Both the position numbers and the translations under genes were made by a program. From assembly GCF_000203915.1 (NCBI RefSeq), contig NC_008392.1, positions 806,001 to 870,000 on the forward strand: 64,000 nt of DNA. The letters are read 5' to 3'. The stretch comes from Burkholderia ambifaria AMMD (GTDB taxonomy: Bacteria; Pseudomonadota; Gammaproteobacteria; Burkholderiales; Burkholderiaceae). Under the pieces are notes generated by a model. It searched no databases, was not told where the DNA came from, and was given only the letters and a program-made list of their open reading frames with translations. Below are positions 1 to 64,000 of this stretch, piece after piece (the stretch's first letter is position 1; every line of letters begins with the position of its first letter).

Positions 1-386
1 TTCGCACGGATGGAGGCGTGTCGTCGACCGGGACGGTCGGCAAGGTGCGCCTCGAAGGGCGCGAGGTGTTCCTGCATGCCGTCATGAATCTCACTGCCGT
101 GGCGGACGAGGCACTCGCCGCGACCGGCTTGTCGCGCGATGACGTCGACTGGCTGGTCCCGCATCAGGCCAACCAGCGCATCGTCGAAACCGTGGGACAG
201 CAACTGCACATTCCGGCCGAGAAGACCGTGCTGACCGTCGATCGCCATGCCAATACCTCCGCGGCGTCGATCCCGCTTGCGCTGGATGCGGCGGTGACGG
301 ACGGACGTGTGAAGGAGGGCGACCTCGTGCTGCTCGCATCGATGGGTGGCGGCTTTACGTGGGGATCGGCATTGCTGCGCTGGTAA
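1..386 (+). CDS. FabH-like 3-oxoacyl-ACP synthase III, C-terminal part (5' end outside window)
   Basis: The reading frame is open from the first bases of the window, so this is the 3' part of a gene that begins upstream; the GTG at 18 lies inside the domain and is not the start. About 127 residues are visible. They carry the two late catalytic motifs of the KASIII/FabH family: the His in [11 protein letters not shown] and the Asn in HANTSAAS. The end, GSALLRW, is a normal family C-terminus. The active-site Cys would lie upstream and cannot be seen. KASIII enzymes condense an acyl-CoA starter with malonyl-ACP. The next gene starts 82 bases downstream on the same strand and can make acyl-CoA from 2-oxoacids, which fits a starter-supply role (inference). 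A plain fatty-acid FabH paralogue cannot be excluded. Confidence 0.85.
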
Positions 387-468
387 TCGAAGGGCGCAGC
401 TGACGGCGCCCCGCATGCAAGCCGCGATAGCCGGCCTCATCCCGACCCCGACGAGCAAGGATTCGACC

Positions 469-3400
469 ATGACGCTACGCAACGTCTCGCTGGCCGACAA
501 ATACGCGTTGAGCGAGGATCGCATTTTCATCTCGGGTGCACAGGCCGTCGTACGCATGCTGTTGATGCAGCGCGAGCGCGATCGGCAAGCCGGGCTGAAT
601 ACGGGCGGTTTCGTGTCCGGCTATCGCGGCTCGCCGCTGGGCGGACTCGACCATCAGCTCTGGAAAGCCGGCAACGCGCTGGCCGCGGCCGATATCGTGT
701 TCCAGCCGGGCCTCAACGAGGAATTGGCCGCCGCCGCGGTGTGGGGTTCGCAGCAGGCCGAGATGCTCGGTGAAGGCCGACGCGATGGTGTCTTCGCGCT
801 CTGGTACGGCAAGGGACCGGGCGTCGATCGGGCCGGGGACGTCTTTCGCCACGCCAATCTCGCGGGCTCATCGAAGCATGGCGGTGCGCTGGCGCTGATG
901 GGCGACGACCATCTCGCCGAATCGTCGAGCGCGGCGCATGCCAGCGAATTTGCTTTCGCGGATGCCATGATTCCGATCCTGAATCCGGCCGGCGTGCAGG
1001 AGATCATCGAATACGGGCTGCTTGGCTACGCGTTATCGCGCTATGCGGGCACCTGGGTGGCCATCAAGTGCGTGAAGGACAACATCGAATCGACCGCGTC
1101 GGTGGACCTGTCGACGAGCCGGATCGATATCGTCGTGCCGGATCTGGTGTTGCCGCCGGGCGGATTGAACATCCGCCGGGAGGTCGATGCGCTCGGGCAG
1201 GAGGAGCGCATGCTCGTCCACAAGCGTCGCGCGGCCGCCGCCTTCGTCCACGCCAATCGCCTGAATCGAATCGTGTTCACGGGCGGCCCGCGCGCCCGGC
1301 TCGGCATCGTCACGACCGGCAAGAGCCATCTGGATACGCTGCAGGCGTTGCGCGATCTCGGAATCGACGCCGCGCGTGCCAACGCGCTGGGCTTGCGGCT
1401 GTTCAAGATCGGCTGCCCGTGGCCGCTGGACCATGCGCACGTCGCCGAGTTCGTGCAGGGGCTCGAATGCGTCGTCGTGGTCGAGGAGAAGCGGGCGCTC
1501 ATCGAAACCCAGCTGCGCGAGCAGCTGTATGGCACACGTCATTGCATGGCGATCGTCGGCAAGCACGACGAGCAGGGGCGAGTGCTGTTTCCGCCGACCG
1601 GTGCGCTGGATTCGAACCTGATCGGCATCGCGTTGGGTGAACGCATTCTGGCGTTGTTCGGGCCGTCGGAAACGATTGCCGCGCGGTTGGCGAGATTGCG
1701 CGACGCGTGGGCGGCGCAGCTTGGCGCCAAGACGCTCGCCGCGCGCGTGCCGCACTTCTGCCCCGGCTGCCCGCACAATTCGTCGACCCGGCTTCCCGAG
1801 GGCTCGATCGCAGGTGGTGGAATCGGTTGCCATTTCATGGCGATGTGGATGGATCGCGGGACCATCGGCTTCACCGCGATGGGCGTGGAGGGTGCGCAGT
1901 GGATCGGGCAGGCCCCGTTCTCGCGGCGCGACCATTTCTTCCAGAATCTCGGGGACGGCACCTACAATCATTCGGGATCGCTGGCGCTGCGATTCGCGCT
2001 GGCGGCCGGCGTCAACATCACCTACAAGATCCTGTTCAACGATGCGGTGGCGATGACGGGAGGCCAGCCGGTCGAGGGCCGGCTGACCGTCGATGCGATC
2101 GCGCGACAGGTGCATGCGGAAGGCGTCGAGCGCATCGCCGTGGTGAGTGACGAGCCGGACAAATACGCGGGCGTGGCGCGGTTTCCCGACGGCACCACGG
2201 TTCACCATCGTGCGGAGCTCGATGCATTGCAACGCGAATTGCGCAACGTACCGGGTGTGTCGGTCCTGATCTACGACCAGACCTGCGCGGCGGAAAAGCG
2301 GCGCCGTCGCAAGCGCGGCAAGCTACCCGATCCCGATCGCCGCGTGCTGATCAACGAACTGGTATGCGAGGGCTGCGGCGATTGCGGTGTCGCGTCCAAT
2401 TGCGTTGCGATACAGCCGGTCGAAACGGAGTTCGGCCGCAAGCGGCGCATCGACCAGTCGAGCTGCAACAAGGATTTCTCCTGTGTCGACGCGTTTTGTC
2501 CCGCGTTCGTCACCGTGCATGGAGCGAAGCCGAAGACCGGTCACGGGGCGCTCGACGGGAGCGAGCCGATAGCGGATTTGCCCACACCGGACGAGTACCC
2601 CCTCGACCGCGGGTGGTGCGCGATCGTGAACGGTGTCGGTGGAACCGGCGTGATCACGATCGGCGCGGTGCTCGGCATGGCCGCGCATCTGGAGGGCAAG
2701 GGCGTCGGCATCATCGACATGGCCGGTCTTGCGCAGAAGGGCGGCGCCGTGCATTCGCATCTGCGGATCGCGAGGACGCCGGCCGACGTCGACTGCGTAC
2801 ATGTCGCAGCCGGCCAGGCAGATTTCGTTCTCGGTGGGGACCTGGTCGTGACGGGGTCCGGCAAGGTGCTCGCGACCCTCCGCCGAGGGCATACGCGTTG
2901 CCTGGTGAACACGGCCGAGACCATGCCGGGCGACTTCACTCGGTCCGCGGACTTCAGCTTGCCGGCGCAGTCGCTGAAGCATGCGATCCAGGATGCCGCC
3001 GGACCTGACCAGACCCGCTTCTTCGATGCCACGGCCGCGGCGGTTGCGCTGTTCGGCGAATCGATCGCGGCGAATATGCTGTTGCTCGGCATGGCCTGCC
3101 AGCTCGGGAGCCTTCCGGTTTCGCCACAGGCAATCGAGAAGGCGATCGAACTGAACGGCGAAGCCGCCGCGATGAATCTCGCCGCGTTTCGCTGGGGCCG
3201 GCGCGCCGCGCATGCACCGGCGTCGGTGCTCGACGCGATGTCCAATGTCGAGGCTACCCGCCGCGACAAGCCCGCCACGACGATCCACGAGGTCGTCGAG
3301 CGGCGGGCGGCATTCCTGACCGATTACCAGGATGCGGCCTACGCGCGGCGCTATCGCGCGCATGTCGAGCGCATACGGGCGGCCGAGGCGTCGGCCGCGC

Positions 3401-3972
3401 CGGGTTCGTCCGCCGTGACCGAGGCGGTGGCGCGCAACCTGTTCCGGCTCATGGCAATCAAGGACGAATACGAGGTCGCGCGACTGTATACGGACGGGCG
3501 ATTCCGCCGGCAACTCGAAACGGAATTCGATGGTTACGACCGGCTCGAATTTCATCTGGCGCCGCCGCTGTTCGCTCGCCGCGATGCGCAAGGCCGGCCC
3601 GTGAAGGTGCGCTATCGGGAATGGATCACCGCGGCATTCGGGGTGTTGGCGCGTCTGAAGCGCGTGCGCGGTACGTGGCTGGATGTGTTCGGCCATACCG
3701 CCGAGCGCCGCATGGAGCGTGCATTGCTCACGCAGTATGCCGACGATCTCGATCGCGTCGCCGAATTGATCGGAGGCGGCCGTATCGACGCGGCGAGGGA
3801 ACTCGCATCGATACCCGAGATGATCCGTGGCTTCGGGCACGTGAAGGCCGCGAACGTCGCGCGTGCGACGGACGCCCGGGCGCGACTGCTTGAGCGGATC
3901 AATCAACCGGATCAGGCCGCTTCGTCGGAGGCGCCGAAGCGGGTGATCCCGGTTACGGTGGTGGAAGCCTAG
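469..3972 (+). CDS. Indolepyruvate ferredoxin oxidoreductase, fused alpha/beta type
   Basis: This 1167-residue protein has the layout of the fused proteobacterial 2-oxoacid (indolepyruvate) ferredoxin oxidoreductases. The N-terminal pyrimidine-binding TPP domain has GYRGSPLGGLD. A Cys-rich CPGCPHNSS segment and GIGCHFMAMW follow, then the TPP/metal region with NLGDGTYNHSG. A ferredoxin-like cluster region comes next (CEGCGDCGVASNC, then further Cys). The gamma-type domain starts at VNGVGGTGVITIG. The family oxidatively decarboxylates aryl- or branched-chain 2-oxoacids to acyl-CoA, reducing ferredoxin. The start at 469 (MTLRNVSLADKY) fits the family N-terminus; an upstream in-frame start at 346 would overlap the FabH-like gene. 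Lying between a KASIII and a PKS, it may supply an unusual acyl-CoA starter (inference). A purely catabolic role is the alternative. Confidence 0.92.
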   Translation: MTLRNVSLADKYALSEDRIFISGAQAVVRMLLMQRERDRQAGLNTGGFVSGYRGSPLGGLDHQLWKAGNALAAADIVFQPGLNEELAAAAVWGSQQAEMLGEGRRDGVFALWYGKGPGVDRAGDVFRHANLAGSSKHGGALALMGDDHLAESSSAAHASEFAFADAMIPILNPAGVQEIIEYGLLGYALSRYAGTWVAIKCVKDNIESTASVDLSTSRIDIVVPDLVLPPGGLNIRREVDALGQEERMLVHKRRAAAAFVHANRLNRIVFTGGPRARLGIVTTGKSHLDTLQALRDLGIDAARANALGLRLFKIGCPWPLDHAHVAEFVQGLECVVVVEEKRALIETQLREQLYGTRHCMAIVGKHDEQGRVLFPPTGALDSNLIGIALGERILALFGPSETIAARLARLRDAWAAQLGAKTLAARVPHFCPGCPHNSSTRLPEGSIAGGGIGCHFMAMWMDRGTIGFTAMGVEGAQWIGQAPFSRRDHFFQNLGDGTYNHSGSLALRFALAAGVNITYKILFNDAVAMTGGQPVEGRLTVDAIARQVHAEGVERIAVVSDEPDKYAGVARFPDGTTVHHRAELDALQRELRNVPGVSVLIYDQTCAAEKRRRRKRGKLPDPDRRVLINELVCEGCGDCGVASNCVAIQPVETEFGRKRRIDQSSCNKDFSCVDAFCPAFVTVHGAKPKTGHGALDGSEPIADLPTPDEYPLDRGWCAIVNGVGGTGVITIGAVLGMAAHLEGKGVGIIDMAGLAQKGGAVHSHLRIARTPADVDCVHVAAGQADFVLGGDLVVTGSGKVLATLRRGHTRCLVNTAETMPGDFTRSADFSLPAQSLKHAIQDAAGPDQTRFFDATAAAVALFGESIAANMLLLGMACQLGSLPVSPQAIEKAIELNGEAAAMNLAAFRWGRRAAHAPASVLDAMSNVEATRRDKPATTIHEVVERRAAFLTDYQDAAYARRYRAHVERIRAAEASAAPGSSAVTEAVARNLFRLMAIKDEYEVARLYTDGRFRRQLETEFDGYDRLEFHLAPPLFARRDAQGRPVKVRYREWITAAFGVLARLKRVRGTWLDVFGHTAERRMERALLTQYADDLDRVAELIGGGRIDAARELASIPEMIRGFGHVKAANVARATDARARLLERINQPDQAASSEAPKRVIPVTVVEA

Positions 3973-4130
3973 CGAATGCTTCCGGCGTCGCGCGACGACG
4001 CACATTCTCTGCACACGCGTCGCCGCGGCAAGGTTCGTGAGTTCGAAGGGAGACGCGGTCACGGCGTGCCGCGTCGTCCGTCAGGACAGTGCGCGCCGAG
4101 CCGAACGCGCACACCGCCGCAATCGATCGT
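3973..4130. other. Convergent intergenic spacer
   Basis: This 158-base spacer separates the 3' end of the oxidoreductase gene from the 3' end of the acyl-CoA dehydrogenase gene on the other strand. No convincing T-tailed terminator hairpin or small gene is visible. Confidence 0.5.
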
Positions 4131-5879
4131 TCAGAGATCCGGCCACTCGCCGCCGATGTAGGCGTGCACGTAGTCGTCCTGCGCCATCGGTGCTCTGATC
4201 AACTCGGTCGACAACCCGAATGCGTCGAGCAGCCGATCCAGATCGCCGAGAACGATGTCGAATGCCCCCGACAATGCGCGATCGCGTTCGACGTAGTCCA
4301 GCGACCCGCCGAAATGCTCGAGCGCATAAATCGTCGCGAGGGCCAGCGCCGAGTCGGCATCGTCGGCGGCATGCACGTCCTGCAGGAATCCCTCGAGTGC
4401 GATCCGGCGGCCATGCGCTCTGGCCAGGTCGAGCAGCGCGGGAAGGCGCGGGTTCCATGCGGCGAACGCAGCCTCTGGATCGGATGCATCGAGTGCGAGA
4501 CCGTGCGTCGCCCGAGCGTGCTGGCGGTGCTCTTCGAAGCGGGCCAGCTGGCGGAGTGCCGCCGCATCGTCGATCCGCTCCGGCGTGCCGATGTCCGCCG
4601 AAAGGCGGGATGGCGAGGAGGCGAGTTCGCGGCCGATCTCGAGCAGGATCAACTGGTTGTCGCCGCCGGCGGACGAATAAGCGTCCGTCAGGTCCTCGTA
4701 GCTGCCGAATCGATTCGCGCCGAGGCATCCGTGCGCGCCACTGGCGCGGCGGCAATTGCGGATCACGTCGGCGGCGCCGGCGACGGTCACCGCCTTCGTC
4801 AACGCCCCCATTCGGTGAACGGCGGCCCAAGGCACGGCCGCGATATCGGACGACATGGCTTCACTGCCGTCACTCGCCACCAGCCGGCGTGCGAAATGGC
4901 TGATCACGAACGCTTCGGCCAACGCGCCGAACAGCAGGCTCTGCTGATTGCGAAATTCCAGCATGCGCCGGTTGCCGCCAAGCCGCGCACCGGTCGTTCG
5001 CCGCTGCGCGTATCGCAGGTTGGTCCAGATGCACGCCCGTGCCGCGGCCGACACGCCAACGGCAGTCGCGGTCGTGGCGTTCGCACTGACGCCCAGCGAG
5101 CGGACGAGGCGCTGGTCGGCGCCCAACGGATCGTGGAACTGCCCGTTCGCGTCGATGGTGGCCGTGTCCTGAAGCCAGTGCGTGCGCGGCACGCGTACGC
5201 GCGCGAACGATACGAGGCTGTAGTCCAGCCCCATCGACGACACGCCGGCGAGCGCCTTGACGTGTATGCCGTCGAACACGCGCACGCGGTCGCGAATCGG
5301 CACCACGAACGGAAACAGGCCGCGATTCTCGCCGCCGCACCAGAGCTGCGCAAATACCACGCCGGTTTTCGCGACGCCGTCCAATGCAACGTTCGCCATC
5401 ATCTTGCACGCGCGCTCGTTGGGCGTGACCAGCACGAAGCTGTCGGTCGCCGGATCGTATTCGGCGCGCGTCGCGACCGACAGATGGCTGCAGGCCACGC
5501 CGACCTCGGTGATCAGGATCGCCGCGACTGACGAAAGACTGTCGAGTTCGTCGATGATGCGGTCCAGTTCGACGGACGGCTTGCCCAGCGTCTTGATCGT
5601 CGCGAGGCATACGCCGTAGTGCGCCTGCGCGACGTTGAACAGCGGCGGGCTGACGGTGGCCGCGAAGGCCAGCGTGTCGAAAAGACGATGGCGATCCGCC
5701 AGCAACGCCGTGCCACCGCCCGCGTGCCGGTTGAGCAGATGCAGTTGTTCGTAAATGCGTGACTGCATCGTGTAGCGATCGGGTTCGTCGCGCACGGCAT
5801 CGAAAGACGGATGCGTCAGCAAGCTTGCGAGGGCGCGGGTGTATCTGGCGTCCTGCTCGTATGTCGGTTGATCCAGCAT
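4131..5879 (-). CDS. Acyl-CoA dehydrogenase / acyl-CoA oxidase-like flavoprotein
   Basis: This 582-residue protein belongs to the acyl-CoA dehydrogenase/oxidase superfamily. It has the middle-domain pattern (TEVGVACSHLSVATRAEYDP, then LVTPNERACKMMANVAL) and the C-terminal helical-domain pattern (CRRASGAHGCLGANRF, followed by SAGGDNQLILLEIGREL). That C-terminal end is closer to acyl-CoA oxidases than to short-chain dehydrogenases, and the protein is longer than the usual 380-400 residues. The chosen ATG at 5879 has a GGGAG ribosome site just upstream; longer in-frame starts have none. It is transcribed away from the PKS gene, with a 464-base divergent promoter region between them. It probably introduces a double bond into an acyl-CoA or acyl-ACP precursor of the locus (inference). 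Confidence 0.85.
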   Translation of the reverse strand: MLDQPTYEQDARYTRALASLLTHPSFDAVRDEPDRYTMQSRIYEQLHLLNRHAGGGTALLADRHRLFDTLAFAATVSPPLFNVAQAHYGVCLATIKTLGKPSVELDRIIDELDSLSSVAAILITEVGVACSHLSVATRAEYDPATDSFVLVTPNERACKMMANVALDGVAKTGVVFAQLWCGGENRGLFPFVVPIRDRVRVFDGIHVKALAGVSSMGLDYSLVSFARVRVPRTHWLQDTATIDANGQFHDPLGADQRLVRSLGVSANATTATAVGVSAAARACIWTNLRYAQRRTTGARLGGNRRMLEFRNQQSLLFGALAEAFVISHFARRLVASDGSEAMSSDIAAVPWAAVHRMGALTKAVTVAGAADVIRNCRRASGAHGCLGANRFGSYEDLTDAYSSAGGDNQLILLEIGRELASSPSRLSADIGTPERIDDAAALRQLARFEEHRQHARATHGLALDASDPEAAFAAWNPRLPALLDLARAHGRRIALEGFLQDVHAADDADSALALATIYALEHFGGSLDYVERDRALSGAFDIVLGDLDRLLDAFGLSTELIRAPMAQDDYVHAYIGGEWPDL

Positions 5880-6343
5880 GGCGAGGCTCCCATTGAATGT
5901 CCGCAGTCGACCACCGGAGATCATCGATCTTTGCATATCGACGTTGCGCGGAATTTGAATTTTTCTGAAGCACGGATTCGCTTGTGCGCAGCGGCCGATG
6001 GTGACAAAAGTTCACTTTGCGCGCTCAGAGCACCGTTTTATGCTGGCCGCACTTCGCACGCAGTGATGTGCAATACAACACCTGATCGAAGCGCATATGG
6101 CAGAGCCACTTCCGATAGACGCGACGGAATTCGCGAACGAAACGCCCGTGGTTTTCGACGTCGGCGCCGGGACGCCGCTGCGCGCGGTGCGGCTGAAATC
6201 GGACGCGCGGACGATTCGGCGCGAACGACATGGCGAACCGCGGTGGCAGCGGCGCATCACGCCGCGCGTGCCGCGTCCAACGAACCTGCGGTGACCCAGG
6301 CGGGGTCGCGGGATTTTCTCCACTGCTACTTGCGGGGATCCAC
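5880..6343. promoter_or_regulatory. Divergent promoter region between acyl-CoA dehydrogenase and PKS genes
   Basis: These 464 bases must hold the promoters for both divergent genes. The part near 5950-6060 is AT-richer than its surroundings. It contains one copy of a recurring 15-bp dyad (6001-6015) and a degenerate second copy about 46 bases away (5955-5969). A 65-codon frame from 6097 was considered but has no recognisable product. Confidence 0.6.
6001..6015. promoter_or_regulatory. 15-bp dyad motif, copy A
   Basis: GTGACAAAAGTTCAC is an inverted repeat (GTGA-N7-TCAC). Read on the other strand it is GTGAACTTTTGTCAC, which differs by one base from the copy at 26733-26747. It lies between the divergent acyl-CoA dehydrogenase and PKS genes. 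The bound regulator is unknown. The spacing (N7) differs from the CRP spacing (N8 between GTGA and TCAC). Confidence 0.5.
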
Positions 6344-9300
6344 ATGCAAGGAACCAGCCTCCCTGTATCGCGCATTGCGATAACGGGTACTGCATATCGT
6401 TTCCCTGGCGATGCCGCTTGCCACGAATCCTACTGGGCGTTGCTCGAATCGGGACGCACTGCGGTCCGCGAGACACCGATGGCCCGCTTCGACATCCAGC
6501 CGTTCTTCAGCGAAGACGCGAGCGTGCCGGGGACCACTTATGTGCGCAATGGCGGCTATGTGGAAGGCGCATTCGAATTTGACGCCGGCTTCTTCCGGAT
6601 CTCCGAATCGGAAGCGCTCGCGATGGATCCGCAACAACGGTGGATGCTCGAGCTCTGCTGGGCGGCACTGGAAAATGCCGGCATCGCGCCCGGCACGGTG
6701 CGCGGGCAAAGCATCGGCGTGTTTCTCGGCAGCGGCGAAGTCGACTACGGCCGCCGCACCGTGTGGGCCGGCGACATGAGCAAGCTGACGACCTACGCGA
6801 GGCTGGGCGCGAGCCGACCGACGCTGGCCGGACGGGTGGCGTATTTCCTCGGCGTGCACGGGCCCGCGGTGTTCGTCGATACGGCCTGTTCCTCCTCGCT
6901 GACCGCCGTTCATCTGGCTGCGCAGAGCTTGCGTGCGGGTGACTGCGATATCGCGATTGCGGGCGGGATCAATCTGATCCTGTCGCCGGAAGAGACGATC
7001 CTGGGCGCTCGCCTGCAGGCCATGTCGCCCAGCGAGATGTGCCGGCCGTTCGACGCCCGCGCCGATGGATATCTGCGCGGCGAGGGCGGCGGCGTGGTCG
7101 TGTTGAAGCGCATCGACGACGCGGTCCGTGACGGTGATCGCATCGACGCGGTACTGGCCGGCTCGGCCATCAATAACGATGGCGCGAGCAACGGTCTCAC
7201 CGCACCCAATGGCGCGGCGCAGGAAAGCGCGATTCGGGTCGCGCTGCGGCGCGCCGGCGTTGGCCCGGCGTCCGTCGCGTACGTCGAGGCTCACGGCACC
7301 GGTACGCAACTGGGCGATCCGATCGAATTGACTGCCTTGCGCAATGCCTATACGGCTGGCGTGGAACGGGCGCGCCCGCTGCTGGTCGGCTCGGTCAAGG
7401 CGCAAATCGGCCATCTCGAAGCGGGCGCGGGTATCGCGGGGTTGATCAAGGCGATGCTGATCCTGAGCCGCCGCCGGGTGCCGGTTCAGGCGAATTTCGA
7501 CGATCCGACGCCGCGCTTTCGCTGGGACGACAGCCAGATTTGCGTGCCGCGCACCGGCGAGGACGCGCTGGACGAGAACGGAATGGTGGGCGTCAACGGG
7601 TTCGGGATCAGCGGCACCAACGTGCACCTGGTGCTGGCCGGCGCGGGCGCGCGCGAAGTCGCGATGGACGAGGAGCGGATCCCGCGCGTTCTGCCGCTTT
7701 CCGCCAGGTCGCCGGAGGCCGTCGTTCGTTTGGCGCACGCATACCGGAAGATGCTCCACACGGCCGGTCCCGCCGCGGGCGACATTTGCTACACGGCAAG
7801 CGTCAGGCGCGATCACTGGCCTCACCGCGCGGCCGTGGTGGGAGACAGCCGGGAACAGCTGCTCGAGTCGCTGGACGATTTCCTGGCCGGCAACGCCGAG
7901 GGCAACTGGCACTCGGCCAGTGTCGCGAAATCGCGTCGGCTGGTTTTCCTGTTCCCGGGCCAGGGCGCATGGAAACCCGGTGTCGGCGCGCAACTGTACG
8001 ACGACAATCCGGTGTTTCATCGCTTCGTCGACGAATGCCTCGCGTATCTGGATCCCGCGCTGGCTGCGGATGTGATGGCCGCAATCCGCGGCCATCATCC
8101 CGAGACGGTTCGCCATCGCCAAGGGCAACTTGCCCACTTCGTCATCCTCCATTCGCTGGCAAGGACATGGATCGAATCGGGCAACCGACCCGATGCCGTG
8201 GTCGGCCATTCGCTCGGCGAGCACGTCGCGGCGACACTGGCCGGTGTGATGACGCTCGAGGACGGCCTGAAGGCGGTCGAGGCGCGCGGCCGGTTGTTCG
8301 ATACCGCCACGCCGCGCGGCGCGATGCTCGCGGTCGCGGCCGGCGTGACGGAGTTGCAGCGCCTGTTCGAGTTCGGGGAAGTGCTGTTCGTTGCCGGCAT
8401 CAATGGTCCGGAGCAGACGGTCGTCAGCGGCACGGCCGCGGCAATCGAGGAAGTGCACGCCACCATGGTCGCGATGGGGCGGCGCGCATCGATGCTCGGC
8501 ACGTACGACACGCCGGGGCATTCGCCGCTGCTGGCGCCGATGCGCCCGGCTTTCGCGCAGGCGTTGTCGGCGCTTCGATTCATGCCGCCGCGCATCACGC
8601 TGATCTCGACACTGACCGGCAAGCCCGCCGGTGCCGAAATAGCGGGCATCGAGCATTGGCTGGACCTGGTCGAGCGGCCGGTGCTGTTTGCCGATGCGCT
8701 GGGCCAGTTCGCCGATCAGGATTGCGTATTCCTGGAGGTGGGGCCCGGTGCCGCGCTGTCGAATCTGGCGCGCGCGGCGACGCAGAAGTGGGAAAGCGTC
8801 GTATCGTCGCTGGCGGACGCGCCGGGCGACGACGCCACGGAATCCATGAACTTCGCCCATGCATGCGCGCACCTGTACTGCCTCGGGTTCATGCGCGACT
8901 GGGCCGCGCTGTATCCGCGCCCGCCGCGGCCGGCTCAGGTGCCCACCTATCCGTTCGAGCGCGTGCATCTGGAATTGCCGATGACGTTACGAGCGGCTGC
9001 ATCGGTCGACACGGAAGTCGAAGGTACGGCGACCGGTCGCGACGCCGGAATATCACACGACGCGTCGAACACCGGACCGACGAGCGTTGAAGCGACATCG
9101 GGCGACCTGTCGCGCGAGCGTGCGCACGTGCTCGACGCGATTCGTCGGATCGCGCGTTCCGTGTCCAGCGGTGCCGCTGCGATCGACGACGACGTACCGC
9201 TCGCGGCCAGCGGCTTCGACTCGCTTGCGCTGACCGAGCTTCGGTCACGCATGCAGCACATGTTCGGACACACGGTTCCGATGGCGGTGCTTGCACGGGG

Positions 9301-10255
9301 CGCTTCGATCTCGAGGCTGGCCGAGCTCATGGCCGCGGCACCGATCGCCAAGGACTCGGCGGCGCGGACTTCACAAACGGTGCCGGCGGACATGCGTGAA
9401 GCGCTGCCGGCGCGGGGCGCTCCCGAAGATCGCGGCATGCGTGCACCACCGGCCGAGGAGCCGCTCATCGTGCTGCGTCACGGCGAGGGCGAGATGGTTG
9501 CGTTGATCCATCCGATCGGAGGCGACGTGCTGTGCTACCAGGCGCTGGCGGACGCGTGGCCCGGAGATCCCACGATCGTCGGCTTGCGGCATCCCGATGT
9601 CGACCGGCCGACGCTGCCGTTCCATCGACCGCTCGCCGAACTCGCCAGCGGGTATCGGGATGTGCTCGAGCGCGAGTTCGGGCGCCTGCCTGATCGCGTC
9701 GGCGGCTGGTCGTTCGGTGGCCTGGTGGCGCTCGAAATGGCGGCGCAGTGGGAGTCGGAGGGGAAGGTGGCGCCGCCGCTGATGCTGGTCGACAGCCCGT
9801 TTCCCACGGGCGACTTCGCGTTGCGATTGAAGGAAATCGTTGGCTCGACGACCGCGTTGCCGTCACTCGCCGACATCGACGCGCTAGCGAAGGATGCGCG
9901 CTTTGTCGCGTTGCTCGATCGCGATCTGGGGCTTCTCGAGATGCGGGCGCGGCTCGATCCCCCTGAGTTTGCGCGTATCTCACGGCTCTATGCGTCGAGC
10001 GTGGTCTCGATCGTCTCGCGAAGTTTCACCGCGCTGCGCGCGCCGATCCACTACGCGTTGGCCGCCAACGGCGGCAACGGCCGATGCCGCGACGATGTGT
10101 GGCCGCATCTCGCCCGCCTGACCACGGGCGCGATCGAGGTGGACGTGTTCGACGACGACCACAACTCGATCGTCGGTGGTGCATCCGTACGGCGGCTTGC
10201 GGCGCGGCTAGGGCGGCGCATCGCCGAAATGCAAGCAGCGGCGAGCGGCGATTGA
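6344..10255 (+). CDS. Single-module type I polyketide synthase (KS-AT-ACP-TE)
   Basis: The protein has 1303 residues. The ketosynthase (about 8-425) has Cys182 in VDTACSSSL and both His motifs (EAHGTGT, KAQIGHLEAG). The acyltransferase (about 530-800) has FPGQGAWKPG and Ser623 in GHSLGEH. The acyl carrier domain has Ser960 in SGFDSLALTEL. The thioesterase (about 1040-1300) has Ser1123 in GGWSFGGL and a late His1273. No ketoreductase, dehydratase or enoylreductase is present, so a beta-keto product would be released or cyclised by the thioesterase. The acyltransferase motif usually read as HAFH (malonyl) or YASH (methylmalonyl) is TPGH here, so the extender unit cannot be predicted. The ATG at 6344 follows a GGGGA site; the longer start at 6230 has no family support. 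The Rieske gene follows 53 bases later, probably in the same operon. Confidence 0.95.
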   Translation: MQGTSLPVSRIAITGTAYRFPGDAACHESYWALLESGRTAVRETPMARFDIQPFFSEDASVPGTTYVRNGGYVEGAFEFDAGFFRISESEALAMDPQQRWMLELCWAALENAGIAPGTVRGQSIGVFLGSGEVDYGRRTVWAGDMSKLTTYARLGASRPTLAGRVAYFLGVHGPAVFVDTACSSSLTAVHLAAQSLRAGDCDIAIAGGINLILSPEETILGARLQAMSPSEMCRPFDARADGYLRGEGGGVVVLKRIDDAVRDGDRIDAVLAGSAINNDGASNGLTAPNGAAQESAIRVALRRAGVGPASVAYVEAHGTGTQLGDPIELTALRNAYTAGVERARPLLVGSVKAQIGHLEAGAGIAGLIKAMLILSRRRVPVQANFDDPTPRFRWDDSQICVPRTGEDALDENGMVGVNGFGISGTNVHLVLAGAGAREVAMDEERIPRVLPLSARSPEAVVRLAHAYRKMLHTAGPAAGDICYTASVRRDHWPHRAAVVGDSREQLLESLDDFLAGNAEGNWHSASVAKSRRLVFLFPGQGAWKPGVGAQLYDDNPVFHRFVDECLAYLDPALAADVMAAIRGHHPETVRHRQGQLAHFVILHSLARTWIESGNRPDAVVGHSLGEHVAATLAGVMTLEDGLKAVEARGRLFDTATPRGAMLAVAAGVTELQRLFEFGEVLFVAGINGPEQTVVSGTAAAIEEVHATMVAMGRRASMLGTYDTPGHSPLLAPMRPAFAQALSALRFMPPRITLISTLTGKPAGAEIAGIEHWLDLVERPVLFADALGQFADQDCVFLEVGPGAALSNLARAATQKWESVVSSLADAPGDDATESMNFAHACAHLYCLGFMRDWAALYPRPPRPAQVPTYPFERVHLELPMTLRAAASVDTEVEGTATGRDAGISHDASNTGPTSVEATSGDLSRERAHVLDAIRRIARSVSSGAAAIDDDVPLAASGFDSLALTELRSRMQHMFGHTVPMAVLARGASISRLAELMAAAPIAKDSAARTSQTVPADMREALPARGAPEDRGMRAPPAEEPLIVLRHGEGEMVALIHPIGGDVLCYQALADAWPGDPTIVGLRHPDVDRPTLPFHRPLAELASGYRDVLEREFGRLPDRVGGWSFGGLVALEMAAQWESEGKVAPPLMLVDSPFPTGDFALRLKEIVGSTTALPSLADIDALAKDARFVALLDRDLGLLEMRARLDPPEFARISRLYASSVVSIVSRSFTALRAPIHYALAANGGNGRCRDDVWPHLARLTTGAIEVDVFDDDHNSIVGGASVRRLAARLGRRIAEMQAAASGD

Positions 10256-10308
10256 CGGTGTTTTCCGAGTGCTGCCCGTGGGCGGACTACCGATGCGAGG
10301 AATGAATC

Positions 10309-11487
10309 ATGCAGCATGAAACCCAGGTGACGCTTGCTAAACGCATCTTCGCGTTGATCGATTCCGGCGGCACGGACATGAGCGACGCGTGCGCGAGCAA
10401 TCCTGTATCCGCATACAGCTGTCCGGCAATCCTGAAGCAGGAGCGACAGCGCTTGTTCACCGGCCGACCGGTGCTGATCGCGACGAGCTGCCAGCTCAAG
10501 GCGCCCGGCGATTATCTGACCGACGATCGATGCGGCGTGCCGATCCTGCTCGTGCGCAATCGCGACGGGAAGCTCAACGCGTTCGCCAACGTCTGCCGTC
10601 ACCGTGGCGCGCGGCTCGCGAATGGCTGCGGCCGCGACACGACATCGTTCGTTTGCCCGTATCACGGCTGGGGCTACAACCTGGAAGGGAAATTGCGCAT
10701 CCTGTCGCCGCGCGGCGCGTTCCCCGGCCTCGACTGCGAGCATACCGACCTCGTTCGTTTTCCCGTCGCGGAGCGGCATGGGCTCATTTGGGTGTTGCCG
10801 CAGGCCGGCGGCACCATCAACGAAGATGCGCTGCTGCCGGGGCTGGACAGCGAGCTGGCTTCATACGGTCTCGCCAACTTCACGCACTTCGGGACGCGAG
10901 CGCTGCGCAAACGGCTCAACTGGAAGCTGGCCATCGATACGTTTCTCGAAAGCTGGCATATCGACAAGCTGCATCGGGAAACCATCAATCCGATCTTCCT
11001 GCCGGGCATCGGCCTCGTCGATACATTCGGCGACAACATGCGCCTCACGTTTCCGCGCCGCTCGATCGTCGACATGCGCAATCAGCCGGAGGAGAACTGG
11101 GATCTGCTGCGCCATACGCTCATCGTCTACGTATTGTTTCCGAATACGCTGTTGAACTGGCAGGGCCGACACTTCGAGATCTGGCGCATGTTTCCCGCCA
11201 ACGACGAGGATCCCGATCAGTGCATCGCCGAGGCTTCGCTTTACACGCCCACACCCGTCGGCAATGCCCAGACCGACGCGTACTGGCGGCGCAATTTCGA
11301 TCTGCTGATGAACGTCGTGGAGAAGGAAGACTTCGATCTCGCGGAACAGATTCAGCGCGGTTTCAACGCACGCACGCAACAGAGCATCACGTTCGGGCGG
11401 CATGAACCGGCGTTGGGCTATTACCACGAGCGGCTGCGACGGGCAGTCGCGGCGGATCGGGAGGAGAAGGAGGAGGCCGCGGCCTAG
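10309..11487 (+). CDS. Rieske [2Fe-2S] ring-hydroxylating-type oxygenase, alpha subunit
   Basis: This 392-residue protein has a Rieske motif near residues 95-120: a CRH pair, then a CPYH pair (C-x-H ... C-x2-H). The mononuclear iron site appears in DTFLESWHIDKLHRET, which holds the two His ligands. The rest is a StAR-like catalytic domain of normal length for the alpha subunit of aromatic-ring or Rieske oxygenases. No beta subunit or reductase gene is next to it, so electrons would come from elsewhere. A GAGGAA site precedes the ATG. Directly behind the PKS gene, it is probably a tailoring oxygenase acting on the polyketide or acyl chain (inference). Its stop overlaps by four bases the stop of the convergent EAL gene. 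Confidence 0.92.
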   Translation: MQHETQVTLAKRIFALIDSGGTDMSDACASNPVSAYSCPAILKQERQRLFTGRPVLIATSCQLKAPGDYLTDDRCGVPILLVRNRDGKLNAFANVCRHRGARLANGCGRDTTSFVCPYHGWGYNLEGKLRILSPRGAFPGLDCEHTDLVRFPVAERHGLIWVLPQAGGTINEDALLPGLDSELASYGLANFTHFGTRALRKRLNWKLAIDTFLESWHIDKLHRETINPIFLPGIGLVDTFGDNMRLTFPRRSIVDMRNQPEENWDLLRHTLIVYVLFPNTLLNWQGRHFEIWRMFPANDEDPDQCIAEASLYTPTPVGNAQTDAYWRRNFDLLMNVVEKEDFDLAEQIQRGFNARTQQSITFGRHEPALGYYHERLRRAVAADREEKEEAAA

Positions 11488-12284
11488 GTGACGACGGCGC
11501 GGTAGTGGTCGGCGATGAAGGCCGCGATGGTGGTGCCGCACATCGGCTCGCCGAGATAGAAGCCCTGACCTTCGACGCCCGGCAAGGTGCGCGCCCATTC
11601 GAACTGTTGCGCGGTCTCGATACCCGTCATCACGATCTGCTTGCCATGGCTCGTTGCAAGATGCACCAGGGTTTCGACCACACGCGTGGATTCTGCATTC
11701 TGCGGGACGTCACGGATCAGCGATCGATCGAACTTGACGATGTCCACCGGCAATTGCTGGAGCAAGGTCAGCGAGTTGAAACCTGCGCCAAAGTCGTCGA
11801 GGGCGACGCGCACGCCGACTGCCTGCACCGCATGAATCGTTTCCACCAGCCAATCGAGCTCCGCGGGCGGAACGACGTCGGTCAGTTCGATTTCGAAGCG
11901 GTTCGGAGGGAGATCGAGCGACTCGAGCAGCGCGGCGAGCTGAGCCGGAAATTCCGGATGCCCCAATTCGAGCGCGGACAGGTTGATGGAGAGCGACAAG
12001 CCCGGATAACCGTCCACCGTCCACTGCGCGAGCGTGCGAGCCGCGTGATGGGTAAGGAGATCGGTGAACCGGCCGGCGAGGAACGAATCCTCGACGACGC
12101 TGATGAACGAGTTCGGTTCGAGGACGCCGCGCTGCGGATGTTGCCAGCGCATCAGATATTCGAACCCGGACAGGCGGAATTCCTGCAGGGCGAACCTGGG
12201 CTGCAGCAGGAAAAAGAATTCGCCCTGGTGAAGCCCCCGTTCGGCGTCGTTGAGTGGGTGGTTTGTCAAGGAGGTGAGGTTCAT
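11484..12284 (-). CDS. EAL-domain protein (cyclic-di-GMP phosphodiesterase family)
   Basis: The protein has 266 residues, essentially a stand-alone EAL domain with no sensor or GGDEF part. Many active-site positions are present: the Glu of the signature (here EYL instead of EAL), Asn in SINLS, Glu in IELTD, the DDFGAG loop, Lys and Asp in KFDRS, and Glu in GIET. The signature Ala is replaced by Tyr and the second acidic residue of ELTE by Asp, so activity is plausible but not certain. EAL proteins hydrolyse cyclic di-GMP to pGpG. It lies inside the biosynthetic locus and is convergent with the Rieske gene. Its upstream side is an AT-rich intergenic region that it shares with the histidine kinase gene. 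Confidence 0.9.
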   Translation of the reverse strand: MNLTSLTNHPLNDAERGLHQGEFFFLLQPRFALQEFRLSGFEYLMRWQHPQRGVLEPNSFISVVEDSFLAGRFTDLLTHHAARTLAQWTVDGYPGLSLSINLSALELGHPEFPAQLAALLESLDLPPNRFEIELTDVVPPAELDWLVETIHAVQAVGVRVALDDFGAGFNSLTLLQQLPVDIVKFDRSLIRDVPQNAESTRVVETLVHLATSHGKQIVMTGIETAQQFEWARTLPGVEGQGFYLGEPMCGTTIAAFIADHYRAVVT

Positions 12285-12845
12285 GAATATTCCAGCAAGC
12301 CGAATCAGGATGTCTGCTTCTTTGGGATGGCTAGATTCTATGGAGCGAGTCTTGAATTTTCAACTTCCAAAAATAAACAAATGTAAATTATTTTAACTGA
12401 CTGGAAGTTGAGGGATTGATTTGTCATTGTGGGTCTTATTTTCAGAGGGGCATTGATTTTGAGATTGATTTATATTGCATTTCGACGTTATTGCGGAGTG
12501 GCATGCGTCGCTAATGCCGGGTTCCTGTGGGGCGTGATGGCGGCGGATCGGTATGTTCCGGGAATGCAGTGCCGCAGGGCATGGAGGGCTGAATGTAAAA
12601 ATGAAAATATGGGTAATTTATTGGAATAAAATATGCAATTCCAATTGAATAAAATTTATTGTATAATTTGATCAATATGCGCGCGTATTTTTCATCAATG
12701 CTCCTATGGATGTTGGTCGATCACCATAGTGATGGTCGTATGTGTGCAATGATTTATTGAGATAATTTAATACTAATAAAAACGATTTTCGGGGGAGTTC
12801 TCGGGATTTTGTGTGGTCATTTCGAGTGTCGTTTAGTGAGTTTTT
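12285..12845. promoter_or_regulatory. AT-rich divergent regulatory region
   Basis: This 561-base stretch is clearly AT-richer than the rest of the window, with many A/T runs at 12340-12400 and 12590-12830. It separates the EAL gene from the divergent CHASE2 kinase gene. It includes an inverted repeat ATCAC-CATA-GTGAT (12720-12733). A copy of the 15-bp dyad family begins at 12836. No convincing gene was found; a 66-codon GTG frame at 12429-12629 has no recognisable product. AT-rich promoter islands in GC-rich genomes are typical targets of H-NS-like silencers (inference). Confidence 0.6.
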
Positions 12846-12850
12846 GTGAA
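12836..12850. promoter_or_regulatory. 15-bp dyad motif, copy C (degenerate)
   Basis: GTGAGTTTTTGTGAA matches the recurring motif GTGAACTTTTGTCAC at 12 of 15 positions. It overlaps the possible GTG start (12846) of the CHASE2 kinase gene, which favours the later ATG at 12867 as the true start if the site is an operator. Confidence 0.35.
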
Positions 12851-15080
12851 ACATCATCGAATTGACATGGTTGGAAGAATTTTTGCATCGAGATGGCGTC
12901 GCTCGCGTGTCGAGCGCGATCGGTTGGTGCAGGCCCCCCGCTTCGATCTCGCAGGAGAATGGGTGTGCATGACGTTCGTGCTCATGCTTATGTGTCTGGC
13001 GTTGACGACGACCCACCTGCTGCATCGCGTCGACCGTGCCTTTTTCGAGCTTGCGGCACAAGCTGCCGATGGCGGCGCGGGCAAACCACTGGCAGTGATC
13101 GTCGTCGACGACCGTACGATCGAGCATCTGGGTGGTTGGCCATTCAGTCGCGAAACCCGCGAGCGGATGATGGACCGGCTCGTCGGCAGCGGCGTCGCCG
13201 CGATCGGCATCGACCTGACGAGCTTGCGTGACGCAAGCCACGCCCGTGCTGCCGACAAGGCTACCGACAAGGCAGCCGCCGAGACGACTGGCCGAGACAA
13301 CGGGCGAACGGCTTCCGCGGCCCCCGCGGCCGGCACGCAGGGCCGCAGGAGTGCCTGTGCCGGCGCCGCCTCGCTTCAATGCGATCCGCCCTATGAACTC
13401 TATTCGTATATCAATGTGCTGGACGGCCGCGTGCCGTCCGACAGCCTGAGTGGCCGACCCGTCCTGATTCGAGCATCGATCGACGGGGCGGCCGCGTGGC
13501 CGGCCGCATCGCCGGACAGCGGGTTGCCGCTGGCGAGTGTCGACATGGCAGGAAGTGCGAACGAAGCACGGCTCAAGACTTCGGTCCCGCGCGAAATCGA
13601 TTTCGCAATCGAACTGCTGTTCAACGAGTGGGTCGTGTGCATGGCCTGCGCATTGCTCTATCGGCTGACGCCGCGCGCCGGCATGGTTGCCACCTTCGCC
13701 CTGACGCTCGCGATCGCCGCAGGCGCGTTCGCGCTGTTTCGGTTTGGCGACCGCATTCTGCCGCCCACCACGGGCATGCTCATCTGCGTGCTCGCCTGTG
13801 TGCTGTGGTCGTGGCGACGCCTGGAAGCGCTGTTGCGCTTCATCGTTCGGCTCGCGGATCGACTGACGACCGAGCCTTCGCTGCACGCGGAGCCCGCCGT
13901 CGTGCCGCATTGCATGGACCCGGTCTGGCGAGAACTGAGCAGGGCGGGTGCGCTGGACGCGCAGGTGCGAAGGTATCGCGCGCTGATCGACGCGTGGGTC
14001 GACAGCCTGCCGGAAGCGACACTGATCGCGTCGGCATCGGGCGTCGTTCTGTTGGCGAACGAGCGGGTGGCGGCGTTGTGCGGGGAGCTCGACGGGAATC
14101 CGGGGGCGCGCCATTCGCCGGCCGGGCGCTCGGTCTCCGATGTGCTGTTTCAGATCACGGCGTCACACCGGGCCAATGAATTCGCCGCACAGGCGCTGAC
14201 ATGGCTCAATCACTCGCCGCACGGCGACGATCTGTCGGCGCAGACGAAATCGCAGCTCGATCAGGGCGTCGAGATCGCCAATGCACGCGGCGGCCTCTCG
14301 TTGCTGATCAAGTGCGCGCCGATCCGGCCGTCCGCGTTCGGCGAGCGTGCGCTGGTCTTCCATGTGGCCGACGTGTCGTCCGTACGGCTCGCCGAGCGGC
14401 AGCGCGACATGGTCCTGCGTTTCCTGTCGCACGACATGCGGTCTCCGCAGGCGTCGATTCTCGCGCTCGCTTCGCAGATAAAGCGCGATCCGTCGCGGTA
14501 CACGCCGCAGCGGTTCGCAGAACTGATTTCGCAGTATGCGACGCGGGCGCTCAACCTGTCCGATGATTTTCTGTTTCTCGCCAAGGCCGAAAGCCTGCCG
14601 CCGAAGCTCGCCGCGGTGGATCCTGCGCTGGTGCTGGGCGATGCGGTCGACGATCTGCTGCCGCAGGCGAGTGCGAAATCCACGATCGTCAACCTGATGG
14701 CGGAGCCGGGGCTGAGCACGATCGCCGACGTGCAGCTGCTGCGGCGGGCGTTCGTCAATCTGATCGGCAATGCGATCAAGTTTGGCCGCGAAGCCTCCAC
14801 CGTCGACGTGGAGCTGTCGGCCACGGAACGGCATGTGAAGATCGCCGTGACCGATTACGGGGCGGGCATATCCGAGCGAGACCAGGAAAAGCTGTTCCGG
14901 GAATTCACGCAGCTGGACGGGACCTCGCCATTGTCCGGGCATGGCCTCGGCCTGGCCTTCGTCAAGACGGTCGTGGATTCACTCGGCGGCAAGCTGCAGG
15001 TGCGATCGAGGCTCGGAGAAGGGACGACCTTCTTGATGTTCCTGTCGCGGCATGATCACGACGCGGCGCTGGGAAGCTGA
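12846..15080 (+). CDS. CHASE2-domain membrane sensor histidine kinase
   Basis: The protein has 744 residues from the GTG, or 737 from the ATG at 12867; neither start has a strong ribosome site. A membrane segment (about 40-60) is followed by a short extracytoplasmic CHASE2 domain with the hallmark VDDRTIEHLGGWPFSR. Three hydrophobic segments (about 262-330) come next, then a PAS-like region (about 370-470). The HisKA domain has the phospho-acceptor His529 in FLSHDMRSPQ. The ATPase domain has the N box VNLIGNAIKFG, then DYGAGIS and GHGLGLAF. The CHASE2 part is shorter than usual and contains a low-complexity Ala/Thr stretch near 130-165. No response regulator is adjacent. The orphan OmpR-type regulator at 27219-27956 is a candidate partner (inference). 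Confidence 0.9.
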   Translation: MKHHRIDMVGRIFASRWRRSRVERDRLVQAPRFDLAGEWVCMTFVLMLMCLALTTTHLLHRVDRAFFELAAQAADGGAGKPLAVIVVDDRTIEHLGGWPFSRETRERMMDRLVGSGVAAIGIDLTSLRDASHARAADKATDKAAAETTGRDNGRTASAAPAAGTQGRRSACAGAASLQCDPPYELYSYINVLDGRVPSDSLSGRPVLIRASIDGAAAWPAASPDSGLPLASVDMAGSANEARLKTSVPREIDFAIELLFNEWVVCMACALLYRLTPRAGMVATFALTLAIAAGAFALFRFGDRILPPTTGMLICVLACVLWSWRRLEALLRFIVRLADRLTTEPSLHAEPAVVPHCMDPVWRELSRAGALDAQVRRYRALIDAWVDSLPEATLIASASGVVLLANERVAALCGELDGNPGARHSPAGRSVSDVLFQITASHRANEFAAQALTWLNHSPHGDDLSAQTKSQLDQGVEIANARGGLSLLIKCAPIRPSAFGERALVFHVADVSSVRLAERQRDMVLRFLSHDMRSPQASILALASQIKRDPSRYTPQRFAELISQYATRALNLSDDFLFLAKAESLPPKLAAVDPALVLGDAVDDLLPQASAKSTIVNLMAEPGLSTIADVQLLRRAFVNLIGNAIKFGREASTVDVELSATERHVKIAVTDYGAGISERDQEKLFREFTQLDGTSPLSGHGLGLAFVKTVVDSLGGKLQVRSRLGEGTTFLMFLSRHDHDAALGS

Positions 15081-15084
15081 CCGC

Positions 15085-15109
15085 GGTGCCGGCCGGATGA
15101 CGATGTCAT
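15085..15109 (+). repeat. 25-bp direct repeat, left copy
   Basis: These 25 bases match 20694-20718 at 23 positions in the same orientation; the mismatches are C/T at the ninth and C/G at the 23rd base. This copy lies just after the kinase stop and the other just after the last acyltransferase gene. The pair brackets the glycosyltransferase/acyltransferase cassette. Confidence 0.6.
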
Positions 15110-15171
15110 TCATCTTCGCGACGCAACCTGTTCGCGTCGACAGATCGAAGTAGCGCGCGCCGCCCCGGAGC

Positions 15172-16467
15172 CTACGTCGATCGGCTCGTGACGGCCCGGA
15201 TGATTTCGGCGCGCGTATCGATTGCTGCAAACTCGCGGGCCTTGCGAGCGGCCTCGATCCGGTAGCCTGGATTGGCGAGTACCGTCCGGATCGCGTTGCG
15301 CAACGCATCAGGCGTGGGATGTCCGGTTGCAAGATCGATACCGACTCCGGACCACGCGACTCGCGCGTTCACGTCGGCCTTGTCTTCGCTCAGTCCGGCG
15401 GTCACGAGCGGAACACCGAAGGTCAATGCCTGGTTGACGCTCCCGTTGCCGCCATTCGTGACAAATACGTCGACCTTGGGCAACAACCATTCATACGGCA
15501 GAAAACTGGCCACGCGTGCGTTCGGAGGCATGGTCCCCGGAATGGTGTCGAGCGGCCGGCCGCCGGTGATCGCGACAACCAGAACGCCGGGATCGTCGCC
15601 AAGGGCGGCCAACGTGGGTGCGAGCAGCATGCCGAAGTCCTTGTTCGCGACGGTGCCTTGTGTGACGTGTACGACCTTTTTTCGGCCGTCCAGGTCCGCG
15701 GCCCACGCAGGCAATGGATGCAGGTTCGGCGTAATGGGCAAGCCCCCGATGAATCGCACGGACGCAGGCAGCGACGCGCGCGGAAATTCGAAGCTCGGCA
15801 CGGACGGTTGCAAATAGGCGTCCGCGAGTTCAATGGCGGACTCGAAAACGCCTCGATGCAACGGGCGGGCGCCCAGGTCCTTCATGAGTTCATCGGCGCG
15901 TGCGATTAGCGGCTGCTCGAACAACCTGTCATGGTCGCGCGAAAGGCCGGCGTACTGCGCACGCTGTGCCTGCGTGGACGCGGGTCGCCACCCGCCAAGA
16001 TACGGCGCACCGTCATCCCGTTCCCAGGTCAGAAAATACGTACCGCAGATGACCACCCGGGGGCGCCTTTCGCGGGCGCCCAACAGGAGCGGCAGAATGC
16101 CGAGGAACCCGCTTTCGGTGAGGATGACGTCGGCGGCGAAGTGGCGTAGCACTGCCTGCAGCATCACATGCTGAAGCGGGATAGGATCGACCAGCGCGCG
16201 TTCGACGGCGATCTGAAAACGCATCAATTGCGGTGCATCCTCGGGCAGGTTCCTGAGCGTCGGATCATGGGCAATGACATGGGCAACGTCTGGCGACGCA
16301 TCGGCCGGAAGAGGATGGAACAACGCGCCGATATCCTCGAACTGCCGGCGAAACTGCTCACCGGTCAGCGCTGCGACTTGATTGCCTTCCGATATCAAGA
16401 TGGATGCGGCAGACGCCACTGGATTGACATGACCCGCTTCGGACTTGGCGGCAATGAGAATCTTCAA
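15172..16467 (-). CDS. MGT-family (GT1-type) glycosyltransferase, copy 1
   Basis: This 431-residue GT-B fold enzyme of the UDP-glycosyltransferase/MGT family has an N-terminal acceptor domain beginning KILIAAKSEAGHVNP. Its C-terminal nucleotide-sugar domain has VTQGTVANKDF and FVTNGGNGSVNQALTFGVP. The classical HGG of the donor signature is NGG, as in several bacterial MGT proteins. A TTG start at 16467 is chosen because it aligns exactly with the ATG of the paralogue at 18094 and follows a GGGAC sequence; a TTG at 16482 is the alternative. It is divergent from the acyltransferase-glycosyltransferase-acyltransferase operon. It probably adds a sugar to the product of the locus (inference). Confidence 0.9.
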   Translation of the reverse strand: MKILIAAKSEAGHVNPVASAASILISEGNQVAALTGEQFRRQFEDIGALFHPLPADASPDVAHVIAHDPTLRNLPEDAPQLMRFQIAVERALVDPIPLQHVMLQAVLRHFAADVILTESGFLGILPLLLGARERRPRVVICGTYFLTWERDDGAPYLGGWRPASTQAQRAQYAGLSRDHDRLFEQPLIARADELMKDLGARPLHRGVFESAIELADAYLQPSVPSFEFPRASLPASVRFIGGLPITPNLHPLPAWAADLDGRKKVVHVTQGTVANKDFGMLLAPTLAALGDDPGVLVVAITGGRPLDTIPGTMPPNARVASFLPYEWLLPKVDVFVTNGGNGSVNQALTFGVPLVTAGLSEDKADVNARVAWSGVGIDLATGHPTPDALRNAIRTVLANPGYRIEAARKAREFAAIDTRAEIIRAVTSRST

Positions 16468-16804
16468 CTGGTGTTGTCCCAATATGTGCTGCTTATCGCA
16501 CTGTTTTTCTTGTCAGGGAAAAGTGCTGTTTCACCATTGTCTGAGGCTGAATGGTGTTCGCCGAGGCATGATGGCACGCTATTCGGTCCCGGCTTATGAA
16601 CTTTTGTGAACAGACGTGTTTGAAAGCCGGACACGCGATCAGGAAAGCGGACTCCGACACGAATCACGAAGTGACAATTGTTCGCATTCCAGCGCGCTGA
16701 TCGGGGATACGCTGTCTCCAAGGTTTCAGTCAATGGCTTCGTTTGCCGCGCCGTCAACAGGTGGGCGACCTGCCGACGTACGGTGCTCGACGGATACATT
16801 CTCC
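16468..16804. promoter_or_regulatory. Divergent promoter region of the glycosyltransferase/acyltransferase cassette
   Basis: These 337 bases lie between the divergent glycosyltransferase 1 and acyltransferase 1 genes. They contain copy B of the recurring dyad at 16596-16610. A longer in-frame extension of acyltransferase 1 back to 16616 exists, but it has no similarity to the paralogue and is not taken as coding. Confidence 0.55.
16596..16610. promoter_or_regulatory. 15-bp dyad motif, copy B
   Basis: ATGAACTTTTGTGAA matches GTGAACTTTTGTCAC at 12 of 15 positions, with the core TGAACTTTTGT fully kept. It lies in the divergent promoter region of the cassette, as copy A does in that of the PKS. 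Confidence 0.45.
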
Positions 16805-18094
16805 ATGAACAGAAGGCTTGGCAGTACGGAACATGTCTTTTGGTTGATGAACCGGGTAGTCGCAAGTCACGTCGTGATTGCGGCGGAAATCGATGGAATC
16901 GCCGGAGCCGAAGCCTGGCGCGACGCGTTCGACGCACTGCAACGTCGGCATCCTTTGCTTCGCGCGCGCATTCCGCCGACAGCGCTGGGCTTTCCGCAAT
17001 TGGAGTTGGTATCGGAGCGTCCGATACCGGTTCATCATGTCGACGATGCGCGATGGGAAACCGATCGAATTTCCGACGCATGGCTCGACTCTGCGATCGC
17101 GAGCATGCTGGACGAAGCGATCGATACCGACATCGGGCCGATGATGCGGGCCGTGGTGGCGTCGGGGCGGAACGGAAAATCGGTGCTGCTTTTGGCGTGT
17201 GCTCATGCCATCTGCGATGGAATCTCCCTGACGTACTGTGTTCGCGATCTGTTGCAAGCTTTGAGCGGTCAGTCGCTCGGAATTTTGTCGATGCCTCGGT
17301 CGCTCGATCAGCTGTACGGCGAAGCTGACATATCGCCTCCCGTCAACAAGGTAATCGTCGACGAATGTCGGCCGCGGCATTGCGATCGACTTACCGTTAG
17401 CCGCCTGAAACTGTCTCGCGAACTAACCACACGAATCGTGCAGCGCGCACGAGACGAGCGCACCACGTTCCACGGCGCACTTTGCTCCGCCATGCTGGGA
17501 TACGGACGATCGATCAATCCGGCGTGGCGAGGGAAACCAATCCGGATCGTGACGCCGGTCGATCTTCGAAGACAGTTAGACATCGACGACGATGTGGGGC
17601 TCTTCGGCTCGGCCACGCGTGCATCGCTTGCGCCGACGATAGATGGATCGTTCTGGGAGGATTCGCGAGCGATCACGCGTGAACTCAAGCCGTCTGCCAT
17701 TTCGCAACCAACCCGGAATTCAATACGAAGCATGTCCGAGCTGCTTACGAAAGGGCTCGATGTTCAAGGTTTATTGAGGGTCCGCGAGAGCGATGCGGTA
17801 CAACGAGAAATCACGGTATCGAATCTGGGAAATCTGCGATTCGCCACCCAAATTGGACGCTTCCATATAACCGCGATCTGGGGACCGTGTGTTCCGATGG
17901 GGCAGAAGGACGACCCGAACATTCAGACAGTGGGAGTTGCGACCGTCGACGGCCGAGCGAATCTGACGCTTGCCAGCTTCGCGCCGTTGCCGTCGTTTCT
18001 AACGGGCGTGGCGGAAACCCTGTCGAGCGAATGCCGGTCATTCGAAGGCGCGTCACTATCTCGCGTTCCAGACATCAAGCCAGGCGGACAATAA
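16805..18094 (+). CDS. PapA/condensation-type acyltransferase, copy 1
   Basis: This 429-residue protein belongs to the condensation-domain/PapA acyltransferase superfamily. It has the N-terminal STEHVFW pattern, the DALQRRHPLLRARI segment and the catalytic motif ACAHAICDGIS. Only the second His of the family motif HHxxxDG is present; the first is Ala. The second His is the catalytic one, so activity is still expected. There is no adenylation or carrier domain, so it should transfer an acyl group to a hydroxyl of a free acceptor such as a sugar. The ATG at 16805 gives an N-terminus collinear with the paralogue at 19410. Its stop overlaps the ATG of the next gene (TAATG), indicating translational coupling. 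Confidence 0.85.
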   Translation: MNRRLGSTEHVFWLMNRVVASHVVIAAEIDGIAGAEAWRDAFDALQRRHPLLRARIPPTALGFPQLELVSERPIPVHHVDDARWETDRISDAWLDSAIASMLDEAIDTDIGPMMRAVVASGRNGKSVLLLACAHAICDGISLTYCVRDLLQALSGQSLGILSMPRSLDQLYGEADISPPVNKVIVDECRPRHCDRLTVSRLKLSRELTTRIVQRARDERTTFHGALCSAMLGYGRSINPAWRGKPIRIVTPVDLRRQLDIDDDVGLFGSATRASLAPTIDGSFWEDSRAITRELKPSAISQPTRNSIRSMSELLTKGLDVQGLLRVRESDAVQREITVSNLGNLRFATQIGRFHITAIWGPCVPMGQKDDPNIQTVGVATVDGRANLTLASFAPLPSFLTGVAETLSSECRSFEGASLSRVPDIKPGGQ

Positions 18095-19425
18095 TGAAGA
18101 TCGTGCTCGCCGCGACACCGTTGTCCGGTCATGCCAATCCGATGCTCAGCATAGCGCGCATCCTGATCGACGCAGGTCACGACGTGATCGTTCATACGGG
18201 GTGTGCATTCCAGGAACGCGCCGACAACATCGGCGCCGCATTTCATCCGCTTCGGCCGGCGGCCGATTTCGCATTCGGAGATCCCCATTCGAAGTTGCCG
18301 AGCCTGGAAGAACTGCCTCCAGGGCTGGAGCGGCAGCGTCTGGGCATGGAACTTGTGCTCGTTGATTACGTGATTGAACAGCACCTTGGGCTGCAGCAGC
18401 TTTTGCGGGAGGTGCAAGCCGATATCGTGTTCGTCGACCATGTATTCCTGGGGATATTACCGATGCTGCTCGGGCCGCGTTCGAATCGACCACCCGTCGC
18501 GATGTTCAACACCACCATTCTGCACTGGTCGCGCGAGGACGGGGCGCCGCACTACGCCGGATTGCCGCCTGCCACAAGCCGGGCGCAGCGCGAACGGTAT
18601 GCAGCTATCGCCCGGGAGCACGACAGGATCGTCTATGGTCCGCTCGTCGATCGCCTGAACCGATATCTGGCCGAACTCGGCGTGGGACCGATAGCGATCG
18701 ACCTTTGCGATTTGGTCGTAGCGCTTCCGGACGTTTTCATGCAACTGACCGTGCCGGAATTCGAATTTCCGCGTACCGATTTGCCAGCCTCGGTACGGTT
18801 CATCGGGGCTTTGCCGATCGAGGCAAATCAGGTTCCGCTGCCATCCTGGGCTTCTGAACTGACCGGCGATCGCAAGGTCGTTCTTGTCACCCAGGGTACC
18901 GTGGCGAATCACGATTTTCGCGTGTTGGTCGCGCCCGCGCTGGAAGCCCTTGCACATGAGCCGGATCTGCTGGTTGTCGTCAGCACGGGCGGACGTCCGG
19001 TTGACACCGTTCCCGGCCCCATTCCGGCGAACGCACGCGTCGCCAGCTATCTGCCTTTTGAATGGCTGTTGCCGAGCGTGGATGTGTTCGTCACCAATGG
19101 CGGCTATGGCAGCGTCAATCAGGCGATCAGCTACGGTATTCCGCTTGTCACCGCCGGATTGACGGAAGACAAAGCCGACGGGAATGCACGTGTTGCATGG
19201 TCGGGCGTCGGCATCGATCTCGCCACTCACTCGCCTACCCCCGACGCATTGCGTGCCGCCGTGAGAACGGTGCTCGACAACCCGCGCTGCCGTCAGCGTG
19301 TGACGGAGATCGCCGAGGCGTTCAAGTCGATCGACACGCGCGGCGAGATCCTTCGCATCATGGAATTGCTCACGCAGCCAACAACAGGCTCGGCTCGTGG
19401 AGGGAACCTGTGGTCAGACCATTAA
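18094..19425 (+). CDS. MGT-family (GT1-type) glycosyltransferase, copy 2
   Basis: This 443-residue paralogue of the enzyme at 15172-16467 is alignable over its whole length (MKIVLAATPLSGHANP; VTQGTVANHDF; FVTNGGYGSVNQAISYGIP). It shares the NGG variant of the donor-site signature. The ATG overlaps the stop of acyltransferase 1 and follows GGCGGA. Its last 16 bases overlap the start of acyltransferase 2. Differences in the acceptor half suggest the two enzymes glycosylate different positions or act one after the other (inference). Confidence 0.92.
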   Translation: MKIVLAATPLSGHANPMLSIARILIDAGHDVIVHTGCAFQERADNIGAAFHPLRPAADFAFGDPHSKLPSLEELPPGLERQRLGMELVLVDYVIEQHLGLQQLLREVQADIVFVDHVFLGILPMLLGPRSNRPPVAMFNTTILHWSREDGAPHYAGLPPATSRAQRERYAAIAREHDRIVYGPLVDRLNRYLAELGVGPIAIDLCDLVVALPDVFMQLTVPEFEFPRTDLPASVRFIGALPIEANQVPLPSWASELTGDRKVVLVTQGTVANHDFRVLVAPALEALAHEPDLLVVVSTGGRPVDTVPGPIPANARVASYLPFEWLLPSVDVFVTNGGYGSVNQAISYGIPLVTAGLTEDKADGNARVAWSGVGIDLATHSPTPDALRAAVRTVLDNPRCRQRVTEIAEAFKSIDTRGEILRIMELLTQPTTGSARGGNLWSDH

Positions 19426-20630
19426 GTGCGGTGGAACATGCATTCTGGTTGGCGAACCTGAGTGCGAACAATCATATCGTCTATGCCGCTGAACTGGAGG
19501 GCACGGCTACACCGCGGGAGTGGAGGGACGCATTCGATACGTTGCAACGCCGTCATCCCGTGCTGCGGGTTCGTATTCCGGCAACAGCCGGCGGTTGGCC
19601 ATATTTGGAATTTGTTCATGGCAGACCGATTCCGGTGCGGCATGCGGTCGACGCGATATGGGACTCGGCGGGAATCGCATACGAATGGTTGAACGAAACC
19701 CTCGCCCACGAGCTGCAGCAGCCTGTCGATAGCGGTACGGCACCGCTGATGCGCGCCGTGATCGCATCCGATCGAGGCCGTTCGGTCGTCATCGTGGCGG
19801 TCAGCCATGTGCTCTACGATGGCATTTCGGTTGCCCGGTGTATCGGCGACCTTGTGCGGGTGCTCAACGGGGAACAGCTCGACGTGCTGCCGTTTCCGCG
19901 ATCCATGAACCATGTGCTGGGCGTGCCGGATGCCGTCGCACCTCGGGAGGCGGTTTCGCTCGAAGGCGTGTCGTATCCGCAGGAAAGTCCGCCCGCCGTA
20001 CATTGCATGAAACTGCCGCGCCAACTGAGCGGAGAACTCAGACAACGGGCGCGGGACGAGCAAACAACCGTCCATGGCGCGCTTTGCAGCGCATTTGCGA
20101 TGGCCGGCCGGTCGTCGATACAGCGTTGGCGCGGCAAGCCGATCGACTTGCGCTGCCCCGTCGACGTGCGGCGACTGTGGGGAGGCGACAGCGAGTTCGG
20201 CTTCTTCGCGACAGGCGGCAAAGCCACGCTCCCACCCGTAGCGCATTCTTCGCTGTGGGATCTTGCGCGCGAGACGCTGCGGCTGCTGGATCCGACCGGC
20301 GCGCGCGAAGGGGCCAAGGAGCAGGTGCGGCAATTCACCGTCCACTTGACAGAGGGAATGGATGCGCAGGGAGTGATGCGGCTGGCCGACGATAGGGGCA
20401 TGCCGGATCTCGTGGTAACGAACATCGGTGTCGTGCACGACACGCGTCCAGTCGGGCGATTCGGTTTGCGCGGGCTGTGGGGGCCGCTAGTGAGAGCGCG
20501 TCGCCCCAAAGGATTGGCGATTGCAGTGGCGTCTGTCGATGACTGCATTCATCTGGCCATGATGAGCGCCGCACCGTTCCCGTCGTTCCTCGAAAATGCG
20601 CGAGCGCTGCTCGTGCAGGCCTGCGAATAG
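19410..20630 (+). CDS. PapA/condensation-type acyltransferase, copy 2
   Basis: The protein has 406 residues and is a paralogue of the product of 16805-18094 (SAVEHAFWLAN, DTLQRRHPVLRVRI). The catalytic motif is VSHVLYDGIS: the second His and the DG are kept and the first His is Ser. A GTG start at 19410 is supported by the GGAGGG just upstream and by exact alignment with copy 1. The coding sequence overlaps the end of glycosyltransferase 2 by 16 bases. Together the three genes form an acyltransferase-glycosyltransferase-acyltransferase operon, suggesting a multiply acylated glycoside (inference). Confidence 0.85.
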   Translation: MVRPLSAVEHAFWLANLSANNHIVYAAELEGTATPREWRDAFDTLQRRHPVLRVRIPATAGGWPYLEFVHGRPIPVRHAVDAIWDSAGIAYEWLNETLAHELQQPVDSGTAPLMRAVIASDRGRSVVIVAVSHVLYDGISVARCIGDLVRVLNGEQLDVLPFPRSMNHVLGVPDAVAPREAVSLEGVSYPQESPPAVHCMKLPRQLSGELRQRARDEQTTVHGALCSAFAMAGRSSIQRWRGKPIDLRCPVDVRRLWGGDSEFGFFATGGKATLPPVAHSSLWDLARETLRLLDPTGAREGAKEQVRQFTVHLTEGMDAQGVMRLADDRGMPDLVVTNIGVVHDTRPVGRFGLRGLWGPLVRARRPKGLAIAVASVDDCIHLAMMSAAPFPSFLENARALLVQACE

Positions 20631-20693
20631 GTGCATGACGGGAGCGCGTCCCGGGGCCATACCCGCAGCGCGCAATGCCCGTCAGGCAGCGCA

Positions 20694-20718
20694 GGTGCCG
20701 GTCGGATGACGATGTGAT
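20694..20718 (+). repeat. 25-bp direct repeat, right copy
   Basis: This is the partner of 15085-15109, with 23 of 25 bases identical in the same orientation, located after the last acyltransferase gene. Thirteen bases of the core (CCGGATGACGATG) also occur on the minus strand at the start of the NYN gene (21553-21565). Confidence 0.6.
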
Positions 20719-20742
20719 GCGCCCCGCCGAGCGGGGCCCGCG

Positions 20743-21555
20743 CTATGCGCCGGAAACGACCTGAATCCGGCGCGCTTCGGGCGCACCGTTCTGCTTCGCC
20801 GGCGTTGCGAGTTCGAATTCGAGCACGGTGTTTCTCGACGGCAAGCGATGGAGTATCGACGCATCCTGAACACTGCTGCTACGAAAGTAGGCGGGGCTGG
20901 TCTCGGCGGCCGCGAGCAGCGGCGTATCGGGCAGTGAAGGCCAGAACGCGATGAAGCCATACCCGTCGTCCGGCTCGAACCGGTTGCACACGCCCCGCAC
21001 GCGCGAGCCCACTTGACCCCATGCGGGCAGGCCGGCGGCCGAATCTCGAACCGGCAGCAGGCCGGGCACGAGGTAGCCGCTGATGAACTGATCGGCCGCT
21101 TCCCGCAGCTCGAGGGGGACGTTATCGAAACCGAGGACCTCGACCCGACAACCTTTTTTCTGCAGCGCGCGGACGACTTCAACGAAGTCGCCGTCGCTGG
21201 TCGCGATCAGGACGGTATCCAGCCGGTCCGATTCCGATAGTGCGTCGATCGCCATCCCGAGATCCGAATTGGATTTGACGGTTTCCGTTCCGTCATCATC
21301 CGCGTAGTGCCTGAGCGGCTTGATCGTGACGCGAAATCCCTTGTCTCGCAGCGCCGCCTGGTAGCCCTTGATGCGTGCGTCGTAGTCGGGCGAGCGCGCG
21401 GCGCGGCGCTCGTCGAAGCTCAGATACGCATGCAGCCGCTGGATCGTGGCCCCGGCACGCCCGGCGAGCGAGCGCAATACCTCGTACCGCATCAGATGGC
21501 CGCCGTTCGCGTCCATGCTGCTTCCATCCACATAAACCCCGACCCTTCTCATCAT
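20743..21555 (-). CDS. NYN-domain (LabA/DUF88-like) protein with C-terminal cold-shock-like fold
   Basis: The protein has about 270 residues. The NYN (PIN-like nuclease) domain covers about 1-150, with the expected acidic motifs: VYVDGSSM near the start, NSDLGMAIDAL in the middle and IATSDGDFVEVVRAL. The C-terminal part (GVCNRFEPDDGYGFIAF ... YFRSSSV ... VLEFELA) looks like a cold-shock/S1-type nucleic-acid-binding fold. Such proteins are predicted RNases or RNA-binding factors. Several closely spaced ATGs exist; 21555 is chosen because conserved sequence begins at MMRRVGVYVDG and a GGA lies upstream. The longest frame begins at 21585. Its relation to the biosynthetic locus is unclear. Confidence 0.8.
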   Translation of the reverse strand: MMRRVGVYVDGSSMDANGGHLMRYEVLRSLAGRAGATIQRLHAYLSFDERRAARSPDYDARIKGYQAALRDKGFRVTIKPLRHYADDDGTETVKSNSDLGMAIDALSESDRLDTVLIATSDGDFVEVVRALQKKGCRVEVLGFDNVPLELREAADQFISGYLVPGLLPVRDSAAGLPAWGQVGSRVRGVCNRFEPDDGYGFIAFWPSLPDTPLLAAAETSPAYFRSSSVQDASILHRLPSRNTVLEFELATPAKQNGAPEARRIQVVSGA

Positions 21556-21658
21556 CGTCATCCGGAGGTGCGCTATCCGTTCCAACCGTCGGCGCGGCCG
21601 GTCGCGCCATGCACGCCACGCGGGCGAAGCGTGCGTGGCGCGACCGGCTCGCCGCGTT

Positions 21659-22453
21659 TCAGTTGCGGCCGCTTACGCTGATCGACACCCGGCGATCGGG
21701 CTGCAGGCATGCGATCACGGCGCGGCTTTGACCCGCCGGGCAATGCGTGACCGGCTGACTCGATCCCACGCCTTCCGCTTCGATGATGCTGCCGTTCAGG
21801 CCGTGCGAGATCAGATAACCGCGCACGGTTTGCGCACGCGCTCGCGACAACGGCTCGTTCACCGTGCTCGGGCCGATACGATCCGTGTGCCCGACGACGA
21901 CGATGCGCGTGATTTCCTTATGCCGCTTGATCCGCTCGATGGCGTCGTCGAGCTGCGCCTTGCCGGCCGGCAGCATCGAATCAAGGCTCGATTTTCCGAA
22001 TGCGAACAGCGCGTCGCTCTGAAGCGTGAATTGCTCGAGCGTCGACACCGGCGGCTCGGCCGCGGCCACCGGCGCGGCCGACGGCGCGCGTACGAAGTCG
22101 GCGCATGCGGGTTCGCGCCAGTAGGTATCGGTGACCTTCATGTGCTGGTCGTAGCGCACCTGATACTGGCAGCTGACGACCTCGTTGCCGCGACGGAAGT
22201 CGAACAGATAGTTCCACACATGGCTGCCGACGAACCATTCGTTGAAATGCGGCGGCCCGAGCAGGTCGTACATCTGATCCTTGTTCAGCCCTGGCGCGAC
22301 GTTACGAAGATTGTCCACGTTCACGAACGTGCCGCCCTTCGGGCTGGCCGACTGCGGATCCGGGAATTTGGGCGGACCGCTGACGGCGCAGCCTTCGAGG
22401 GTTGCAACGGAAAGCAGGCTGATAGACAGCGCAAGTGCCCATTGGATTTTCAT
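21659..22453 (-). CDS. Lipoprotein with BamE/SmpA-like and OmpA C-terminal domains
   Basis: This 264-residue protein has a lipoprotein signal peptide; the lipidated residue would be Cys22 (TLEGC). Residues about 45-90 (NVAPGLNKDQMYDLLGPPHF, then WNYLFDFR) match the SmpA/OmlA fold of BamE, a part of the outer-membrane assembly machine. Residues about 140-262 form an OmpA-like peptidoglycan-binding domain with VVVGHTDRIG and SRARAQTVRGYL. The gene starts 110 bases after the trimeric adhesin gene on the same strand, so the two are probably co-transcribed. It may help insert or anchor the adhesin (inference). Confidence 0.9.
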   Translation of the reverse strand: MKIQWALALSISLLSVATLEGCAVSGPPKFPDPQSASPKGGTFVNVDNLRNVAPGLNKDQMYDLLGPPHFNEWFVGSHVWNYLFDFRRGNEVVSCQYQVRYDQHMKVTDTYWREPACADFVRAPSAAPVAAAEPPVSTLEQFTLQSDALFAFGKSSLDSMLPAGKAQLDDAIERIKRHKEITRIVVVGHTDRIGPSTVNEPLSRARAQTVRGYLISHGLNGSIIEAEGVGSSQPVTHCPAGQSRAVIACLQPDRRVSISVSGRN

Positions 22454-22563
22454 GATCTGTTTCTCTCATCGTATTGGGAGCAGCGCATCCGACAGCCGTG
22501 CAACGCGCGATGGAGGCGTTGCACGGCCGCGGACGAGCCCGGTTGGATATCGGGTCCTCGCGA

Positions 22564-25500
22564 TCACCACTGATAGCCCGCACCGATCACGGCACCGTAG
22601 TCGTTGCGCGTGTTGGTCGTGATGGCGGCCTTGTAGATCCAGTGGTTGTTTTCCGAGATCGTGGAGATGCCGATGGCCTGCCCGGACTGGCTTCGATAGA
22701 CGCTGCCGGCGATGGCGACCATGCTCTTGCCCGGCCCGGAAGGCTGGGGCAGCCCCGCGACGGCCATGGCGCTCGCGGCTCCCGCATCCGCGTCGCGCCG
22801 CAGCCCTTGAATCTTCGCGTCGGTGTACGCGTTCGCGTTGCCGACCGCGGCATTCAACTGCTGGACGTTGACGCCATCGGTGGGCGCGGTGCCCGCCGCG
22901 ACGTTCGTGAGCTGCCGCGGCGAGTTGGCCGTACCGATCGACACGACGTTGTTTCGTCCGCCGTCGTTGCTGCCCGCACCGATCGCCACCGAGCTGTTGC
23001 CCGACGACGTCGAGCCTGCGCCGATCGTGGTCGAGCCGGTGCCCGACGCGGTCGAGCCGTTGCCGACCGCGGTACTGTTCGAACCGGACGCGACCGCGCC
23101 GTTGCCGCCGGCCGACGAATTCGAGCCGGTCGACGCGGGGGGCGTCGACGAGCCCGGCGTCGACGGGAAACCGCCGCCGCCGTTGGTATTGCTGATGTTC
23201 TGGATCAGCGTCGTCAGGTTCTGGTTGACGGCATCGAGCTGGCTGACGTTGACCGCATCGGTGCCAGCCGATCCGGCGGCGACACCGGTGATCTTGCGGT
23301 TACCGATGTTGACCTCGCCGGCCGACGACTGCGGGCTGCTCAGGCCGTACGCAATGTAGTTCGACTGCGCGCCGACCGTCGTGACCGATCCGGCGCCGAT
23401 CGCGATGCTGTTCGCGACGTTCGCACTGGCGCCGGAACCGAGCGCGATCGCATCGGCGGCGCTGCTGTTCGCGCCGGAGCCGATCGCGATGCCGCCCGAA
23501 GAACTCGCGACGGCGTTGGCGCCTTGCGCGATCGACTGAGGCCCGGTCGCATTCGCGCCGCTGCCGAGTGCGATCGCATCGGCCTGCCCCGAATTCGCCG
23601 CCTGACCGATCGCTACGCCGCCAGGCGCGGTCTGCTGGACGATCGCACCATTGCCGATCCCCACGCCGTTGTCGCCGTTGACGACCGTCGTCGGCCCCAC
23701 GGCGATCGACTCCGCGCCCACGGCGAGCGAATCGGCCGCGGTTGAATTGGCATGGAAGTACATCGTCGGCGAGACGGCGAACGATTGCAGCGCGCCGGTC
23801 AACTGCCGGACCGTCACTGCGTCGTGCGCGTTCGTGCCGTCGGCGACGTTGATGAGCTGCCGGTAGGTGTTCCCCGTTGCACTGCCGAACGACACCGCGC
23901 CGAGCAGCGTCGCGTCGGACGTGTTGAACGGCACCGTGTGGCTGCCGGCCGGGATGGTACCGCTGCCCGCCGCGATCGCGCGGTCCGACACGGCGCCCGA
24001 GCCGATCGCTACACTGCCGACGATCGAAGCGGTCGTCTGCGCGCCGAGCGCCATGCCGCTTGCGGCGGTCGATTGCGCGCCGCTGCCGGCTGCGAAGCTG
24101 TCAGCCGCGCTGGCGACTGCCTGAGGGCCGACGGCAATGCTGTCCGTGCCCGTTGCCTGGCTGTCGGCCAGCGTCGAGTTTGCATGGAAGTATTTGATCC
24201 CCGCGCCGTTGCTGATGTTCGAGATCGCCGTCGTGTTGGCGGTCACTTGCTGGTTGGTCGCGAACAACTGCGAGCCGTTCACGGCGTCCGTGCTGGCGCC
24301 GCTCAGCTGGCCGGCGGCGACGTTCTGGATCTGCCGCTCGGCGCCCGGCGCGCCGACGCTCACCACGCCGACGGGTGCTGCACCCGCGAAGTTGTAGGTC
24401 ACGCCGCCGATCACCGCGCTGGATGTCGGTGTCGCCGCGGTCGTCGTCGAGCCTGCACCGAGGGCGACGCTGTTGGCAACGCTGGCAATCGCGCCCGAGC
24501 CGAGCGCGACGGCCGATACGCCGGACGCGGTGGCTACGTTACCGATGGCGATCGAACTCGTTGCGCTCGCCGTCGCCTGGCTGCCGAATGCCTGCGCACC
24601 GGTGTTGCTGGCGAGTGCGTTGAAGCCGATGGAAACCGCCTGGTCGCCCGTCGCCTGGGTGCCGGAACCGGGGACGCCGGCCGTGCCGCCCGGGCCGAGC
24701 GCAATTGCGTTGACGCCCGACACACCGCTGTTGACGCCGATCGCGATGCCGGACGCGCCGCTGGCCGATGCGCCCGATCCCAATGCGAGACCGGCGGCGG
24801 CGGTGTTGGTGGTGATCGCATCGAAACCCATCGCGATTGAATAGCCGCCGGCTGCCGTCGACATTGTCGCCAATGCGGTCGAATGGTCACCCGATGCGGT
24901 GCTGCCGGCGCCGAGCGCCGTCGCGGAATTGTTCGAGGCTATCGATGAATTGCCTAAGGAAATCGATGAAATGCCGCTGGCGGCTGCGTTCAAGCCGCCG
25001 GCTAAAGTGTTGTCGGCGCTCGCTCGGGCACCCGCGCCCAACGCGGTGCTGCCGACGCCGGACGCCGTCGAGAAATCGCCCAATGCGCTGGCGTTTTCGC
25101 CGGTCGCGGCTGCCGACGCACCGAGCGAGGAAGCATTGGTGCCGGTCGCCAGTGCCTGATGTCCAATCGCGCTCGCACCAATGCCGCTCGCCGTGGTGTT
25201 GCCGCCGATGGCGGTCGAACTGCTGTTGGATGCCGTCGCGGCCTGGCCGAAGGCGCTCGCGCCGGTGCTGGCCGCGACGGCGCTGGTGCCGACCGCTGTC
25301 GTGGCGGTGTCGGTGGCAGAGGCCAAGCGACCCACCGCGACGGCATCGGCGCCGGTGGACTGTGCGTTGGGGCCGACCGCCGTCGACATAAGGCCCGACG
25401 CAAAAGCAGCGGGACCGATTGCGGCGCTGGTCTGCCCGGATGCAGTCGTGTTCACGCCTATCGCCAGCGCATTGCCGCCCGCAGCCACCGCGTTTGCGCC

Positions 25501-25917
25501 CATCGAGATTGCGCCGGCAGCGGACGAATGGGCATTCGTGCCCAGCGCCATCGCGTTCAGTCCCGACGTCACCGCACCGCCCCCGATGGCGACGCCCAGC
25601 CCACCGCTTGCGGTGGCGGCCGCTCCACCGGCGCCCGAGATCGCGACATCCCCGGTCCCCGTGGCGCTACCGTTACCTGCGGCATACTGGGCGTGTGCGA
25701 TCTGACCGGCGGCACCGAGGCAAACGGGAATCGCAAAGCCGAGAAGAATTCGAATTTTCTGTTGCTGTCCGGCCGCGGCATGTTGTTCCGTACGTCGGTC
25801 GTCGCATACGGCACCCGACGTACCGGCGCTTCCCTTGCCGCGCGCCTTGCCAAGCTCCGATGCGGCGACGAACGCCCCGCGCGCCTTGCTCCATATGACC
25901 TTGTGCACTCTGTTCAT
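22564..25917 (-). CDS. Trimeric autotransporter adhesin (YadA-like)
   Basis: This 1117-residue protein has all the parts of a type Vc adhesin. An extended signal peptide region (MNRVHKVIWSKARGAFVAAS) and a hydrophobic signal ending near AHAQYAAG come first. A long head follows, made of repeats of about 14 residues of the form A-x-G-x-x-A/S-x-A-x-G. Neck-type motifs (GTDAVNVSQLDAVN, TDGVNVQQLNAAVG) come next, then a short stalk and a C-terminal YadA anchor of about 70 residues ending in GAVIGAGYQW. The last residue is Trp rather than the more common Phe. Such proteins trimerise in the outer membrane and bind host or abiotic surfaces. The repeats at about 22980-25640 are a likely site of length variation by recombination. 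Confidence 0.97.
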   Translation of the reverse strand: MNRVHKVIWSKARGAFVAASELGKARGKGSAGTSGAVCDDRRTEQHAAAGQQQKIRILLGFAIPVCLGAAGQIAHAQYAAGNGSATGTGDVAISGAGGAAATASGGLGVAIGGGAVTSGLNAMALGTNAHSSAAGAISMGANAVAAGGNALAIGVNTTASGQTSAAIGPAAFASGLMSTAVGPNAQSTGADAVAVGRLASATDTATTAVGTSAVAASTGASAFGQAATASNSSSTAIGGNTTASGIGASAIGHQALATGTNASSLGASAAATGENASALGDFSTASGVGSTALGAGARASADNTLAGGLNAAASGISSISLGNSSIASNNSATALGAGSTASGDHSTALATMSTAAGGYSIAMGFDAITTNTAAAGLALGSGASASGASGIAIGVNSGVSGVNAIALGPGGTAGVPGSGTQATGDQAVSIGFNALASNTGAQAFGSQATASATSSIAIGNVATASGVSAVALGSGAIASVANSVALGAGSTTTAATPTSSAVIGGVTYNFAGAAPVGVVSVGAPGAERQIQNVAAGQLSGASTDAVNGSQLFATNQQVTANTTAISNISNGAGIKYFHANSTLADSQATGTDSIAVGPQAVASAADSFAAGSGAQSTAASGMALGAQTTASIVGSVAIGSGAVSDRAIAAGSGTIPAGSHTVPFNTSDATLLGAVSFGSATGNTYRQLINVADGTNAHDAVTVRQLTGALQSFAVSPTMYFHANSTAADSLAVGAESIAVGPTTVVNGDNGVGIGNGAIVQQTAPGGVAIGQAANSGQADAIALGSGANATGPQSIAQGANAVASSSGGIAIGSGANSSAADAIALGSGASANVANSIAIGAGSVTTVGAQSNYIAYGLSSPQSSAGEVNIGNRKITGVAAGSAGTDAVNVSQLDAVNQNLTTLIQNISNTNGGGGFPSTPGSSTPPASTGSNSSAGGNGAVASGSNSTAVGNGSTASGTGSTTIGAGSTSSGNSSVAIGAGSNDGGRNNVVSIGTANSPRQLTNVAAGTAPTDGVNVQQLNAAVGNANAYTDAKIQGLRRDADAGAASAMAVAGLPQPSGPGKSMVAIAGSVYRSQSGQAIGISTISENNHWIYKAAITTNTRNDYGAVIGAGYQW
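22980..25640 (-). repeat. Internal head-repeat region of the adhesin gene
   Basis: Imperfect tandem repeats of about 42 bases encode the YadA-type head motif (alternating Gly, Ala, Ser and Thr). The unit is not exact, but the periodicity is plain in the protein. Confidence 0.7.
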
Positions 25918-25996
25918 CTTGATGCTCCGTATGAAATGAAAACTCTCTCTCAGAGTAAATTTCGTAGTAGTGCGAAGTTGAGTTGATAAATAAAAA

Positions 25997-26404
25997 TCAA
26001 GTCATCATCGATCTGATCGAGACTTGGATGGCGCCGTGTACGTCGGTGATTTGTGCGGCGTTTTTCTTGTGATTGGCTTGGCCGTTCGTCTCGACCGTGA
26101 TCGCTGCTGAGGGGAATGTCATGTCGCATCGAATCGGCGACACGCATTGCATGTCGATGGAGCCCGCATTCCCGAATCGGTCGCATGACGCGAGTTCCGC
26201 GGAAGCGGGCATTACGCCGGTCGTGGCGCGGCCAGGCGGGGTGACATGGAGGGGTATCTGGCGCAGCCGGGAATAGGGCGCGCGTCGGGCGTGGAGCCCG
26301 ATTGCGATTGCGCGAATGCGGCACGTCGTCGCCACGGGTCGGCAATATGCGATGGGGCCGGATGCAGTGTCGACGACCATGAATCGTCTCGGGAGATTTG
26401 ACAT
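25997..26404 (-). CDS. Possible orphan small protein, function unknown
   Basis: This frame of 135 codons has G/C-rich third positions, as expected for real genes here, and a weak GAGATTAAGAG sequence before the ATG; a second ATG lies at 26377. The product (MSNLPRRFMVVDTASG ... ending VSIRSMMT) has no recognised family, signal peptide or membrane segment. It lies upstream of the adhesin gene on the same strand. It could be a genuine small gene or chance coding bias. Confidence 0.3.
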   Translation of the reverse strand: MSNLPRRFMVVDTASGPIAYCRPVATTCRIRAIAIGLHARRAPYSRLRQIPLHVTPPGRATTGVMPASAELASCDRFGNAGSIDMQCVSPIRCDMTFPSAAITVETNGQANHKKNAAQITDVHGAIQVSIRSMMT

Positions 26405-27218
26405 CTCTTAATCTCGATATAGATACGTCACGATTGGCGATATATCGCCGTTACTTTATTAAATGCACGATGCGCTATATGAATCTTTTTTTTGACTGAT
26501 CCAAATTGGAAAAACCACTCAATGTCGCGATGCGATAAGCATGGCTACGTCCCGAGATGATCGAGTCGACTCTCGGCGGCGCGGGCCATGTGACGTGTTC
26601 GTGAAACGTTCTGTCGGTGGTGTTTCTTTGTTATCGCATCGATGGTTTCGTGCTGTATCGAAAATATAAAAATGGTTAATTTAATGAGCCTTGTGATGGC
26701 TAGATGTTAGGAGAGTATCGGGGAATTAAAAAGTGAACATTTGTCACCTGTGGCGTAAGTTTTAAAACTGTGACGACACGGTGATTTTCATCGGCTCGTA
26801 CACGATTGATGAATGCAATCTTGCGCGGAAATAACGCGTGGAAAAGAATGCGGTCGAGTGGTCGACGAGCCCGGATCAATTGCTGATCGTTCGACAACGA
26901 AGGAATCCGAAGAAACCGTGGGAGGAATGCGAGCCGAAGCAGGATGGAGGAATGCCGGACGTATCGATCGACGGGGGAGGGGTCGCTGCCCGACACCGGC
27001 GGCGGCAGGCAGCGTGAACTATGTGGAGCACGACGTCATTCGTATCCGGCAGCGGGTTGCCGGATTTGTCGCTGCAGGATCGTACGCGCGATGCGGCTTG
27101 GGTCAACCGATTCGCTTGCCGGCGAGATGCGGGCGTCGAGCCGTTCGCTCGACCAGAATCGTCGGCGCGCAGGCGACGCGTGTTGCCTGCGACGCCACCA
27201 CCGGCATCCAACTGAAAC
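26405..27218. other. Gene-poor AT-rich stretch with copy D of the dyad motif
   Basis: About 800 bases without a convincing gene. The part from 26405 to 26760 is markedly AT-rich. A short frame at 26700-26996 (minus) and a longer one from 26813 (plus) have no recognisable product or ribosome site. Confidence 0.5.
26733..26747. promoter_or_regulatory. 15-bp dyad motif, copy D
   Basis: GTGAACATTTGTCAC is an inverted repeat (GTGA-N7-TCAC) differing by one base from copy A (GTGAACTTTTGTCAC). It lies in the AT-rich stretch between the response regulator and the adhesin region. Confidence 0.5.
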
Positions 27219-27956
27219 TCACACGCGACTTTCCATCATCACCTCCGGGCTGCAATGCAGCTCGGGTGTCGCCTTGGTCTGATCCAGTCGATAGCCCAAC
27301 GTATAAATCGCGGACAGGCGCAAGCCATTCTCGATGCCGAGCTTCAGCTTTTGCCGGATTCGGTAGATGTGGGTATCGAGCGAACGCGATTCCGTTCCCA
27401 GTTCTCGTCCCCAGGCCGTCGTGGCGAGCTGCTCGCGAGACATGATCTTGCCGATGTTGTTGAACAGGCACGCAACGAGCTGAAATTCCTTCGTCGTCAA
27501 TTCGATCGTGTTGCCGCGCAGCTTCACGGCCCGATGCACGGGGTCGAGCAGATACTCGCCGGCCCGAATCGGCTCGTCCCGCTTCACGTTGCGTGCGACG
27601 CGGCGCAGCAACGCATTGACCCGTGCAGCCAGTTCTTCCGCACGGAACGGTTTGCTCAGGTAGTCGTCGGCGCCGGCTTCCAGCGCTCTGACGACATCGA
27701 GCTCCTGTACGCGGCTGGTCAGGAACAGCACGCCGTATTCGACGTCGGCGCGCGTGCGGATCCAGTTCAGCACTTCGATGCCGGTCAGGCACGGCAAGTG
27801 CCAGTCGAGGACGACCGCGTCGACCGACTCGGAGCGCAGGTAACGCAGCGCCTGCTCTCCATCGACGACGACCTTGATCGTGTGACAGAACGGAGCGAGT
27901 GCGTTCTGCACTTCCTCCGCCTGAACGGGATCGTCCTCCACAACCAAAATGCGCAT
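27219..27956 (-). CDS. OmpR/PhoB-family response regulator
   Basis: The protein has 245 residues. The receiver domain (about 1-120) carries the acidic pair in VVEDDP, phospho-acceptor Asp51 in VVLDWHLP, Thr in FLTSR and Lys in DYLSKPF. The C-terminal winged-helix domain (about 135-230) has LTTKEFQLVACLF and SLDTHIYRIRQKL. The ATG at 27956 has GGGGGC upstream and starts directly with MRILVVEDD. No histidine kinase is adjacent, so it is an orphan. The CHASE2 kinase at 12846-15080 is the nearest candidate partner (inference). Copies of the 15-bp dyad lie upstream (28094-28108) and downstream of the gene, so it might bind that motif and regulate itself (inference). Confidence 0.93.
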   Translation of the reverse strand: MRILVVEDDPVQAEEVQNALAPFCHTIKVVVDGEQALRYLRSESVDAVVLDWHLPCLTGIEVLNWIRTRADVEYGVLFLTSRVQELDVVRALEAGADDYLSKPFRAEELAARVNALLRRVARNVKRDEPIRAGEYLLDPVHRAVKLRGNTIELTTKEFQLVACLFNNIGKIMSREQLATTAWGRELGTESRSLDTHIYRIRQKLKLGIENGLRLSAIYTLGYRLDQTKATPELHCSPEVMMESRV

Positions 27957-28093
27957 TCGTGCCCCCGAATATCGTGGTTGGCCTTCTCGATTTACATGGC
28001 AAAACATGGCTTTACGAGCACGCAAACGTTTGCCTTTTGATGCGTGCGGAACAACCGGTTAGGGAATATAAATCATGGCCAATGAACGCGATT

Positions 28094-28108
28094 GTGACAT
28101 TTTGTGAA
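28094..28108. promoter_or_regulatory. 15-bp dyad motif, copy E (degenerate)
   Basis: GTGACATTTTGTGAA matches GTGAACTTTTGTCAC at 11 of 15 positions. It lies 138 bases upstream of the response regulator start, in an AT-rich promoter region. Confidence 0.35.
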
Positions 28109-28276
28109 TTCGTCGTAAGAATGTCGATGGTGGTAAAAAGCGCCGGAACGCGCGCATTTTTCAGGGAATTCTTACTTGCCCGCGCGACGCTTCGCTATGC
28201 GTAACAACGGTTTCGGGCCAACGCGACACACGGATGTCGCAATCGTGCGAACGTTTCAGGCACGATGCAGCCGTGG

Positions 28277-28306
28277 TTGGAAAACTGTATGAATATACAG
28301 TATAGT
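28277..28306 (+). promoter_or_regulatory. uvrA-type promoter with LexA (SOS) box
   Basis: A -35-like TTGGAA (28277-28282) and a -10-like TATAGT (28301-28306) are separated by 18 bases. The spacer contains CTGTATGAATATACAG (28285-28300), a perfect CTGT-N8-ACAG LexA box. LexA bound here would block the promoter until the SOS response. The site lies about 130 bases upstream of the double-length uvrA start. Confidence 0.85.
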
Positions 28307-28426
28307 ATCCGTCGAACTCGAGCGGCGCGGGCATGACCCGTGCGGCCCGTTCGCCGCGTCTGCGGGCATCCGCCGCAGCGTTCCGGCACCGTGATTCCGG
28401 CTAACTCATTCAGACGGGCAGGCAAA

Positions 28427-31400
28427 TTGTCATCCAGCAATCTGATCCGCATTCGCGGAGCACGTCAGCACAACCTCAAGAACCTCGATCTCGATCTGCG
28501 CACCGGCGAAATGACGGTCGTCACCGGCCCGTCGGGCTCCGGCAAGTCGAGCCTCGTATTCGACACGCTGTACGCGGAAGGCCAGCGGCGCTACGTCGAG
28601 ACCTTCAGCGCGTATGCGCGGCAGTTCCTCGACCGGATGGACCGCCCGCAGGTCGAGCGCGTCGACGGCGTGCCGCCCGCGATCGCGATCGACCAGACCA
28701 ACCCGGTCCGCAGCTCGCGCTCGACGGTCGGCACGATGACCGAGCTCAACGATCACCTGAAGCTGCTGTACGCGCGCGCGGCCGAGCTGTTCGACCGCCA
28801 GACCGCGCGGCAGGTGCGGCATGACACGCCCGAGACGATCTACGCGGAACTCGTCGAGCGCACGCGCGCCGACGATCCGCGCGTCGTCGTCACGTTTCCG
28901 GTGGAGCTGCCGGAAAGCGCGTCCGAGGACGAAGTCGCGCAGTGGCTGTCCGCGAGCGGCTACACGCGCGTGCAGGCGCAGCGCGAAGTCGCGTCGCCCA
29001 CCGGCCCGCGCAAGCTGCTCGACGTGGTGGCCGACCGCTTCCGCGTGCAGCAGGCCGACAAGGTGCGCGTGGTCGAGGCGATCGAGGCGTCGCTCAAGCG
29101 CGGCGGCGGCCGCGTGAACGTCTACGTGCTGGCGCCGGAATCCGACAACGCGCTCGCCGCGACCGCCGAGCCGCAGGTGTGGCGTTTCTCCACCGGGCTG
29201 CACGATCCCGACAGCGACCTGCGCTACGCGGAGCCGCAGGCGGCGCTGTTCTCGTTCAACTCGGCCTACGGCGCATGCGAAACCTGCCGCGGCTTCGGCC
29301 GCGTGATCGGCGTCGATCTCGGCCTCGTGATCCCCGACGCGCGCAAGACGCTGCGCGGCGGCGCGATCAAGCCGATGCAGACGCCCGCGTGGAAGGAATG
29401 CCAGGACGACCTGATGCGCTACGCGGCGAAAGCCGGCATCCCGCGCGACACGCCGTGGTCCGACCTGACGGACGCCGAGCGCGCATGGGTGATCGACGGC
29501 TCGCCGGACTGGAACGGCAAGTGGCAGAGCCAGTGGTACGGCGTCAAACGCTTCTTCGGCTATCTCGAGTCGAAGGCGTACAAGATGCATATCCGCGTGC
29601 TGCTGTCGAAGTACCGCAGCTACACGCCGTGCGACGTGTGCGGCGGCGCGCGCCTGAAGACCGAATCGCTGCAGTGGCGGCTCGGCTCGAAGGCGAACGC
29701 CGACGCGGTGCTCGCGCCCGCCAATCGGTTCCTGCCGCGCGGCGTCGACTGGACGCGCGCGCAGCTCGAGGCGCTGCCGGGCCTGACGGTGCACGACCTG
29801 ATGCTTTTGCCGATCGAGCGCATCCGCCGCTTCTTCGGCGACGTGAGCCTGCCGAGCGCGCTGCTCGACGACGCGCTGAAGCTGCTGCTCGCCGAAGTGC
29901 GCACGCGCCTGAAATACCTGTGCGACGTCGGCCTCGGCTACCTGACGCTCGACCGGCAGAGCCGCACGCTGTCCGGCGGCGAGGTCCAGCGGATCAACCT
30001 GACCACGGCGCTCGGCACGTCGCTCACGAAAACGCTGTTCGTGCTCGACGAGCCGAGCATCGGCCTGCATCCGCGCGACCTCACGCGGATCGTCGAGGCG
30101 ATGCAGCGGCTGCGCGACGCGGGCAATACGCTGGTCGTCGTCGAGCACGATCCGTCGGTGATGCTCGCGGCCGACCGGCTGATCGACATGGGCCCGGGGC
30201 CCGGCGAGCGCGGCGGCACGATCGTCTACGACGGCACGCCGGGCGACATCCGTTCCGCGCACACGCTGACGGGCGAGTATCTCGGCGGCCGCAAGCACGT
30301 CGCGCATGCGTCGAACTGGGCGCGCCGTCCGGTGGACGCGAACACGCCGCGCATCGTGCTCGCAGGCGCGACCGAGCACAATCTGCGCGACGTGACGGTC
30401 GAGATTCCACTGCAGCGGCTCGTGTGCGTGACGGGCGTATCGGGTTCCGGCAAGTCGACGCTGCTGCAGGACGTGCTCTATCCGGCGATGGCGCGCCACC
30501 ACGGCAAGGCGACCGAGTCGCCGGGCGCGTTCCGCGAGTTGACGGGCGCCGACCAGGTCGGCGACGTCGTGTTCGTCGATCAGTCGCCGATCGGCAAGAC
30601 CACGCGGTCGAACCCGGCCAGCTATGTCGGCGCGTTCGACGAGATCCGCAAGCTGTTCGCGAAGGCGCCGCTCGCGCTGCAACGCGGCTACGGCGCCGGC
30701 ACGTTCAGCTTCAACTCGGGCGACGGCCGTTGCCCGACCTGCGGCGGCTCGGGCTTCGAGCACATCGAGATGCAGTTCCTGAGCGACGTCTACCTGCGTT
30801 GTCCGGACTGCGACGGCAGCCGCTACCGCGCCGAGATTCTCGAAGTGCGCATCGAACGCGACGGCCGTGCGCTGAACATCGCCGACGTGCTCGACCTGAC
30901 CGTCAGCGAGGCAACTGCGTTCTTTGCGACCGACGCCGAGGTGCTGCGCGTGCTGCAGCCGATCGTCGACGTCGGTCTCGAATACGTGAAGCTCGGCCAG
31001 CCGGTGCCGACGTTGTCCGGCGGCGAAGCGCAGCGGCTGAAGCTGGCCGGCTTCCTCGCCGAATCGGCGGCGGCCGCTGGCGGGCGCCGCGTCGCCAGCG
31101 AGGAGGCGCGCGTCGCGCGGGCGAAGCTGTTCATGTTCGACGAGCCGACCACCGGGCTGCACTTCGACGACATCGCGAAGCTGATGCAGGCGTTCGGCAA
31201 GCTGCTCGCGGCCGGCCATTCGCTGATCGTGATCGAGCACAACCTCGACGTGATCCGCGCGGCCGACTGGCTGATCGATCTCGGCCCGGAAGGCGGCGAC
31301 GGCGGCGGCCGCGTGCTGTGCGCGGGTACGCCCGACGACGTGAAGGCCTGCGCGGAATCGCATACCGGCGTCGCGCTGCTGCAGTACGACCGCGCGATGG

Positions 31401-34330
31401 ACGGCGAAACGGCGCTGGCCGACGAAGGCGTGCCGCTGCAGGCCGTGCTGAACGCCGCACGCGAGCGGCGCGCGATCGAGGGTGAAGACGTCGTGCGGAT
31501 CGTCAACGCACGCGAGCACAACCTGAAGGCGCTCGACGTCGATATCCCGCACGGCAAGTTCAACGTGATCACCGGCGTGTCGGGTTCCGGCAAGTCGACG
31601 CTCGCGTTCGACATCCTGTTCCACGAAGGCCAGCGCCGCTACCTCGAATCGCTGAACGCGTATGCGCGCTCGATCGTGCAGCCGGCCGGGCGGCCGGAAG
31701 TCGACGCGGTGTACGGCATTCCGCCGACGGTGGCGATCGAGCAGCGCCTGTCGCGCGGCGGCCGCAAGAGCACGGTCGCGACCACGTCCGAAGTCTGGCA
31801 CTTCCTGCGGCTGCTGTATGTGAAGCTCGGCCTCCAGCATTGCATCCACGACGGCACGCCGGTCACGTCGCAAACCGTCGAGTCGATCGCCGCGCAGCTG
31901 CTGCGCGACCATCGCGGCGAGCACGTCGGGCTGCTCGCGCCGCTCGTCGTCAATCGCAAGGGCGTGTATACCGATCTCGCGAAGTGGGCGAAGGCGCGCG
32001 GCAGCACGCATCTGCGCGTGGACGGCGAGTTCGTGCCGGTCGATCCGTGGCCGAAGCTCGATCGCTTCCGCGAGCACACGATCGAGCTGCCGGTGGCCGA
32101 TATCGTCGTGTCGCCGGACGACGAAGCCGGATTGCGGCGGGTGCTCGACGAGACGCTCGAGCTCGGCAAGGGCGTGATGCACCTGCTCGCGCCGCTCGAC
32201 GGGCTGCACCACGCGGTGCAGAACGGTCATTCGACCGCGCGCGTCGGCGAGGTCAAGGTGCTGTCGGTCAAGCGTGCGTGCCCGGTGTGCGGCACGAGCT
32301 ATCCGGAACTCGATCCTCGGATGTTCTCGTACAACAGCAAGCATGGCTGGTGCACGACCTGCGTTGGCACGGGCGTCACGCTCACGCGCGAACAGCGCGC
32401 GGCGTACGACGACACCGTGCGCGCCGGGGACGATCGCGGCCGCGAGCAGACGCTGCCGTCGGACGAGCAGGAACCGGAAGGCGTCGGCAACGAGCCGTGC
32501 CCGGATTGCGGCGGCACGCGCCTGAACCCGTCCGCACGCGCGGTCACGTTCGACGCGCATCCGATCGTCGAGGTCGCGCAGTGGACGGTGTCCGATACGC
32601 GCCGCTGGATCGACGCGCTGGAACTGACCGGCCGCGACGCGCAGATCGCGCGCGACATCGTCAGCGAGATCGGCAGCCGCCTCGCGTTTCTCGAAGAGGT
32701 CGGGCTCGGCTACCTGAGCCTCGATCGCGCGGCGCCGAGCCTGTCGGGCGGCGAAGCGCAGCGCATCCGGCTCGCCGCGCAGCTCGGCAGCAACCTGCAG
32801 GGCGTGTGCTACGTGCTCGACGAGCCGACGATCGGCCTGCATCCGCGCGACAACCGAATCCTGCTGGACGCGCTGCGCAAGCTCGGCGACAAGGGCAACA
32901 CGCTCGTCGTCGTCGAGCATGACGAGGACACGATTCGCCGCGCCGATCACATCATCGACGTCGGCCCGGGCGCCGGCAAGCGCGGCGGCACGTTGGTCGC
33001 CGAGGGCGCGGTCGCCGATCTGGCCGCGCAGCCGGATTCGGTGACGGGGCGCCTGCTCGCGCAGCCGATGACGCATCCGCTCCAACCGCGCCGCGCGGTG
33101 AGCCTGGCGGGCAAGAAGGGCGCGCCGGCGGTGCCGGAGGCCTGGCTGACCGTGCACGGCGCGACGCTGCACAACTTGCGCGACGTCACCGTCGGCATTC
33201 CGCTCGCGCGGCTCGTCGCCGTGACGGGCGTGAGCGGCTCGGGCAAGTCGACGCTCGCGCGCGACGTGCTGATGACGAACCTGCTCGACGCGGTTGGCCG
33301 CTCGGTGCTGTCGTCGCCGGCCACGCGGCGCGCGCGCAAGGCCGCGCAGCAGGACGCGCCGGCCGCCAACCGCCGCTCGAGCGTGCTCGCGCGCAGCGCG
33401 CCGCGGCCGTCGCTGAACGTCACGCATGCGTGGCAGGGCTGCGCGTCGCTGAGCGGCTGGGAGCGGATCGACCGCGTGCTCGAGGTCGACCAGACGCCGA
33501 TCGGCAAGACGCCGCGCTCGTGTCCGGCCACCTACATCGGCGTGTGGGACACGATCCGCAAGCTGTTCGCCGATACGCTGGAAGCGCGTGCGCGCGGCTA
33601 CACGGCGTCGCGTTTCTCGTTCAACACCGGCGACGGGCGCTGTCCGGCCTGCGAAGGGCAGGGCGTGCGCACGATCGGGATGAGCTTCCTGCCCGACGTG
33701 AAGGTGCCGTGCGACGTGTGCCACGGGCAGCGCTTCAATCCGGAGACGCTCGCGGTCACGTGGCGCGGCCGGAACATCGGCGACGTGCTGACGATGGAGA
33801 TCGACGAAGCGGTGGAGTTCTTTGCACCGATTTCGAACATCGCGCATCCGCTGCAGCTGATGAAGGACGTCGGCCTCGGCTATCTGACGCTCGGCCAGCC
33901 GTCGCCGACATTGTCGGGCGGCGAGGCGCAGCGCATCAAGCTCGTCACCGAGCTCACGAAGGTGCGCGACGACATCACGCGACGCGGCCAGAAGGCGCCG
34001 CACACGCTGTACGTGCTCGACGAGCCGACGGTCGGCCTGCATATGGCCGACGTCGCGAAGCTGATCCGCGTGCTGCACCGGCTGGTCGACGGCGGGCATA
34101 GCGTCGTCGTGATCGAGCACGATCTCGACGTGATCGCGGAAGCCGACTGGGTCATCGATCTCGGTCCGGAAGGCGGCGTGGGCGGTGGCACGATCGTCGC
34201 GGCGGCGCCGCCGGAAGGGCTCGTGCAGGTGAGCGCGAGCCATACCGGGCAAGCGTTGAAGCCCGTGCTGGCGCGAACGGCCGCGGATGGCGGTGAAGCC
34301 GAGCGGCAGGACGAGGCGCGGGTCGGTTAA
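28427..34330 (+). CDS. uvrA: Double-length UvrA (excinuclease ABC subunit A, four ATPase units)
   Basis: The protein has about 1967 residues, against about 940 for normal UvrA. It contains two complete UvrA-like halves in tandem. Walker A motifs start near residues 34 (GPSGSGKSS), 670, 1050 and 1601 (each GVSGSGKST). Each unit has an LSGGE signature and a DEPS/DEPT Walker B with GLH. Zinc-finger CxxC pairs are present in both halves (for example Cys284, CDVCGG near 400, CPTCGG at 769, CPACEG near 1740). UvrA dimers recognise bulky DNA lesions; here one chain could form the pseudo-dimer. A TTG start at 28427 is chosen because it opens the conserved N-terminus (SSSNLIRIRGARQHN) after GGGCAGG; a GTG at 28391 is the alternative. 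Expression is probably SOS-controlled. It is likely a second UvrA besides the housekeeping copy (inference). Confidence 0.93.
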   Translation: MSSSNLIRIRGARQHNLKNLDLDLRTGEMTVVTGPSGSGKSSLVFDTLYAEGQRRYVETFSAYARQFLDRMDRPQVERVDGVPPAIAIDQTNPVRSSRSTVGTMTELNDHLKLLYARAAELFDRQTARQVRHDTPETIYAELVERTRADDPRVVVTFPVELPESASEDEVAQWLSASGYTRVQAQREVASPTGPRKLLDVVADRFRVQQADKVRVVEAIEASLKRGGGRVNVYVLAPESDNALAATAEPQVWRFSTGLHDPDSDLRYAEPQAALFSFNSAYGACETCRGFGRVIGVDLGLVIPDARKTLRGGAIKPMQTPAWKECQDDLMRYAAKAGIPRDTPWSDLTDAERAWVIDGSPDWNGKWQSQWYGVKRFFGYLESKAYKMHIRVLLSKYRSYTPCDVCGGARLKTESLQWRLGSKANADAVLAPANRFLPRGVDWTRAQLEALPGLTVHDLMLLPIERIRRFFGDVSLPSALLDDALKLLLAEVRTRLKYLCDVGLGYLTLDRQSRTLSGGEVQRINLTTALGTSLTKTLFVLDEPSIGLHPRDLTRIVEAMQRLRDAGNTLVVVEHDPSVMLAADRLIDMGPGPGERGGTIVYDGTPGDIRSAHTLTGEYLGGRKHVAHASNWARRPVDANTPRIVLAGATEHNLRDVTVEIPLQRLVCVTGVSGSGKSTLLQDVLYPAMARHHGKATESPGAFRELTGADQVGDVVFVDQSPIGKTTRSNPASYVGAFDEIRKLFAKAPLALQRGYGAGTFSFNSGDGRCPTCGGSGFEHIEMQFLSDVYLRCPDCDGSRYRAEILEVRIERDGRALNIADVLDLTVSEATAFFATDAEVLRVLQPIVDVGLEYVKLGQPVPTLSGGEAQRLKLAGFLAESAAAAGGRRVASEEARVARAKLFMFDEPTTGLHFDDIAKLMQAFGKLLAAGHSLIVIEHNLDVIRAADWLIDLGPEGGDGGGRVLCAGTPDDVKACAESHTGVALLQYDRAMDGETALADEGVPLQAVLNAARERRAIEGEDVVRIVNAREHNLKALDVDIPHGKFNVITGVSGSGKSTLAFDILFHEGQRRYLESLNAYARSIVQPAGRPEVDAVYGIPPTVAIEQRLSRGGRKSTVATTSEVWHFLRLLYVKLGLQHCIHDGTPVTSQTVESIAAQLLRDHRGEHVGLLAPLVVNRKGVYTDLAKWAKARGSTHLRVDGEFVPVDPWPKLDRFREHTIELPVADIVVSPDDEAGLRRVLDETLELGKGVMHLLAPLDGLHHAVQNGHSTARVGEVKVLSVKRACPVCGTSYPELDPRMFSYNSKHGWCTTCVGTGVTLTREQRAAYDDTVRAGDDRGREQTLPSDEQEPEGVGNEPCPDCGGTRLNPSARAVTFDAHPIVEVAQWTVSDTRRWIDALELTGRDAQIARDIVSEIGSRLAFLEEVGLGYLSLDRAAPSLSGGEAQRIRLAAQLGSNLQGVCYVLDEPTIGLHPRDNRILLDALRKLGDKGNTLVVVEHDEDTIRRADHIIDVGPGAGKRGGTLVAEGAVADLAAQPDSVTGRLLAQPMTHPLQPRRAVSLAGKKGAPAVPEAWLTVHGATLHNLRDVTVGIPLARLVAVTGVSGSGKSTLARDVLMTNLLDAVGRSVLSSPATRRARKAAQQDAPAANRRSSVLARSAPRPSLNVTHAWQGCASLSGWERIDRVLEVDQTPIGKTPRSCPATYIGVWDTIRKLFADTLEARARGYTASRFSFNTGDGRCPACEGQGVRTIGMSFLPDVKVPCDVCHGQRFNPETLAVTWRGRNIGDVLTMEIDEAVEFFAPISNIAHPLQLMKDVGLGYLTLGQPSPTLSGGEAQRIKLVTELTKVRDDITRRGQKAPHTLYVLDEPTVGLHMADVAKLIRVLHRLVDGGHSVVVIEHDLDVIAEADWVIDLGPEGGVGGGTIVAAAPPEGLVQVSASHTGQALKPVLARTAADGGEAERQDEARVG

Positions 34331-34350
34331 GCGCGGTGCTTGCGGCGAGC

Positions 34351-34380
34351 GGCCCCGGTGTCTGGAAAGACACCGGGGCC
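34351..34380 (+). terminator. Strong hairpin after uvrA
   Basis: A perfect 13-bp stem (GGCCCCGGTGTCT, loop GGAA) is followed by the T-containing GTTGTCATTT. It lies 20 bases after the uvrA stop and faces the 3' end of the convergent solute-binding gene. Confidence 0.75.
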
Positions 34381-34410
34381 GTTGTCATTTCGACATTCGA
34401 GCCGCCGCAC

Positions 34411-35352
34411 TTATTCGCTTTTGATGCCGATCGCGTCGATGATGGTCTTCAATTGCTGGCTCATCGGCAGGTTCAGACTCACGCCCGACGGAAGCGGCCG
34501 CAGGAACCAGCGCTTGTACTGACGCGTGATCTCGCCGTCGACGGCCAGTTCCTCGAACGTGCTCTTCACGACCTGCGCGAGCTGCGGATCGTCCTTGCGG
34601 AACATGATGCCGTACGGGTCGTATGACAGGTAATCGCCCACCACGTCGTACTGGCCGCCCTTGCCCGCATTCTCGGCGATCAGGCCGTACAGCAGCACGT
34701 CGTCCGTCGCGAACGCATCGGCGCGGCCGCTCGCAACGAGCGCGAAGCCCTGCGCATGATCCGGCACCACCTGCAACTGGATGCCGAGCTTGAACCGCGC
34801 GTCCAGGTCGCGCAGCGCCTTCTCGTTGGTCGTGCCGGCCGTCACCGCGACCTTCTTGGCCGCGAGATCGCGGAACGAGCGGATCGGCGAGCCTCGCTTC
34901 ACCATCACCTTCGTGCCGGCCACGAAGATGATCGGCGAGAACGCCACGCGCTGCTGGCGCTCCAGGTTGCTCGTCGTCGAGCCGCACTCCAGATCGACGT
35001 TGCCGCTGACCACCGCATCGATGCGGTTGTCGGACGTGACCGGCACCCAGCGGATCGTCAGGCTCTTGTTGACCGCATCCTCGATCGACGACACGAGCGC
35101 CTTGCACAGTTCGATCGAATAGCCGATCGGCTGGTTGCGCGCATTCAGGTACGAGAACGGTATCGACGCGTCGCGATAGCCGAGCGCGATCGTGCCGCTG
35201 CTGCGCACCTTCGCGAGCGTGCCGGTCAGTTGGGCCGGCGCGAGCGGCTCGACGCGCGGCGGCGGGGCGGGCGCATCGTCCGCGCGCGCGGTTGCGCCCG
35301 CGGCAAGCAGGCCTGCGAGCGCGAGCGCGCGCCAGAATCGCTGCATCTTCAT
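34411..35352 (-). CDS. GltI-like glutamate/aspartate-type periplasmic solute-binding protein
   Basis: This 313-residue protein has a signal peptide (MKMQRFWRALALAGLLAAGATARA) and the family 3 solute-binding fold: GTIALGYRDASIPFSYLN, IGYSIELCKAL, VDLECGSTTS, VAVTAGTTNEKAL and the later DDVLLYGLI. The Arg, Thr and Asp positions typical of acidic amino-acid binders are present. GGAGG precedes the ATG at 35352. It starts 14 bases after a symporter gene and has no ABC permease or ATPase genes beside it. It may deliver substrate to an ABC transporter encoded elsewhere, or work with the symporter (inference). Confidence 0.92.
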   Translation of the reverse strand: MKMQRFWRALALAGLLAAGATARADDAPAPPPRVEPLAPAQLTGTLAKVRSSGTIALGYRDASIPFSYLNARNQPIGYSIELCKALVSSIEDAVNKSLTIRWVPVTSDNRIDAVVSGNVDLECGSTTSNLERQQRVAFSPIIFVAGTKVMVKRGSPIRSFRDLAAKKVAVTAGTTNEKALRDLDARFKLGIQLQVVPDHAQGFALVASGRADAFATDDVLLYGLIAENAGKGGQYDVVGDYLSYDPYGIMFRKDDPQLAQVVKSTFEELAVDGEITRQYKRWFLRPLPSGVSLNLPMSQQLKTIIDAIGIKSE

Positions 35353-35366
35353 CGCCGGGCCTCCGT

Positions 35367-36674
35367 TCAGACGTCCGCCGGATGCGCGATCGTGCCTTCC
35401 TGCTCCGCCTCGATGCGCGCCAGGTTGGCCTCGGCTTCCGCCTCCGACATGAGCTGGCCTTCCCATTTCGCGACCACGGCGCTCGCGATCGAGTTGCCCA
35501 CCGCGTTGGTGGCCGAGCGGCCCATGTCGAGGAATGTGTCGACGCCGAGGATCAGCAGCAGCCCGGCCTCCGGCAGCCCGAACTGATGCAGCGTGGCGGC
35601 GATCACGACGAGCGATGCGCGCGGCACGCCGGCCATCCCCTTCGACGTCAGCATCAGCACCAGTAGCATCGTGATCTGCGTGCCGAGCGACAGGTGGACG
35701 TTGTACGCCTGCGCGATGAACAGCGACGCGAACGTGCAGTACATCATCGAGCCGTCGAGGTTGAACGAATAGCCCATCGGCATCACGAAGCTCGAAATCT
35801 TGCGCCGCACGCCGAACCGGTCCAGCGCGTCGAGGATCTTCGGGTACGCGGCTTCGGAGCTGGCGGTCGCGAACGACAGCATGAACGCTTCCTTGATCAG
35901 CGCCAGCAGCTTGAACACACGACGGCCGAGGAACACCATCCCCGCACAGACGAGCAACGCCCACAGCAGGAACAGGCTGAGGTAGAAGTCGCCCATGAAC
36001 ACCGCGAACTTCAGCAACACCGACAGCCCGTTGACCGCGACGGTCGCGGCCATCGCGGCCAGCACCGCGAGCGGCGCGAGCTTCATCACATAGCCGGTGA
36101 TCTTGAGCATCACGTGCGACAGCTGGTCGATCGCGGCCACGAGGATCTTGCCGCGCTCGCCGAGCGCTGCGAGCGCCACGCCGAAGAACATCGAGAACAC
36201 GACGATCTGCAGGATCTCGTTGTTGCTCATCGCCTCGGCGAACGACTTCGGCACCATGTGGCCGACGAAATCCTTCAGCGTGAACTTGGAGGTCGCGAGG
36301 TTCGCCGAGGCGCCGATGTCCGGCAGCGGCAAGCCGAGGTTGTCGCCGGGGCGCAGCAGGTTCGCCATGAACAGGCCGAGCAGCAGCGAGATCAGCGACG
36401 CTGTGACGAACCAGCCGAACGCCTTCACGAACACGCGCCCGACCGATGCCGCGTCGCCCATGTGCGCGATGCCGACGACCAGCGTGGAGAACACGAGCGG
36501 GCCGATCACCATTTTGATCAGTCGCAGGAACACGTCGGAGACGAGCGAGATGTAACCGGCGATTTCGGTGGTGGCTTTCTTGTCGGGAAAGCTCGTGTAG
36601 ATCATGTAGCCGATCACGATGCCCGCCACCATCGCGACCAGGATCCAGACGGCTGCAGCATTCTTTTTCTGCAT
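35367..36674 (-). CDS. Dicarboxylate/amino acid:cation symporter (DAACS family), copy 1
   Basis: This 435-residue protein has about eight hydrophobic segments and the re-entrant-loop motifs of the GltP/DctA family: FATASSEAAYPKIL (serine-rich loop), GYSFNLDGSMMY, MLTSKGMAGVP and FLDMGRSATNAVGN. It sits in the inner membrane and couples uptake of C4-dicarboxylates or glutamate/aspartate to protons or sodium. GGGAGG precedes the ATG at 36674. The solute-binding protein gene follows in the same operon. Confidence 0.93.
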   Translation of the reverse strand: MQKKNAAAVWILVAMVAGIVIGYMIYTSFPDKKATTEIAGYISLVSDVFLRLIKMVIGPLVFSTLVVGIAHMGDAASVGRVFVKAFGWFVTASLISLLLGLFMANLLRPGDNLGLPLPDIGASANLATSKFTLKDFVGHMVPKSFAEAMSNNEILQIVVFSMFFGVALAALGERGKILVAAIDQLSHVMLKITGYVMKLAPLAVLAAMAATVAVNGLSVLLKFAVFMGDFYLSLFLLWALLVCAGMVFLGRRVFKLLALIKEAFMLSFATASSEAAYPKILDALDRFGVRRKISSFVMPMGYSFNLDGSMMYCTFASLFIAQAYNVHLSLGTQITMLLVLMLTSKGMAGVPRASLVVIAATLHQFGLPEAGLLLILGVDTFLDMGRSATNAVGNSIASAVVAKWEGQLMSEAEAEANLARIEAEQEGTIAHPADV

Positions 36675-36987
36675 CGTGAGCCTCCCATGCACCGGTTCGG
36701 CAACCGGGGATGGAAGGACAATACAGGACACAAAAGGCGATGAACAGTGCAACCGGGGTCGGGGTTTGCGCTAGCGCGGGGTCGCGACGGATTGCCCCGG
36801 CGGGGATTGCGCCGGTGGCGCCGTCGATGCGCGGAGGCGGTGCAACCCGATACTTTGGTTGTGCGGTGCAGCGCGGTGGCTGTTTGACCGCGCCGTGGTC
36901 GCCCTGGGCGGAGGCCGCAGCTTCCCCATGGGATCGCGGGTAAGGTGGGCACGCATCGCGTGATGGCCCGCGGCGGGACGTCGTGCC
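36675..36987. other. Intergenic region, nothing recognised
   Basis: These 313 bases lie between the symporter start and the end of the LysR gene (same strand). They must hold the symporter promoter; no clear operator or small gene was recognised. Confidence 0.4.
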
Positions 36988-37905
36988 TTAGTCATGCGCG
37001 CCCGGGTCCAGCAGGCTCGTGCTGAAATCGCACGCCTGCGCGGCGAGCCGAACGATGTCGGCGGTCAGCGAATGCGCGCGCTCGGCCCGGTGCAGCGCGA
37101 CATAGCGAACCGGGGGCAGCGCCGGCCGCGTGCGCACGATGTCCAGCGCCTCGCACGCGACCAGGTGCGCGACGCACGCCTTCGGCAGATAGCTGACACC
37201 GAGCCCCGACAGCGTCAGGCCGATCTGCGCGATCAGGCTATTGCTCGTCAGTACACGCTGCATCGCGACGCAATGTTCCTGCAGAAAGCGCGTGTACAGA
37301 TGCCCCGTGCCCGAGAGCGTGCCCTGCAGGATCAGCGGAAACCGCGCGACGTCCGTCAACGAAATGGCCGTCTTGCGCTTCGGCATGAACCCGGGCGCGC
37401 ACATCCACGCATTGTCGACCTCACCGACCACCGTCGCCGCGAACGATTCCGCCGCATGAATCTGCGGGACGACGATCAGGTCGATCGTGTCGGCCGCCAG
37501 ACGCTCGCGCAACGTGGCGGTGAGGTCCACCTCGGCCTCGACGTGCACCCGCGGATACGCGGCCTGGATTGCCGCGATCAGGCGCGGCAGCCAGGTCAGC
37601 GCGGTCAGTTCGGTCACGCCGATCCGGACATGCCGCACCAGCGCTTCCTTCGAACTCATCCGCTCGACGACGCGGTCGCGTTGCTCGAGCAATTCCTTCG
37701 CATGGTCGAACAGTTCGGCGCCCTTGTCGGTGAGCCGGGCGCTGCGATGCGCGCGGTCGAACACGGTCAGGTCGAACGCACGTTCGAGCTCCTGGATCCG
37801 TTTCGACACGGCCGATTGCGTCGTGTTGAGGCGCGTGGCCGCCGCGTCGAAGGAGCCGAGCTGCACGATCCAGTACAGCGCTTCCATCTGCTTGAACGTG
37901 AGCAT
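36988..37905 (-). CDS. LysR-family transcriptional regulator
   Basis: The protein has 305 residues. The N-terminal winged helix-turn-helix (MEALYWIVQLGSFDAAATRLNTTQSAVSKRIQELE) is followed by a substrate-binding domain. The ATG at 37905 gives the usual start a few residues before the helix; an upstream in-frame ATG at 37971 adds a Lys/Arg-rich extension with no family support. It is divergent from the symporter-aminotransferase operon at 38081-40740, the normal arrangement for a LysR regulator and its target. Confidence 0.93.
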   Translation of the reverse strand: MLTFKQMEALYWIVQLGSFDAAATRLNTTQSAVSKRIQELERAFDLTVFDRAHRSARLTDKGAELFDHAKELLEQRDRVVERMSSKEALVRHVRIGVTELTALTWLPRLIAAIQAAYPRVHVEAEVDLTATLRERLAADTIDLIVVPQIHAAESFAATVVGEVDNAWMCAPGFMPKRKTAISLTDVARFPLILQGTLSGTGHLYTRFLQEHCVAMQRVLTSNSLIAQIGLTLSGLGVSYLPKACVAHLVACEALDIVRTRPALPPVRYVALHRAERAHSLTADIVRLAAQACDFSTSLLDPGAHD

Positions 37906-37934
37906 TGCGTCGCACTCGATAGATGAGAAAAAGC

Positions 37935-37979
37935 GATATTTTCGCATATCAAAAAATCGCTTTTTTTGCATATATCGGC
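37935..37979. promoter_or_regulatory. Probable LysR operator, GATAT-N6-ATATC and a nearby repeat
   Basis: GATATTTTCGCATATC (37935-37950) is an inverted repeat. A related T-run plus GCATATATC lies at 37961-37976. Both are in the intergenic space between the LysR gene and the divergent symporter gene. Confidence 0.5.
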
Positions 37980-38080
37980 TGTTTAAGGTTCAGCCATTGC
38001 GTTGCTTGCCGAGTGCGTTCGCCAGAAAGCGCGTCGCATCGCCGCCAGCGTTCAATCGAACCCCTTTACTTGGAGACAGC

Positions 38081-39409
38081 ATGGACACCGTCATCGAATC
38101 CCCGCCCGTGGGCGACGCGGCGCGCAAGCCGCGCATCGGCCTCGCGTGGCAGATCGTCATCGGGCTCGTCATCGGCATCGTGACCGGGTTCGTGTTGAAC
38201 CGGTTCCCGTCATTGCGCGACACGGCCGTGTCCGGGTTGCTGCAGCCGGCCGGCGACATCTTCATCAAGCTGGTGCGGATGATCGTCGTGCCGATCGTGT
38301 TCACGAGCATGGTGATCGGCATCGCCGGCGTGGGCGACGGCAAGTCGCTCGGCCGCATCGGCATCAAGACGCTCCTCTATTTCGAGGTGATCACGACGAT
38401 CGCGATCGTCCTCGGGCTCGTGATCGGCAACGTGCTGCAGCCGGGCGTCGGCACCGACATGTCGCAACTCGGGCACACGGACATCTCCCGCTACCAGCAA
38501 GCGACGCAACAGGTGCAGCAGGCGCACCACGGGCTGATGGCGCTGGTGCTCGGCATCATCCCGGACAACATCGCTGCATCGATGGCGAAGGGCGACCTGC
38601 TGCCGGTGATCTTCTTCTCGCTGCTGTTCGGACTCGGGTTGCAATCGGTGCCGGACGAACATCGCAAGCCGGTGATTGCAATGCTCAAGGGCGTTGCCGA
38701 CACCATGTTCAAGGTGACGAACATGGTGATGCGCTATGCGCCTGTTGGCGTGTGCGCGCTGATCGCGGTGACGGTCGCGAGCTTCGGCTTCGGGTCGCTG
38801 GTGCCGCTGCTGAAGCTGGTCGCGGTGACTTACTTCGCAATCCTTCTGTTTGCGATCGCCGTGCTCGGCGTGACCGCGCGGCTGTTCGGGTTCCGCATCC
38901 TGACGCTGCTGCGCGTGATCAAGGACGAGCTGATCATCGCGTTTTCGACCTGCAGTTCGGCGACCGTGCTGCCGCAACTGATGAAGAAGATGGAGGACTA
39001 CGGCGTGCCGAAGAGCATCACGACGTTCGTGGTGCCGACCGGCTACACGTTCAACCTGGACGGCGCGTCGATCTATCTCGGCATCGGCACGCTGTTCGTC
39101 GCGCAGCTCTACGGCGTGCATCTCGACTGGCAGCAGCAGATCCTGCTGACGCTGACCATGGTCGTCACGTCGAAGGGAGCCGCGGGCGTGCCGGGCTTCA
39201 TGTTCGTGATCATGCTCGCGACGCTCGCGAGCGCCGGGCTGCCGCTCGAAGGGCTGGCCTTCATCGCCGGTGTCGACCGGATCATGGACATGGGCCGCAC
39301 CGCGCTGAACGTCGTCGGCAACGCGCTCGCGCCGCTCGTCATCGCGAAATGGGAAGGCCAGTACGACGCGGGCAAGGGCCGCGCGTACCTGGAATCGCTG
39401 CGCGGGTGA
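38081..39409 (+). CDS. Dicarboxylate/amino acid:cation symporter (DAACS family), copy 2
   Basis: The protein has 442 residues with the family motifs FSTCSSATVLPQLM, GYTFNLDGASIYL, VVTSKGAAGVPG and IMDMGRTALNVVGNALA. An ATG at 38081 follows TGGAGA. Unlike copy 1 the serine-rich loop reads CSSATV, a GltP/GltT-like variant, so its substrate may differ. It is followed 53 bases later by a class V aminotransferase gene, probably co-transcribed, suggesting import and then cleavage or deamination of an amino acid (inference). Confidence 0.94.
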   Translation: MDTVIESPPVGDAARKPRIGLAWQIVIGLVIGIVTGFVLNRFPSLRDTAVSGLLQPAGDIFIKLVRMIVVPIVFTSMVIGIAGVGDGKSLGRIGIKTLLYFEVITTIAIVLGLVIGNVLQPGVGTDMSQLGHTDISRYQQATQQVQQAHHGLMALVLGIIPDNIAASMAKGDLLPVIFFSLLFGLGLQSVPDEHRKPVIAMLKGVADTMFKVTNMVMRYAPVGVCALIAVTVASFGFGSLVPLLKLVAVTYFAILLFAIAVLGVTARLFGFRILTLLRVIKDELIIAFSTCSSATVLPQLMKKMEDYGVPKSITTFVVPTGYTFNLDGASIYLGIGTLFVAQLYGVHLDWQQQILLTLTMVVTSKGAAGVPGFMFVIMLATLASAGLPLEGLAFIAGVDRIMDMGRTALNVVGNALAPLVIAKWEGQYDAGKGRAYLESLRG

Positions 39410-39462
39410 AGGCCGCCATGCCTGGATCGCACAACATTACGAAGCAAACAGGAGCATCGAAG

Positions 39463-40740
39463 ATGAGCAGTACCCGTGGAGCATTTTTCCCCGACGCATT
39501 GATGCAGCAGGTCAAGGCGCGCTTTCATCACGTCGATCACGATCTCGACGGTCGCGCGCGGCTGTTCTTCGACAACGCGGGCGGATCGTTCCGGCTCAAG
39601 GCCGCGGTCGACGCGTACGCGCGGATCGATGCGCTGCCCGATTGCCCGGAGCGCATCCATGAGCGTGCGCTCGACCTTCAGGCGATCCAGTCGCGCGGCG
39701 AGGACGACGTTCGAACGATCCTGAACGCGCAGGGCGGCACGGTATACGCGTCGCTGACGGCATCGGGCGCGATGTTCGACATGGTGCGCGCGATCATGGA
39801 GAACGTGCCGGGCACCAACGCGGTGACGACCGTTCTCGAGCATCCGTCGTCCTACGACGCGATGACGTACTACGCGGAACGTACCGGCAAGACGCTGCGC
39901 ATCGCGCCGAGCAACCCGGAGACTGGCGGCGTGGACGTCGACGCGATCGTGTCGCTGATCGACGCCGATACCGCGCTGCTGAGCGTGATGTTCGCGTCGA
40001 ATATCTCCGGCGCAAAATTCGACATCGAGGCGATCGTCGCGCGTGCGCGGCAGAAGAAGCCCGGCCTGTTCATCGTCGTCGACGCGGTCCAGCATGCGCC
40101 GCACGGCATCATCGACCTGCAGCGTACGCCGGTCGACGGGATCAATTTCGCGCCGTACAAGTTCTTCGGGTGCCGCGGCTCGGGCATTTCGTGGCTGTCG
40201 CCGCGTGCGGCCGCGTTGCCGCATCATCGGCTCGCCGCGAAGGAGAGCGGCGTTTGGGAGCTCGGCAGCCCGGCGCCCGCGCAGTTCGCGGTCGTGACGT
40301 CGATCGTCGATTACGTCAAGTGGATCGGCAGGTATTTCGTCGATTCGGACGATCGCCGCACGCTGTTCGTCGAGGGCATGCACCGGATCGAACTGCATGA
40401 GCGCGCGCTGCTGGCCGCGTTGCTCGATGGGTGCGGCGGCCGCCGCGGGCTGCGCTCGATCGACGGCGTCGAGGTCTACTGGGATCACGACGACCTGACG
40501 AAGCGCGACCTGATCGTCGGGATCGGCTTCGCGCACCTCGAACCGACGCAAGCGGTGCGGGAATACGAGAAGCACGGGGTGATCGTCTATGAACGCGTCG
40601 CGTCGAGCCTGTATTCGGGCCGGATGTTGAAATCATTCCGGCTCGCCGGCGCGGTGCGGATCTCACCGCTCCATTGTCATGCGCCTGACGATATCGCGCG
40701 ATTCCTGGCGATTACCGGGACGCTGGCGGCGAACCGCTGA
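39463..40740 (+). CDS. Class V aminotransferase-fold PLP enzyme (cysteine desulfurase-like)
   Basis: This 425-residue PLP enzyme has a class V aminotransferase fold. It has [11 protein letters not shown] at the N-terminus, TASGAMFD, the cofactor Asp-x-x-Gln/His in [10 protein letters not shown], and the Schiff-base Lys in [11 protein letters not shown]. The Cys loop of a true cysteine desulfurase is not evident. Substrates cannot be deduced; aminotransferase, lyase and desulfurase activities all occur in this fold. AGGAG precedes the ATG at 39463. It probably processes the amino acid imported by the preceding symporter (inference). Confidence 0.88.
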
Positions 40741-40745
40741 TCGAC

Positions 40746-40774
40746 GACACGGCCCGGAGTTTCCGGGCCGTGTC
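40746..40774 (+). terminator. Hairpin after the aminotransferase gene
   Basis: A perfect 13-bp stem GACACGGCCCGGA / TCCGGGCCGTGTC with a 3-base loop lies five bases after the stop. There is no T-run after it, so it may slow rather than fully stop transcription. Confidence 0.6.
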
Positions 40775-40915
40775 GCATCCGGCGCCGGAAAACGGCCGTG
40801 CAATAGGTTCGGGCTATGACCGGCAGAGCGAATCGATAGTTGTCGCGGTGCGGGATTGCGCGTGTAATGGCTCGCGATACCGGATGACGCCAATGACCCG
40901 ATGGAGGAGCAGCGC

Positions 40916-41203
40916 GTGAAGATCGTAGTAGCGATGAAACGGGTGGTCGATTGCAACGTGAAGGTCCGCGTGAAGTCGGACAATACAGCCGTCGACATCG
41001 CGAACGTGAAGATGTTGATGAACCCGTCCGACGAAATCGCGGTCGGCATCTCGGGTGCGATCCAGCATCTAGCGGGCATCAAGGATTCGAAGATGATCGT
41101 TACGATCAACAAGGATTCCGAAGCGTCTATTTTCAGCGTGGCCGATTATGGCCTCGTCGGCGATGCATTCGAGCGGACGCCGGAGGCGATCGATGCCCTC
41201 TGA
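40916..41203 (+). pseudogene. Chimeric etfB'-'etfA remnant (in-frame internal deletion)
   Basis: This 95-residue frame has two unrelated halves. Residues 1 to about 43 ([20 protein letters not shown] through NPSDEIAV) match the N-terminus of electron transfer flavoprotein beta. The rest ([19 protein letters not shown] through [13 protein letters not shown]) matches the C-terminus of the alpha subunit. Everything between is missing, including most of EtfB and the N-terminal part of EtfA. The join (about 41036-41046) is in frame and falls at a shared AV codon pair, as after a deletion between short repeats in an etfBA operon. A GTG start at 40916 follows GGAGGAG. Changes at normally fixed positions (NPSDE for NPFDE) suggest loss of function, though the frame is still open. 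Confidence 0.8.
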
Positions 41204-42068
41204 TGCCGCGATGCGCGCGAGCGTCGGACGCTCGGCGCCTGCCCAGTCATACCTGTTCGTGCCGGGCAACAAGCCCGAGCGGTTCGACAAGGCGCTCGCA
41301 AGCGGCGCCGACGCGGTCATCATCGATCTCGAGGATGCTGTCGAACCGGACGCGAAGGTGGCGGCGCGCGATGCGATCGCCCAGTGGGTTTCGCCCGAGC
41401 ATCCGGTGCTCGTGCGGATCAATGCGCGGAACACGCCGTGGTTCGAGGCCGACGCCGCGCTTGGCGCGTTGAAGGGCGTGGCGGGTATCGTGCTGCCGAA
41501 GGCCGCGCATGCGGACGATGTGTGCGCGGCCATTGCGCTTGCGCGCCGGCGTGTGCCCATTTATCCGTTGATCGAAAGCGCGCACGGCATGTGGAACGCG
41601 CTCGATGTCGCGAAAGCGCCGTACGTCGCGCGGCTGATGTTCGGCACGCTCGATTTCATCGCGGACATGGGCATGTCGGACGATGGCGTTTCGCTCAATC
41701 ACTTTCGGTCGCAACTGACGTTGATTTCGCGGGTGGCCGGAATCGAGTCGCCGGTCGACGGCGTGACGCCGGATATTCACGACGGGGAACGGATTGCGCG
41801 CGACGCGCTCAACGGGAAGCAACTGGGATTCGGCGCGAAGCTCTGCATTCACCCGAAACAGATCGCATTTGTGCACCAGTGCTATCGGCCGAGCGAGGAT
41901 GAGGTGCGCTGGGCGCGGCAGGTGCTCGATGCGATGCGCGAGTCGAATGGCGGCGTGGTGACGGTCGACGGGAAGATGGTCGATCGGCCCGTGTTGCTGC
42001 GTGCGACGCGTATCGATGAGCTGACCGCATCCGCGGGCGTGGCAGCAGAAGGGGCGGCCCGCGCATGA
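41193..42068 (+). CDS. HpcH/HpaI/CitE-family CoA-ester lyase
   Basis: The protein has 291 residues with the CitE-type TIM-barrel motifs: [29 protein letters not shown] (metal-binding Asp/Glu region), [21 protein letters not shown] and [10 protein letters not shown]. The family cleaves citryl-, malyl- or citramalyl-CoA. The ATG at 41193 follows GGAGG inside the end of the etf remnant and overlaps its stop by 11 bases, so translation was once coupled to the etf genes. It could serve as the citramalyl-CoA lyase for the CoA-ester operon at 54.7-59.4 kb (inference). Confidence 0.9.
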
Positions 42069-42135
42069 TCCGACACGGATGCCGCCTCCACCCGCACGAA
42101 GGGCGCGGTCGCGCATGACGCACGGAACGTGCTCA

Positions 42136-43050
42136 TTACGACTCCACGGGAGCATGCGCGTTCATCAACTCGACGACCCAGTCGATGAACGCACGCAGTT
42201 TGGCACTGACGTGGCGGTTCGGCGGATACGCGATATATAGCGGCATCGGATCGAGTTGCCAGTCTTCGAACAGCGTGACGAGTTCGCCGCGCTCCAGATG
42301 CGCTTTCGCCATATAGTGCGGCAGCCACATGATGCCGAGACCTGCCACGCCGGCCGCGAGATAGGCATTGCCATCATCCACGGCGAGCGCGTAACGGCCT
42401 TGCACCGCGACGGTCTCGCCGTGGCGATGCATGACGAGCGGATAGAGTTTGCCCGCGCGTCCCCACGAGAACCCGACGATGCGGTGATGCGAGTTTTCGA
42501 GTTCCGCGGGATGCGAAGGCGTGCCCGCGAGCGCGAGATAGCCGGGCGATGCAACGATGCCGAGCGACAGGTCCGCCACGCGCCGGGCGACCATCGACTG
42601 ATCGTTCGGCTCGCCGCCGCGCACGACGCAATCCACGTTCTCGCCGATGATGTCGACGGTGCGGTCGCTCACGCCCATGTCGAGCTGAATGTCCGGATAG
42701 CGGGCGAGGAAGGCCGGCAGCGCGGGGATCAGGATCAGCCGCGCGAACGGACTGGGCACGTCCACACGCAGCCGGCCTCGTGGCGCCGCGGATGCGCTCG
42801 ACAGGCTCGTTTCGGCGTCGTCCATATCGGCGAGCAGCCGCGTCACGCGCTCGTAGTACGCGATGCCGTCCGGCGTGACGTTGATCTTGCGCGTCGTCCG
42901 GTTCAGCAGCCGGACCCGCAAGCGCGCCTCGAGCTGCTGGACCAACTGCGTGACCGTGGTCTTGCTCATATGCAGCGTCTCGGCGGCCTTCGTGAAGCTG
43001 CCGGCCTCCACGACCCGGACGAAAGCGCGCATCGCATCGAAGCGATCCAT
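42136..43050 (-). CDS. LysR-family transcriptional regulator
   Basis: The protein has 304 residues with an N-terminal helix-turn-helix (MRAFVRVVEAGSFTKAAETL, SKTTVTQLVQQLE). The substrate domain is of the type common in the large LysR group that acts on neighbouring oxidoreductase or drug-stress genes. It is divergent from a RidA-family gene, with a dyad operator candidate between them. Confidence 0.93.
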   Translation of the reverse strand: MDRFDAMRAFVRVVEAGSFTKAAETLHMSKTTVTQLVQQLEARLRVRLLNRTTRKINVTPDGIAYYERVTRLLADMDDAETSLSSASAAPRGRLRVDVPSPFARLILIPALPAFLARYPDIQLDMGVSDRTVDIIGENVDCVVRGGEPNDQSMVARRVADLSLGIVASPGYLALAGTPSHPAELENSHHRIVGFSWGRAGKLYPLVMHRHGETVAVQGRYALAVDDGNAYLAAGVAGLGIMWLPHYMAKAHLERGELVTLFEDWQLDPMPLYIAYPPNRHVSAKLRAFIDWVVELMNAHAPVES

Positions 43051-43074
43051 GAGTGTGTGCCTCGCATTTGAATT

Positions 43075-43091
43075 GTTTGCATTTTACAAAC
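43075..43091. promoter_or_regulatory. Probable LysR operator, GTTTG-N7-CAAAC
   Basis: A perfect 5-bp inverted repeat with a 7-base AT-rich centre lies 25 bases upstream of the LysR start. It has the T-N11-A form typical of LysR sites and faces the divergent RidA gene. Confidence 0.55.
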
Positions 43092-43176
43092 GGTCATGGA
43101 CAGCGATGGTCGTTTATCGCGCGGGCGTCGGTCGATACAGTGTGCCGATCGAAACCAGTGATCCATGGAGGTGAAG

Positions 43177-43575
43177 GTGGGCAAGCGCGATGTGGTGTTT
43201 GCGCCGGGACGTCGGGCGCTGTACGAGCGCAACCGATACTCGCCGGCCGTACGGGCGGGCGGGTTGCTGTTCGTCTCCGGTCAGGTCGGCAGTCGTGACG
43301 ACGGCACGCCCGAGCCGGATCTGCAGGAACAGGTGCGGCTCGCGTTTCGAAACCTGAATGCGATCCTGCACGCGGCCGGCTGCACGTTCGACGATGTGGT
43401 CGACGTCACGGTGTTCATGGTCGATCCACAATCGACGTTCGAGCGCGTCTGGCAGGTTGTGCCGGAGTTCTGGGGCGACGCGCCGCATCCGGCGCTCACC
43501 GCGGTCGGCGTGACCTGGCTTTACGGCTTCGACTTCGAGATCAAGATCGTGGCGAAGCTTCCGGTCACCGAATGA
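43177..43575 (+). CDS. RidA-family (YjgF/YER057c) protein
   Basis: The protein has about 132 residues with the RidA pattern RYSPAVRAGGLLFVSGQVG, LNAILHAAGCTFDDVVDVTVF and the C-terminal ALTAVGVTWL. RidA proteins form trimers that deaminate reactive enamine/imine intermediates, but many paralogues have other roles. GGAGGTGAAG lies just before the GTG at 43177 and decides that start; an ATG at 43165, inside the ribosome site, is the alternative. The usual catalytic Arg near the C-terminus is not obvious, so it may be a non-deaminase paralogue. Confidence 0.88.
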   Translation: MGKRDVVFAPGRRALYERNRYSPAVRAGGLLFVSGQVGSRDDGTPEPDLQEQVRLAFRNLNAILHAAGCTFDDVVDVTVFMVDPQSTFERVWQVVPEFWGDAPHPALTAVGVTWLYGFDFEIKIVAKLPVTE

Positions 43576-43634
43576 CGCGATTCGAGGGATCTCGTTAAAA
43601 TGGGCCTCTTCTGAGTTTTCGGTAACCGCATGTC

Positions 43635-44582
43635 ATGCATCGAATCGGATTCTTCGTTTGCCGTGGCTACGATGCGCTTGATCTGGGCGGGCCACTGGCG
43701 GCCTTCAATCAGGTGGCCACGGCCGCGGGCCATACGCCGTACGATCTTCATGTCATCTCGCAATCCGGCGGCCCGGTGCAAGGCAATACGGGCCTGTCGA
43801 TCGACACGAAGCCCGCCGCAAGGCGCACGTTCGACACCGTCGTGTTCGTGGGCGGCGATATCGATCCGATGCAGACATCGGAGAATATCGCCGCCGCCAG
43901 AAAATTGGCGGCCAGGGCATCGCGGGTCGCGAGCGTGTGTACGGGCGCGTTTCTGCTCGCGGAAACGGGTTTGCTCGACGGCTTGAGAGCCGCGACGCAC
44001 TGGCGATACGCGGCGCTATTGCAGGCGCGCTTTCCTCGCACCCGGGTCGACGGCGACAGCATCTACGTGGTGGATGGTCGCGTGTGGACATCGGCGGGCA
44101 TCGCGTCCGGCATAGACCTGGCGCTCGGCATGATTGAAAGAGACATGAGCGCGGAGACGGCGCGCGCGGTCTCGAGGCTGTTGGTCGTTCCGTATCGTCG
44201 GCCGGGAGGGCAGTCGCAATTCTCGGCCATGTCGCAGATGGAGCCGGAATCGGATCGCATCCGCATCGCGCTGAATTTTGCCAGGGAGCATCTGGCTGAA
44301 GCGTTGCCTGTCGAACGGCTTGCCGATGCCGCGAGACTGAGTGTGCGACAGTTCGGCCGCGCCTTTCGCCGGGAAACCGGAGAAACACCGGCCAAGGCCG
44401 TCGAGCGTTTGCGCGTCGAAGCCGCGAGGCTGCGCCTGCAGAGCGGCAGCGAACCGATCGAACAGATCGCGTTGGCGGTTGGGTTCACCGATCCGGAGCG
44501 GATGCGCCGCGCCTTCATCAAACTGCATGGGCATCCACCGCAAGCGATTCGACGCGAGAGCAGATCGAACGGCGCGCGCTGA
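43635..44582 (+). CDS. GlxA-family transcriptional regulator (DJ-1/PfpI domain plus AraC domain)
   Basis: This 315-residue protein has an N-terminal DJ-1/PfpI-type domain (IGFFVCRGYDALDLGGPLAAF ... ASVCTGAFLLAETGLL) followed by an AraC-type double helix-turn-helix (DAARLSVRQFGRAFRRETGETP, IEQIALAVGFTDPERMRRAF). The DJ-1 part probably senses a small molecule. The three genes on the opposite strand just downstream include a second DJ-1/PfpI protein, a usual target of this regulator type (inference). Confidence 0.93.
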   Translation: MHRIGFFVCRGYDALDLGGPLAAFNQVATAAGHTPYDLHVISQSGGPVQGNTGLSIDTKPAARRTFDTVVFVGGDIDPMQTSENIAAARKLAARASRVASVCTGAFLLAETGLLDGLRAATHWRYAALLQARFPRTRVDGDSIYVVDGRVWTSAGIASGIDLALGMIERDMSAETARAVSRLLVVPYRRPGGQSQFSAMSQMEPESDRIRIALNFAREHLAEALPVERLADAARLSVRQFGRAFRRETGETPAKAVERLRVEAARLRLQSGSEPIEQIALAVGFTDPERMRRAFIKLHGHPPQAIRRESRSNGAR

Positions 44583-44648
44583 TCGACTGTTAGCCGATCA
44601 GCGCGCTGCGTGGTCAACGCCCGTCGAACGGGCGATTTCGCCGGCCGC

Positions 44649-45131
44649 TCAATGGTCGGCGGTTTTGACCGGAGGGTAGTCGTTCCACATGTCGCGATGC
44701 AGCTTCCACTCGCCGGCCTGCTTCACAAACACGAGGATCTGCTTGCCGCGGATCTGGAGCTTTCCATCGTGGTCGCGCACGTCCGCATCCGACACCTCCG
44801 TCACCATCCGGTCGTCACCGTAGAACTCGTAATGGCTGAACGATACGGTGCCCGGTTTCGTTCCAGCATAGCCCTTGGTTAAGTACTCGGCGATCGCGCG
44901 GCCCCCGGTGACTTTGTCGCCTCCGGGCGGCAAGAGTGTGCCGTCGTCGGTGTAGAGGCGGCCTATCGCCTCGTAGTCTCCGCGCGCAAAAGCATTCGCC
45001 CATCGGGCGTTTTCGGCCTTGATGGCCGCTTCGGGCGGACGTGGCGCGCCACCGGCCGTGGCGGGCGTCGTGAATGCGAAAAAGGAGACGCAGGCTGCAA
45101 GAGCAGCGGTACAAAGACGGATCTGTTGCAT
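44649..45131 (-). CDS. Exported SnoaL/NTF2-like protein (YybH type)
   Basis: The protein has 160 residues. A signal peptide (MQQIRLCTAALAACVSFFAF, cleaved near ATAGG) precedes an NTF2-like cone fold (ARWANAFARGDYEAIGRLYTDD, GGRAIAEYL, ILVFVKQAGEWKLHRDMWNDYP). Members are often isomerase-like or of unknown function. The start at 45131 gives a clean signal peptide; an upstream ATG at 45212 does not. It follows a Tat-exported DJ-1-type protein gene on the same strand. Confidence 0.85.
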   Translation of the reverse strand: MQQIRLCTAALAACVSFFAFTTPATAGGAPRPPEAAIKAENARWANAFARGDYEAIGRLYTDDGTLLPPGGDKVTGGRAIAEYLTKGYAGTKPGTVSFSHYEFYGDDRMVTEVSDADVRDHDGKLQIRGKQILVFVKQAGEWKLHRDMWNDYPPVKTADH

Positions 45132-45252
45132 CGTGTGATTCCCGAACGGGCTTGAATTGAAAAGGCGGCGCCAAATGGGCCGGTGGAGCGGGCAGGTGGC
45201 CGCGGCCTTCATCGAGCACGGCCGTGGCCTGCACCTGTCGCGGACAAGCGTT

Positions 45253-46107
45253 TCAGCGAACGCCGGGGATTCGTGCGAGCCCCCTCGATGCGCCGGGCAG
45301 TTTCTTGTCGACCATCGCGATGATTTCCGGCCGTGCGTCTCTCGGATGACCGGAGTGGAACGGCGGCGCGGGATCGTATTCGATCGCGAGCTGCGTGAAT
45401 TCCGCGGCCTGTCGACCGCGCAGCTTCGCCGCCACGCGAAGCGCGAAGTCGATGCCCGCCGTCACGCCGCCGCCGCTCATGAACCGGCCGTTGTCGTCTT
45501 CGACGAAGCGCTCGGGAACGGGAATCGCGCCATATTCGGACAGCTTGTTGACGAAGGCCCAATGGCAGGCGCTTCGCTTGCCGTTGAGCACGCCGGTTGC
45601 GGCGAGCACGAGCGATCCGTTGCATACCGACGTAACGTGCTTGGCGCTCTCCGCCAGACGCCGGATCTGCGCCTGATACGCCGGCCGCATGGGCGCCGAC
45701 AAGTCGGACCCGCCGGGGACGAGGATCACGTCGGTCTGCTCGATATCGGCCAGTCGTTCTGTATTGCCATACACGACGCCAAATTCGAGCGTCACGTTGC
45801 CTCCGTCGAGGCTTGCGTAGCGAACGTTCGTATTAGGTAGCCGGTGGAAAATCTCGCTGGGGCCGGCGAAGTCGAGAAGCGTACCGCCGTCGTAATTGAC
45901 GATCAGAATGTTGAGCGGGGCATTCGGGGGAAGTAGCCCCTCGCTGTTTACCTGTGCGCCAACCGGTGTGGCGTGCGCGAGCAACGCGCCGCCGCCCAGG
46001 ACGGCGCCGAGCGTGGCGGCGCTTCCAAGCTTGAGCACATCGCGGCGCGAGCGACCTGCTCGGGTGAGTGGCTTTACGAAAGCATTGTTACCGCTACTGT
46101 CGGTCAA
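45253..46107 (-). CDS. Tat-exported DJ-1/PfpI-family protein (isonitrile hydratase-like)
   Basis: The protein has 284 residues. A twin-arginine signal (SRRDVLKLGSAATLG) precedes a DJ-1/PfpI domain with NILIVNYDGGTLLDFAGP and the nucleophile Cys in VTSVCNGSLVLAATGVL. This family includes isonitrile hydratase, but the substrate cannot be told. The start is set by AAGGAG followed eight bases later by TTG at 46107; a GTG further upstream would place the ribosome site inside the gene. It sits between an SDR gene and a SnoaL-like gene on the same strand. Confidence 0.87.
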   Translation of the reverse strand: MTDSSGNNAFVKPLTRAGRSRRDVLKLGSAATLGAVLGGGALLAHATPVGAQVNSEGLLPPNAPLNILIVNYDGGTLLDFAGPSEIFHRLPNTNVRYASLDGGNVTLEFGVVYGNTERLADIEQTDVILVPGGSDLSAPMRPAYQAQIRRLAESAKHVTSVCNGSLVLAATGVLNGKRSACHWAFVNKLSEYGAIPVPERFVEDDNGRFMSGGGVTAGIDFALRVAAKLRGRQAAEFTQLAIEYDPAPPFHSGHPRDARPEIIAMVDKKLPGASRGLARIPGVR

Positions 46108-46209
46108 GATGATTTCTCCTTGCACTTCGGCCGCTCGGCGAGTGCCACCGGGCTGGGCCGGATTGAATCACCGCCACGACGAACCGCGTGGCGGACGTGA
46201 ACCGCAGGC

Positions 46210-46956
46210 TCAGAGCTGCGACGCACCGCCATCGACGACCAGTTCGGTGCCGACGACGTAGGCGGATTCGTCGCTGGCGAGATAGAGCGCCGCGTAGGCA
46301 ATGTCCTCGGCCTTGCCCAGGTGGCCCACCGGAATCGTCGCGGCGAACTCGACCCGACGGTCGCGAACCCATTCGTCGGACATGCCCCACTTGGTGATCA
46401 GGGGCGTGTTCATCACGCCGGGCGCGATCGCGTTGAAGCGGATTTTCCGGTCGAGAAACTCGTAGGACCAGCTGCGGGCGAGCGATCGCACGGCGGCCTT
46501 CGCAGCGGCGGTCAACGAGATGCCGTGCTTGCCGGTCTGCGCAACGAATGATGTGTTGAGGATCACTGATGAACCTTCACGCAAGTACGGAAGCGCCGCT
46601 TGAAGCGTGAACACCACACCCTTGACGTTGACGTCCATGATCTCGTCGTAGAGTTTGTCGTCGATATCGTCGACCGCGGACGGGAAAGCCCAGCCGGCGT
46701 TGGCGAACACGACATCCAGCCCGCCGAATTGCTCATTTACGTTGGCGGCAATCGCGCGCATGTCCTGGATCGAACGCACGTCGCCCTTCAGAACGAGAGC
46801 ATGCTCGCCAAGCTCGGCCTTTACGCGCTCGAATACTGAATCGTCGCGACCCGTAACGGCTACTCGCGCGCCTTCCGCAATGAACAGCTTCGCGGTTGCA
46901 AGACCGATGCCGCTGGTTCCGCCCGTGATCAACGCGGACTTGTTCTTGAGCCTCAT
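46210..46956 (-). CDS. Short-chain dehydrogenase/reductase with Thr in place of the catalytic Tyr
   Basis: This 248-residue protein is a classical SDR: cofactor motif TGGTSGIGLATAKLF, NAGWAF, catalytic Ser region LNTSFVAQTG, and C-terminal SAYVVGTELVVDGGASQL. The YxxxK motif reads TAAAK here, so the catalytic Tyr is replaced by Thr while Lys is kept. The codon is ACC in the given sequence. Reduced or altered activity is expected. The ATG at 46956 follows GGAAG. It is the first of three same-strand genes (SDR, DJ-1-like, SnoaL-like). Confidence 0.9.
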   Translation of the reverse strand: MRLKNKSALITGGTSGIGLATAKLFIAEGARVAVTGRDDSVFERVKAELGEHALVLKGDVRSIQDMRAIAANVNEQFGGLDVVFANAGWAFPSAVDDIDDKLYDEIMDVNVKGVVFTLQAALPYLREGSSVILNTSFVAQTGKHGISLTAAAKAAVRSLARSWSYEFLDRKIRFNAIAPGVMNTPLITKWGMSDEWVRDRRVEFAATIPVGHLGKAEDIAYAALYLASDESAYVVGTELVVDGGASQL

Positions 46957-47347
46957 CTTCCATTCCTTTCCATGTCGTGAGTGATCCGGGCGAACGCTCG
47001 AAACGCGATCGCATTCATGCGCCTTTCCCGGCGTGATCTTTCGATATGAAGTATGGAATGTGACGCGCATGGCGCAAAGGTCGTATAACCCTCAAAAAGC
47101 GCCATGCAAGCCGTACGTCGGCCGGCGGCACGCGTCGTCCCGTGAGGCCGTTTCAGGCCGACGGTACCTGCCAATCTCGACAGGTTGTTCCGCCGTACCG
47201 CGCGCGCGATGATTTGCGTGCTCATTGCGAGCCTGCCCCGCTTGCGTTCCGTGCAATCAAGCCCCATTCCGATCCGCTGCGGCGCAACAGGGGGTGATCG
47301 GCTTGTTCGCAATGACGACCTTCCGCAGCGCGACGACGAGGCGAACC
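46957..47347. promoter_or_regulatory. Divergent region with an 8-bp inverted repeat
   Basis: These 391 bases separate the SDR and lipase genes. CATGGCGC (47068-47075) and GCGCCATG (47099-47106) form an inverted repeat upstream of the SDR gene, a possible operator. Upstream in-frame starts of the lipase (47225, 47312) fall here but have no ribosome site. Confidence 0.45.
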
Positions 47348-48388
47348 ATGACATCCAGCAGACTCGAGCAAATGCAGGCCAATCTCACGTTGGCCTATGT
47401 TCTTAACAACGCAGCAGTCGACGGAGTCGGGAGGGAACTCAAGCATCCGACTGCGTCGCAGGTCAAAAAGATCATCGTGGATCGCCTGAACCGATCGAAG
47501 ATGACGCGGAACGATCGGTTCGAAATTGCGTGGGGGCCGGCGATCGTATCGGATCCTAATGGCGAAGCTGCCAATGTGACCGTCGTCGTGCAATTGGCCG
47601 GTTCCGGCGAATATACAGTGGTGACGAGCGGCACCAATTTCACGTCCCCGCTTGATGTTCTGAGCGATTTTTCCTATGACACCCTCGAGCCATTCAGCGC
47701 GTATGTGCCGAACTGTCCGTCGGACGCACGCATATCGGCGGGTACGAACGGAGCGCTGTACCACGTACTGAAGACGCCCGATGAAAGTCATCAGACGCTC
47801 GTCCAATTCCTGAGCACCGTGCCACCGTCATCGATAGTCAACGTTGTCGGGCACAGCCTCGGAGGCGCGCTGGCGTCCGCGATCGTGTTGTACCTGAAGA
47901 ATCAGACCGGCTTGCAGTCTCTGACGTACCACTGCCAGACGTTTGCCGCGCCGACAGCAGGCAACGATGTGTTCGCCAGCTATTTCGACGAGCAGATGCG
48001 AGGCAATGCGGTACGCATATTCACGACGCGGGATATCGTGCCGATGGCATGGAATGCGGACAGCCTCCAGAAGGTGAAACACGTCTACAGCGACGTTCCC
48101 CCCCATGACACCCCTGACAACGTGAAGGTGGCTGTCGATATGGTCAGCATTGCGACAAAGTCGCTGAAGTACACCCAATGGGGAACGTCCGAACCATCAG
48201 GGCCCGTGGCGGCGGCGATGGAGTACCCGCTGAAGGCGGACGTCAATAAAGCCATTCTGGATTTCCAGGCGCAGGTTGGCTATCAGCATATCGACGGATA
48301 CATTGCCTGCCTGGGTATGGCCCGCAGCGACATTGATCTCCCCCCGCTGCCACAGGTCAACCCCAAGGTCGGTAAGACGCCCGTGTGA
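47348..48388 (+). CDS. Lipase class 3 family protein
   Basis: The protein has 346 residues with an alpha/beta-hydrolase core of the fungal-type class 3 lipases. The nucleophile is in VVGHSLGGALASAI, with a following Asp in FTTRDIVPMAW. No signal peptide or membrane segment is visible, so it is either cytosolic or exported by a leaderless system. The ATG at 47348 is chosen because GAGG lies at a suitable distance. It stands alone between a divergent SDR gene and a terminator. Confidence 0.85.
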   Translation: MTSSRLEQMQANLTLAYVLNNAAVDGVGRELKHPTASQVKKIIVDRLNRSKMTRNDRFEIAWGPAIVSDPNGEAANVTVVVQLAGSGEYTVVTSGTNFTSPLDVLSDFSYDTLEPFSAYVPNCPSDARISAGTNGALYHVLKTPDESHQTLVQFLSTVPPSSIVNVVGHSLGGALASAIVLYLKNQTGLQSLTYHCQTFAAPTAGNDVFASYFDEQMRGNAVRIFTTRDIVPMAWNADSLQKVKHVYSDVPPHDTPDNVKVAVDMVSIATKSLKYTQWGTSEPSGPVAAAMEYPLKADVNKAILDFQAQVGYQHIDGYIACLGMARSDIDLPPLPQVNPKVGKTPV

Positions 48389-48432
48389 AGCAGTACGAAG
48401 CAAAACCCATAAGAACACCGGCACGCAGTGTG

Positions 48433-48456
48433 AAAACCCGCTTCGGCGGGTTTTTT
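48433..48456 (+). terminator. Rho-independent terminator after the lipase gene
   Basis: The stem CCCGC-TTCG-GCGGG is flanked by AAAA and TTTTTT. It lies 45 bases after the lipase stop and can act in both directions. Confidence 0.85.
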
Positions 48457-48805
48457 CATGGCCGGTTTCTGCCGGGCCGTAATGGCCTGGGTTGCCGCCG
48501 TCGATACGTCGTGGGATCGACGCTTGGCAAAGATCAAGCGCACGTTGCGTTTTGCATTGTTCACTCTGGAAGTAACAGAACGTTCAATCGCCCGTCATTT
48601 ATCACCCGGTTGCGACTCAGTAGAGTGCTTTCCCATGTCGTCGGCCGGGGCTCCACAAACGGCACGCCGTTATGGCGCAGGCGTCGCAACGATGGCCGCA
48701 CGGTTCGGCGCCGGGCGCGCTCGAATCAACTGAAATCCGGGTGTGCGCGGCGCGCCGGACCGGACGCCGCCGCATTCTTTCCAGCCGATCCACAAGGAAA
48801 CGCTC
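48457..48805. other. Intergenic region, no gene recognised
   Basis: About 350 bases upstream of the aldo/keto reductase. A frame at 48458-48733 has no recognisable product. The promoter of the reductase must lie here. Confidence 0.4.
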
Positions 48806-49861
48806 ATGCAATACAAACAACTGGGCCGCACCGGCCTGTATGTCTCCGAGCTGTGTCTCGGCACGATGACGCTGGGCGGCAATGCCGATGCCGGCATGTG
48901 GGCGGCGATTGGCGCGGTCGGTCAGGACGACGCGACCCGATTGATCGCCCGCGCACTGGCCGCCGGCATCAACTTCATCGATACCGCCGATATTTACTCC
49001 TTTGGCCACGCCGAACGCCTCGTCGGACAAGCGCTCCGGGACCTCGGCGTCCCGCGCGGCGAGATCGTGCTGGCGACCAAGACGGCCGGCGTGATGGGAC
49101 CGAAGCCCAACGATCAGGGCGCGTCGCGCGGCCACATCATGGATTCGGTGCAGCGAAGCCTGGAACGGCTGCAGGTCGATCATATCGACCTTTACCAGAT
49201 CCACGCGAACGATTCCGTCACGCCGATCGAAGAGACGCTGCGGGCGCTCGACGATCTGACGCGCCAGGGGCTGGTGCGCTATGTCGGTGTCTCGAACTGG
49301 CGCGCAGGCAAGATCGGCAAGGCGCTCGGACTCAGCGAAGCGCTGCGCGCGACGCGCTTCGAGACGCTCCAGGCCTACTATTCGATCGCCGGACGCGACG
49401 TGGAGCGCGAACTGGTGCCGCTCGCGATCGAGGAGCGGATGGGGCTGCTCGTCTGGTCGCCGCTCGCCGGCGGTTTGCTGTCGGGGAAGTTTGGTCCGGG
49501 GGCGCCAACAGAAGAAGGTGCGCGGCGCAGCCATTTCGATTTTCCGCCGGTCGATCTTGACCGGGCGTGGCCGTGCGTCGCGGCGATGCGCGCCATCGCC
49601 GACGCGCGAGATGTGTCGGTCGCCCGGATCGCGCTCGCGTGGTTACTCGCCAAGCCGCATGTCACGAGCGTCATCATCGGTGCCAAGCGGGTCGAACAGC
49701 TCGAAGACAATCTCGGCGCGGTCGATGTCGTCCTGACCGACGACGAGCTGGCGCGTCTCGACGCCGTGAGTGCTTTGCCTCCGTGTTACCCGGGCTGGAT
49801 GATCGATCGTCAGGAGTCGGGCAGGCGGCCCAAGCCGTTCGCGCGCGTCGTGTCGAACTAG
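48806..49861 (+). CDS. Aldo/keto reductase
   Basis: The protein has 351 residues with the AKR barrel: LGRTGLYVSELCLGTMTLGG, catalytic Asp/Tyr in FIDTADIYSFGHAE, Lys in LATKTAG, the His region IDLYQIHANDSVTPIEETL, and the NADPH-binding SVIIGAKRVEQLEDNL. It is of the YajO/Tas-like group. AAGGAA precedes the ATG at 48806. The physiological carbonyl substrate is unknown. Confidence 0.94.
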   Translation: MQYKQLGRTGLYVSELCLGTMTLGGNADAGMWAAIGAVGQDDATRLIARALAAGINFIDTADIYSFGHAERLVGQALRDLGVPRGEIVLATKTAGVMGPKPNDQGASRGHIMDSVQRSLERLQVDHIDLYQIHANDSVTPIEETLRALDDLTRQGLVRYVGVSNWRAGKIGKALGLSEALRATRFETLQAYYSIAGRDVERELVPLAIEERMGLLVWSPLAGGLLSGKFGPGAPTEEGARRSHFDFPPVDLDRAWPCVAAMRAIADARDVSVARIALAWLLAKPHVTSVIIGAKRVEQLEDNLGAVDVVLTDDELARLDAVSALPPCYPGWMIDRQESGRRPKPFARVVSN

Positions 49862-49892
49862 GATCGGCGACGCCCCGGTCCATCCGCTCGCG

Positions 49893-49988
49893 TTAAAGCG
49901 ACGCACCGCCACACATGACGATCTGCTGCCCCGTAATCGCGCTCGCGTTCGCGCTCAACAGGAAGCCGGTCAGCGCGCCAACCGCTAG
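49893..49988 (-). pseudogene. 3' remnant of an SDR gene
   Basis: The minus-strand frame ending at 49893 encodes ALTGFLLSANASAITGQQIV followed by MCGGASL and a stop. This is the typical C-terminus of a short-chain dehydrogenase (the S/T-x-x-x-ITGQ and GG pattern). Only about 30 codons remain; further upstream the frame runs into the divergent helicase start and shows no SDR sequence. It is best read as the end of a deleted gene. Confidence 0.6.
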
Positions 49989-50016
49989 AATTGCGGTTTT
50001 AGCCCGGAACACGTCC

Positions 50017-51450
50017 ATGTCTTTTGCCTCGCTCGGCCTGATCGATCCCTTGCTGCGTAATCTGCAGGACCTCAATTACCAGACCCCTACGCCGGTGCAG
50101 GTCAAGGCGATTCCCGCTGTGCTCGGCGGCAAGGACGTGATGGCCGGCGCGCAGACCGGCACGGGCAAGACTGCGGGTTTCGCGCTGCCGCTGTTGCAGC
50201 GGCTCGTGCAGCAGGGCCCGGCGGTGTCCAGCAATCGCGCGCGGGTTCTGGTGCTGGTGCCGACGCGTGAGCTGGCCGAGCAGGTGCTGCAAAGCTTCGT
50301 CGCGTACGGCAAGGGCCTCGACTTGCGATTCCTGGCCGCCTATGGCGGCGTCAGCATCAACCCGCAGATGATGAAGTTGCGCAAAGGCGTCGACGTGCTC
50401 GTTGCGACGCCGGGCCGTCTGCTGGATCTCAACCGCCAGAATGCGGTGCAGTTCGATCAGGTCGAAACGCTGGTGCTGGACGAGGCCGACCGCATGCTCG
50501 ATCTGGGCTTCGCGCGCGAGCTCAATGCCGTCTTTGCCGCGCTGCCGGTTCAGCGCCAGACCCTGCTGTTCTCCGCGACGTTTACCGACGATATCCGTAC
50601 GATGGCGGCGAGCATTCTGCGCAGCCCGGTCAATATCAGCGTCAGCCCGCCCAATGTCACGGGGAGCAAGATCAAGCAATGGGTGGTGACGGTCGACAAG
50701 CGCAACAAGCCGGACCTCTTCATGCACCTGGTGGCCGAGAACAACTGGGATCACGCGCTGGTGTTCGTCAAGACCCGCAATGGCGTGGAGTATCTGGCGG
50801 CCATGCTGGACGAGGCCGGCTATGCGGTCGACACGATCCACGGCGACAAACCGCAACCGGCGCGGCTGCGTGCGCTCGAGCGCTTCAAGACGGGCGAAGT
50901 GCAGATGCTGGTCGCCACCGATGTGGCGGCGCGCGGGCTGGATATCGATGACTTGCCGCTGGTGATCAACGTCGATCTGCCGATCGTCGCGCAGGATTAC
51001 GTGCACCGGATCGGGCGTACCGGGCGCGCGGGCGCGAGCGGCGTGGCGGTGTCTCTCGTGTGTGCGGATGAAGCCCCGCAACTGGCCGCGATCGAGGCGC
51101 TGATCGGGCAGACGCTGCGCCGGGAAGAAGAGCCGGGGTTTGAAGCGGAACACCGCGTGCCGGAAACCAGTTCGACCGGGCAGATCATCAAGAAGCCTAA
51201 AAAGCCGAAGAAGCCCAAAGTGCCGCAAGGTGGGGCGGCGGCCACGCCGGTGGCCGGGAAAAAGCCGCAGCCGCAAGGCGGTGACGGCAAGCGCAAGGGT
51301 GGCGGAGCCGCGGGCAAGGGCGCAAGCGTGTTGAACGGTAGCCCGTTCAGCGTGCAAAAGCCGCGCGGCAAAGGCAAACCCGCTGGCAAGGCGGTTGCGG
51401 GCGCGCGCAAGCCGGCCGGGAAGCCTGCGGGTGGTCGCGGTAAACACTAA
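50017..51450 (+). CDS. rhlE: DEAD-box RNA helicase, RhlE type
   Basis: This 477-residue helicase has all DEAD-box motifs: the Q motif region TPTPVQ, AQTGTGKT, PTRELAEQ, TPGRLLD, DEAD, SAT, and ATDVAARGLD with HRIGRTGRAG. The tail of about 100 residues is Lys/Gly/Pro-rich (for example KKPKKPKKPKVPQGG) and probably binds RNA. It unwinds RNA in ribosome assembly or cold adaptation. The ATG at 50017 gives the family N-terminus MSFASLGL. Its upstream region contains the SDR remnant. Confidence 0.93.
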   Translation: MSFASLGLIDPLLRNLQDLNYQTPTPVQVKAIPAVLGGKDVMAGAQTGTGKTAGFALPLLQRLVQQGPAVSSNRARVLVLVPTRELAEQVLQSFVAYGKGLDLRFLAAYGGVSINPQMMKLRKGVDVLVATPGRLLDLNRQNAVQFDQVETLVLDEADRMLDLGFARELNAVFAALPVQRQTLLFSATFTDDIRTMAASILRSPVNISVSPPNVTGSKIKQWVVTVDKRNKPDLFMHLVAENNWDHALVFVKTRNGVEYLAAMLDEAGYAVDTIHGDKPQPARLRALERFKTGEVQMLVATDVAARGLDIDDLPLVINVDLPIVAQDYVHRIGRTGRAGASGVAVSLVCADEAPQLAAIEALIGQTLRREEEPGFEAEHRVPETSSTGQIIKKPKKPKKPKVPQGGAAATPVAGKKPQPQGGDGKRKGGGAAGKGASVLNGSPFSVQKPRGKGKPAGKAVAGARKPAGKPAGGRGKH

Positions 51451-51918
51451 CCACTAACGCTGATTCGTTAGGCGGCTTACGCAGGCCATAGAAAGGACGG
51501 GTGATTTGAGGTCCGCGGGCGGGTGGCGCGGCTTCGCCGCACCTCGGGTTGGCCGGCAAGGGCGCACTGAATCCGGGATCGCTTACAACTTGGCGGCCGA
51601 ACGGACGTTTAAACCGTGCAAGTCAAGACCTAATCTCTCAGTCAGCGTCAGATCAGGTCTGAGATTGCTCGGCCGTCACTTCATCAAGGGCCGTGATCGA
51701 CCCGAAGCGGTCAGTGGGAATTCTCAAAAGCGGACGCTGGTCAACCAGACACATCGTTTAACGCCGGACTGAGCCACGCCCCCCAACCTCGGCTCAGATG
51801 AGATGTTGGGCTTGCAAGGAGATCATTGCGGCGAATCCAAGCTGACCTGCGCGACTATTTGCTTCCGGGACGTCTGCGGTCGCCGATGGTTCATAGCAGC
51901 GCCGCTTGCCGATTGACG
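51451..51918. other. Intergenic region at the left edge of a lower-GC island
   Basis: There is no convincing gene in these 468 bases. Phrases such as GACCCGAAGCGGTCAGTGGG (51700-51719) recur in altered form near 52670, as in the degenerate intergenic repeats common in Burkholderia. A 15-base sequence at 51605-51619 is nearly repeated at 53384-53398. Confidence 0.4.
51605..51619 (+). repeat. Possible flanking direct repeat, left
   Basis: ACGTTTAAACCGTGC matches ACATTTAAACCATGC (53384-53398) at 13 of 15 positions in the same orientation. The pair brackets the lower-GC island. Chance is possible at this length. Confidence 0.3.
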
Positions 51919-52353
51919 TCATGTAGTCAGCCTCCGTATTTGCTGGCTGTTGCCGGCGGGCGAACCGCTTGCGTCGTCAGCCAGCTTGCCAACCTGGATG
52001 AATTGCACCATGAGGCACAGCACAAAGCAGAGAATCATGAGGCAACGTGTTGGCGAAAAAAACGCGCTGTTTCCTGGCACGACGAAGTTCACGGTGCCAA
52101 TTCTAGTATCGGCAACAACGCCTTGCGCAACAGTGGAGCGAGTGGTGGGCCCCTTCAATGACGCGGGAGTGCCCTGAATGAAGCGAGTGATCGCAAACGC
52201 GCCGACGAACGCACACGCCGCATGCAATTCGATCAACCAAGCGGGCTGCGGCTGTTCCGGTGTTGCGAGCACCAGATTCAACGTTGTCACAATGCCGGCA
52301 GAGACGGCGCTCGTTACGAACGCCAGCAACCATGATTTGAATCGGCGGTTCAT
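51919..52353 (-). CDS. Small predicted inner-membrane protein, function unknown
   Basis: The protein has 144 residues with three hydrophobic segments (about 7-28, 40-58 and 103-120). The first half (SWLLAFVTSAVSAGIVTTLN, then ACAFVGAFAITRF) is faintly like DUF2798-type two-helix proteins. AGCGGAAA lies before the ATG. It lies in a lower-GC island with no obvious partner. Confidence 0.5.
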   Translation of the reverse strand: MNRRFKSWLLAFVTSAVSAGIVTTLNLVLATPEQPQPAWLIELHAACAFVGAFAITRFIQGTPASLKGPTTRSTVAQGVVADTRIGTVNFVVPGNSAFFSPTRCLMILCFVLCLMVQFIQVGKLADDASGSPAGNSQQIRRLTT

Positions 52354-52740
52354 GAGTTTCCGCTTCGATGAGAAAAACGCTCGGCTCTTGTATCAGCAAG
52401 CAATGAAAATCGTAGAGCAATTCGCTGGATGCACAAAGAGTCCCTCGACCCCGCCCACTGTCCCGACGACGGACGTGAAAACCGCAATCATACCGGGCTA
52501 GATGGATCAACAGTATTCCGAGACGGAGTGTGGTGTTGTCAATAATCGACAAAAGCATTCAGCGCTGCGCTACAAGTCCGTCGATCACGATTGGAAAGTC
52601 GATGTCGAACGACCGCGTGTGGCCGAACTCGGCGGGCCGCCGCCCAGCGCACGCGACCGACGCAGATCGACCCACTGCGGTCAGTGGTATCGACCGATAG
52701 CCGTCGTTCATTCGCTTCTAAACATCTGTGCAGTCACCAT
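52354..52740. other. Intergenic region inside the lower-GC island
   Basis: No gene recognised. A sequence around 52668-52690 (GATCGACCCACTGCGGTCAG) resembles the one near 51698, suggesting degenerate copies of an intergenic repeat. Confidence 0.4.
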
Positions 52741-53289
52741 TTAGCTGCTTGTAATGCGTATCCCTTCGCTTCTTAAGCGCTGCAGAAACTGATTCCGTGC
52801 CACAGATGCGCTAGCCCAAACATCGACAAGATCCCCCTCCCAAAGAAGAAATGTGGCTCTTAGCGGTATGTAGATGTATGCGCTCATGCCGCAACGAAGC
52901 ACTGTGGCGCAACACGCAAGCACGTCATCTGCTTCGCTGGCCTCGAAGAGTTGGCCAAAGCCGTCCCACGGGTTTAGCTTGCCGGAGCATGTCGATTCCA
53001 TTTCCTCCAATAGTGAATTCTCAAGCTCCCCATACCTCGACCAATCCGTGACCTGGAGCAAACAGGTTCTCGGCGGTTCAAGATAGCTGCGAATGCCGTC
53101 GGCAATCACGGAAGCGGCCCCATCGTTTTTCGGCACTGCGAATTGCAAATACGATGTTTGGCCTAGTCCGGCCTTCCCGTACGGCGCTTCAATACATTCT
53201 TCGTTTTTCAGCCACGTCGAACAATCGGAAGGGGACAGCGATTTCATGTCGGTACCCGAGCATGTTGCGCAAGTAGGAGGTAGATCCAA
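52741..53289 (-). CDS. Hypothetical protein in the lower-GC island
   Basis: This 182-residue acidic protein has six or more Cys and no signal peptide or membrane segment. An internal ATG at 53247 (MKSLSPSDC) would give 168 residues. Composition and codon use differ from the neighbours (more A/T third positions), suggesting transfer. No family was recognised. It might be an immunity-like or phage-derived protein, but nothing in the sequence shows this. Confidence 0.5.
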   Translation of the reverse strand: MDLPPTCATCSGTDMKSLSPSDCSTWLKNEECIEAPYGKAGLGQTSYLQFAVPKNDGAASVIADGIRSYLEPPRTCLLQVTDWSRYGELENSLLEEMESTCSGKLNPWDGFGQLFEASEADDVLACCATVLRCGMSAYIYIPLRATFLLWEGDLVDVWASASVARNQFLQRLRSEGIRITSS

Positions 53290-53383
53290 TTGTCGACCAA
53301 TTAAGTGGTCGCGTCTAACGTCTGAAATTGGCCGAACCGAGTCAGACGACCTGACGCTGCCTGTTCGGTTAGTCCACCCTTAT

Positions 53384-53398
53384 ACATTTAAACCATGC
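53384..53398 (+). repeat. Possible flanking direct repeat, right
   Basis: Near-copy of 51605-51619 (13 of 15 bases), at the right edge of the lower-GC island. Confidence 0.3.
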
Positions 53399-53498
53399 GT
53401 CACGAGCGTCGGATCGCGGGCGTCACGGCGATGCGTCCGCTTTTCATGGCGGCTCGGCGCGAACATTCCGGTGCTGTCCGCCGGCGCTTCGCCGCCCG

Positions 53499-54431
53499 CT
53501 ACTCCGTCTGCTGGCGCCGGTATTCGTCCTGTTTCATCCGCAAGTACTGCTGTCGGTCGATTTCGTGCAGCTGCCGCGCATATTGCTCGCTGGAATTGAA
53601 CCACGTGCTCAGGCGTTGCTCGAGCTGCTTGTCGGGCGGGCTCGATAGGGTGGCAAGATAGGCGTCGATGGCGAGGTAGTAGCGCATGGTGTTGCGCTCC
53701 ACGAGGCCTCGTATGCCGTCGACGTATTCCGCTTGTGCCGCGGACGGACCTGCGACGTTTGTGAAGCCGATCTTGCCGCGGTCAAACGTTGCCAGAAAGC
53801 TTTTCATCGCAAGGCGCCCGACCAGGCCATAGCTGAATGCATAGGTCAGATGCAGGAACGTGCGGTTGCTACCGAGCTGCACCGCTTCCAGGACAATCTG
53901 ATAATCCCGGGTGTTCAACGGTCCGCTGTCGGCGTGGAGTTTGACCTTGAAGTATCCCGGGGCCCGAGCCGCCGCGTCGTAACGGAAATACAGGCGGTAG
54001 GTGGCCGGGAGCTCCGCGGCGGCTTCCCGTTTGCTGATATTCAGGGCCAGCATGTTGTCGCTATTCGTGCCGGGCGCACGGCAGTACTTGATGTTCGGAT
54101 GCAGGATCAACAGCTCGCACCAGTTGGCCAGGCCCTGCGACTGGTAATCCAGAACGTTGCTGACGGTCGCGAACGGGTAGTCCACTTCTGCGTACACTTC
54201 GCCCGTGACCGTGGAGAACGACTCCTGTGAATCCAGATACATTCGCCGATGAAACGCGTTGTTATCGAGCTGCGGTTTCAGATTCTGGTAGAGCGCGCGC
54301 AAACGGGTGGCGTCGTCGGAGGTTCCAGCCCACAACCCCACGCACGGCAGCCAACAGGCCGCCAGAACGATCAACATCCACGCCTTCCTGCGTAGCGCGG
54401 CGCTCGCTGGGTTTCGGTCACGCTTGCTCAT
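53499..54431 (-). CDS. Exported protein, possibly START-like lipid-binding, function unknown
   Basis: The protein has 310 residues. A signal peptide or N-terminal anchor (AWMLIVLAACWLPCVGLWAG) precedes a soluble domain. That domain (FSTVTGEVYAEVDYPFATVS, then YFKVKLHADSGPLNTRDYQI) has the rhythm of START/SRPBCC-type proteins. The C-terminus is Gln/Arg-rich and possibly coiled (YARQLHEIDRQQYLRMKQDE). GGAGCA precedes the ATG at 54431. The assignment to a lipid-binding fold is tentative. Confidence 0.75.
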   Translation of the reverse strand: MSKRDRNPASAALRRKAWMLIVLAACWLPCVGLWAGTSDDATRLRALYQNLKPQLDNNAFHRRMYLDSQESFSTVTGEVYAEVDYPFATVSNVLDYQSQGLANWCELLILHPNIKYCRAPGTNSDNMLALNISKREAAAELPATYRLYFRYDAAARAPGYFKVKLHADSGPLNTRDYQIVLEAVQLGSNRTFLHLTYAFSYGLVGRLAMKSFLATFDRGKIGFTNVAGPSAAQAEYVDGIRGLVERNTMRYYLAIDAYLATLSSPPDKQLEQRLSTWFNSSEQYARQLHEIDRQQYLRMKQDEYRRQQTE

Positions 54432-54670
54432 CAACGTGCTCCGGCTGACGACTCCGATGGGCGGGCCCATCGCACCTGTACACCTCGATCGCGGCCGCGG
54501 CTTGCGCGAGCGGCGCGCATGCGGCTATCCCGACGCCGATCGATTCCTGCTAATACTATGGCGCGCGTCGCGGAGATGACATTAGGATTTCAGCCGATCG
54601 TTCAGCGGCCGGTCACGCGTGGGTAGTCGGGTGACGCGCGTCGGCCGGTACGCCGATACATCTTCGCCGA

Positions 54671-56059
54671 TCAAACTTGGGTCACCCGCGGCGCGACCGC
54701 CGCGCCATCCGCGTCGCTCGTCCCCGGTGCGACTTCCTCCAGCGCTTGCCGCCCCGTTTCGACCCGCAGCAACCCGATCGCGACGCACAGCACGCCGAGT
54801 GTCGCGCTGACCATCGCGATCACGCCCGACACGCCGAACGCCTGATAGAGCGCGAGTGCCAGCGCGGGCGTCCCGATCGACGACATCCGCCCGCACATCC
54901 CCGCGACGCCCGTGCCACGCAGCCGCACCTCGGTCGGAAACAGCTCCGGGATATACCCAAACAGCCCGAGCGTCGTGATCGTATAGATCGCACTGACGAG
55001 ACAGAACCCGACCAGAATGATCGCCGTGGTATCGCGCAGCGACACATACAGCCAGCCGAGCGCGATGCTGAGAATCGAAGCGATCACGATTCCCCGCGCA
55101 CGGCCGATCCGGTCCGCGATCAGATACCCGATCAACCCGCCGACCGGCGACCCGATCGACATCAGGAACACGAACCCGAGCGACTTGACGACCGACAACC
55201 CCTGCGTGACGAAAAACGTTGGCAGCCATGCAATGAAGCCATAGAGCCCGACGTTCACGCCGATCGCGGTCAACGCGGCAACCGCCATCCGCCCACGCAT
55301 CCCCTTCGAAAACAGCACGCCGAGCGGCACCTTCCCGACATGCAGATCAATGGTGCGCCGCACCGGCGGCAGCGCGCCGACCTGCTGGCTCACCTCCTGC
55401 TCGATCGCAGCAAGCGTCGCCTCCGCCTCGTCGAGCCGCCCGACGGATTCGAGCCAGCGCGGCGATTCCGGCATCCGCTTGCGCATGAACCACACGACCA
55501 GCGCACCGATACCGGCCAGCGCGAACATATAGCGCCAGCCGAGATGCGGAATGATCCAGTACCCCGCGGCCAGCGCGGCGAAGAGCCCACTGTTGGTAAT
55601 GATCGCCAGCAGCGACACCCACTTCCCGCGCGTGTCGGGCGGCACGAACTCGGCGAGCGTCCCGGCTGCAACGACCAGTTCCGCGCCGAGCCCGATCCCC
55701 ATGATGAACCGCAGCACGATCAACCATTCGATGTCGGGCGCAAAACACGCGGCGATCGACGCGAGCCCGAACACCGCGAGATTGAGCTGATACGAATACC
55801 GCCGCCCGAGCCGGTCACCGACATACCCCGCGACGAACGCGCCGATCATCATCCCGACGAACGTCGACGACACGAACATCGCGCCATGGCGCAGATCGGT
55901 GAAGCCGTCCTTGACCATCGACGCGACCGAGCCGTTGGCGAGATAGATGTCGAATGCGTCGAGGAACGCGCCGCCGGCGATCAATCCAAGTATCTTCCAG
56001 TGGAACCTTGAAACGGGCAGCCGGTCGAGCCGGCCGGCGGCATTGACGGTGTTCGCCAT
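54671..56059 (-). CDS. MFS transporter (metabolite:H+ symporter type)
   Basis: This 462-residue protein has about 12 membrane segments and the MFS loop motifs GDRLGRRYSYQ and ADRIGRARG, plus PESPRWLES after the sixth helix and PELFPTEVRLRGTG late in the protein. It is of the type that imports organic acids or aromatic acids with protons. It is the last of four same-strand genes (hydratase, acyl-CoA dehydrogenase, CoA-transferase, transporter), so it probably imports the acid that these enzymes degrade (inference). Confidence 0.93.
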   Translation of the reverse strand: MANTVNAAGRLDRLPVSRFHWKILGLIAGGAFLDAFDIYLANGSVASMVKDGFTDLRHGAMFVSSTFVGMMIGAFVAGYVGDRLGRRYSYQLNLAVFGLASIAACFAPDIEWLIVLRFIMGIGLGAELVVAAGTLAEFVPPDTRGKWVSLLAIITNSGLFAALAAGYWIIPHLGWRYMFALAGIGALVVWFMRKRMPESPRWLESVGRLDEAEATLAAIEQEVSQQVGALPPVRRTIDLHVGKVPLGVLFSKGMRGRMAVAALTAIGVNVGLYGFIAWLPTFFVTQGLSVVKSLGFVFLMSIGSPVGGLIGYLIADRIGRARGIVIASILSIALGWLYVSLRDTTAIILVGFCLVSAIYTITTLGLFGYIPELFPTEVRLRGTGVAGMCGRMSSIGTPALALALYQAFGVSGVIAMVSATLGVLCVAIGLLRVETGRQALEEVAPGTSDADGAAVAPRVTQV

Positions 56060-56159
56060 GATGTCTCCAGATGTGGCGCTCTCGCGTCTGCTGACCAGAC
56101 GCGGAGACGCTTCGATAGTGTGATGAGGGGCGCGCTTCGCTCAGCGCGGAAAGGCCCGG

Positions 56160-57338
56160 TCAGACAGCGCCGGACGCATGCAACGCGTGAATCTGTTCAT
56201 CGGCATAGCCGAGCTCGCGTAGCACGGCGTCGGTATGCTGTCCGAGCGCCGGCACGGGATCCATGCGCGGCTCGTCGCTCGGTGCGATGCCGGGCGGCAG
56301 CAGCGCGGGGATCTCGCCGGCGGGCGTGTCGACCCGCGTCCAGCGGTGCCGGGCGGCGAGCTGCTCATGCGTCCACACGCCGTGCATGTCGTTCATCCGC
56401 GCGTTCGCGATGCCGGCCTGCTCGAGCCGGTCGATCACGTCGGCGGCCGTCAGCGTCGAGAATGCGCGGACGATGACGGATGCCAGCTCGTCGCGGTTCG
56501 CGACGCGGCGGCTGTTCGACCCGAAGCGCGCGTCGGCCGCGAGCTCGGGCATGCGAAGCACGGTCTCGCAGAAGCTTTTCCATTCGCGCTCGTTCTGCAG
56601 GCCCAGCATCACGGTGTGGCCGTCGCCGGCCTTGAACGGACCGTACGGAAAGATCGTCGCGTGCGACGCGCCGGCTTGCCGCGGCGGCGGCTGGCCGTCG
56701 ATCGCGTAGTAGAGCGGATAGCTCATCCACTCGACCATGCTTTCGAGCATCGACACGTCGATGTGCCGGCCGCCTCCGGTGCGGCCGCGCGCGATCAGCG
56801 CGGCGAGGATGTTCGAATACGCATACATGCCCGCCGCGATATCGGCGATCGAGCAGCCGGCCTTGGCCGGCTCGCCGTCGGAGCCGGTAATGCTCAGGAA
56901 TCCGGATTCACTCTGGATCAGCAGGTCGTATGCCTTCTTGTCGCGAAACGGCCCGTCGAGCCCGTAGCCGGAGATGTCGCAGACGATCAGCCGCGGATAG
57001 CGCGCGCGCAGCGCGTCGTAGTCGAGCCCCAGGCGTTGCGTCGCGCCGGGGGCGAGGTTCTGCACGAACACGTCGGCATCCGCGAGCAGCTTGTGCACGA
57101 CGTCGAGCGCCGCGGGCTGCTTGACGTCGAGCGTGATGCTTTCCTTCGAGCGGTTGGTCCACACGAAGTGCGACGCGAGTCCCGACACGCGTTCGTCGTA
57201 GCCTCGCGCGAAATCGCCGACGCCCGGCCGTTCGATCTTGATCACGCGCGCGCCGAGATCCGCGAGCTGACGCGTGCAGAACGGCGCGGCGATCGCATGC
57301 TCGAACGTGACGACCTTGATGCCTTCGAGTGGACGCAT
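56160..57338 (-). CDS. CaiB/BaiF-family (class III) CoA-transferase
   Basis: The protein has 392 residues with family III CoA-transferase features: LEGIKVVTFEHAIAAPFCTR, LGARVIKIERPGVGDFARG, the catalytic Asp in KKAYDLLIQSESG, and MYAYSNILAALIARGRTGGG. It moves CoA from a donor thioester to a free acid, activating it. GGGAG precedes the ATG at 57338. It starts 14 bases after the acyl-CoA dehydrogenase stop, in the same operon. Confidence 0.94.
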   Translation of the reverse strand: MRPLEGIKVVTFEHAIAAPFCTRQLADLGARVIKIERPGVGDFARGYDERVSGLASHFVWTNRSKESITLDVKQPAALDVVHKLLADADVFVQNLAPGATQRLGLDYDALRARYPRLIVCDISGYGLDGPFRDKKAYDLLIQSESGFLSITGSDGEPAKAGCSIADIAAGMYAYSNILAALIARGRTGGGRHIDVSMLESMVEWMSYPLYYAIDGQPPPRQAGASHATIFPYGPFKAGDGHTVMLGLQNEREWKSFCETVLRMPELAADARFGSNSRRVANRDELASVIVRAFSTLTAADVIDRLEQAGIANARMNDMHGVWTHEQLAARHRWTRVDTPAGEIPALLPPGIAPSDEPRMDPVPALGQHTDAVLRELGYADEQIHALHASGAV

Positions 57339-57352
57339 GCTCGTCGCTCCCG

Positions 57353-58510
57353 TCAGAACGACCGCGGCAGGCCGAGGATGTGCTCCGCGACATACGACAG
57401 GATCAGGTTCGTCGAGATCGGCGCGACCTGGTACAGGCGCGTTTCGCGGAACTTGCGCTCGACGTCGTATTCGCACGCGAAGCCGAAGCCGCCATGGAAC
57501 TGCAGGCACGCGTTCGCGGCTTCCCACGACGCGTCGGCCGCGAGCAGCTTCGCCATGTTCGCCTGCGCGCCGCACGGTTCGTGCGCGTCGAACCGGCGCG
57601 CGGCCTCGAAGCGCATCAGGCTCGCGGCCTCGACGTTGACGAACGCGCGGGCGATCGGAAACTGCACGCCCTGGTTCTGGCCGATCGGGCGGCCGAACAC
57701 GACGCGATCCTTCACGTACTGCGACACCTTGTCGACGAACCAGTAGCCGTCGCCGATGCATTCGGCGGCGATCAGCGTGCGTTCGGCGTTGAGTCCGTCG
57801 AGGATGTACCGGAAGCCCTGGCCTTCGTCGCCGATCAGGTTCTCGGCGGGGATTTCAAGGTTGTCGAAGAACAGCTCGTTCGTCTCGTGGTTGACCATGT
57901 TCGGAATCGGGCGCACGGTCATCCCGTTGCCGATCGCGTGATGCAGATCGACGATGAAGATCGACATCCCCTCCGACTTCTTCTGCACGTCCGACAGCGG
58001 CGTCGTGCGCGCGAGCAGGACCATCAGGTCGGAGTGCTGCACGCGCGAGATCCACACCTTCTGGCCGTTGATCACGTAGCGGTCGCCCTTGCGCACGGCG
58101 GTCGTCTTGATCTTGGTCGTGTCGGTGCCGGTGGTCGGCTCGGTCACGCCCATCGACTGCAGGCGCAGCTCGCCGCTCGCGATCTTCGGCAGATAGCGCT
58201 GCTTCTGTTCGGCCGAGCCGTGGCGCAGCAGCGTGCCCATGTTGTACATCTGGCCGTGGCACGCGCCGGAGTTGCCGCCCGCGCGATTGATTTCCTCCAT
58301 GATCACCGACGCCTCGGTCAGCCCAAGGCCGGAGCCGCCGTATTCCTGCGGAATCAGCGCGGCGAGCCAGCCGGCTTTCGTCAGCGCGTCGACGAACGCT
58401 TCGGGATAGCCGCGCGCTTCATCGATCCCGCGGAAATAGTCGGCGGGAAACTCGCCGCACAGGTCGCGAACGGCTTCGCGAATGTCTTGGTACGCGTCGG
58501 TAGGGTTCAT
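57353..58510 (-). CDS. Acyl-CoA dehydrogenase
   Basis: The 385-residue length is normal for the family. Motifs: IPQEYGGSGLGLTEASVIME, SMGVTEPTTGTDTTKIKTTA (FAD-binding middle domain), VWISRVQHSDL, EGQGFRYILDGLNAERTLIA and the C-terminal LQFHGGFGFACEYDVERKFR. It oxidises an acyl-CoA to the 2-enoyl-CoA and passes electrons to an electron transfer flavoprotein. Flanked by a CoA-transferase and a hydratase gene, it is the middle step of a short degradation pathway. Confidence 0.95.
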   Translation of the reverse strand: MNPTDAYQDIREAVRDLCGEFPADYFRGIDEARGYPEAFVDALTKAGWLAALIPQEYGGSGLGLTEASVIMEEINRAGGNSGACHGQMYNMGTLLRHGSAEQKQRYLPKIASGELRLQSMGVTEPTTGTDTTKIKTTAVRKGDRYVINGQKVWISRVQHSDLMVLLARTTPLSDVQKKSEGMSIFIVDLHHAIGNGMTVRPIPNMVNHETNELFFDNLEIPAENLIGDEGQGFRYILDGLNAERTLIAAECIGDGYWFVDKVSQYVKDRVVFGRPIGQNQGVQFPIARAFVNVEAASLMRFEAARRFDAHEPCGAQANMAKLLAADASWEAANACLQFHGGFGFACEYDVERKFRETRLYQVAPISTNLILSYVAEHILGLPRSF

Positions 58511-58540
58511 GCGTCGTATCGGGGAAAGCGTCGGAATGGG

Positions 58541-59398
58541 TCAGGCGAGGGTCGCGCTCGCGGACATGGTCAGCCAGCCGTCGTGGTCGTTCGCCCAGAG
58601 TTCGACGGTCTTGCCGTCGTCGGCGAGGCGGCCGCACACGCTGAAGGGGTGGCCGAGAAAGGTCGGCCGCACCGCGCGATACGCGTATTCGCTGATCGTC
58701 GCGCCGGGCAGCGAGCGCGTGACGAGGTCGAGCAGCAGCGTCGAGATCAGCGGGCCGTGCACGACGAGGTCCGGATAGCCTTCGACGTCGCGCACGTAGG
58801 TGCGGTCGTAATGAATGCGATGGCCGTTGAAGGTCAGCGCGGAATAGCGGAACAGCATCACTTCGTCCGGCGTGATGTCGCGCCGCCATTGCGCATGCTC
58901 GGGCGCGGCCTTCGGCGGGGGCGCGACGGTGCCGGGCGCCGCCGCGCCGCGATAGACGATGTCGTGTTCATCGCGGATCGCGACTTCGCCCGCGGCTTCG
59001 ATCACGTGCTCGACGGTCACGAAGCCGAGCGTGCCGCTGCGGCCTTCCTTGCGCTCGACCGACAGCACGCGCGACGTGCGCGTTGCGATCGCGCCGATCG
59101 GCAGCGGCCGTTCGAACGTCAGCCGGCCGCCGGCCCACATGCGGCGCGGCAGCCCGAGGTCCGGCAGGAAGCCGCCCTTGCGCGGATGGCCGTCGGGGCC
59201 GAGCTCGGCCTGCGGCGCGATCGACCAGAAATACAGCCAGTGCCACGCGGGCGGCAACGCATCGCCGGCGGCGGGAACGATCGGGTGGTCGAGCGTGGCC
59301 GCGAGTGCGACTGCACGTTCGGCGCTGATGAGGTCCGTCGTGACTTGCCGGACATCGTCACTGGCATTCGACCGGGAAGCATTCACTGTCACCTCCAT
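58541..59398 (-). CDS. MaoC/HTD2-type (FAS1-like) hydratase, mesaconyl-CoA hydratase-like
   Basis: The protein has 285 residues and two hot-dog halves: an N-terminal FAS1-like dehydratase domain (ALPPAWHWLYFWSIAPQAEL through GRLTFERPLPIG) and a C-terminal MaoC-like half with ALTFNGHRIHYDRTYVRDVE and VVHGPLISTLLLDL. This two-part layout is that of mesaconyl- or itaconyl-CoA hydratases. The ATG at 59398 is chosen; a GTG at 59386 with GGAGGTG before it is an alternative. It heads the operon and is divergent from a LysR gene. Confidence 0.88.
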   Translation of the reverse strand: MEVTVNASRSNASDDVRQVTTDLISAERAVALAATLDHPIVPAAGDALPPAWHWLYFWSIAPQAELGPDGHPRKGGFLPDLGLPRRMWAGGRLTFERPLPIGAIATRTSRVLSVERKEGRSGTLGFVTVEHVIEAAGEVAIRDEHDIVYRGAAAPGTVAPPPKAAPEHAQWRRDITPDEVMLFRYSALTFNGHRIHYDRTYVRDVEGYPDLVVHGPLISTLLLDLVTRSLPGATISEYAYRAVRPTFLGHPFSVCGRLADDGKTVELWANDHDGWLTMSASATLA

Positions 59399-59477
59399 CG
59401 CCGGGCGGCCGGCGCTTCTGACTGGGCATGAAGTGACTGTAGGTGAAGCGCGGGCGCGACGGAAATACCGTTTGAAT

Positions 59478-59496
59478 GTACCCGTCATAGGGGTAC
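59478..59496. promoter_or_regulatory. Probable LysR operator, GTACCC-N7-GGGTAC
   Basis: A perfect 6-bp inverted repeat with a 7-base centre lies in the 127-base space between the divergent hydratase and LysR genes, 30 bases before the LysR start. Confidence 0.6.
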
Positions 59497-59525
59497 CCTA
59501 TGGCTTTCGCTTCGATCGAACCGCC

Positions 59526-60476
59526 ATGGACATCCGTCAGCTCCGCTACTTCGTCAGCATCGTGGAATACGGGAGCCTCGGGAAAGCGGCCGAAAAACTC
59601 TTCGTCGCGCAGCCGTCGCTGAGCCAGCAGATCGCGAAGCTCGAAGGCGACCTCGGCGTCGCGCTGCTGGTGCGCAGCCCGCAGGGCGTGAAGCCGACGG
59701 CGGCCGGGCAGGCGCTGTACCGCCATGCGCGGCTCGTGCTGCGGCAGATGGAGCAACTGCGTCAGGAAGTGCGGGAAGGCGCGGGCAGCGAGTCGGGCAC
59801 GGTCGCGGTGGGGTTTCCGACCACGATGACGTCGATCCTCGCGGTGCCGCTGTTCGAACGAATCCGGGCGCGTTATCCGGGCATCCGGCTGCAGTACATC
59901 GAGACCATGAGCGGCTTCATCAACGAGCTGCTGGCGAACGGGCGGCTCGACCTCGCGATCCTGTTCCGCGAATCGAACACCACCGGCATTACCGCGATGC
60001 CGTTGTTCGACGAGGTGCTGTATCTGCTCGGCGAGCCGGGCGGCGCGGTGCCGTCGCGCGCGCGAACCTGTTCCCTCGCGTCGCTCGCCGGCGTGCCGCT
60101 CGTCGCGCCGGGCGTGCAGAACGGGCTGCGCCTGTTGCTCGAGCGCACGTTCGCGCGTGAAGAAGTGCCGCTGAATATCGTCGCGGATATCGATTCGCTG
60201 CCGACGATGATATCGCTCGCGCAGGCGGGCCTCGCGTGCACGATTCTGCCTGCTTCCGCGCTGGCGTCGCGCGAGCCGGCGAGCCGGCCGAAGATGCGCC
60301 GGATCGTCGAGCCGGAGATTCGCCGGCCCGCGAGCCTGTGCTGGTCGAACACGTCCCCCGTCAATTCCGCCGCGCTGGCCGTGCGGCAAACGATCGTCGA
60401 GCTGATCGGCGAACTGGCCGCGAGCGGCGCGTGGACGGGCATCACGCTGCGCGCGGGTGATGCCACGCCGGCGTGA
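59526..60476 (+). CDS. LysR-family transcriptional regulator
   Basis: The protein has 316 residues with a helix-turn-helix (MDIRQLRYFVSIVEYGSLGK, QPSLSQQIAKLE) and a type 2 substrate-binding domain, most like the Nac/Cbl-type group. It is divergent from the CoA-ester operon and probably activates it in response to the imported acid or its CoA ester (inference). Confidence 0.94.
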   Translation: MDIRQLRYFVSIVEYGSLGKAAEKLFVAQPSLSQQIAKLEGDLGVALLVRSPQGVKPTAAGQALYRHARLVLRQMEQLRQEVREGAGSESGTVAVGFPTTMTSILAVPLFERIRARYPGIRLQYIETMSGFINELLANGRLDLAILFRESNTTGITAMPLFDEVLYLLGEPGGAVPSRARTCSLASLAGVPLVAPGVQNGLRLLLERTFAREEVPLNIVADIDSLPTMISLAQAGLACTILPASALASREPASRPKMRRIVEPEIRRPASLCWSNTSPVNSAALAVRQTIVELIGELAASGAWTGITLRAGDATPA

Positions 60477-60560
60477 CGGGTGGGGTGCGCGGGCTGGGTT
60501 CGCGAGCCTATGCGCAACCTGACCGGCACCGCGGTTGCGTCAGCCAAACGCCGATCCCGA

Positions 60561-61295
60561 TCACACCAACGGCGCGACCGACGCGCCCGTGATCCCGTGG
60601 CGCTTCAACGCATCCGCGACGAATCCCGACGCCTTCATCTCCTCGACGAACGCGCCGAGCAACGCGGCCGCAGCTTCGCCGCGGCTCTTCGGTACGCCCA
60701 TCGCCTGGCGGATCACCATGAAGCGCTCGTCGAGCAGGCGCAGGCCTGGCGTCTTCGCGGCATCGGCTTCGAGTTGCTGCTTCACGCCCGCCGCGATTTC
60801 GAGCTGCTGTTCGACGAACGTCTGCACGACGGCCTGCGACGTCGGCGCGCGCACGATCTGCGCGGCTTTCAGCTCGCGCGTGAGGAACAGGTCGTACGCG
60901 CTGCCCTTGCCGACCGTCACGCGGTTGTGCGGCTGGTCGACGTCCGCATTGCCGCGAATCGGCGAATCGTCGCGCACGAGATAGAAGCCTTCGATCAGCA
61001 CGTAGGGCTCGGTGAACGCGACCGTTTCGCCGCGCAGCGGATCGACCGCGAAGAAGCCGAAATCGGCGCGCTCTTCGGTCAGCGCCTGCACCGACTTGCC
61101 GGCGGTGTCGAACACCACGAGTTCGAGCTCGGCCGACAGCCGCTCGGCGAACGCGCGCGCGAGGTCGATCGACACGCCGAATGGCTCGCCGGTGGCCGGG
61201 TCGCGGTTCGCGAGGATCGGGTTGCCGAGATTGATCGACGCGCGCAGCTTGCCGGTCGGCGTGAACGCGGAAAGGACGGAAGGGTCGATGGTCAT
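60561..61295 (-). CDS. Family 3 solute-binding protein without a signal peptide
   Basis: This 244-residue protein has the amino-acid-binding fold (GKLRASINLGNPILANRDPA, PFGVSIDLARAFAERL, ADFGFFAVDPLRGETVAFTE, VTVGKGSAYDLFL). It starts directly with mature-like sequence (MTIDPSVLSAFTPTG). GAGG before the ATG and the absence of an upstream in-frame start argue that the missing signal peptide is real. It may act in the cytoplasm as a sensor or enzyme-like protein instead of in transport (inference). The ABM monooxygenase gene is upstream on the same strand. Confidence 0.88.
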   Translation of the reverse strand: MTIDPSVLSAFTPTGKLRASINLGNPILANRDPATGEPFGVSIDLARAFAERLSAELELVVFDTAGKSVQALTEERADFGFFAVDPLRGETVAFTEPYVLIEGFYLVRDDSPIRGNADVDQPHNRVTVGKGSAYDLFLTRELKAAQIVRAPTSQAVVQTFVEQQLEIAAGVKQQLEADAAKTPGLRLLDERFMVIRQAMGVPKSRGEAAAALLGAFVEEMKASGFVADALKRHGITGASVAPLV

Positions 61296-61389
61296 GAAAA
61301 CCTCGCGGGGAATCGGTGCGCCGGTCGCACAGGCGCTCGGGGTTTGAGAATGGCACGGCTGCGCGACGGCGCATCGAGCGTATGCGGGG

Positions 61390-61683
61390 TTACTTGACCG
61401 CCACTTCGGTATGCACGACTTGCGGCGGGCTCTTGAAGAACGGCCCGGCCAACTGCCGCCATGCCTGGAAGTCGTCCGATTGCCGGAAATGCACCATGTG
61501 ATCGTCCACGGTGTCCCACTTGACGACGAGCAGGTAGCCGCCGCTGCGCTCGATCACGCGATGCAGCTCGGCGCCGCCGCAGCCGCGCGCCCGCGCGAAC
61601 AGCGGCAGTGCCTGGCGAACCGCCGCCTCGAACGGCTCGGCCTGCGACGGGTCGATTTCGAGCGATGCCATTTCCAGAATCAT
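61390..61683 (-). CDS. Antibiotic biosynthesis monooxygenase (ABM) family protein
   Basis: This 97-residue single ABM domain (MILEMASLEIDPSQAEPFEA ... WDTVDDHMVHFRQSDDFQAW ... FKSPPQVVHTEV) is of the dimeric ferredoxin-like fold. Members oxidise quinols or degrade small metabolites, and many are of unknown role. TATGGAGC precedes the ATG at 61683. The solute-binding protein gene follows 94 bases later on the same strand. Confidence 0.9.
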   Translation of the reverse strand: MILEMASLEIDPSQAEPFEAAVRQALPLFARARGCGGAELHRVIERSGGYLLVVKWDTVDDHMVHFRQSDDFQAWRQLAGPFFKSPPQVVHTEVAVK

Positions 61684-62015
61684 GAATGCTCCATACAGGT
61701 TGAAAGATGCGAACGGATCGTGACGCGACGCGCGCCGCGCACGACGCATCCGGCAACGATACCGTAATTCGGCATCTCGATCGGCCGCGCCGCGTGATCG
61801 TGTACCGCAAGGCCGTCGATCGCGACGAGGCGGTGCCGCGAGCACTTGACGCCGATCGGCCTGCTGCTTGCCGATCCGCACGAGGCGGCGGCTGACTTCA
61901 TGACGCTTCACGTGCACAATGCGGTGCGGGAGAAGAGGGGCGATCGACGTGCGCAGTCCGGCATCGAGGCCGCCCGCTTGCCACGCTGCATTCATTCCGG
62001 AGAGAGGAGCTCGAC
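61684..62015. promoter_or_regulatory. Divergent intergenic region
   Basis: These 332 bases separate the ABM gene and the TPR-protein gene on opposite strands. No gene or clear operator was recognised; promoters for both must lie here. Confidence 0.4.
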
Positions 62016-62453
62016 ATGGCAGAACTGGACGACGCGCTTTACGAGCGGATCGGCGCGCTGAGCGAGGCGGGCGATGCGTTGGTCGAAGACGGGGACTACG
62101 CAGGCGCGCTGGAAAAATACTGGCAAGCGTTCGACCTGCTTCCCGAACCCAGGACCAACTGGGAAGCCGGAACCTGGTTGATGGCAGCCATCGGCGACAC
62201 GAATTTCCATCAAGCCGACTACGAGGCCGGACGCGACAACCTCGGCCATGCGATGCATTTCCCCGATGCGATCGGCAACCCGTTTCTGCACCTGAGGCTC
62301 GGTCAGTGCCAGTTCGAGCTCGGCAATCTCGACCGTGCCGCGGACGAGTTGATGCGCGCCTACATGGGTGGCGGCCCGGAGCTGTTCGAGGACGAGGACG
62401 ACAAATACCTGCGGTTCCTGGCCACGCGGGCGGAAGGGATCAAGGCGCCCTGA
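62016..62453 (+). CDS. Tetratricopeptide-repeat protein
   Basis: This 145-residue soluble acidic protein has about three TPR helical pairs (AGDALVEDGDYAGALEKYWQ, AIGDTNFHQADYEAGRDNLG, LGQCQFELGNLDRAADELM). GAGGAG precedes the ATG. TPR proteins mediate protein contacts. Homologues of this short type often sit near secretion or immunity loci, but nothing of that kind is visible here. Confidence 0.88.
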   Translation: MAELDDALYERIGALSEAGDALVEDGDYAGALEKYWQAFDLLPEPRTNWEAGTWLMAAIGDTNFHQADYEAGRDNLGHAMHFPDAIGNPFLHLRLGQCQFELGNLDRAADELMRAYMGGGPELFEDEDDKYLRFLATRAEGIKAP

Positions 62454-62558
62454 CACGGGCATTCGCTCCGCGCACGGATCAGCGTTTTCCCCGATGTGGA
62501 AGCGGCGGCCCAGGCCGATGTCACAGAGGTAGTGAAGACAATTGATCCGAGGCCAATT

Positions 62559-63968
62559 ATGACGACATCCGCGATGAACGGAGCGAACGATGCACTACCC
62601 GAAACGATCGCCGAAGCTGCGTCCGGCGACACCGCTGCTGCTGCGTCGATCCTGCTGGTCGACGATGAACCGAGCGTGCTGTCCGCGCTCAAGCGCGTGT
62701 TGCGGCCCGCGCGCTACGGCGTCCTGACCGCCGACAGCGGCGAGGCGGCGCTCGAGATCCTGGCGTCGACCGAAGTCGACCTGATCGTGTCCGACATGCG
62801 GATGCCGAACATGAGCGGCGCGGCGTTTCTGTCGCGCGCCCGCTCGCTGTACCCGGACACGATGCGCATCCTGCTGACCGGCTATTCCGACATCGCGTCG
62901 ATCGTGGAGGCCGTCAACGAAGGCGGCGTGTACCGCTACTTGAACAAGCCGTGGGACGACCACGATCTGCTGATGACGATCGAGCAGGCGCTCGAGCAGC
63001 GGCGCTTGCGCGCCGAAGCGGCGCGGCTCGCCGCATTGACCGAAGCGCAGAACGAAACGCTGCGCCGCTTCAATACGGAACTCGAAACACAGGTGCGCGC
63101 GCGCACCGAGGAGCTCGCGCAAACCGTGATGTTCCTCGAAGCGGCCCAGGCCGACCTGAAAAGCAGTTTCACCGCGATGGTCCAGGTGTGCGCGAGCATG
63201 ATCGAGCTGCGCTGCGGGACCGCCGGCGGCCATGCGATGCGCGTCGGCGAGATCGCGCGGCATCTCGCGCTGTCGGCCGGGATGAGCAACCTGCACGCGC
63301 AGGACGTCTATTTCGCGGGGCTGCTGCACGGCATCGGCAAGCTGTCGCTGCCCGACGAGCTGCTGCACAAGCCGCTCGTGAAGATGACGACGGACGAGCA
63401 CAGCCTGTTCCAGCAGCATCCGCTGCGCGCGCAGATGGTGCTCACGCCGGTCGCGCAGTTGCACAAGGTCGCGTCGATCGTGCTGCACCAGTACGAGCGA
63501 TACAACGGGCGCGGCACACCGGACGGCCTGACGGGCGATGCGATCCCGCTCGGCTCGCGGATCGTCGCGATCGCGCGCGATTTCGAAGGGCTGCGCAACG
63601 GCGAGATCGGTGCGCCGCATTCGGTCGAGCAGGCGATCGACGTGCTGCACTCGCAGGCCGGGGTACGTTACGACCCGCTGCTCGTCGCGCGCTTCATCGA
63701 ACTGATGCGGCATCCGGCGAGCCTCGGCATCGCGACGTCCGTCGCGGAGGTTCAGTCCGCGCAGCTGCGCGAAGGGATGCAGCTCGCCGACGATCTGCGC
63801 ACGCATCGCGGCGTGCTGCTGATGACGAAGGGCAGCGTGATGTCGGCGCACCAGATCGAGCTCGTGCGTCGCTTCGAGGCGCGCGAAGGAACATCGTTCG
63901 ACATTCTGGTGCTGACCGGTGCCGCCGCGTCGAAGCAGGCGCCGGCCGACGCGCCGCCGGCGGCCTGA
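62559..63968 (+). CDS. Response regulator with degenerate HD-GYP output domain
   Basis: The protein has 469 residues. The receiver domain (about 30-150) has Asp in IVSDMRMPN and Lys in YLNKPW. A coiled coil (about 155-205) links it to an HD-GYP-type domain (about 205-400) and a C-terminal extension. Active HD-GYP enzymes hydrolyse cyclic di-GMP with an HD pair and an HHE...GYP motif. Here the pair is HG (His257, Gly258) and GYP is GTP (Thr320), so metal binding is impaired. It may bind cyclic di-GMP or partners without hydrolysis (inference). The ATG at 62559 follows a GAGG; a second ATG lies five codons later. Confidence 0.9.
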   Translation: MTTSAMNGANDALPETIAEAASGDTAAAASILLVDDEPSVLSALKRVLRPARYGVLTADSGEAALEILASTEVDLIVSDMRMPNMSGAAFLSRARSLYPDTMRILLTGYSDIASIVEAVNEGGVYRYLNKPWDDHDLLMTIEQALEQRRLRAEAARLAALTEAQNETLRRFNTELETQVRARTEELAQTVMFLEAAQADLKSSFTAMVQVCASMIELRCGTAGGHAMRVGEIARHLALSAGMSNLHAQDVYFAGLLHGIGKLSLPDELLHKPLVKMTTDEHSLFQQHPLRAQMVLTPVAQLHKVASIVLHQYERYNGRGTPDGLTGDAIPLGSRIVAIARDFEGLRNGEIGAPHSVEQAIDVLHSQAGVRYDPLLVARFIELMRHPASLGIATSVAEVQSAQLREGMQLADDLRTHRGVLLMTKGSVMSAHQIELVRRFEAREGTSFDILVLTGAAASKQAPADAPPAA

Positions 63969-64000
63969 CGTCGCGCACCGCACGCCCGCGGCGCGCGATC

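Follow-up and report, generated by a model that had tools for sequence, protein, structure and literature searches.

Response regulators of the OmpR/PhoB family bind tandem direct-repeat operators, as exemplified by the CpxR box (GTAAA-N5-GTAAA), OmpR, PhoB and PmrA, and the geometry of class II activation is established for these regulators. Operators of the CRP/FNR type are inverted repeats such as TGTGA-N6-TCACA.

Two Burkholderia systems are the closest described relatives of the locus analysed here. In B. cenocepacia, the trimeric autotransporter adhesin (TAA) cluster BCAM0218-BCAM0228 includes kinases and regulators proposed to control the adhesins, according to the passages on that cluster in PMC3404963. 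In B. contaminans, the section of PMC5192318 on the BiofilmReg operon describes a CHASE2 kinase and a CreB-like regulator, and the regulator was needed for biofilm.

We analysed a 64,000-nucleotide stretch of Burkholderia ambifaria AMMD (the window; C4:806001-870000 of a 7.53 Mb genome in four contigs) and also scanned the 30 kb upstream for repeat copies. By gene content, the locus resembles the TAA cluster as those passages present it, in that a trimeric adhesin, a lipoprotein, a histidine kinase and a response regulator share one locus; the same passages give no polyketide genes or operator for the TAA cluster. As in the described part of BiofilmReg, a CHASE2 histidine kinase occurs with a winged-helix response regulator (CreB-like in BiofilmReg). 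That operon, as described, lies on chromosome 1 with a LysM/FecR gene between regulator and kinase, whereas the window genes lie on the third large contig. We rejected the BiofilmReg operon as the identity of this locus: kinase and regulator are about 12 kb apart, and no LysM/FecR domains were found among the locus genes scanned. A second kinase, about 33% identical, is present in most genomes and may be the BiofilmReg kinase. The afc/ShvR cluster was also dropped, its gene content being different.

Like OmpR/PhoB-family systems, the one predicted here combines a receiver and a winged helix with a direct repeat of about one helical turn and a site beside the −35 position. Unlike its relatives, it has the half-site TGAAC. 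NCBIfam scores of the regulator for PhoB, CreB, CpxR, OmpR and others were far below the cut-offs, and a CpxR regulon was rejected on the word (TGAAC-N5-TGAAC) and the CpxR model (120.3 bits against a cut-off of 341). We found no description of this operator in open-licence PMC papers, searches with spellings of the core word included. The system is ordinary in mechanism; the regulon is new and the operator of a known kind. For a family of two-component regulators, the analysis yields an operator, a rule for its spacing and a list of targets. It opens to direct testing the earlier idea that trimeric autotransporter adhesins are driven by regulators of this sort, and it links an uncharacterised polyketide cluster with the switch of the adhesin.

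Results

Eleven copies of the repeat lie in one 44-kb locus

An initial annotation of the window had reported a 15-bp dyad in five intergenic copies plus a weaker sixth. All six words were present where it had placed them. We located sites with a matrix built from its five main words and accepted six further sites (−15908, −2397, −2446, −1183, 5955 and 16671), giving 11 copies in one 44-kb locus, which runs from −15908, before the first base of the window, to 28108 (window coordinates). The original list was therefore correct as far as it went but incomplete, lacking the copies at 16671 within the window and at −1183, −2397, −2446 and −15908 upstream. Two matches were left out despite outscoring some accepted sites: 43083, which at 15.4 on the five-site matrix scores higher than three accepted sites inside the locus, and −2456 (15.1), which overlaps an accepted copy. 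Because all eleven sites of the window genome then served to train a later matrix, the scores they receive from it are not independent. The annotation had noticed no copies after 28.2 kb, and this held: the eleven-site matrix at a score of 16 gave 0 sites between 34 and 64 kb (0 reversed), with 43083 as one weak match.

The annotation had named a background-rate spread of the motif across the genome as a refuting result; in our counts, strict matches were confined to the locus and loose matching gave background levels. With up to three mismatches, GTGAACTTTTGTCAC matched four times in the window (expectation 0.67; a count of four was reached in 2/100 shuffles) and 45 times in the whole genome against 51 for the reversed control, which is background. 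With up to two mismatches it matched four times in the genome, three of them at the adhesin-polyketide locus and one of these upstream of the window. The consensus TGAACTTTTGTGAA, at up to two mismatches, had nine matches in 7.53 Mb (control 5), and 7/9 fell within C4:790093-834108 (44 kb).

The claim that the copies lie outside genes was also borne out (11/11 by the gene calls used), with the caveat that a GTG start would extend the longest ORF (16616-18094) over site 16671; the same frame also offers an ATG at 16805. Intergenic sites numbered 11/11 in the window genome, 38/39 in other Burkholderia and 42/43 in Paraburkholderia, where intergenic DNA makes up 14.5, 20.8 and 22.4%, respectively. 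Gene calls came from our own codon-usage script, which missed, for example, ORF 16616-18094 and the G061 regulator on L033.

The sites face adhesin, regulator and polyketide genes

Upstream of the window, the locus begins with MaoC- and CMD-like genes, followed by SDR, crotonyl-CoA carboxylase/reductase-like, PKS, ACP and KASIII genes (assigned by position and G004 counterparts), and then by PEP-utilising enzymes, a DUF7064/7065 gene and an ACP. Within the window it also holds a KASIII-like gene, a POR-type oxidoreductase, a Rieske oxygenase, an NYN-domain gene, and several glycosyltransferases and PapA-type acyltransferases.

Sites A2 (5955..5969, plus) and A (6001..6015, minus) point in opposite directions. 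Site A2 faces an acyl-CoA oxidase-like gene (4131..5924, minus; start probably later) and has a poor −10-like AAAGAT at 5927-5932. Site A faces the second PKS gene (KS-AT-ACP-TE; 6230..10255, plus; start could be later), and a −10-like TATGCT (6039..6044, plus) lies 23 bp past it. Site B (12836..12850, plus) points toward an EAL-domain, c-di-GMP phosphodiesterase-like gene (11484..12284, minus) 551 bp away; its target is uncertain. Site C (16596..16610, plus) faces glycosyltransferase 1 (15172..16482, minus), with a −10-like CATCAT at 16568-16573. Site C2 (16671..16685, minus) faces a PapA/condensation-type acyltransferase (16805..18094, plus; ORF 16616-18094, start inferred), and a −10-like TACGCT (16708..16713, plus) lies 22 bp past it.

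Site D (26733..26747, plus) points toward a YadA-type trimeric autotransporter adhesin gene (22564..25917, minus) 815 bp away, and a −10-like hexamer (26704..26709, minus), TAACAT or TAATAT in the four loci and TAACAT here, lies 23 bp past it. The adhesin was assigned with NCBIfam autotransporter models, and its G004 orthologue carries the YadA head, stalk and anchor; no Pfam families at 0.001 were found in the antisense neighbours of the window adhesin. The adjacent TpgA-like OmpA/BamE lipoprotein (21659..22453, minus) scored 134.9 of 350 bits, below the TpgA cut-off. Site E (28094..28108, plus) faces the OmpR/PhoB-type response regulator gene (27219..27956, minus), with a −10-like TATATT (28065..28070, minus) 23 bp past it.

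The core of the locus is kept in G004, G039 and G064, in whose loci tblastn detected no homologues of the Rieske, oxidase, glycosyltransferase or PapA genes. Conservation at orthologous positions, which the annotation had proposed as a check, was found for some sites: site E upstream of the regulator gene, site D upstream of the adhesin gene (weaker in G039) and −15908 were each kept in 4/4 Burkholderia loci compared, whereas no counterpart of site B was detected before the kinase genes of G004, G039 and G064. The −10 hexamers at sites E and D were also kept across the aligned loci. An A-like copy lies downstream of KASIII in G004 and G039 and was not found in the G064 locus. G027 and G228 have two sites between the PKS operon and an operon of opposite orientation that holds the oxidase, and G248 has two sites ahead of its PKS operon.

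The repeat is direct and has a fixed polarity

We assembled 93 sites of score at least 16 from 31 source stretches and reduced them to 42 non-redundant sites. The architecture and profile sets exclude stretches L013, L014, L015, L019, L023, L026, L027, L028, L029, L031, L032, L035, L036, L037, L039-L042 and L045, most of which lack a site of at least 16; the one in L042, scoring 17.4, falls within a gene. L045 comes from B. arboris; this record carries no gene annotation in the region and was not counted as independent, because its site sequence almost equals that of G004.

We observed a TGAAC-N5-TGAAC direct repeat with a 10-bp pitch (consensus WTNTGAACWTTTGTGAAC). Half-site identity was 0.65 at this pitch and 0.15-0.30 at pitches of 7-9 and 11-15, and the best inverted arrangement (15 bp) reached 0.48. 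Composition of columns ten bases apart correlated at 0.65-1.0 for 9/10 columns and −0.38 for the tenth. Half-sites shuffled among sites gave a direct identity of 0.634 (sd 0.017), close to the 0.65 observed, and the repeat therefore resides in column composition, with no extra within-site matching. The dyad of the initial annotation gives way to a direct repeat on these values and on the one-sided −10 spacing described below. A CRP/FNR-type dyad operator was rejected on the same two grounds, symmetry and spacing. The direct layout is that of OmpR/PhoB operators, and TTGAACTTTTGTGAAC, with TGAAC halves at 10-bp pitch, is the putative regulator target.

Two further arrangements were seen. Three tandem TGAA words at 10-bp pitch occur at −2456 to −2432 (L002:7544-7568) and look like a three-molecule regulator site. 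Matches to GTGAACTTTTCCCAA at L046:10423 and L042:423 lie within long genes, where a coding repeat mimics the site.

A TAnnnT hexamer lay 21-23 bp from the site, on the side reading GTTCAC, at 8/11 sites of the window genome (3/11 lacked it), 10/20 of other Burkholderia and 12/26 of Paraburkholderia. On the opposite side it occurred at 0/57 sites. Flanking sequence had played no part in site selection. Pooled, 18/42 sites carried the hexamer (flank rate 0.017, P about 2e-21), a P value that is optimistic because the 21-23 bp distance was picked after seeing the spacing profile. Sites pointed at a gene in the sense direction in 11/11 cases in the window genome, 30/38 in other Burkholderia and 39/42 in Paraburkholderia. 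Given the −10 spacing, the site ends at the −35 position and is centred at about −42.

Read from the sequence, this geometry is that of a class II activator: fixed orientation, fixed −10 spacing and no evident −35 consensus are together typical of class II activation. The regulator could instead repress from these sites, or both activate and repress, since sign is unreadable from sequence and a repressor could also act at a site abutting the −35 position. We consider this unlikely, as the fixed orientation and spacing to the −10, in aligned promoters without an evident −35 consensus, speak against it and for putative activation.

The sites follow the response regulator across Burkholderia genomes

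The regulator scored above cut-off for PF00072 and PF00486, a receiver followed by a Trans_reg_C winged helix. Across 16 regulator homologues, receiver residues D8, D51 and K102 were invariant and T80 nearly so; the recognition-helix region SRSLDTHIYRIRQKL was nearly invariant. No other conserved core gene scanned encodes a DNA-binding domain; the regulator gene of B. arboris has a LysR-type gene as its neighbour. A protein listed for Burkholderia sp. PvR073 shares 99% identity with the window regulator.

Exact GTGAACWTTTGTSAM occurred 6 times in 65 Burkholderia genomes, always at the regulator's locus and confined to the five genomes with a regulator at least 70% identical. With one mismatch it occurred 38 times in 28/65 genomes, a level that is largely background because the reversed control already gave 11. 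Exact GTSAACNTTTRTGAAC occurred 6 times (control 0), each no more than about 200 bp upstream of a gene for a regulator homologue; these homologues are 44-48% identical and lie at other loci. At a score of 16, the eleven-site matrix gave 12 sites against 0 reversed at the core loci, 3 against 0 in G027, 5 against 0 in G054, G019, G060 and G023, 5 against 0 in G048 and G018, and 11 against 0 around other homologues.

A site of score at least 14 lay within 350 bp upstream of 11/29 Burkholderia regulator homologue genes, a set that includes the window's own gene, whose site was in the training set. On the same 29 genes, 500 permuted matrices gave a mean of 0.7 and at most 7. Such a site was absent from 18/29 genes, or 17 allowing for G027, where the locus border cuts the upstream region.

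The sites follow the regulator across genomes, and the OmpR-type regulator at 27219-27956 is therefore their probable binder. Control of the locus by a single regulator, as suggested earlier, is well supported, with this regulator as the best candidate. An alternative is that the sites are bound by a regulator from another part of the chromosome, with the response regulator as just one of its targets. Binding by the response regulator is a prediction, and a second conserved element in its leader, GCAAACGTTTGC, would point to other regulators acting there. A global regulator, however, would have sites elsewhere, yet 7/9 close matches are at the locus, and matches track the regulator gene across genomes, unlinked places included. 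We regard this alternative as improbable, somewhat more so than repression, and retain the response regulator as the probable binder.

The sites recur with the regulator in Paraburkholderia

Among 144 Paraburkholderia genomes, 13 had a regulator at E 1e-80 or better. Scanned with a matrix whose training sites all came from the window genome, their 13 loci (326 kb) contained 43 sites against 1 reversed. A site lay directly ahead of the regulator in 9/13 loci, ahead of the CHASE2 kinase in 8/13 and ahead of the adhesin in 5/13; locus L058 had no sites. Across all 144 genomes there were 17 copies of TGAACWWTTGTGAAC (control 1), 14 of them in the 13 regulator genomes; the word was present in 9/13 genomes with the regulator against 3/131 without (Fisher P 2.6e-9). 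Among these three exceptions, G328 and G366 have regulator homologues of 52-56%, and G309 has an exact match and no regulator homologue at E 1e-45. Remote copies lie ahead of autotransporter genes in G305 (same contig, 157 kb away) and G318 (another contig), and in a PKS/MaoC/enoyl-CoA-hydratase cluster of G318 (another contig); other remote copies had no clear target.

Chance matching in AT-richer intergenic DNA can be dismissed as vanishingly improbable: the loose counts would allow it (45 at three mismatches, no more than the reversed pattern's 51, and GTGAACWTTTGTSAM at one mismatch in 28/65 genomes, 38 against 11), but the reversed-matrix and column-permuted controls, conservation at orthologous positions and one-sided −10 spacing speak against it, and the repeat is a real, conserved and polar operator.

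The CHASE2 kinase is the putative partner of the regulator

The annotation had called the regulator an orphan. We rejected this label, as CHASE2-kinase homologues adjoin regulator homologues in relatives: the two are neighbours in G027, G054, G019, G060 and G023 and in 11/13 Paraburkholderia loci listed, and in several relatives' loci a site lies between them. From this arrangement we infer that the CHASE2 kinase of the window (12867..15080, plus), about 12 kb from the regulator, is its partner.

Taken jointly, the sites are very probably operators of the CHASE2-phosphorylated regulator 27219-27956, acting by class II activation on a regulon that is mainly its own locus. In the proposed circuit, the kinase would phosphorylate the regulator, and two regulator molecules would bind head to tail on TGAAC-N5-TGAAC. 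Bound in a single, fixed orientation next to the −35 position (centre about −42), the pair would bring in RNA polymerase. The predicted regulon comprises the regulator's own gene, the adhesin and lipoprotein, two PKS modules with their acyl-CoA and glycosyltransferase/acyltransferase genes, and perhaps the EAL gene.

A broader and tentative reading, which we hold somewhat less probable than not, is of a portable wiring system, made up of regulator, kinase and operator, that joins autotransporter adhesins to polyketide/glycolipid synthesis in Burkholderia and Paraburkholderia. New modules would join by acquiring a TGAAC-N5-TGAAC cassette, and the polyketide would be a surface or biofilm-related lipid. 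If so, the recruits would be the second PKS, the glycosyltransferase/PapA genes and classical autotransporters on other contigs, and the polyketide would be made alongside the adhesin rather than as a free antibiotic.

Other elements near the regulator and adhesin genes

The regulator leader contains the perfect palindrome GCAAACGTTTGC at 28022-28033, and regulator leaders at 12 loci, spread over two genera, carry it. Each of the 65 genomes has 1-9 copies (control 0-2) and the window genome 7, a count on which we rejected it as a regulon-specific element. The palindrome, which we take to resemble a PurR/LacI-type operator, is a possible second regulatory input to the regulator gene.

A UvrA-like ORF (28340-34330; 1996 aa, about double length, with two UvrA interaction-domain matches) stays beside the locus; in G004, other genes separate it from the regulator.

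The presumed leader of the adhesin gene is roughly 780 bases long. Rfam searches over 25900-28440 gave no family above threshold, and a malK-III match (22 of 50 bits, under the gathering score) was taken as chance. We observed a conserved hairpin at 26400-26480 in this leader, with paired changes (GGCGATATATCGCC or GGCGGCCTGCCGCC) across four Burkholderia loci.
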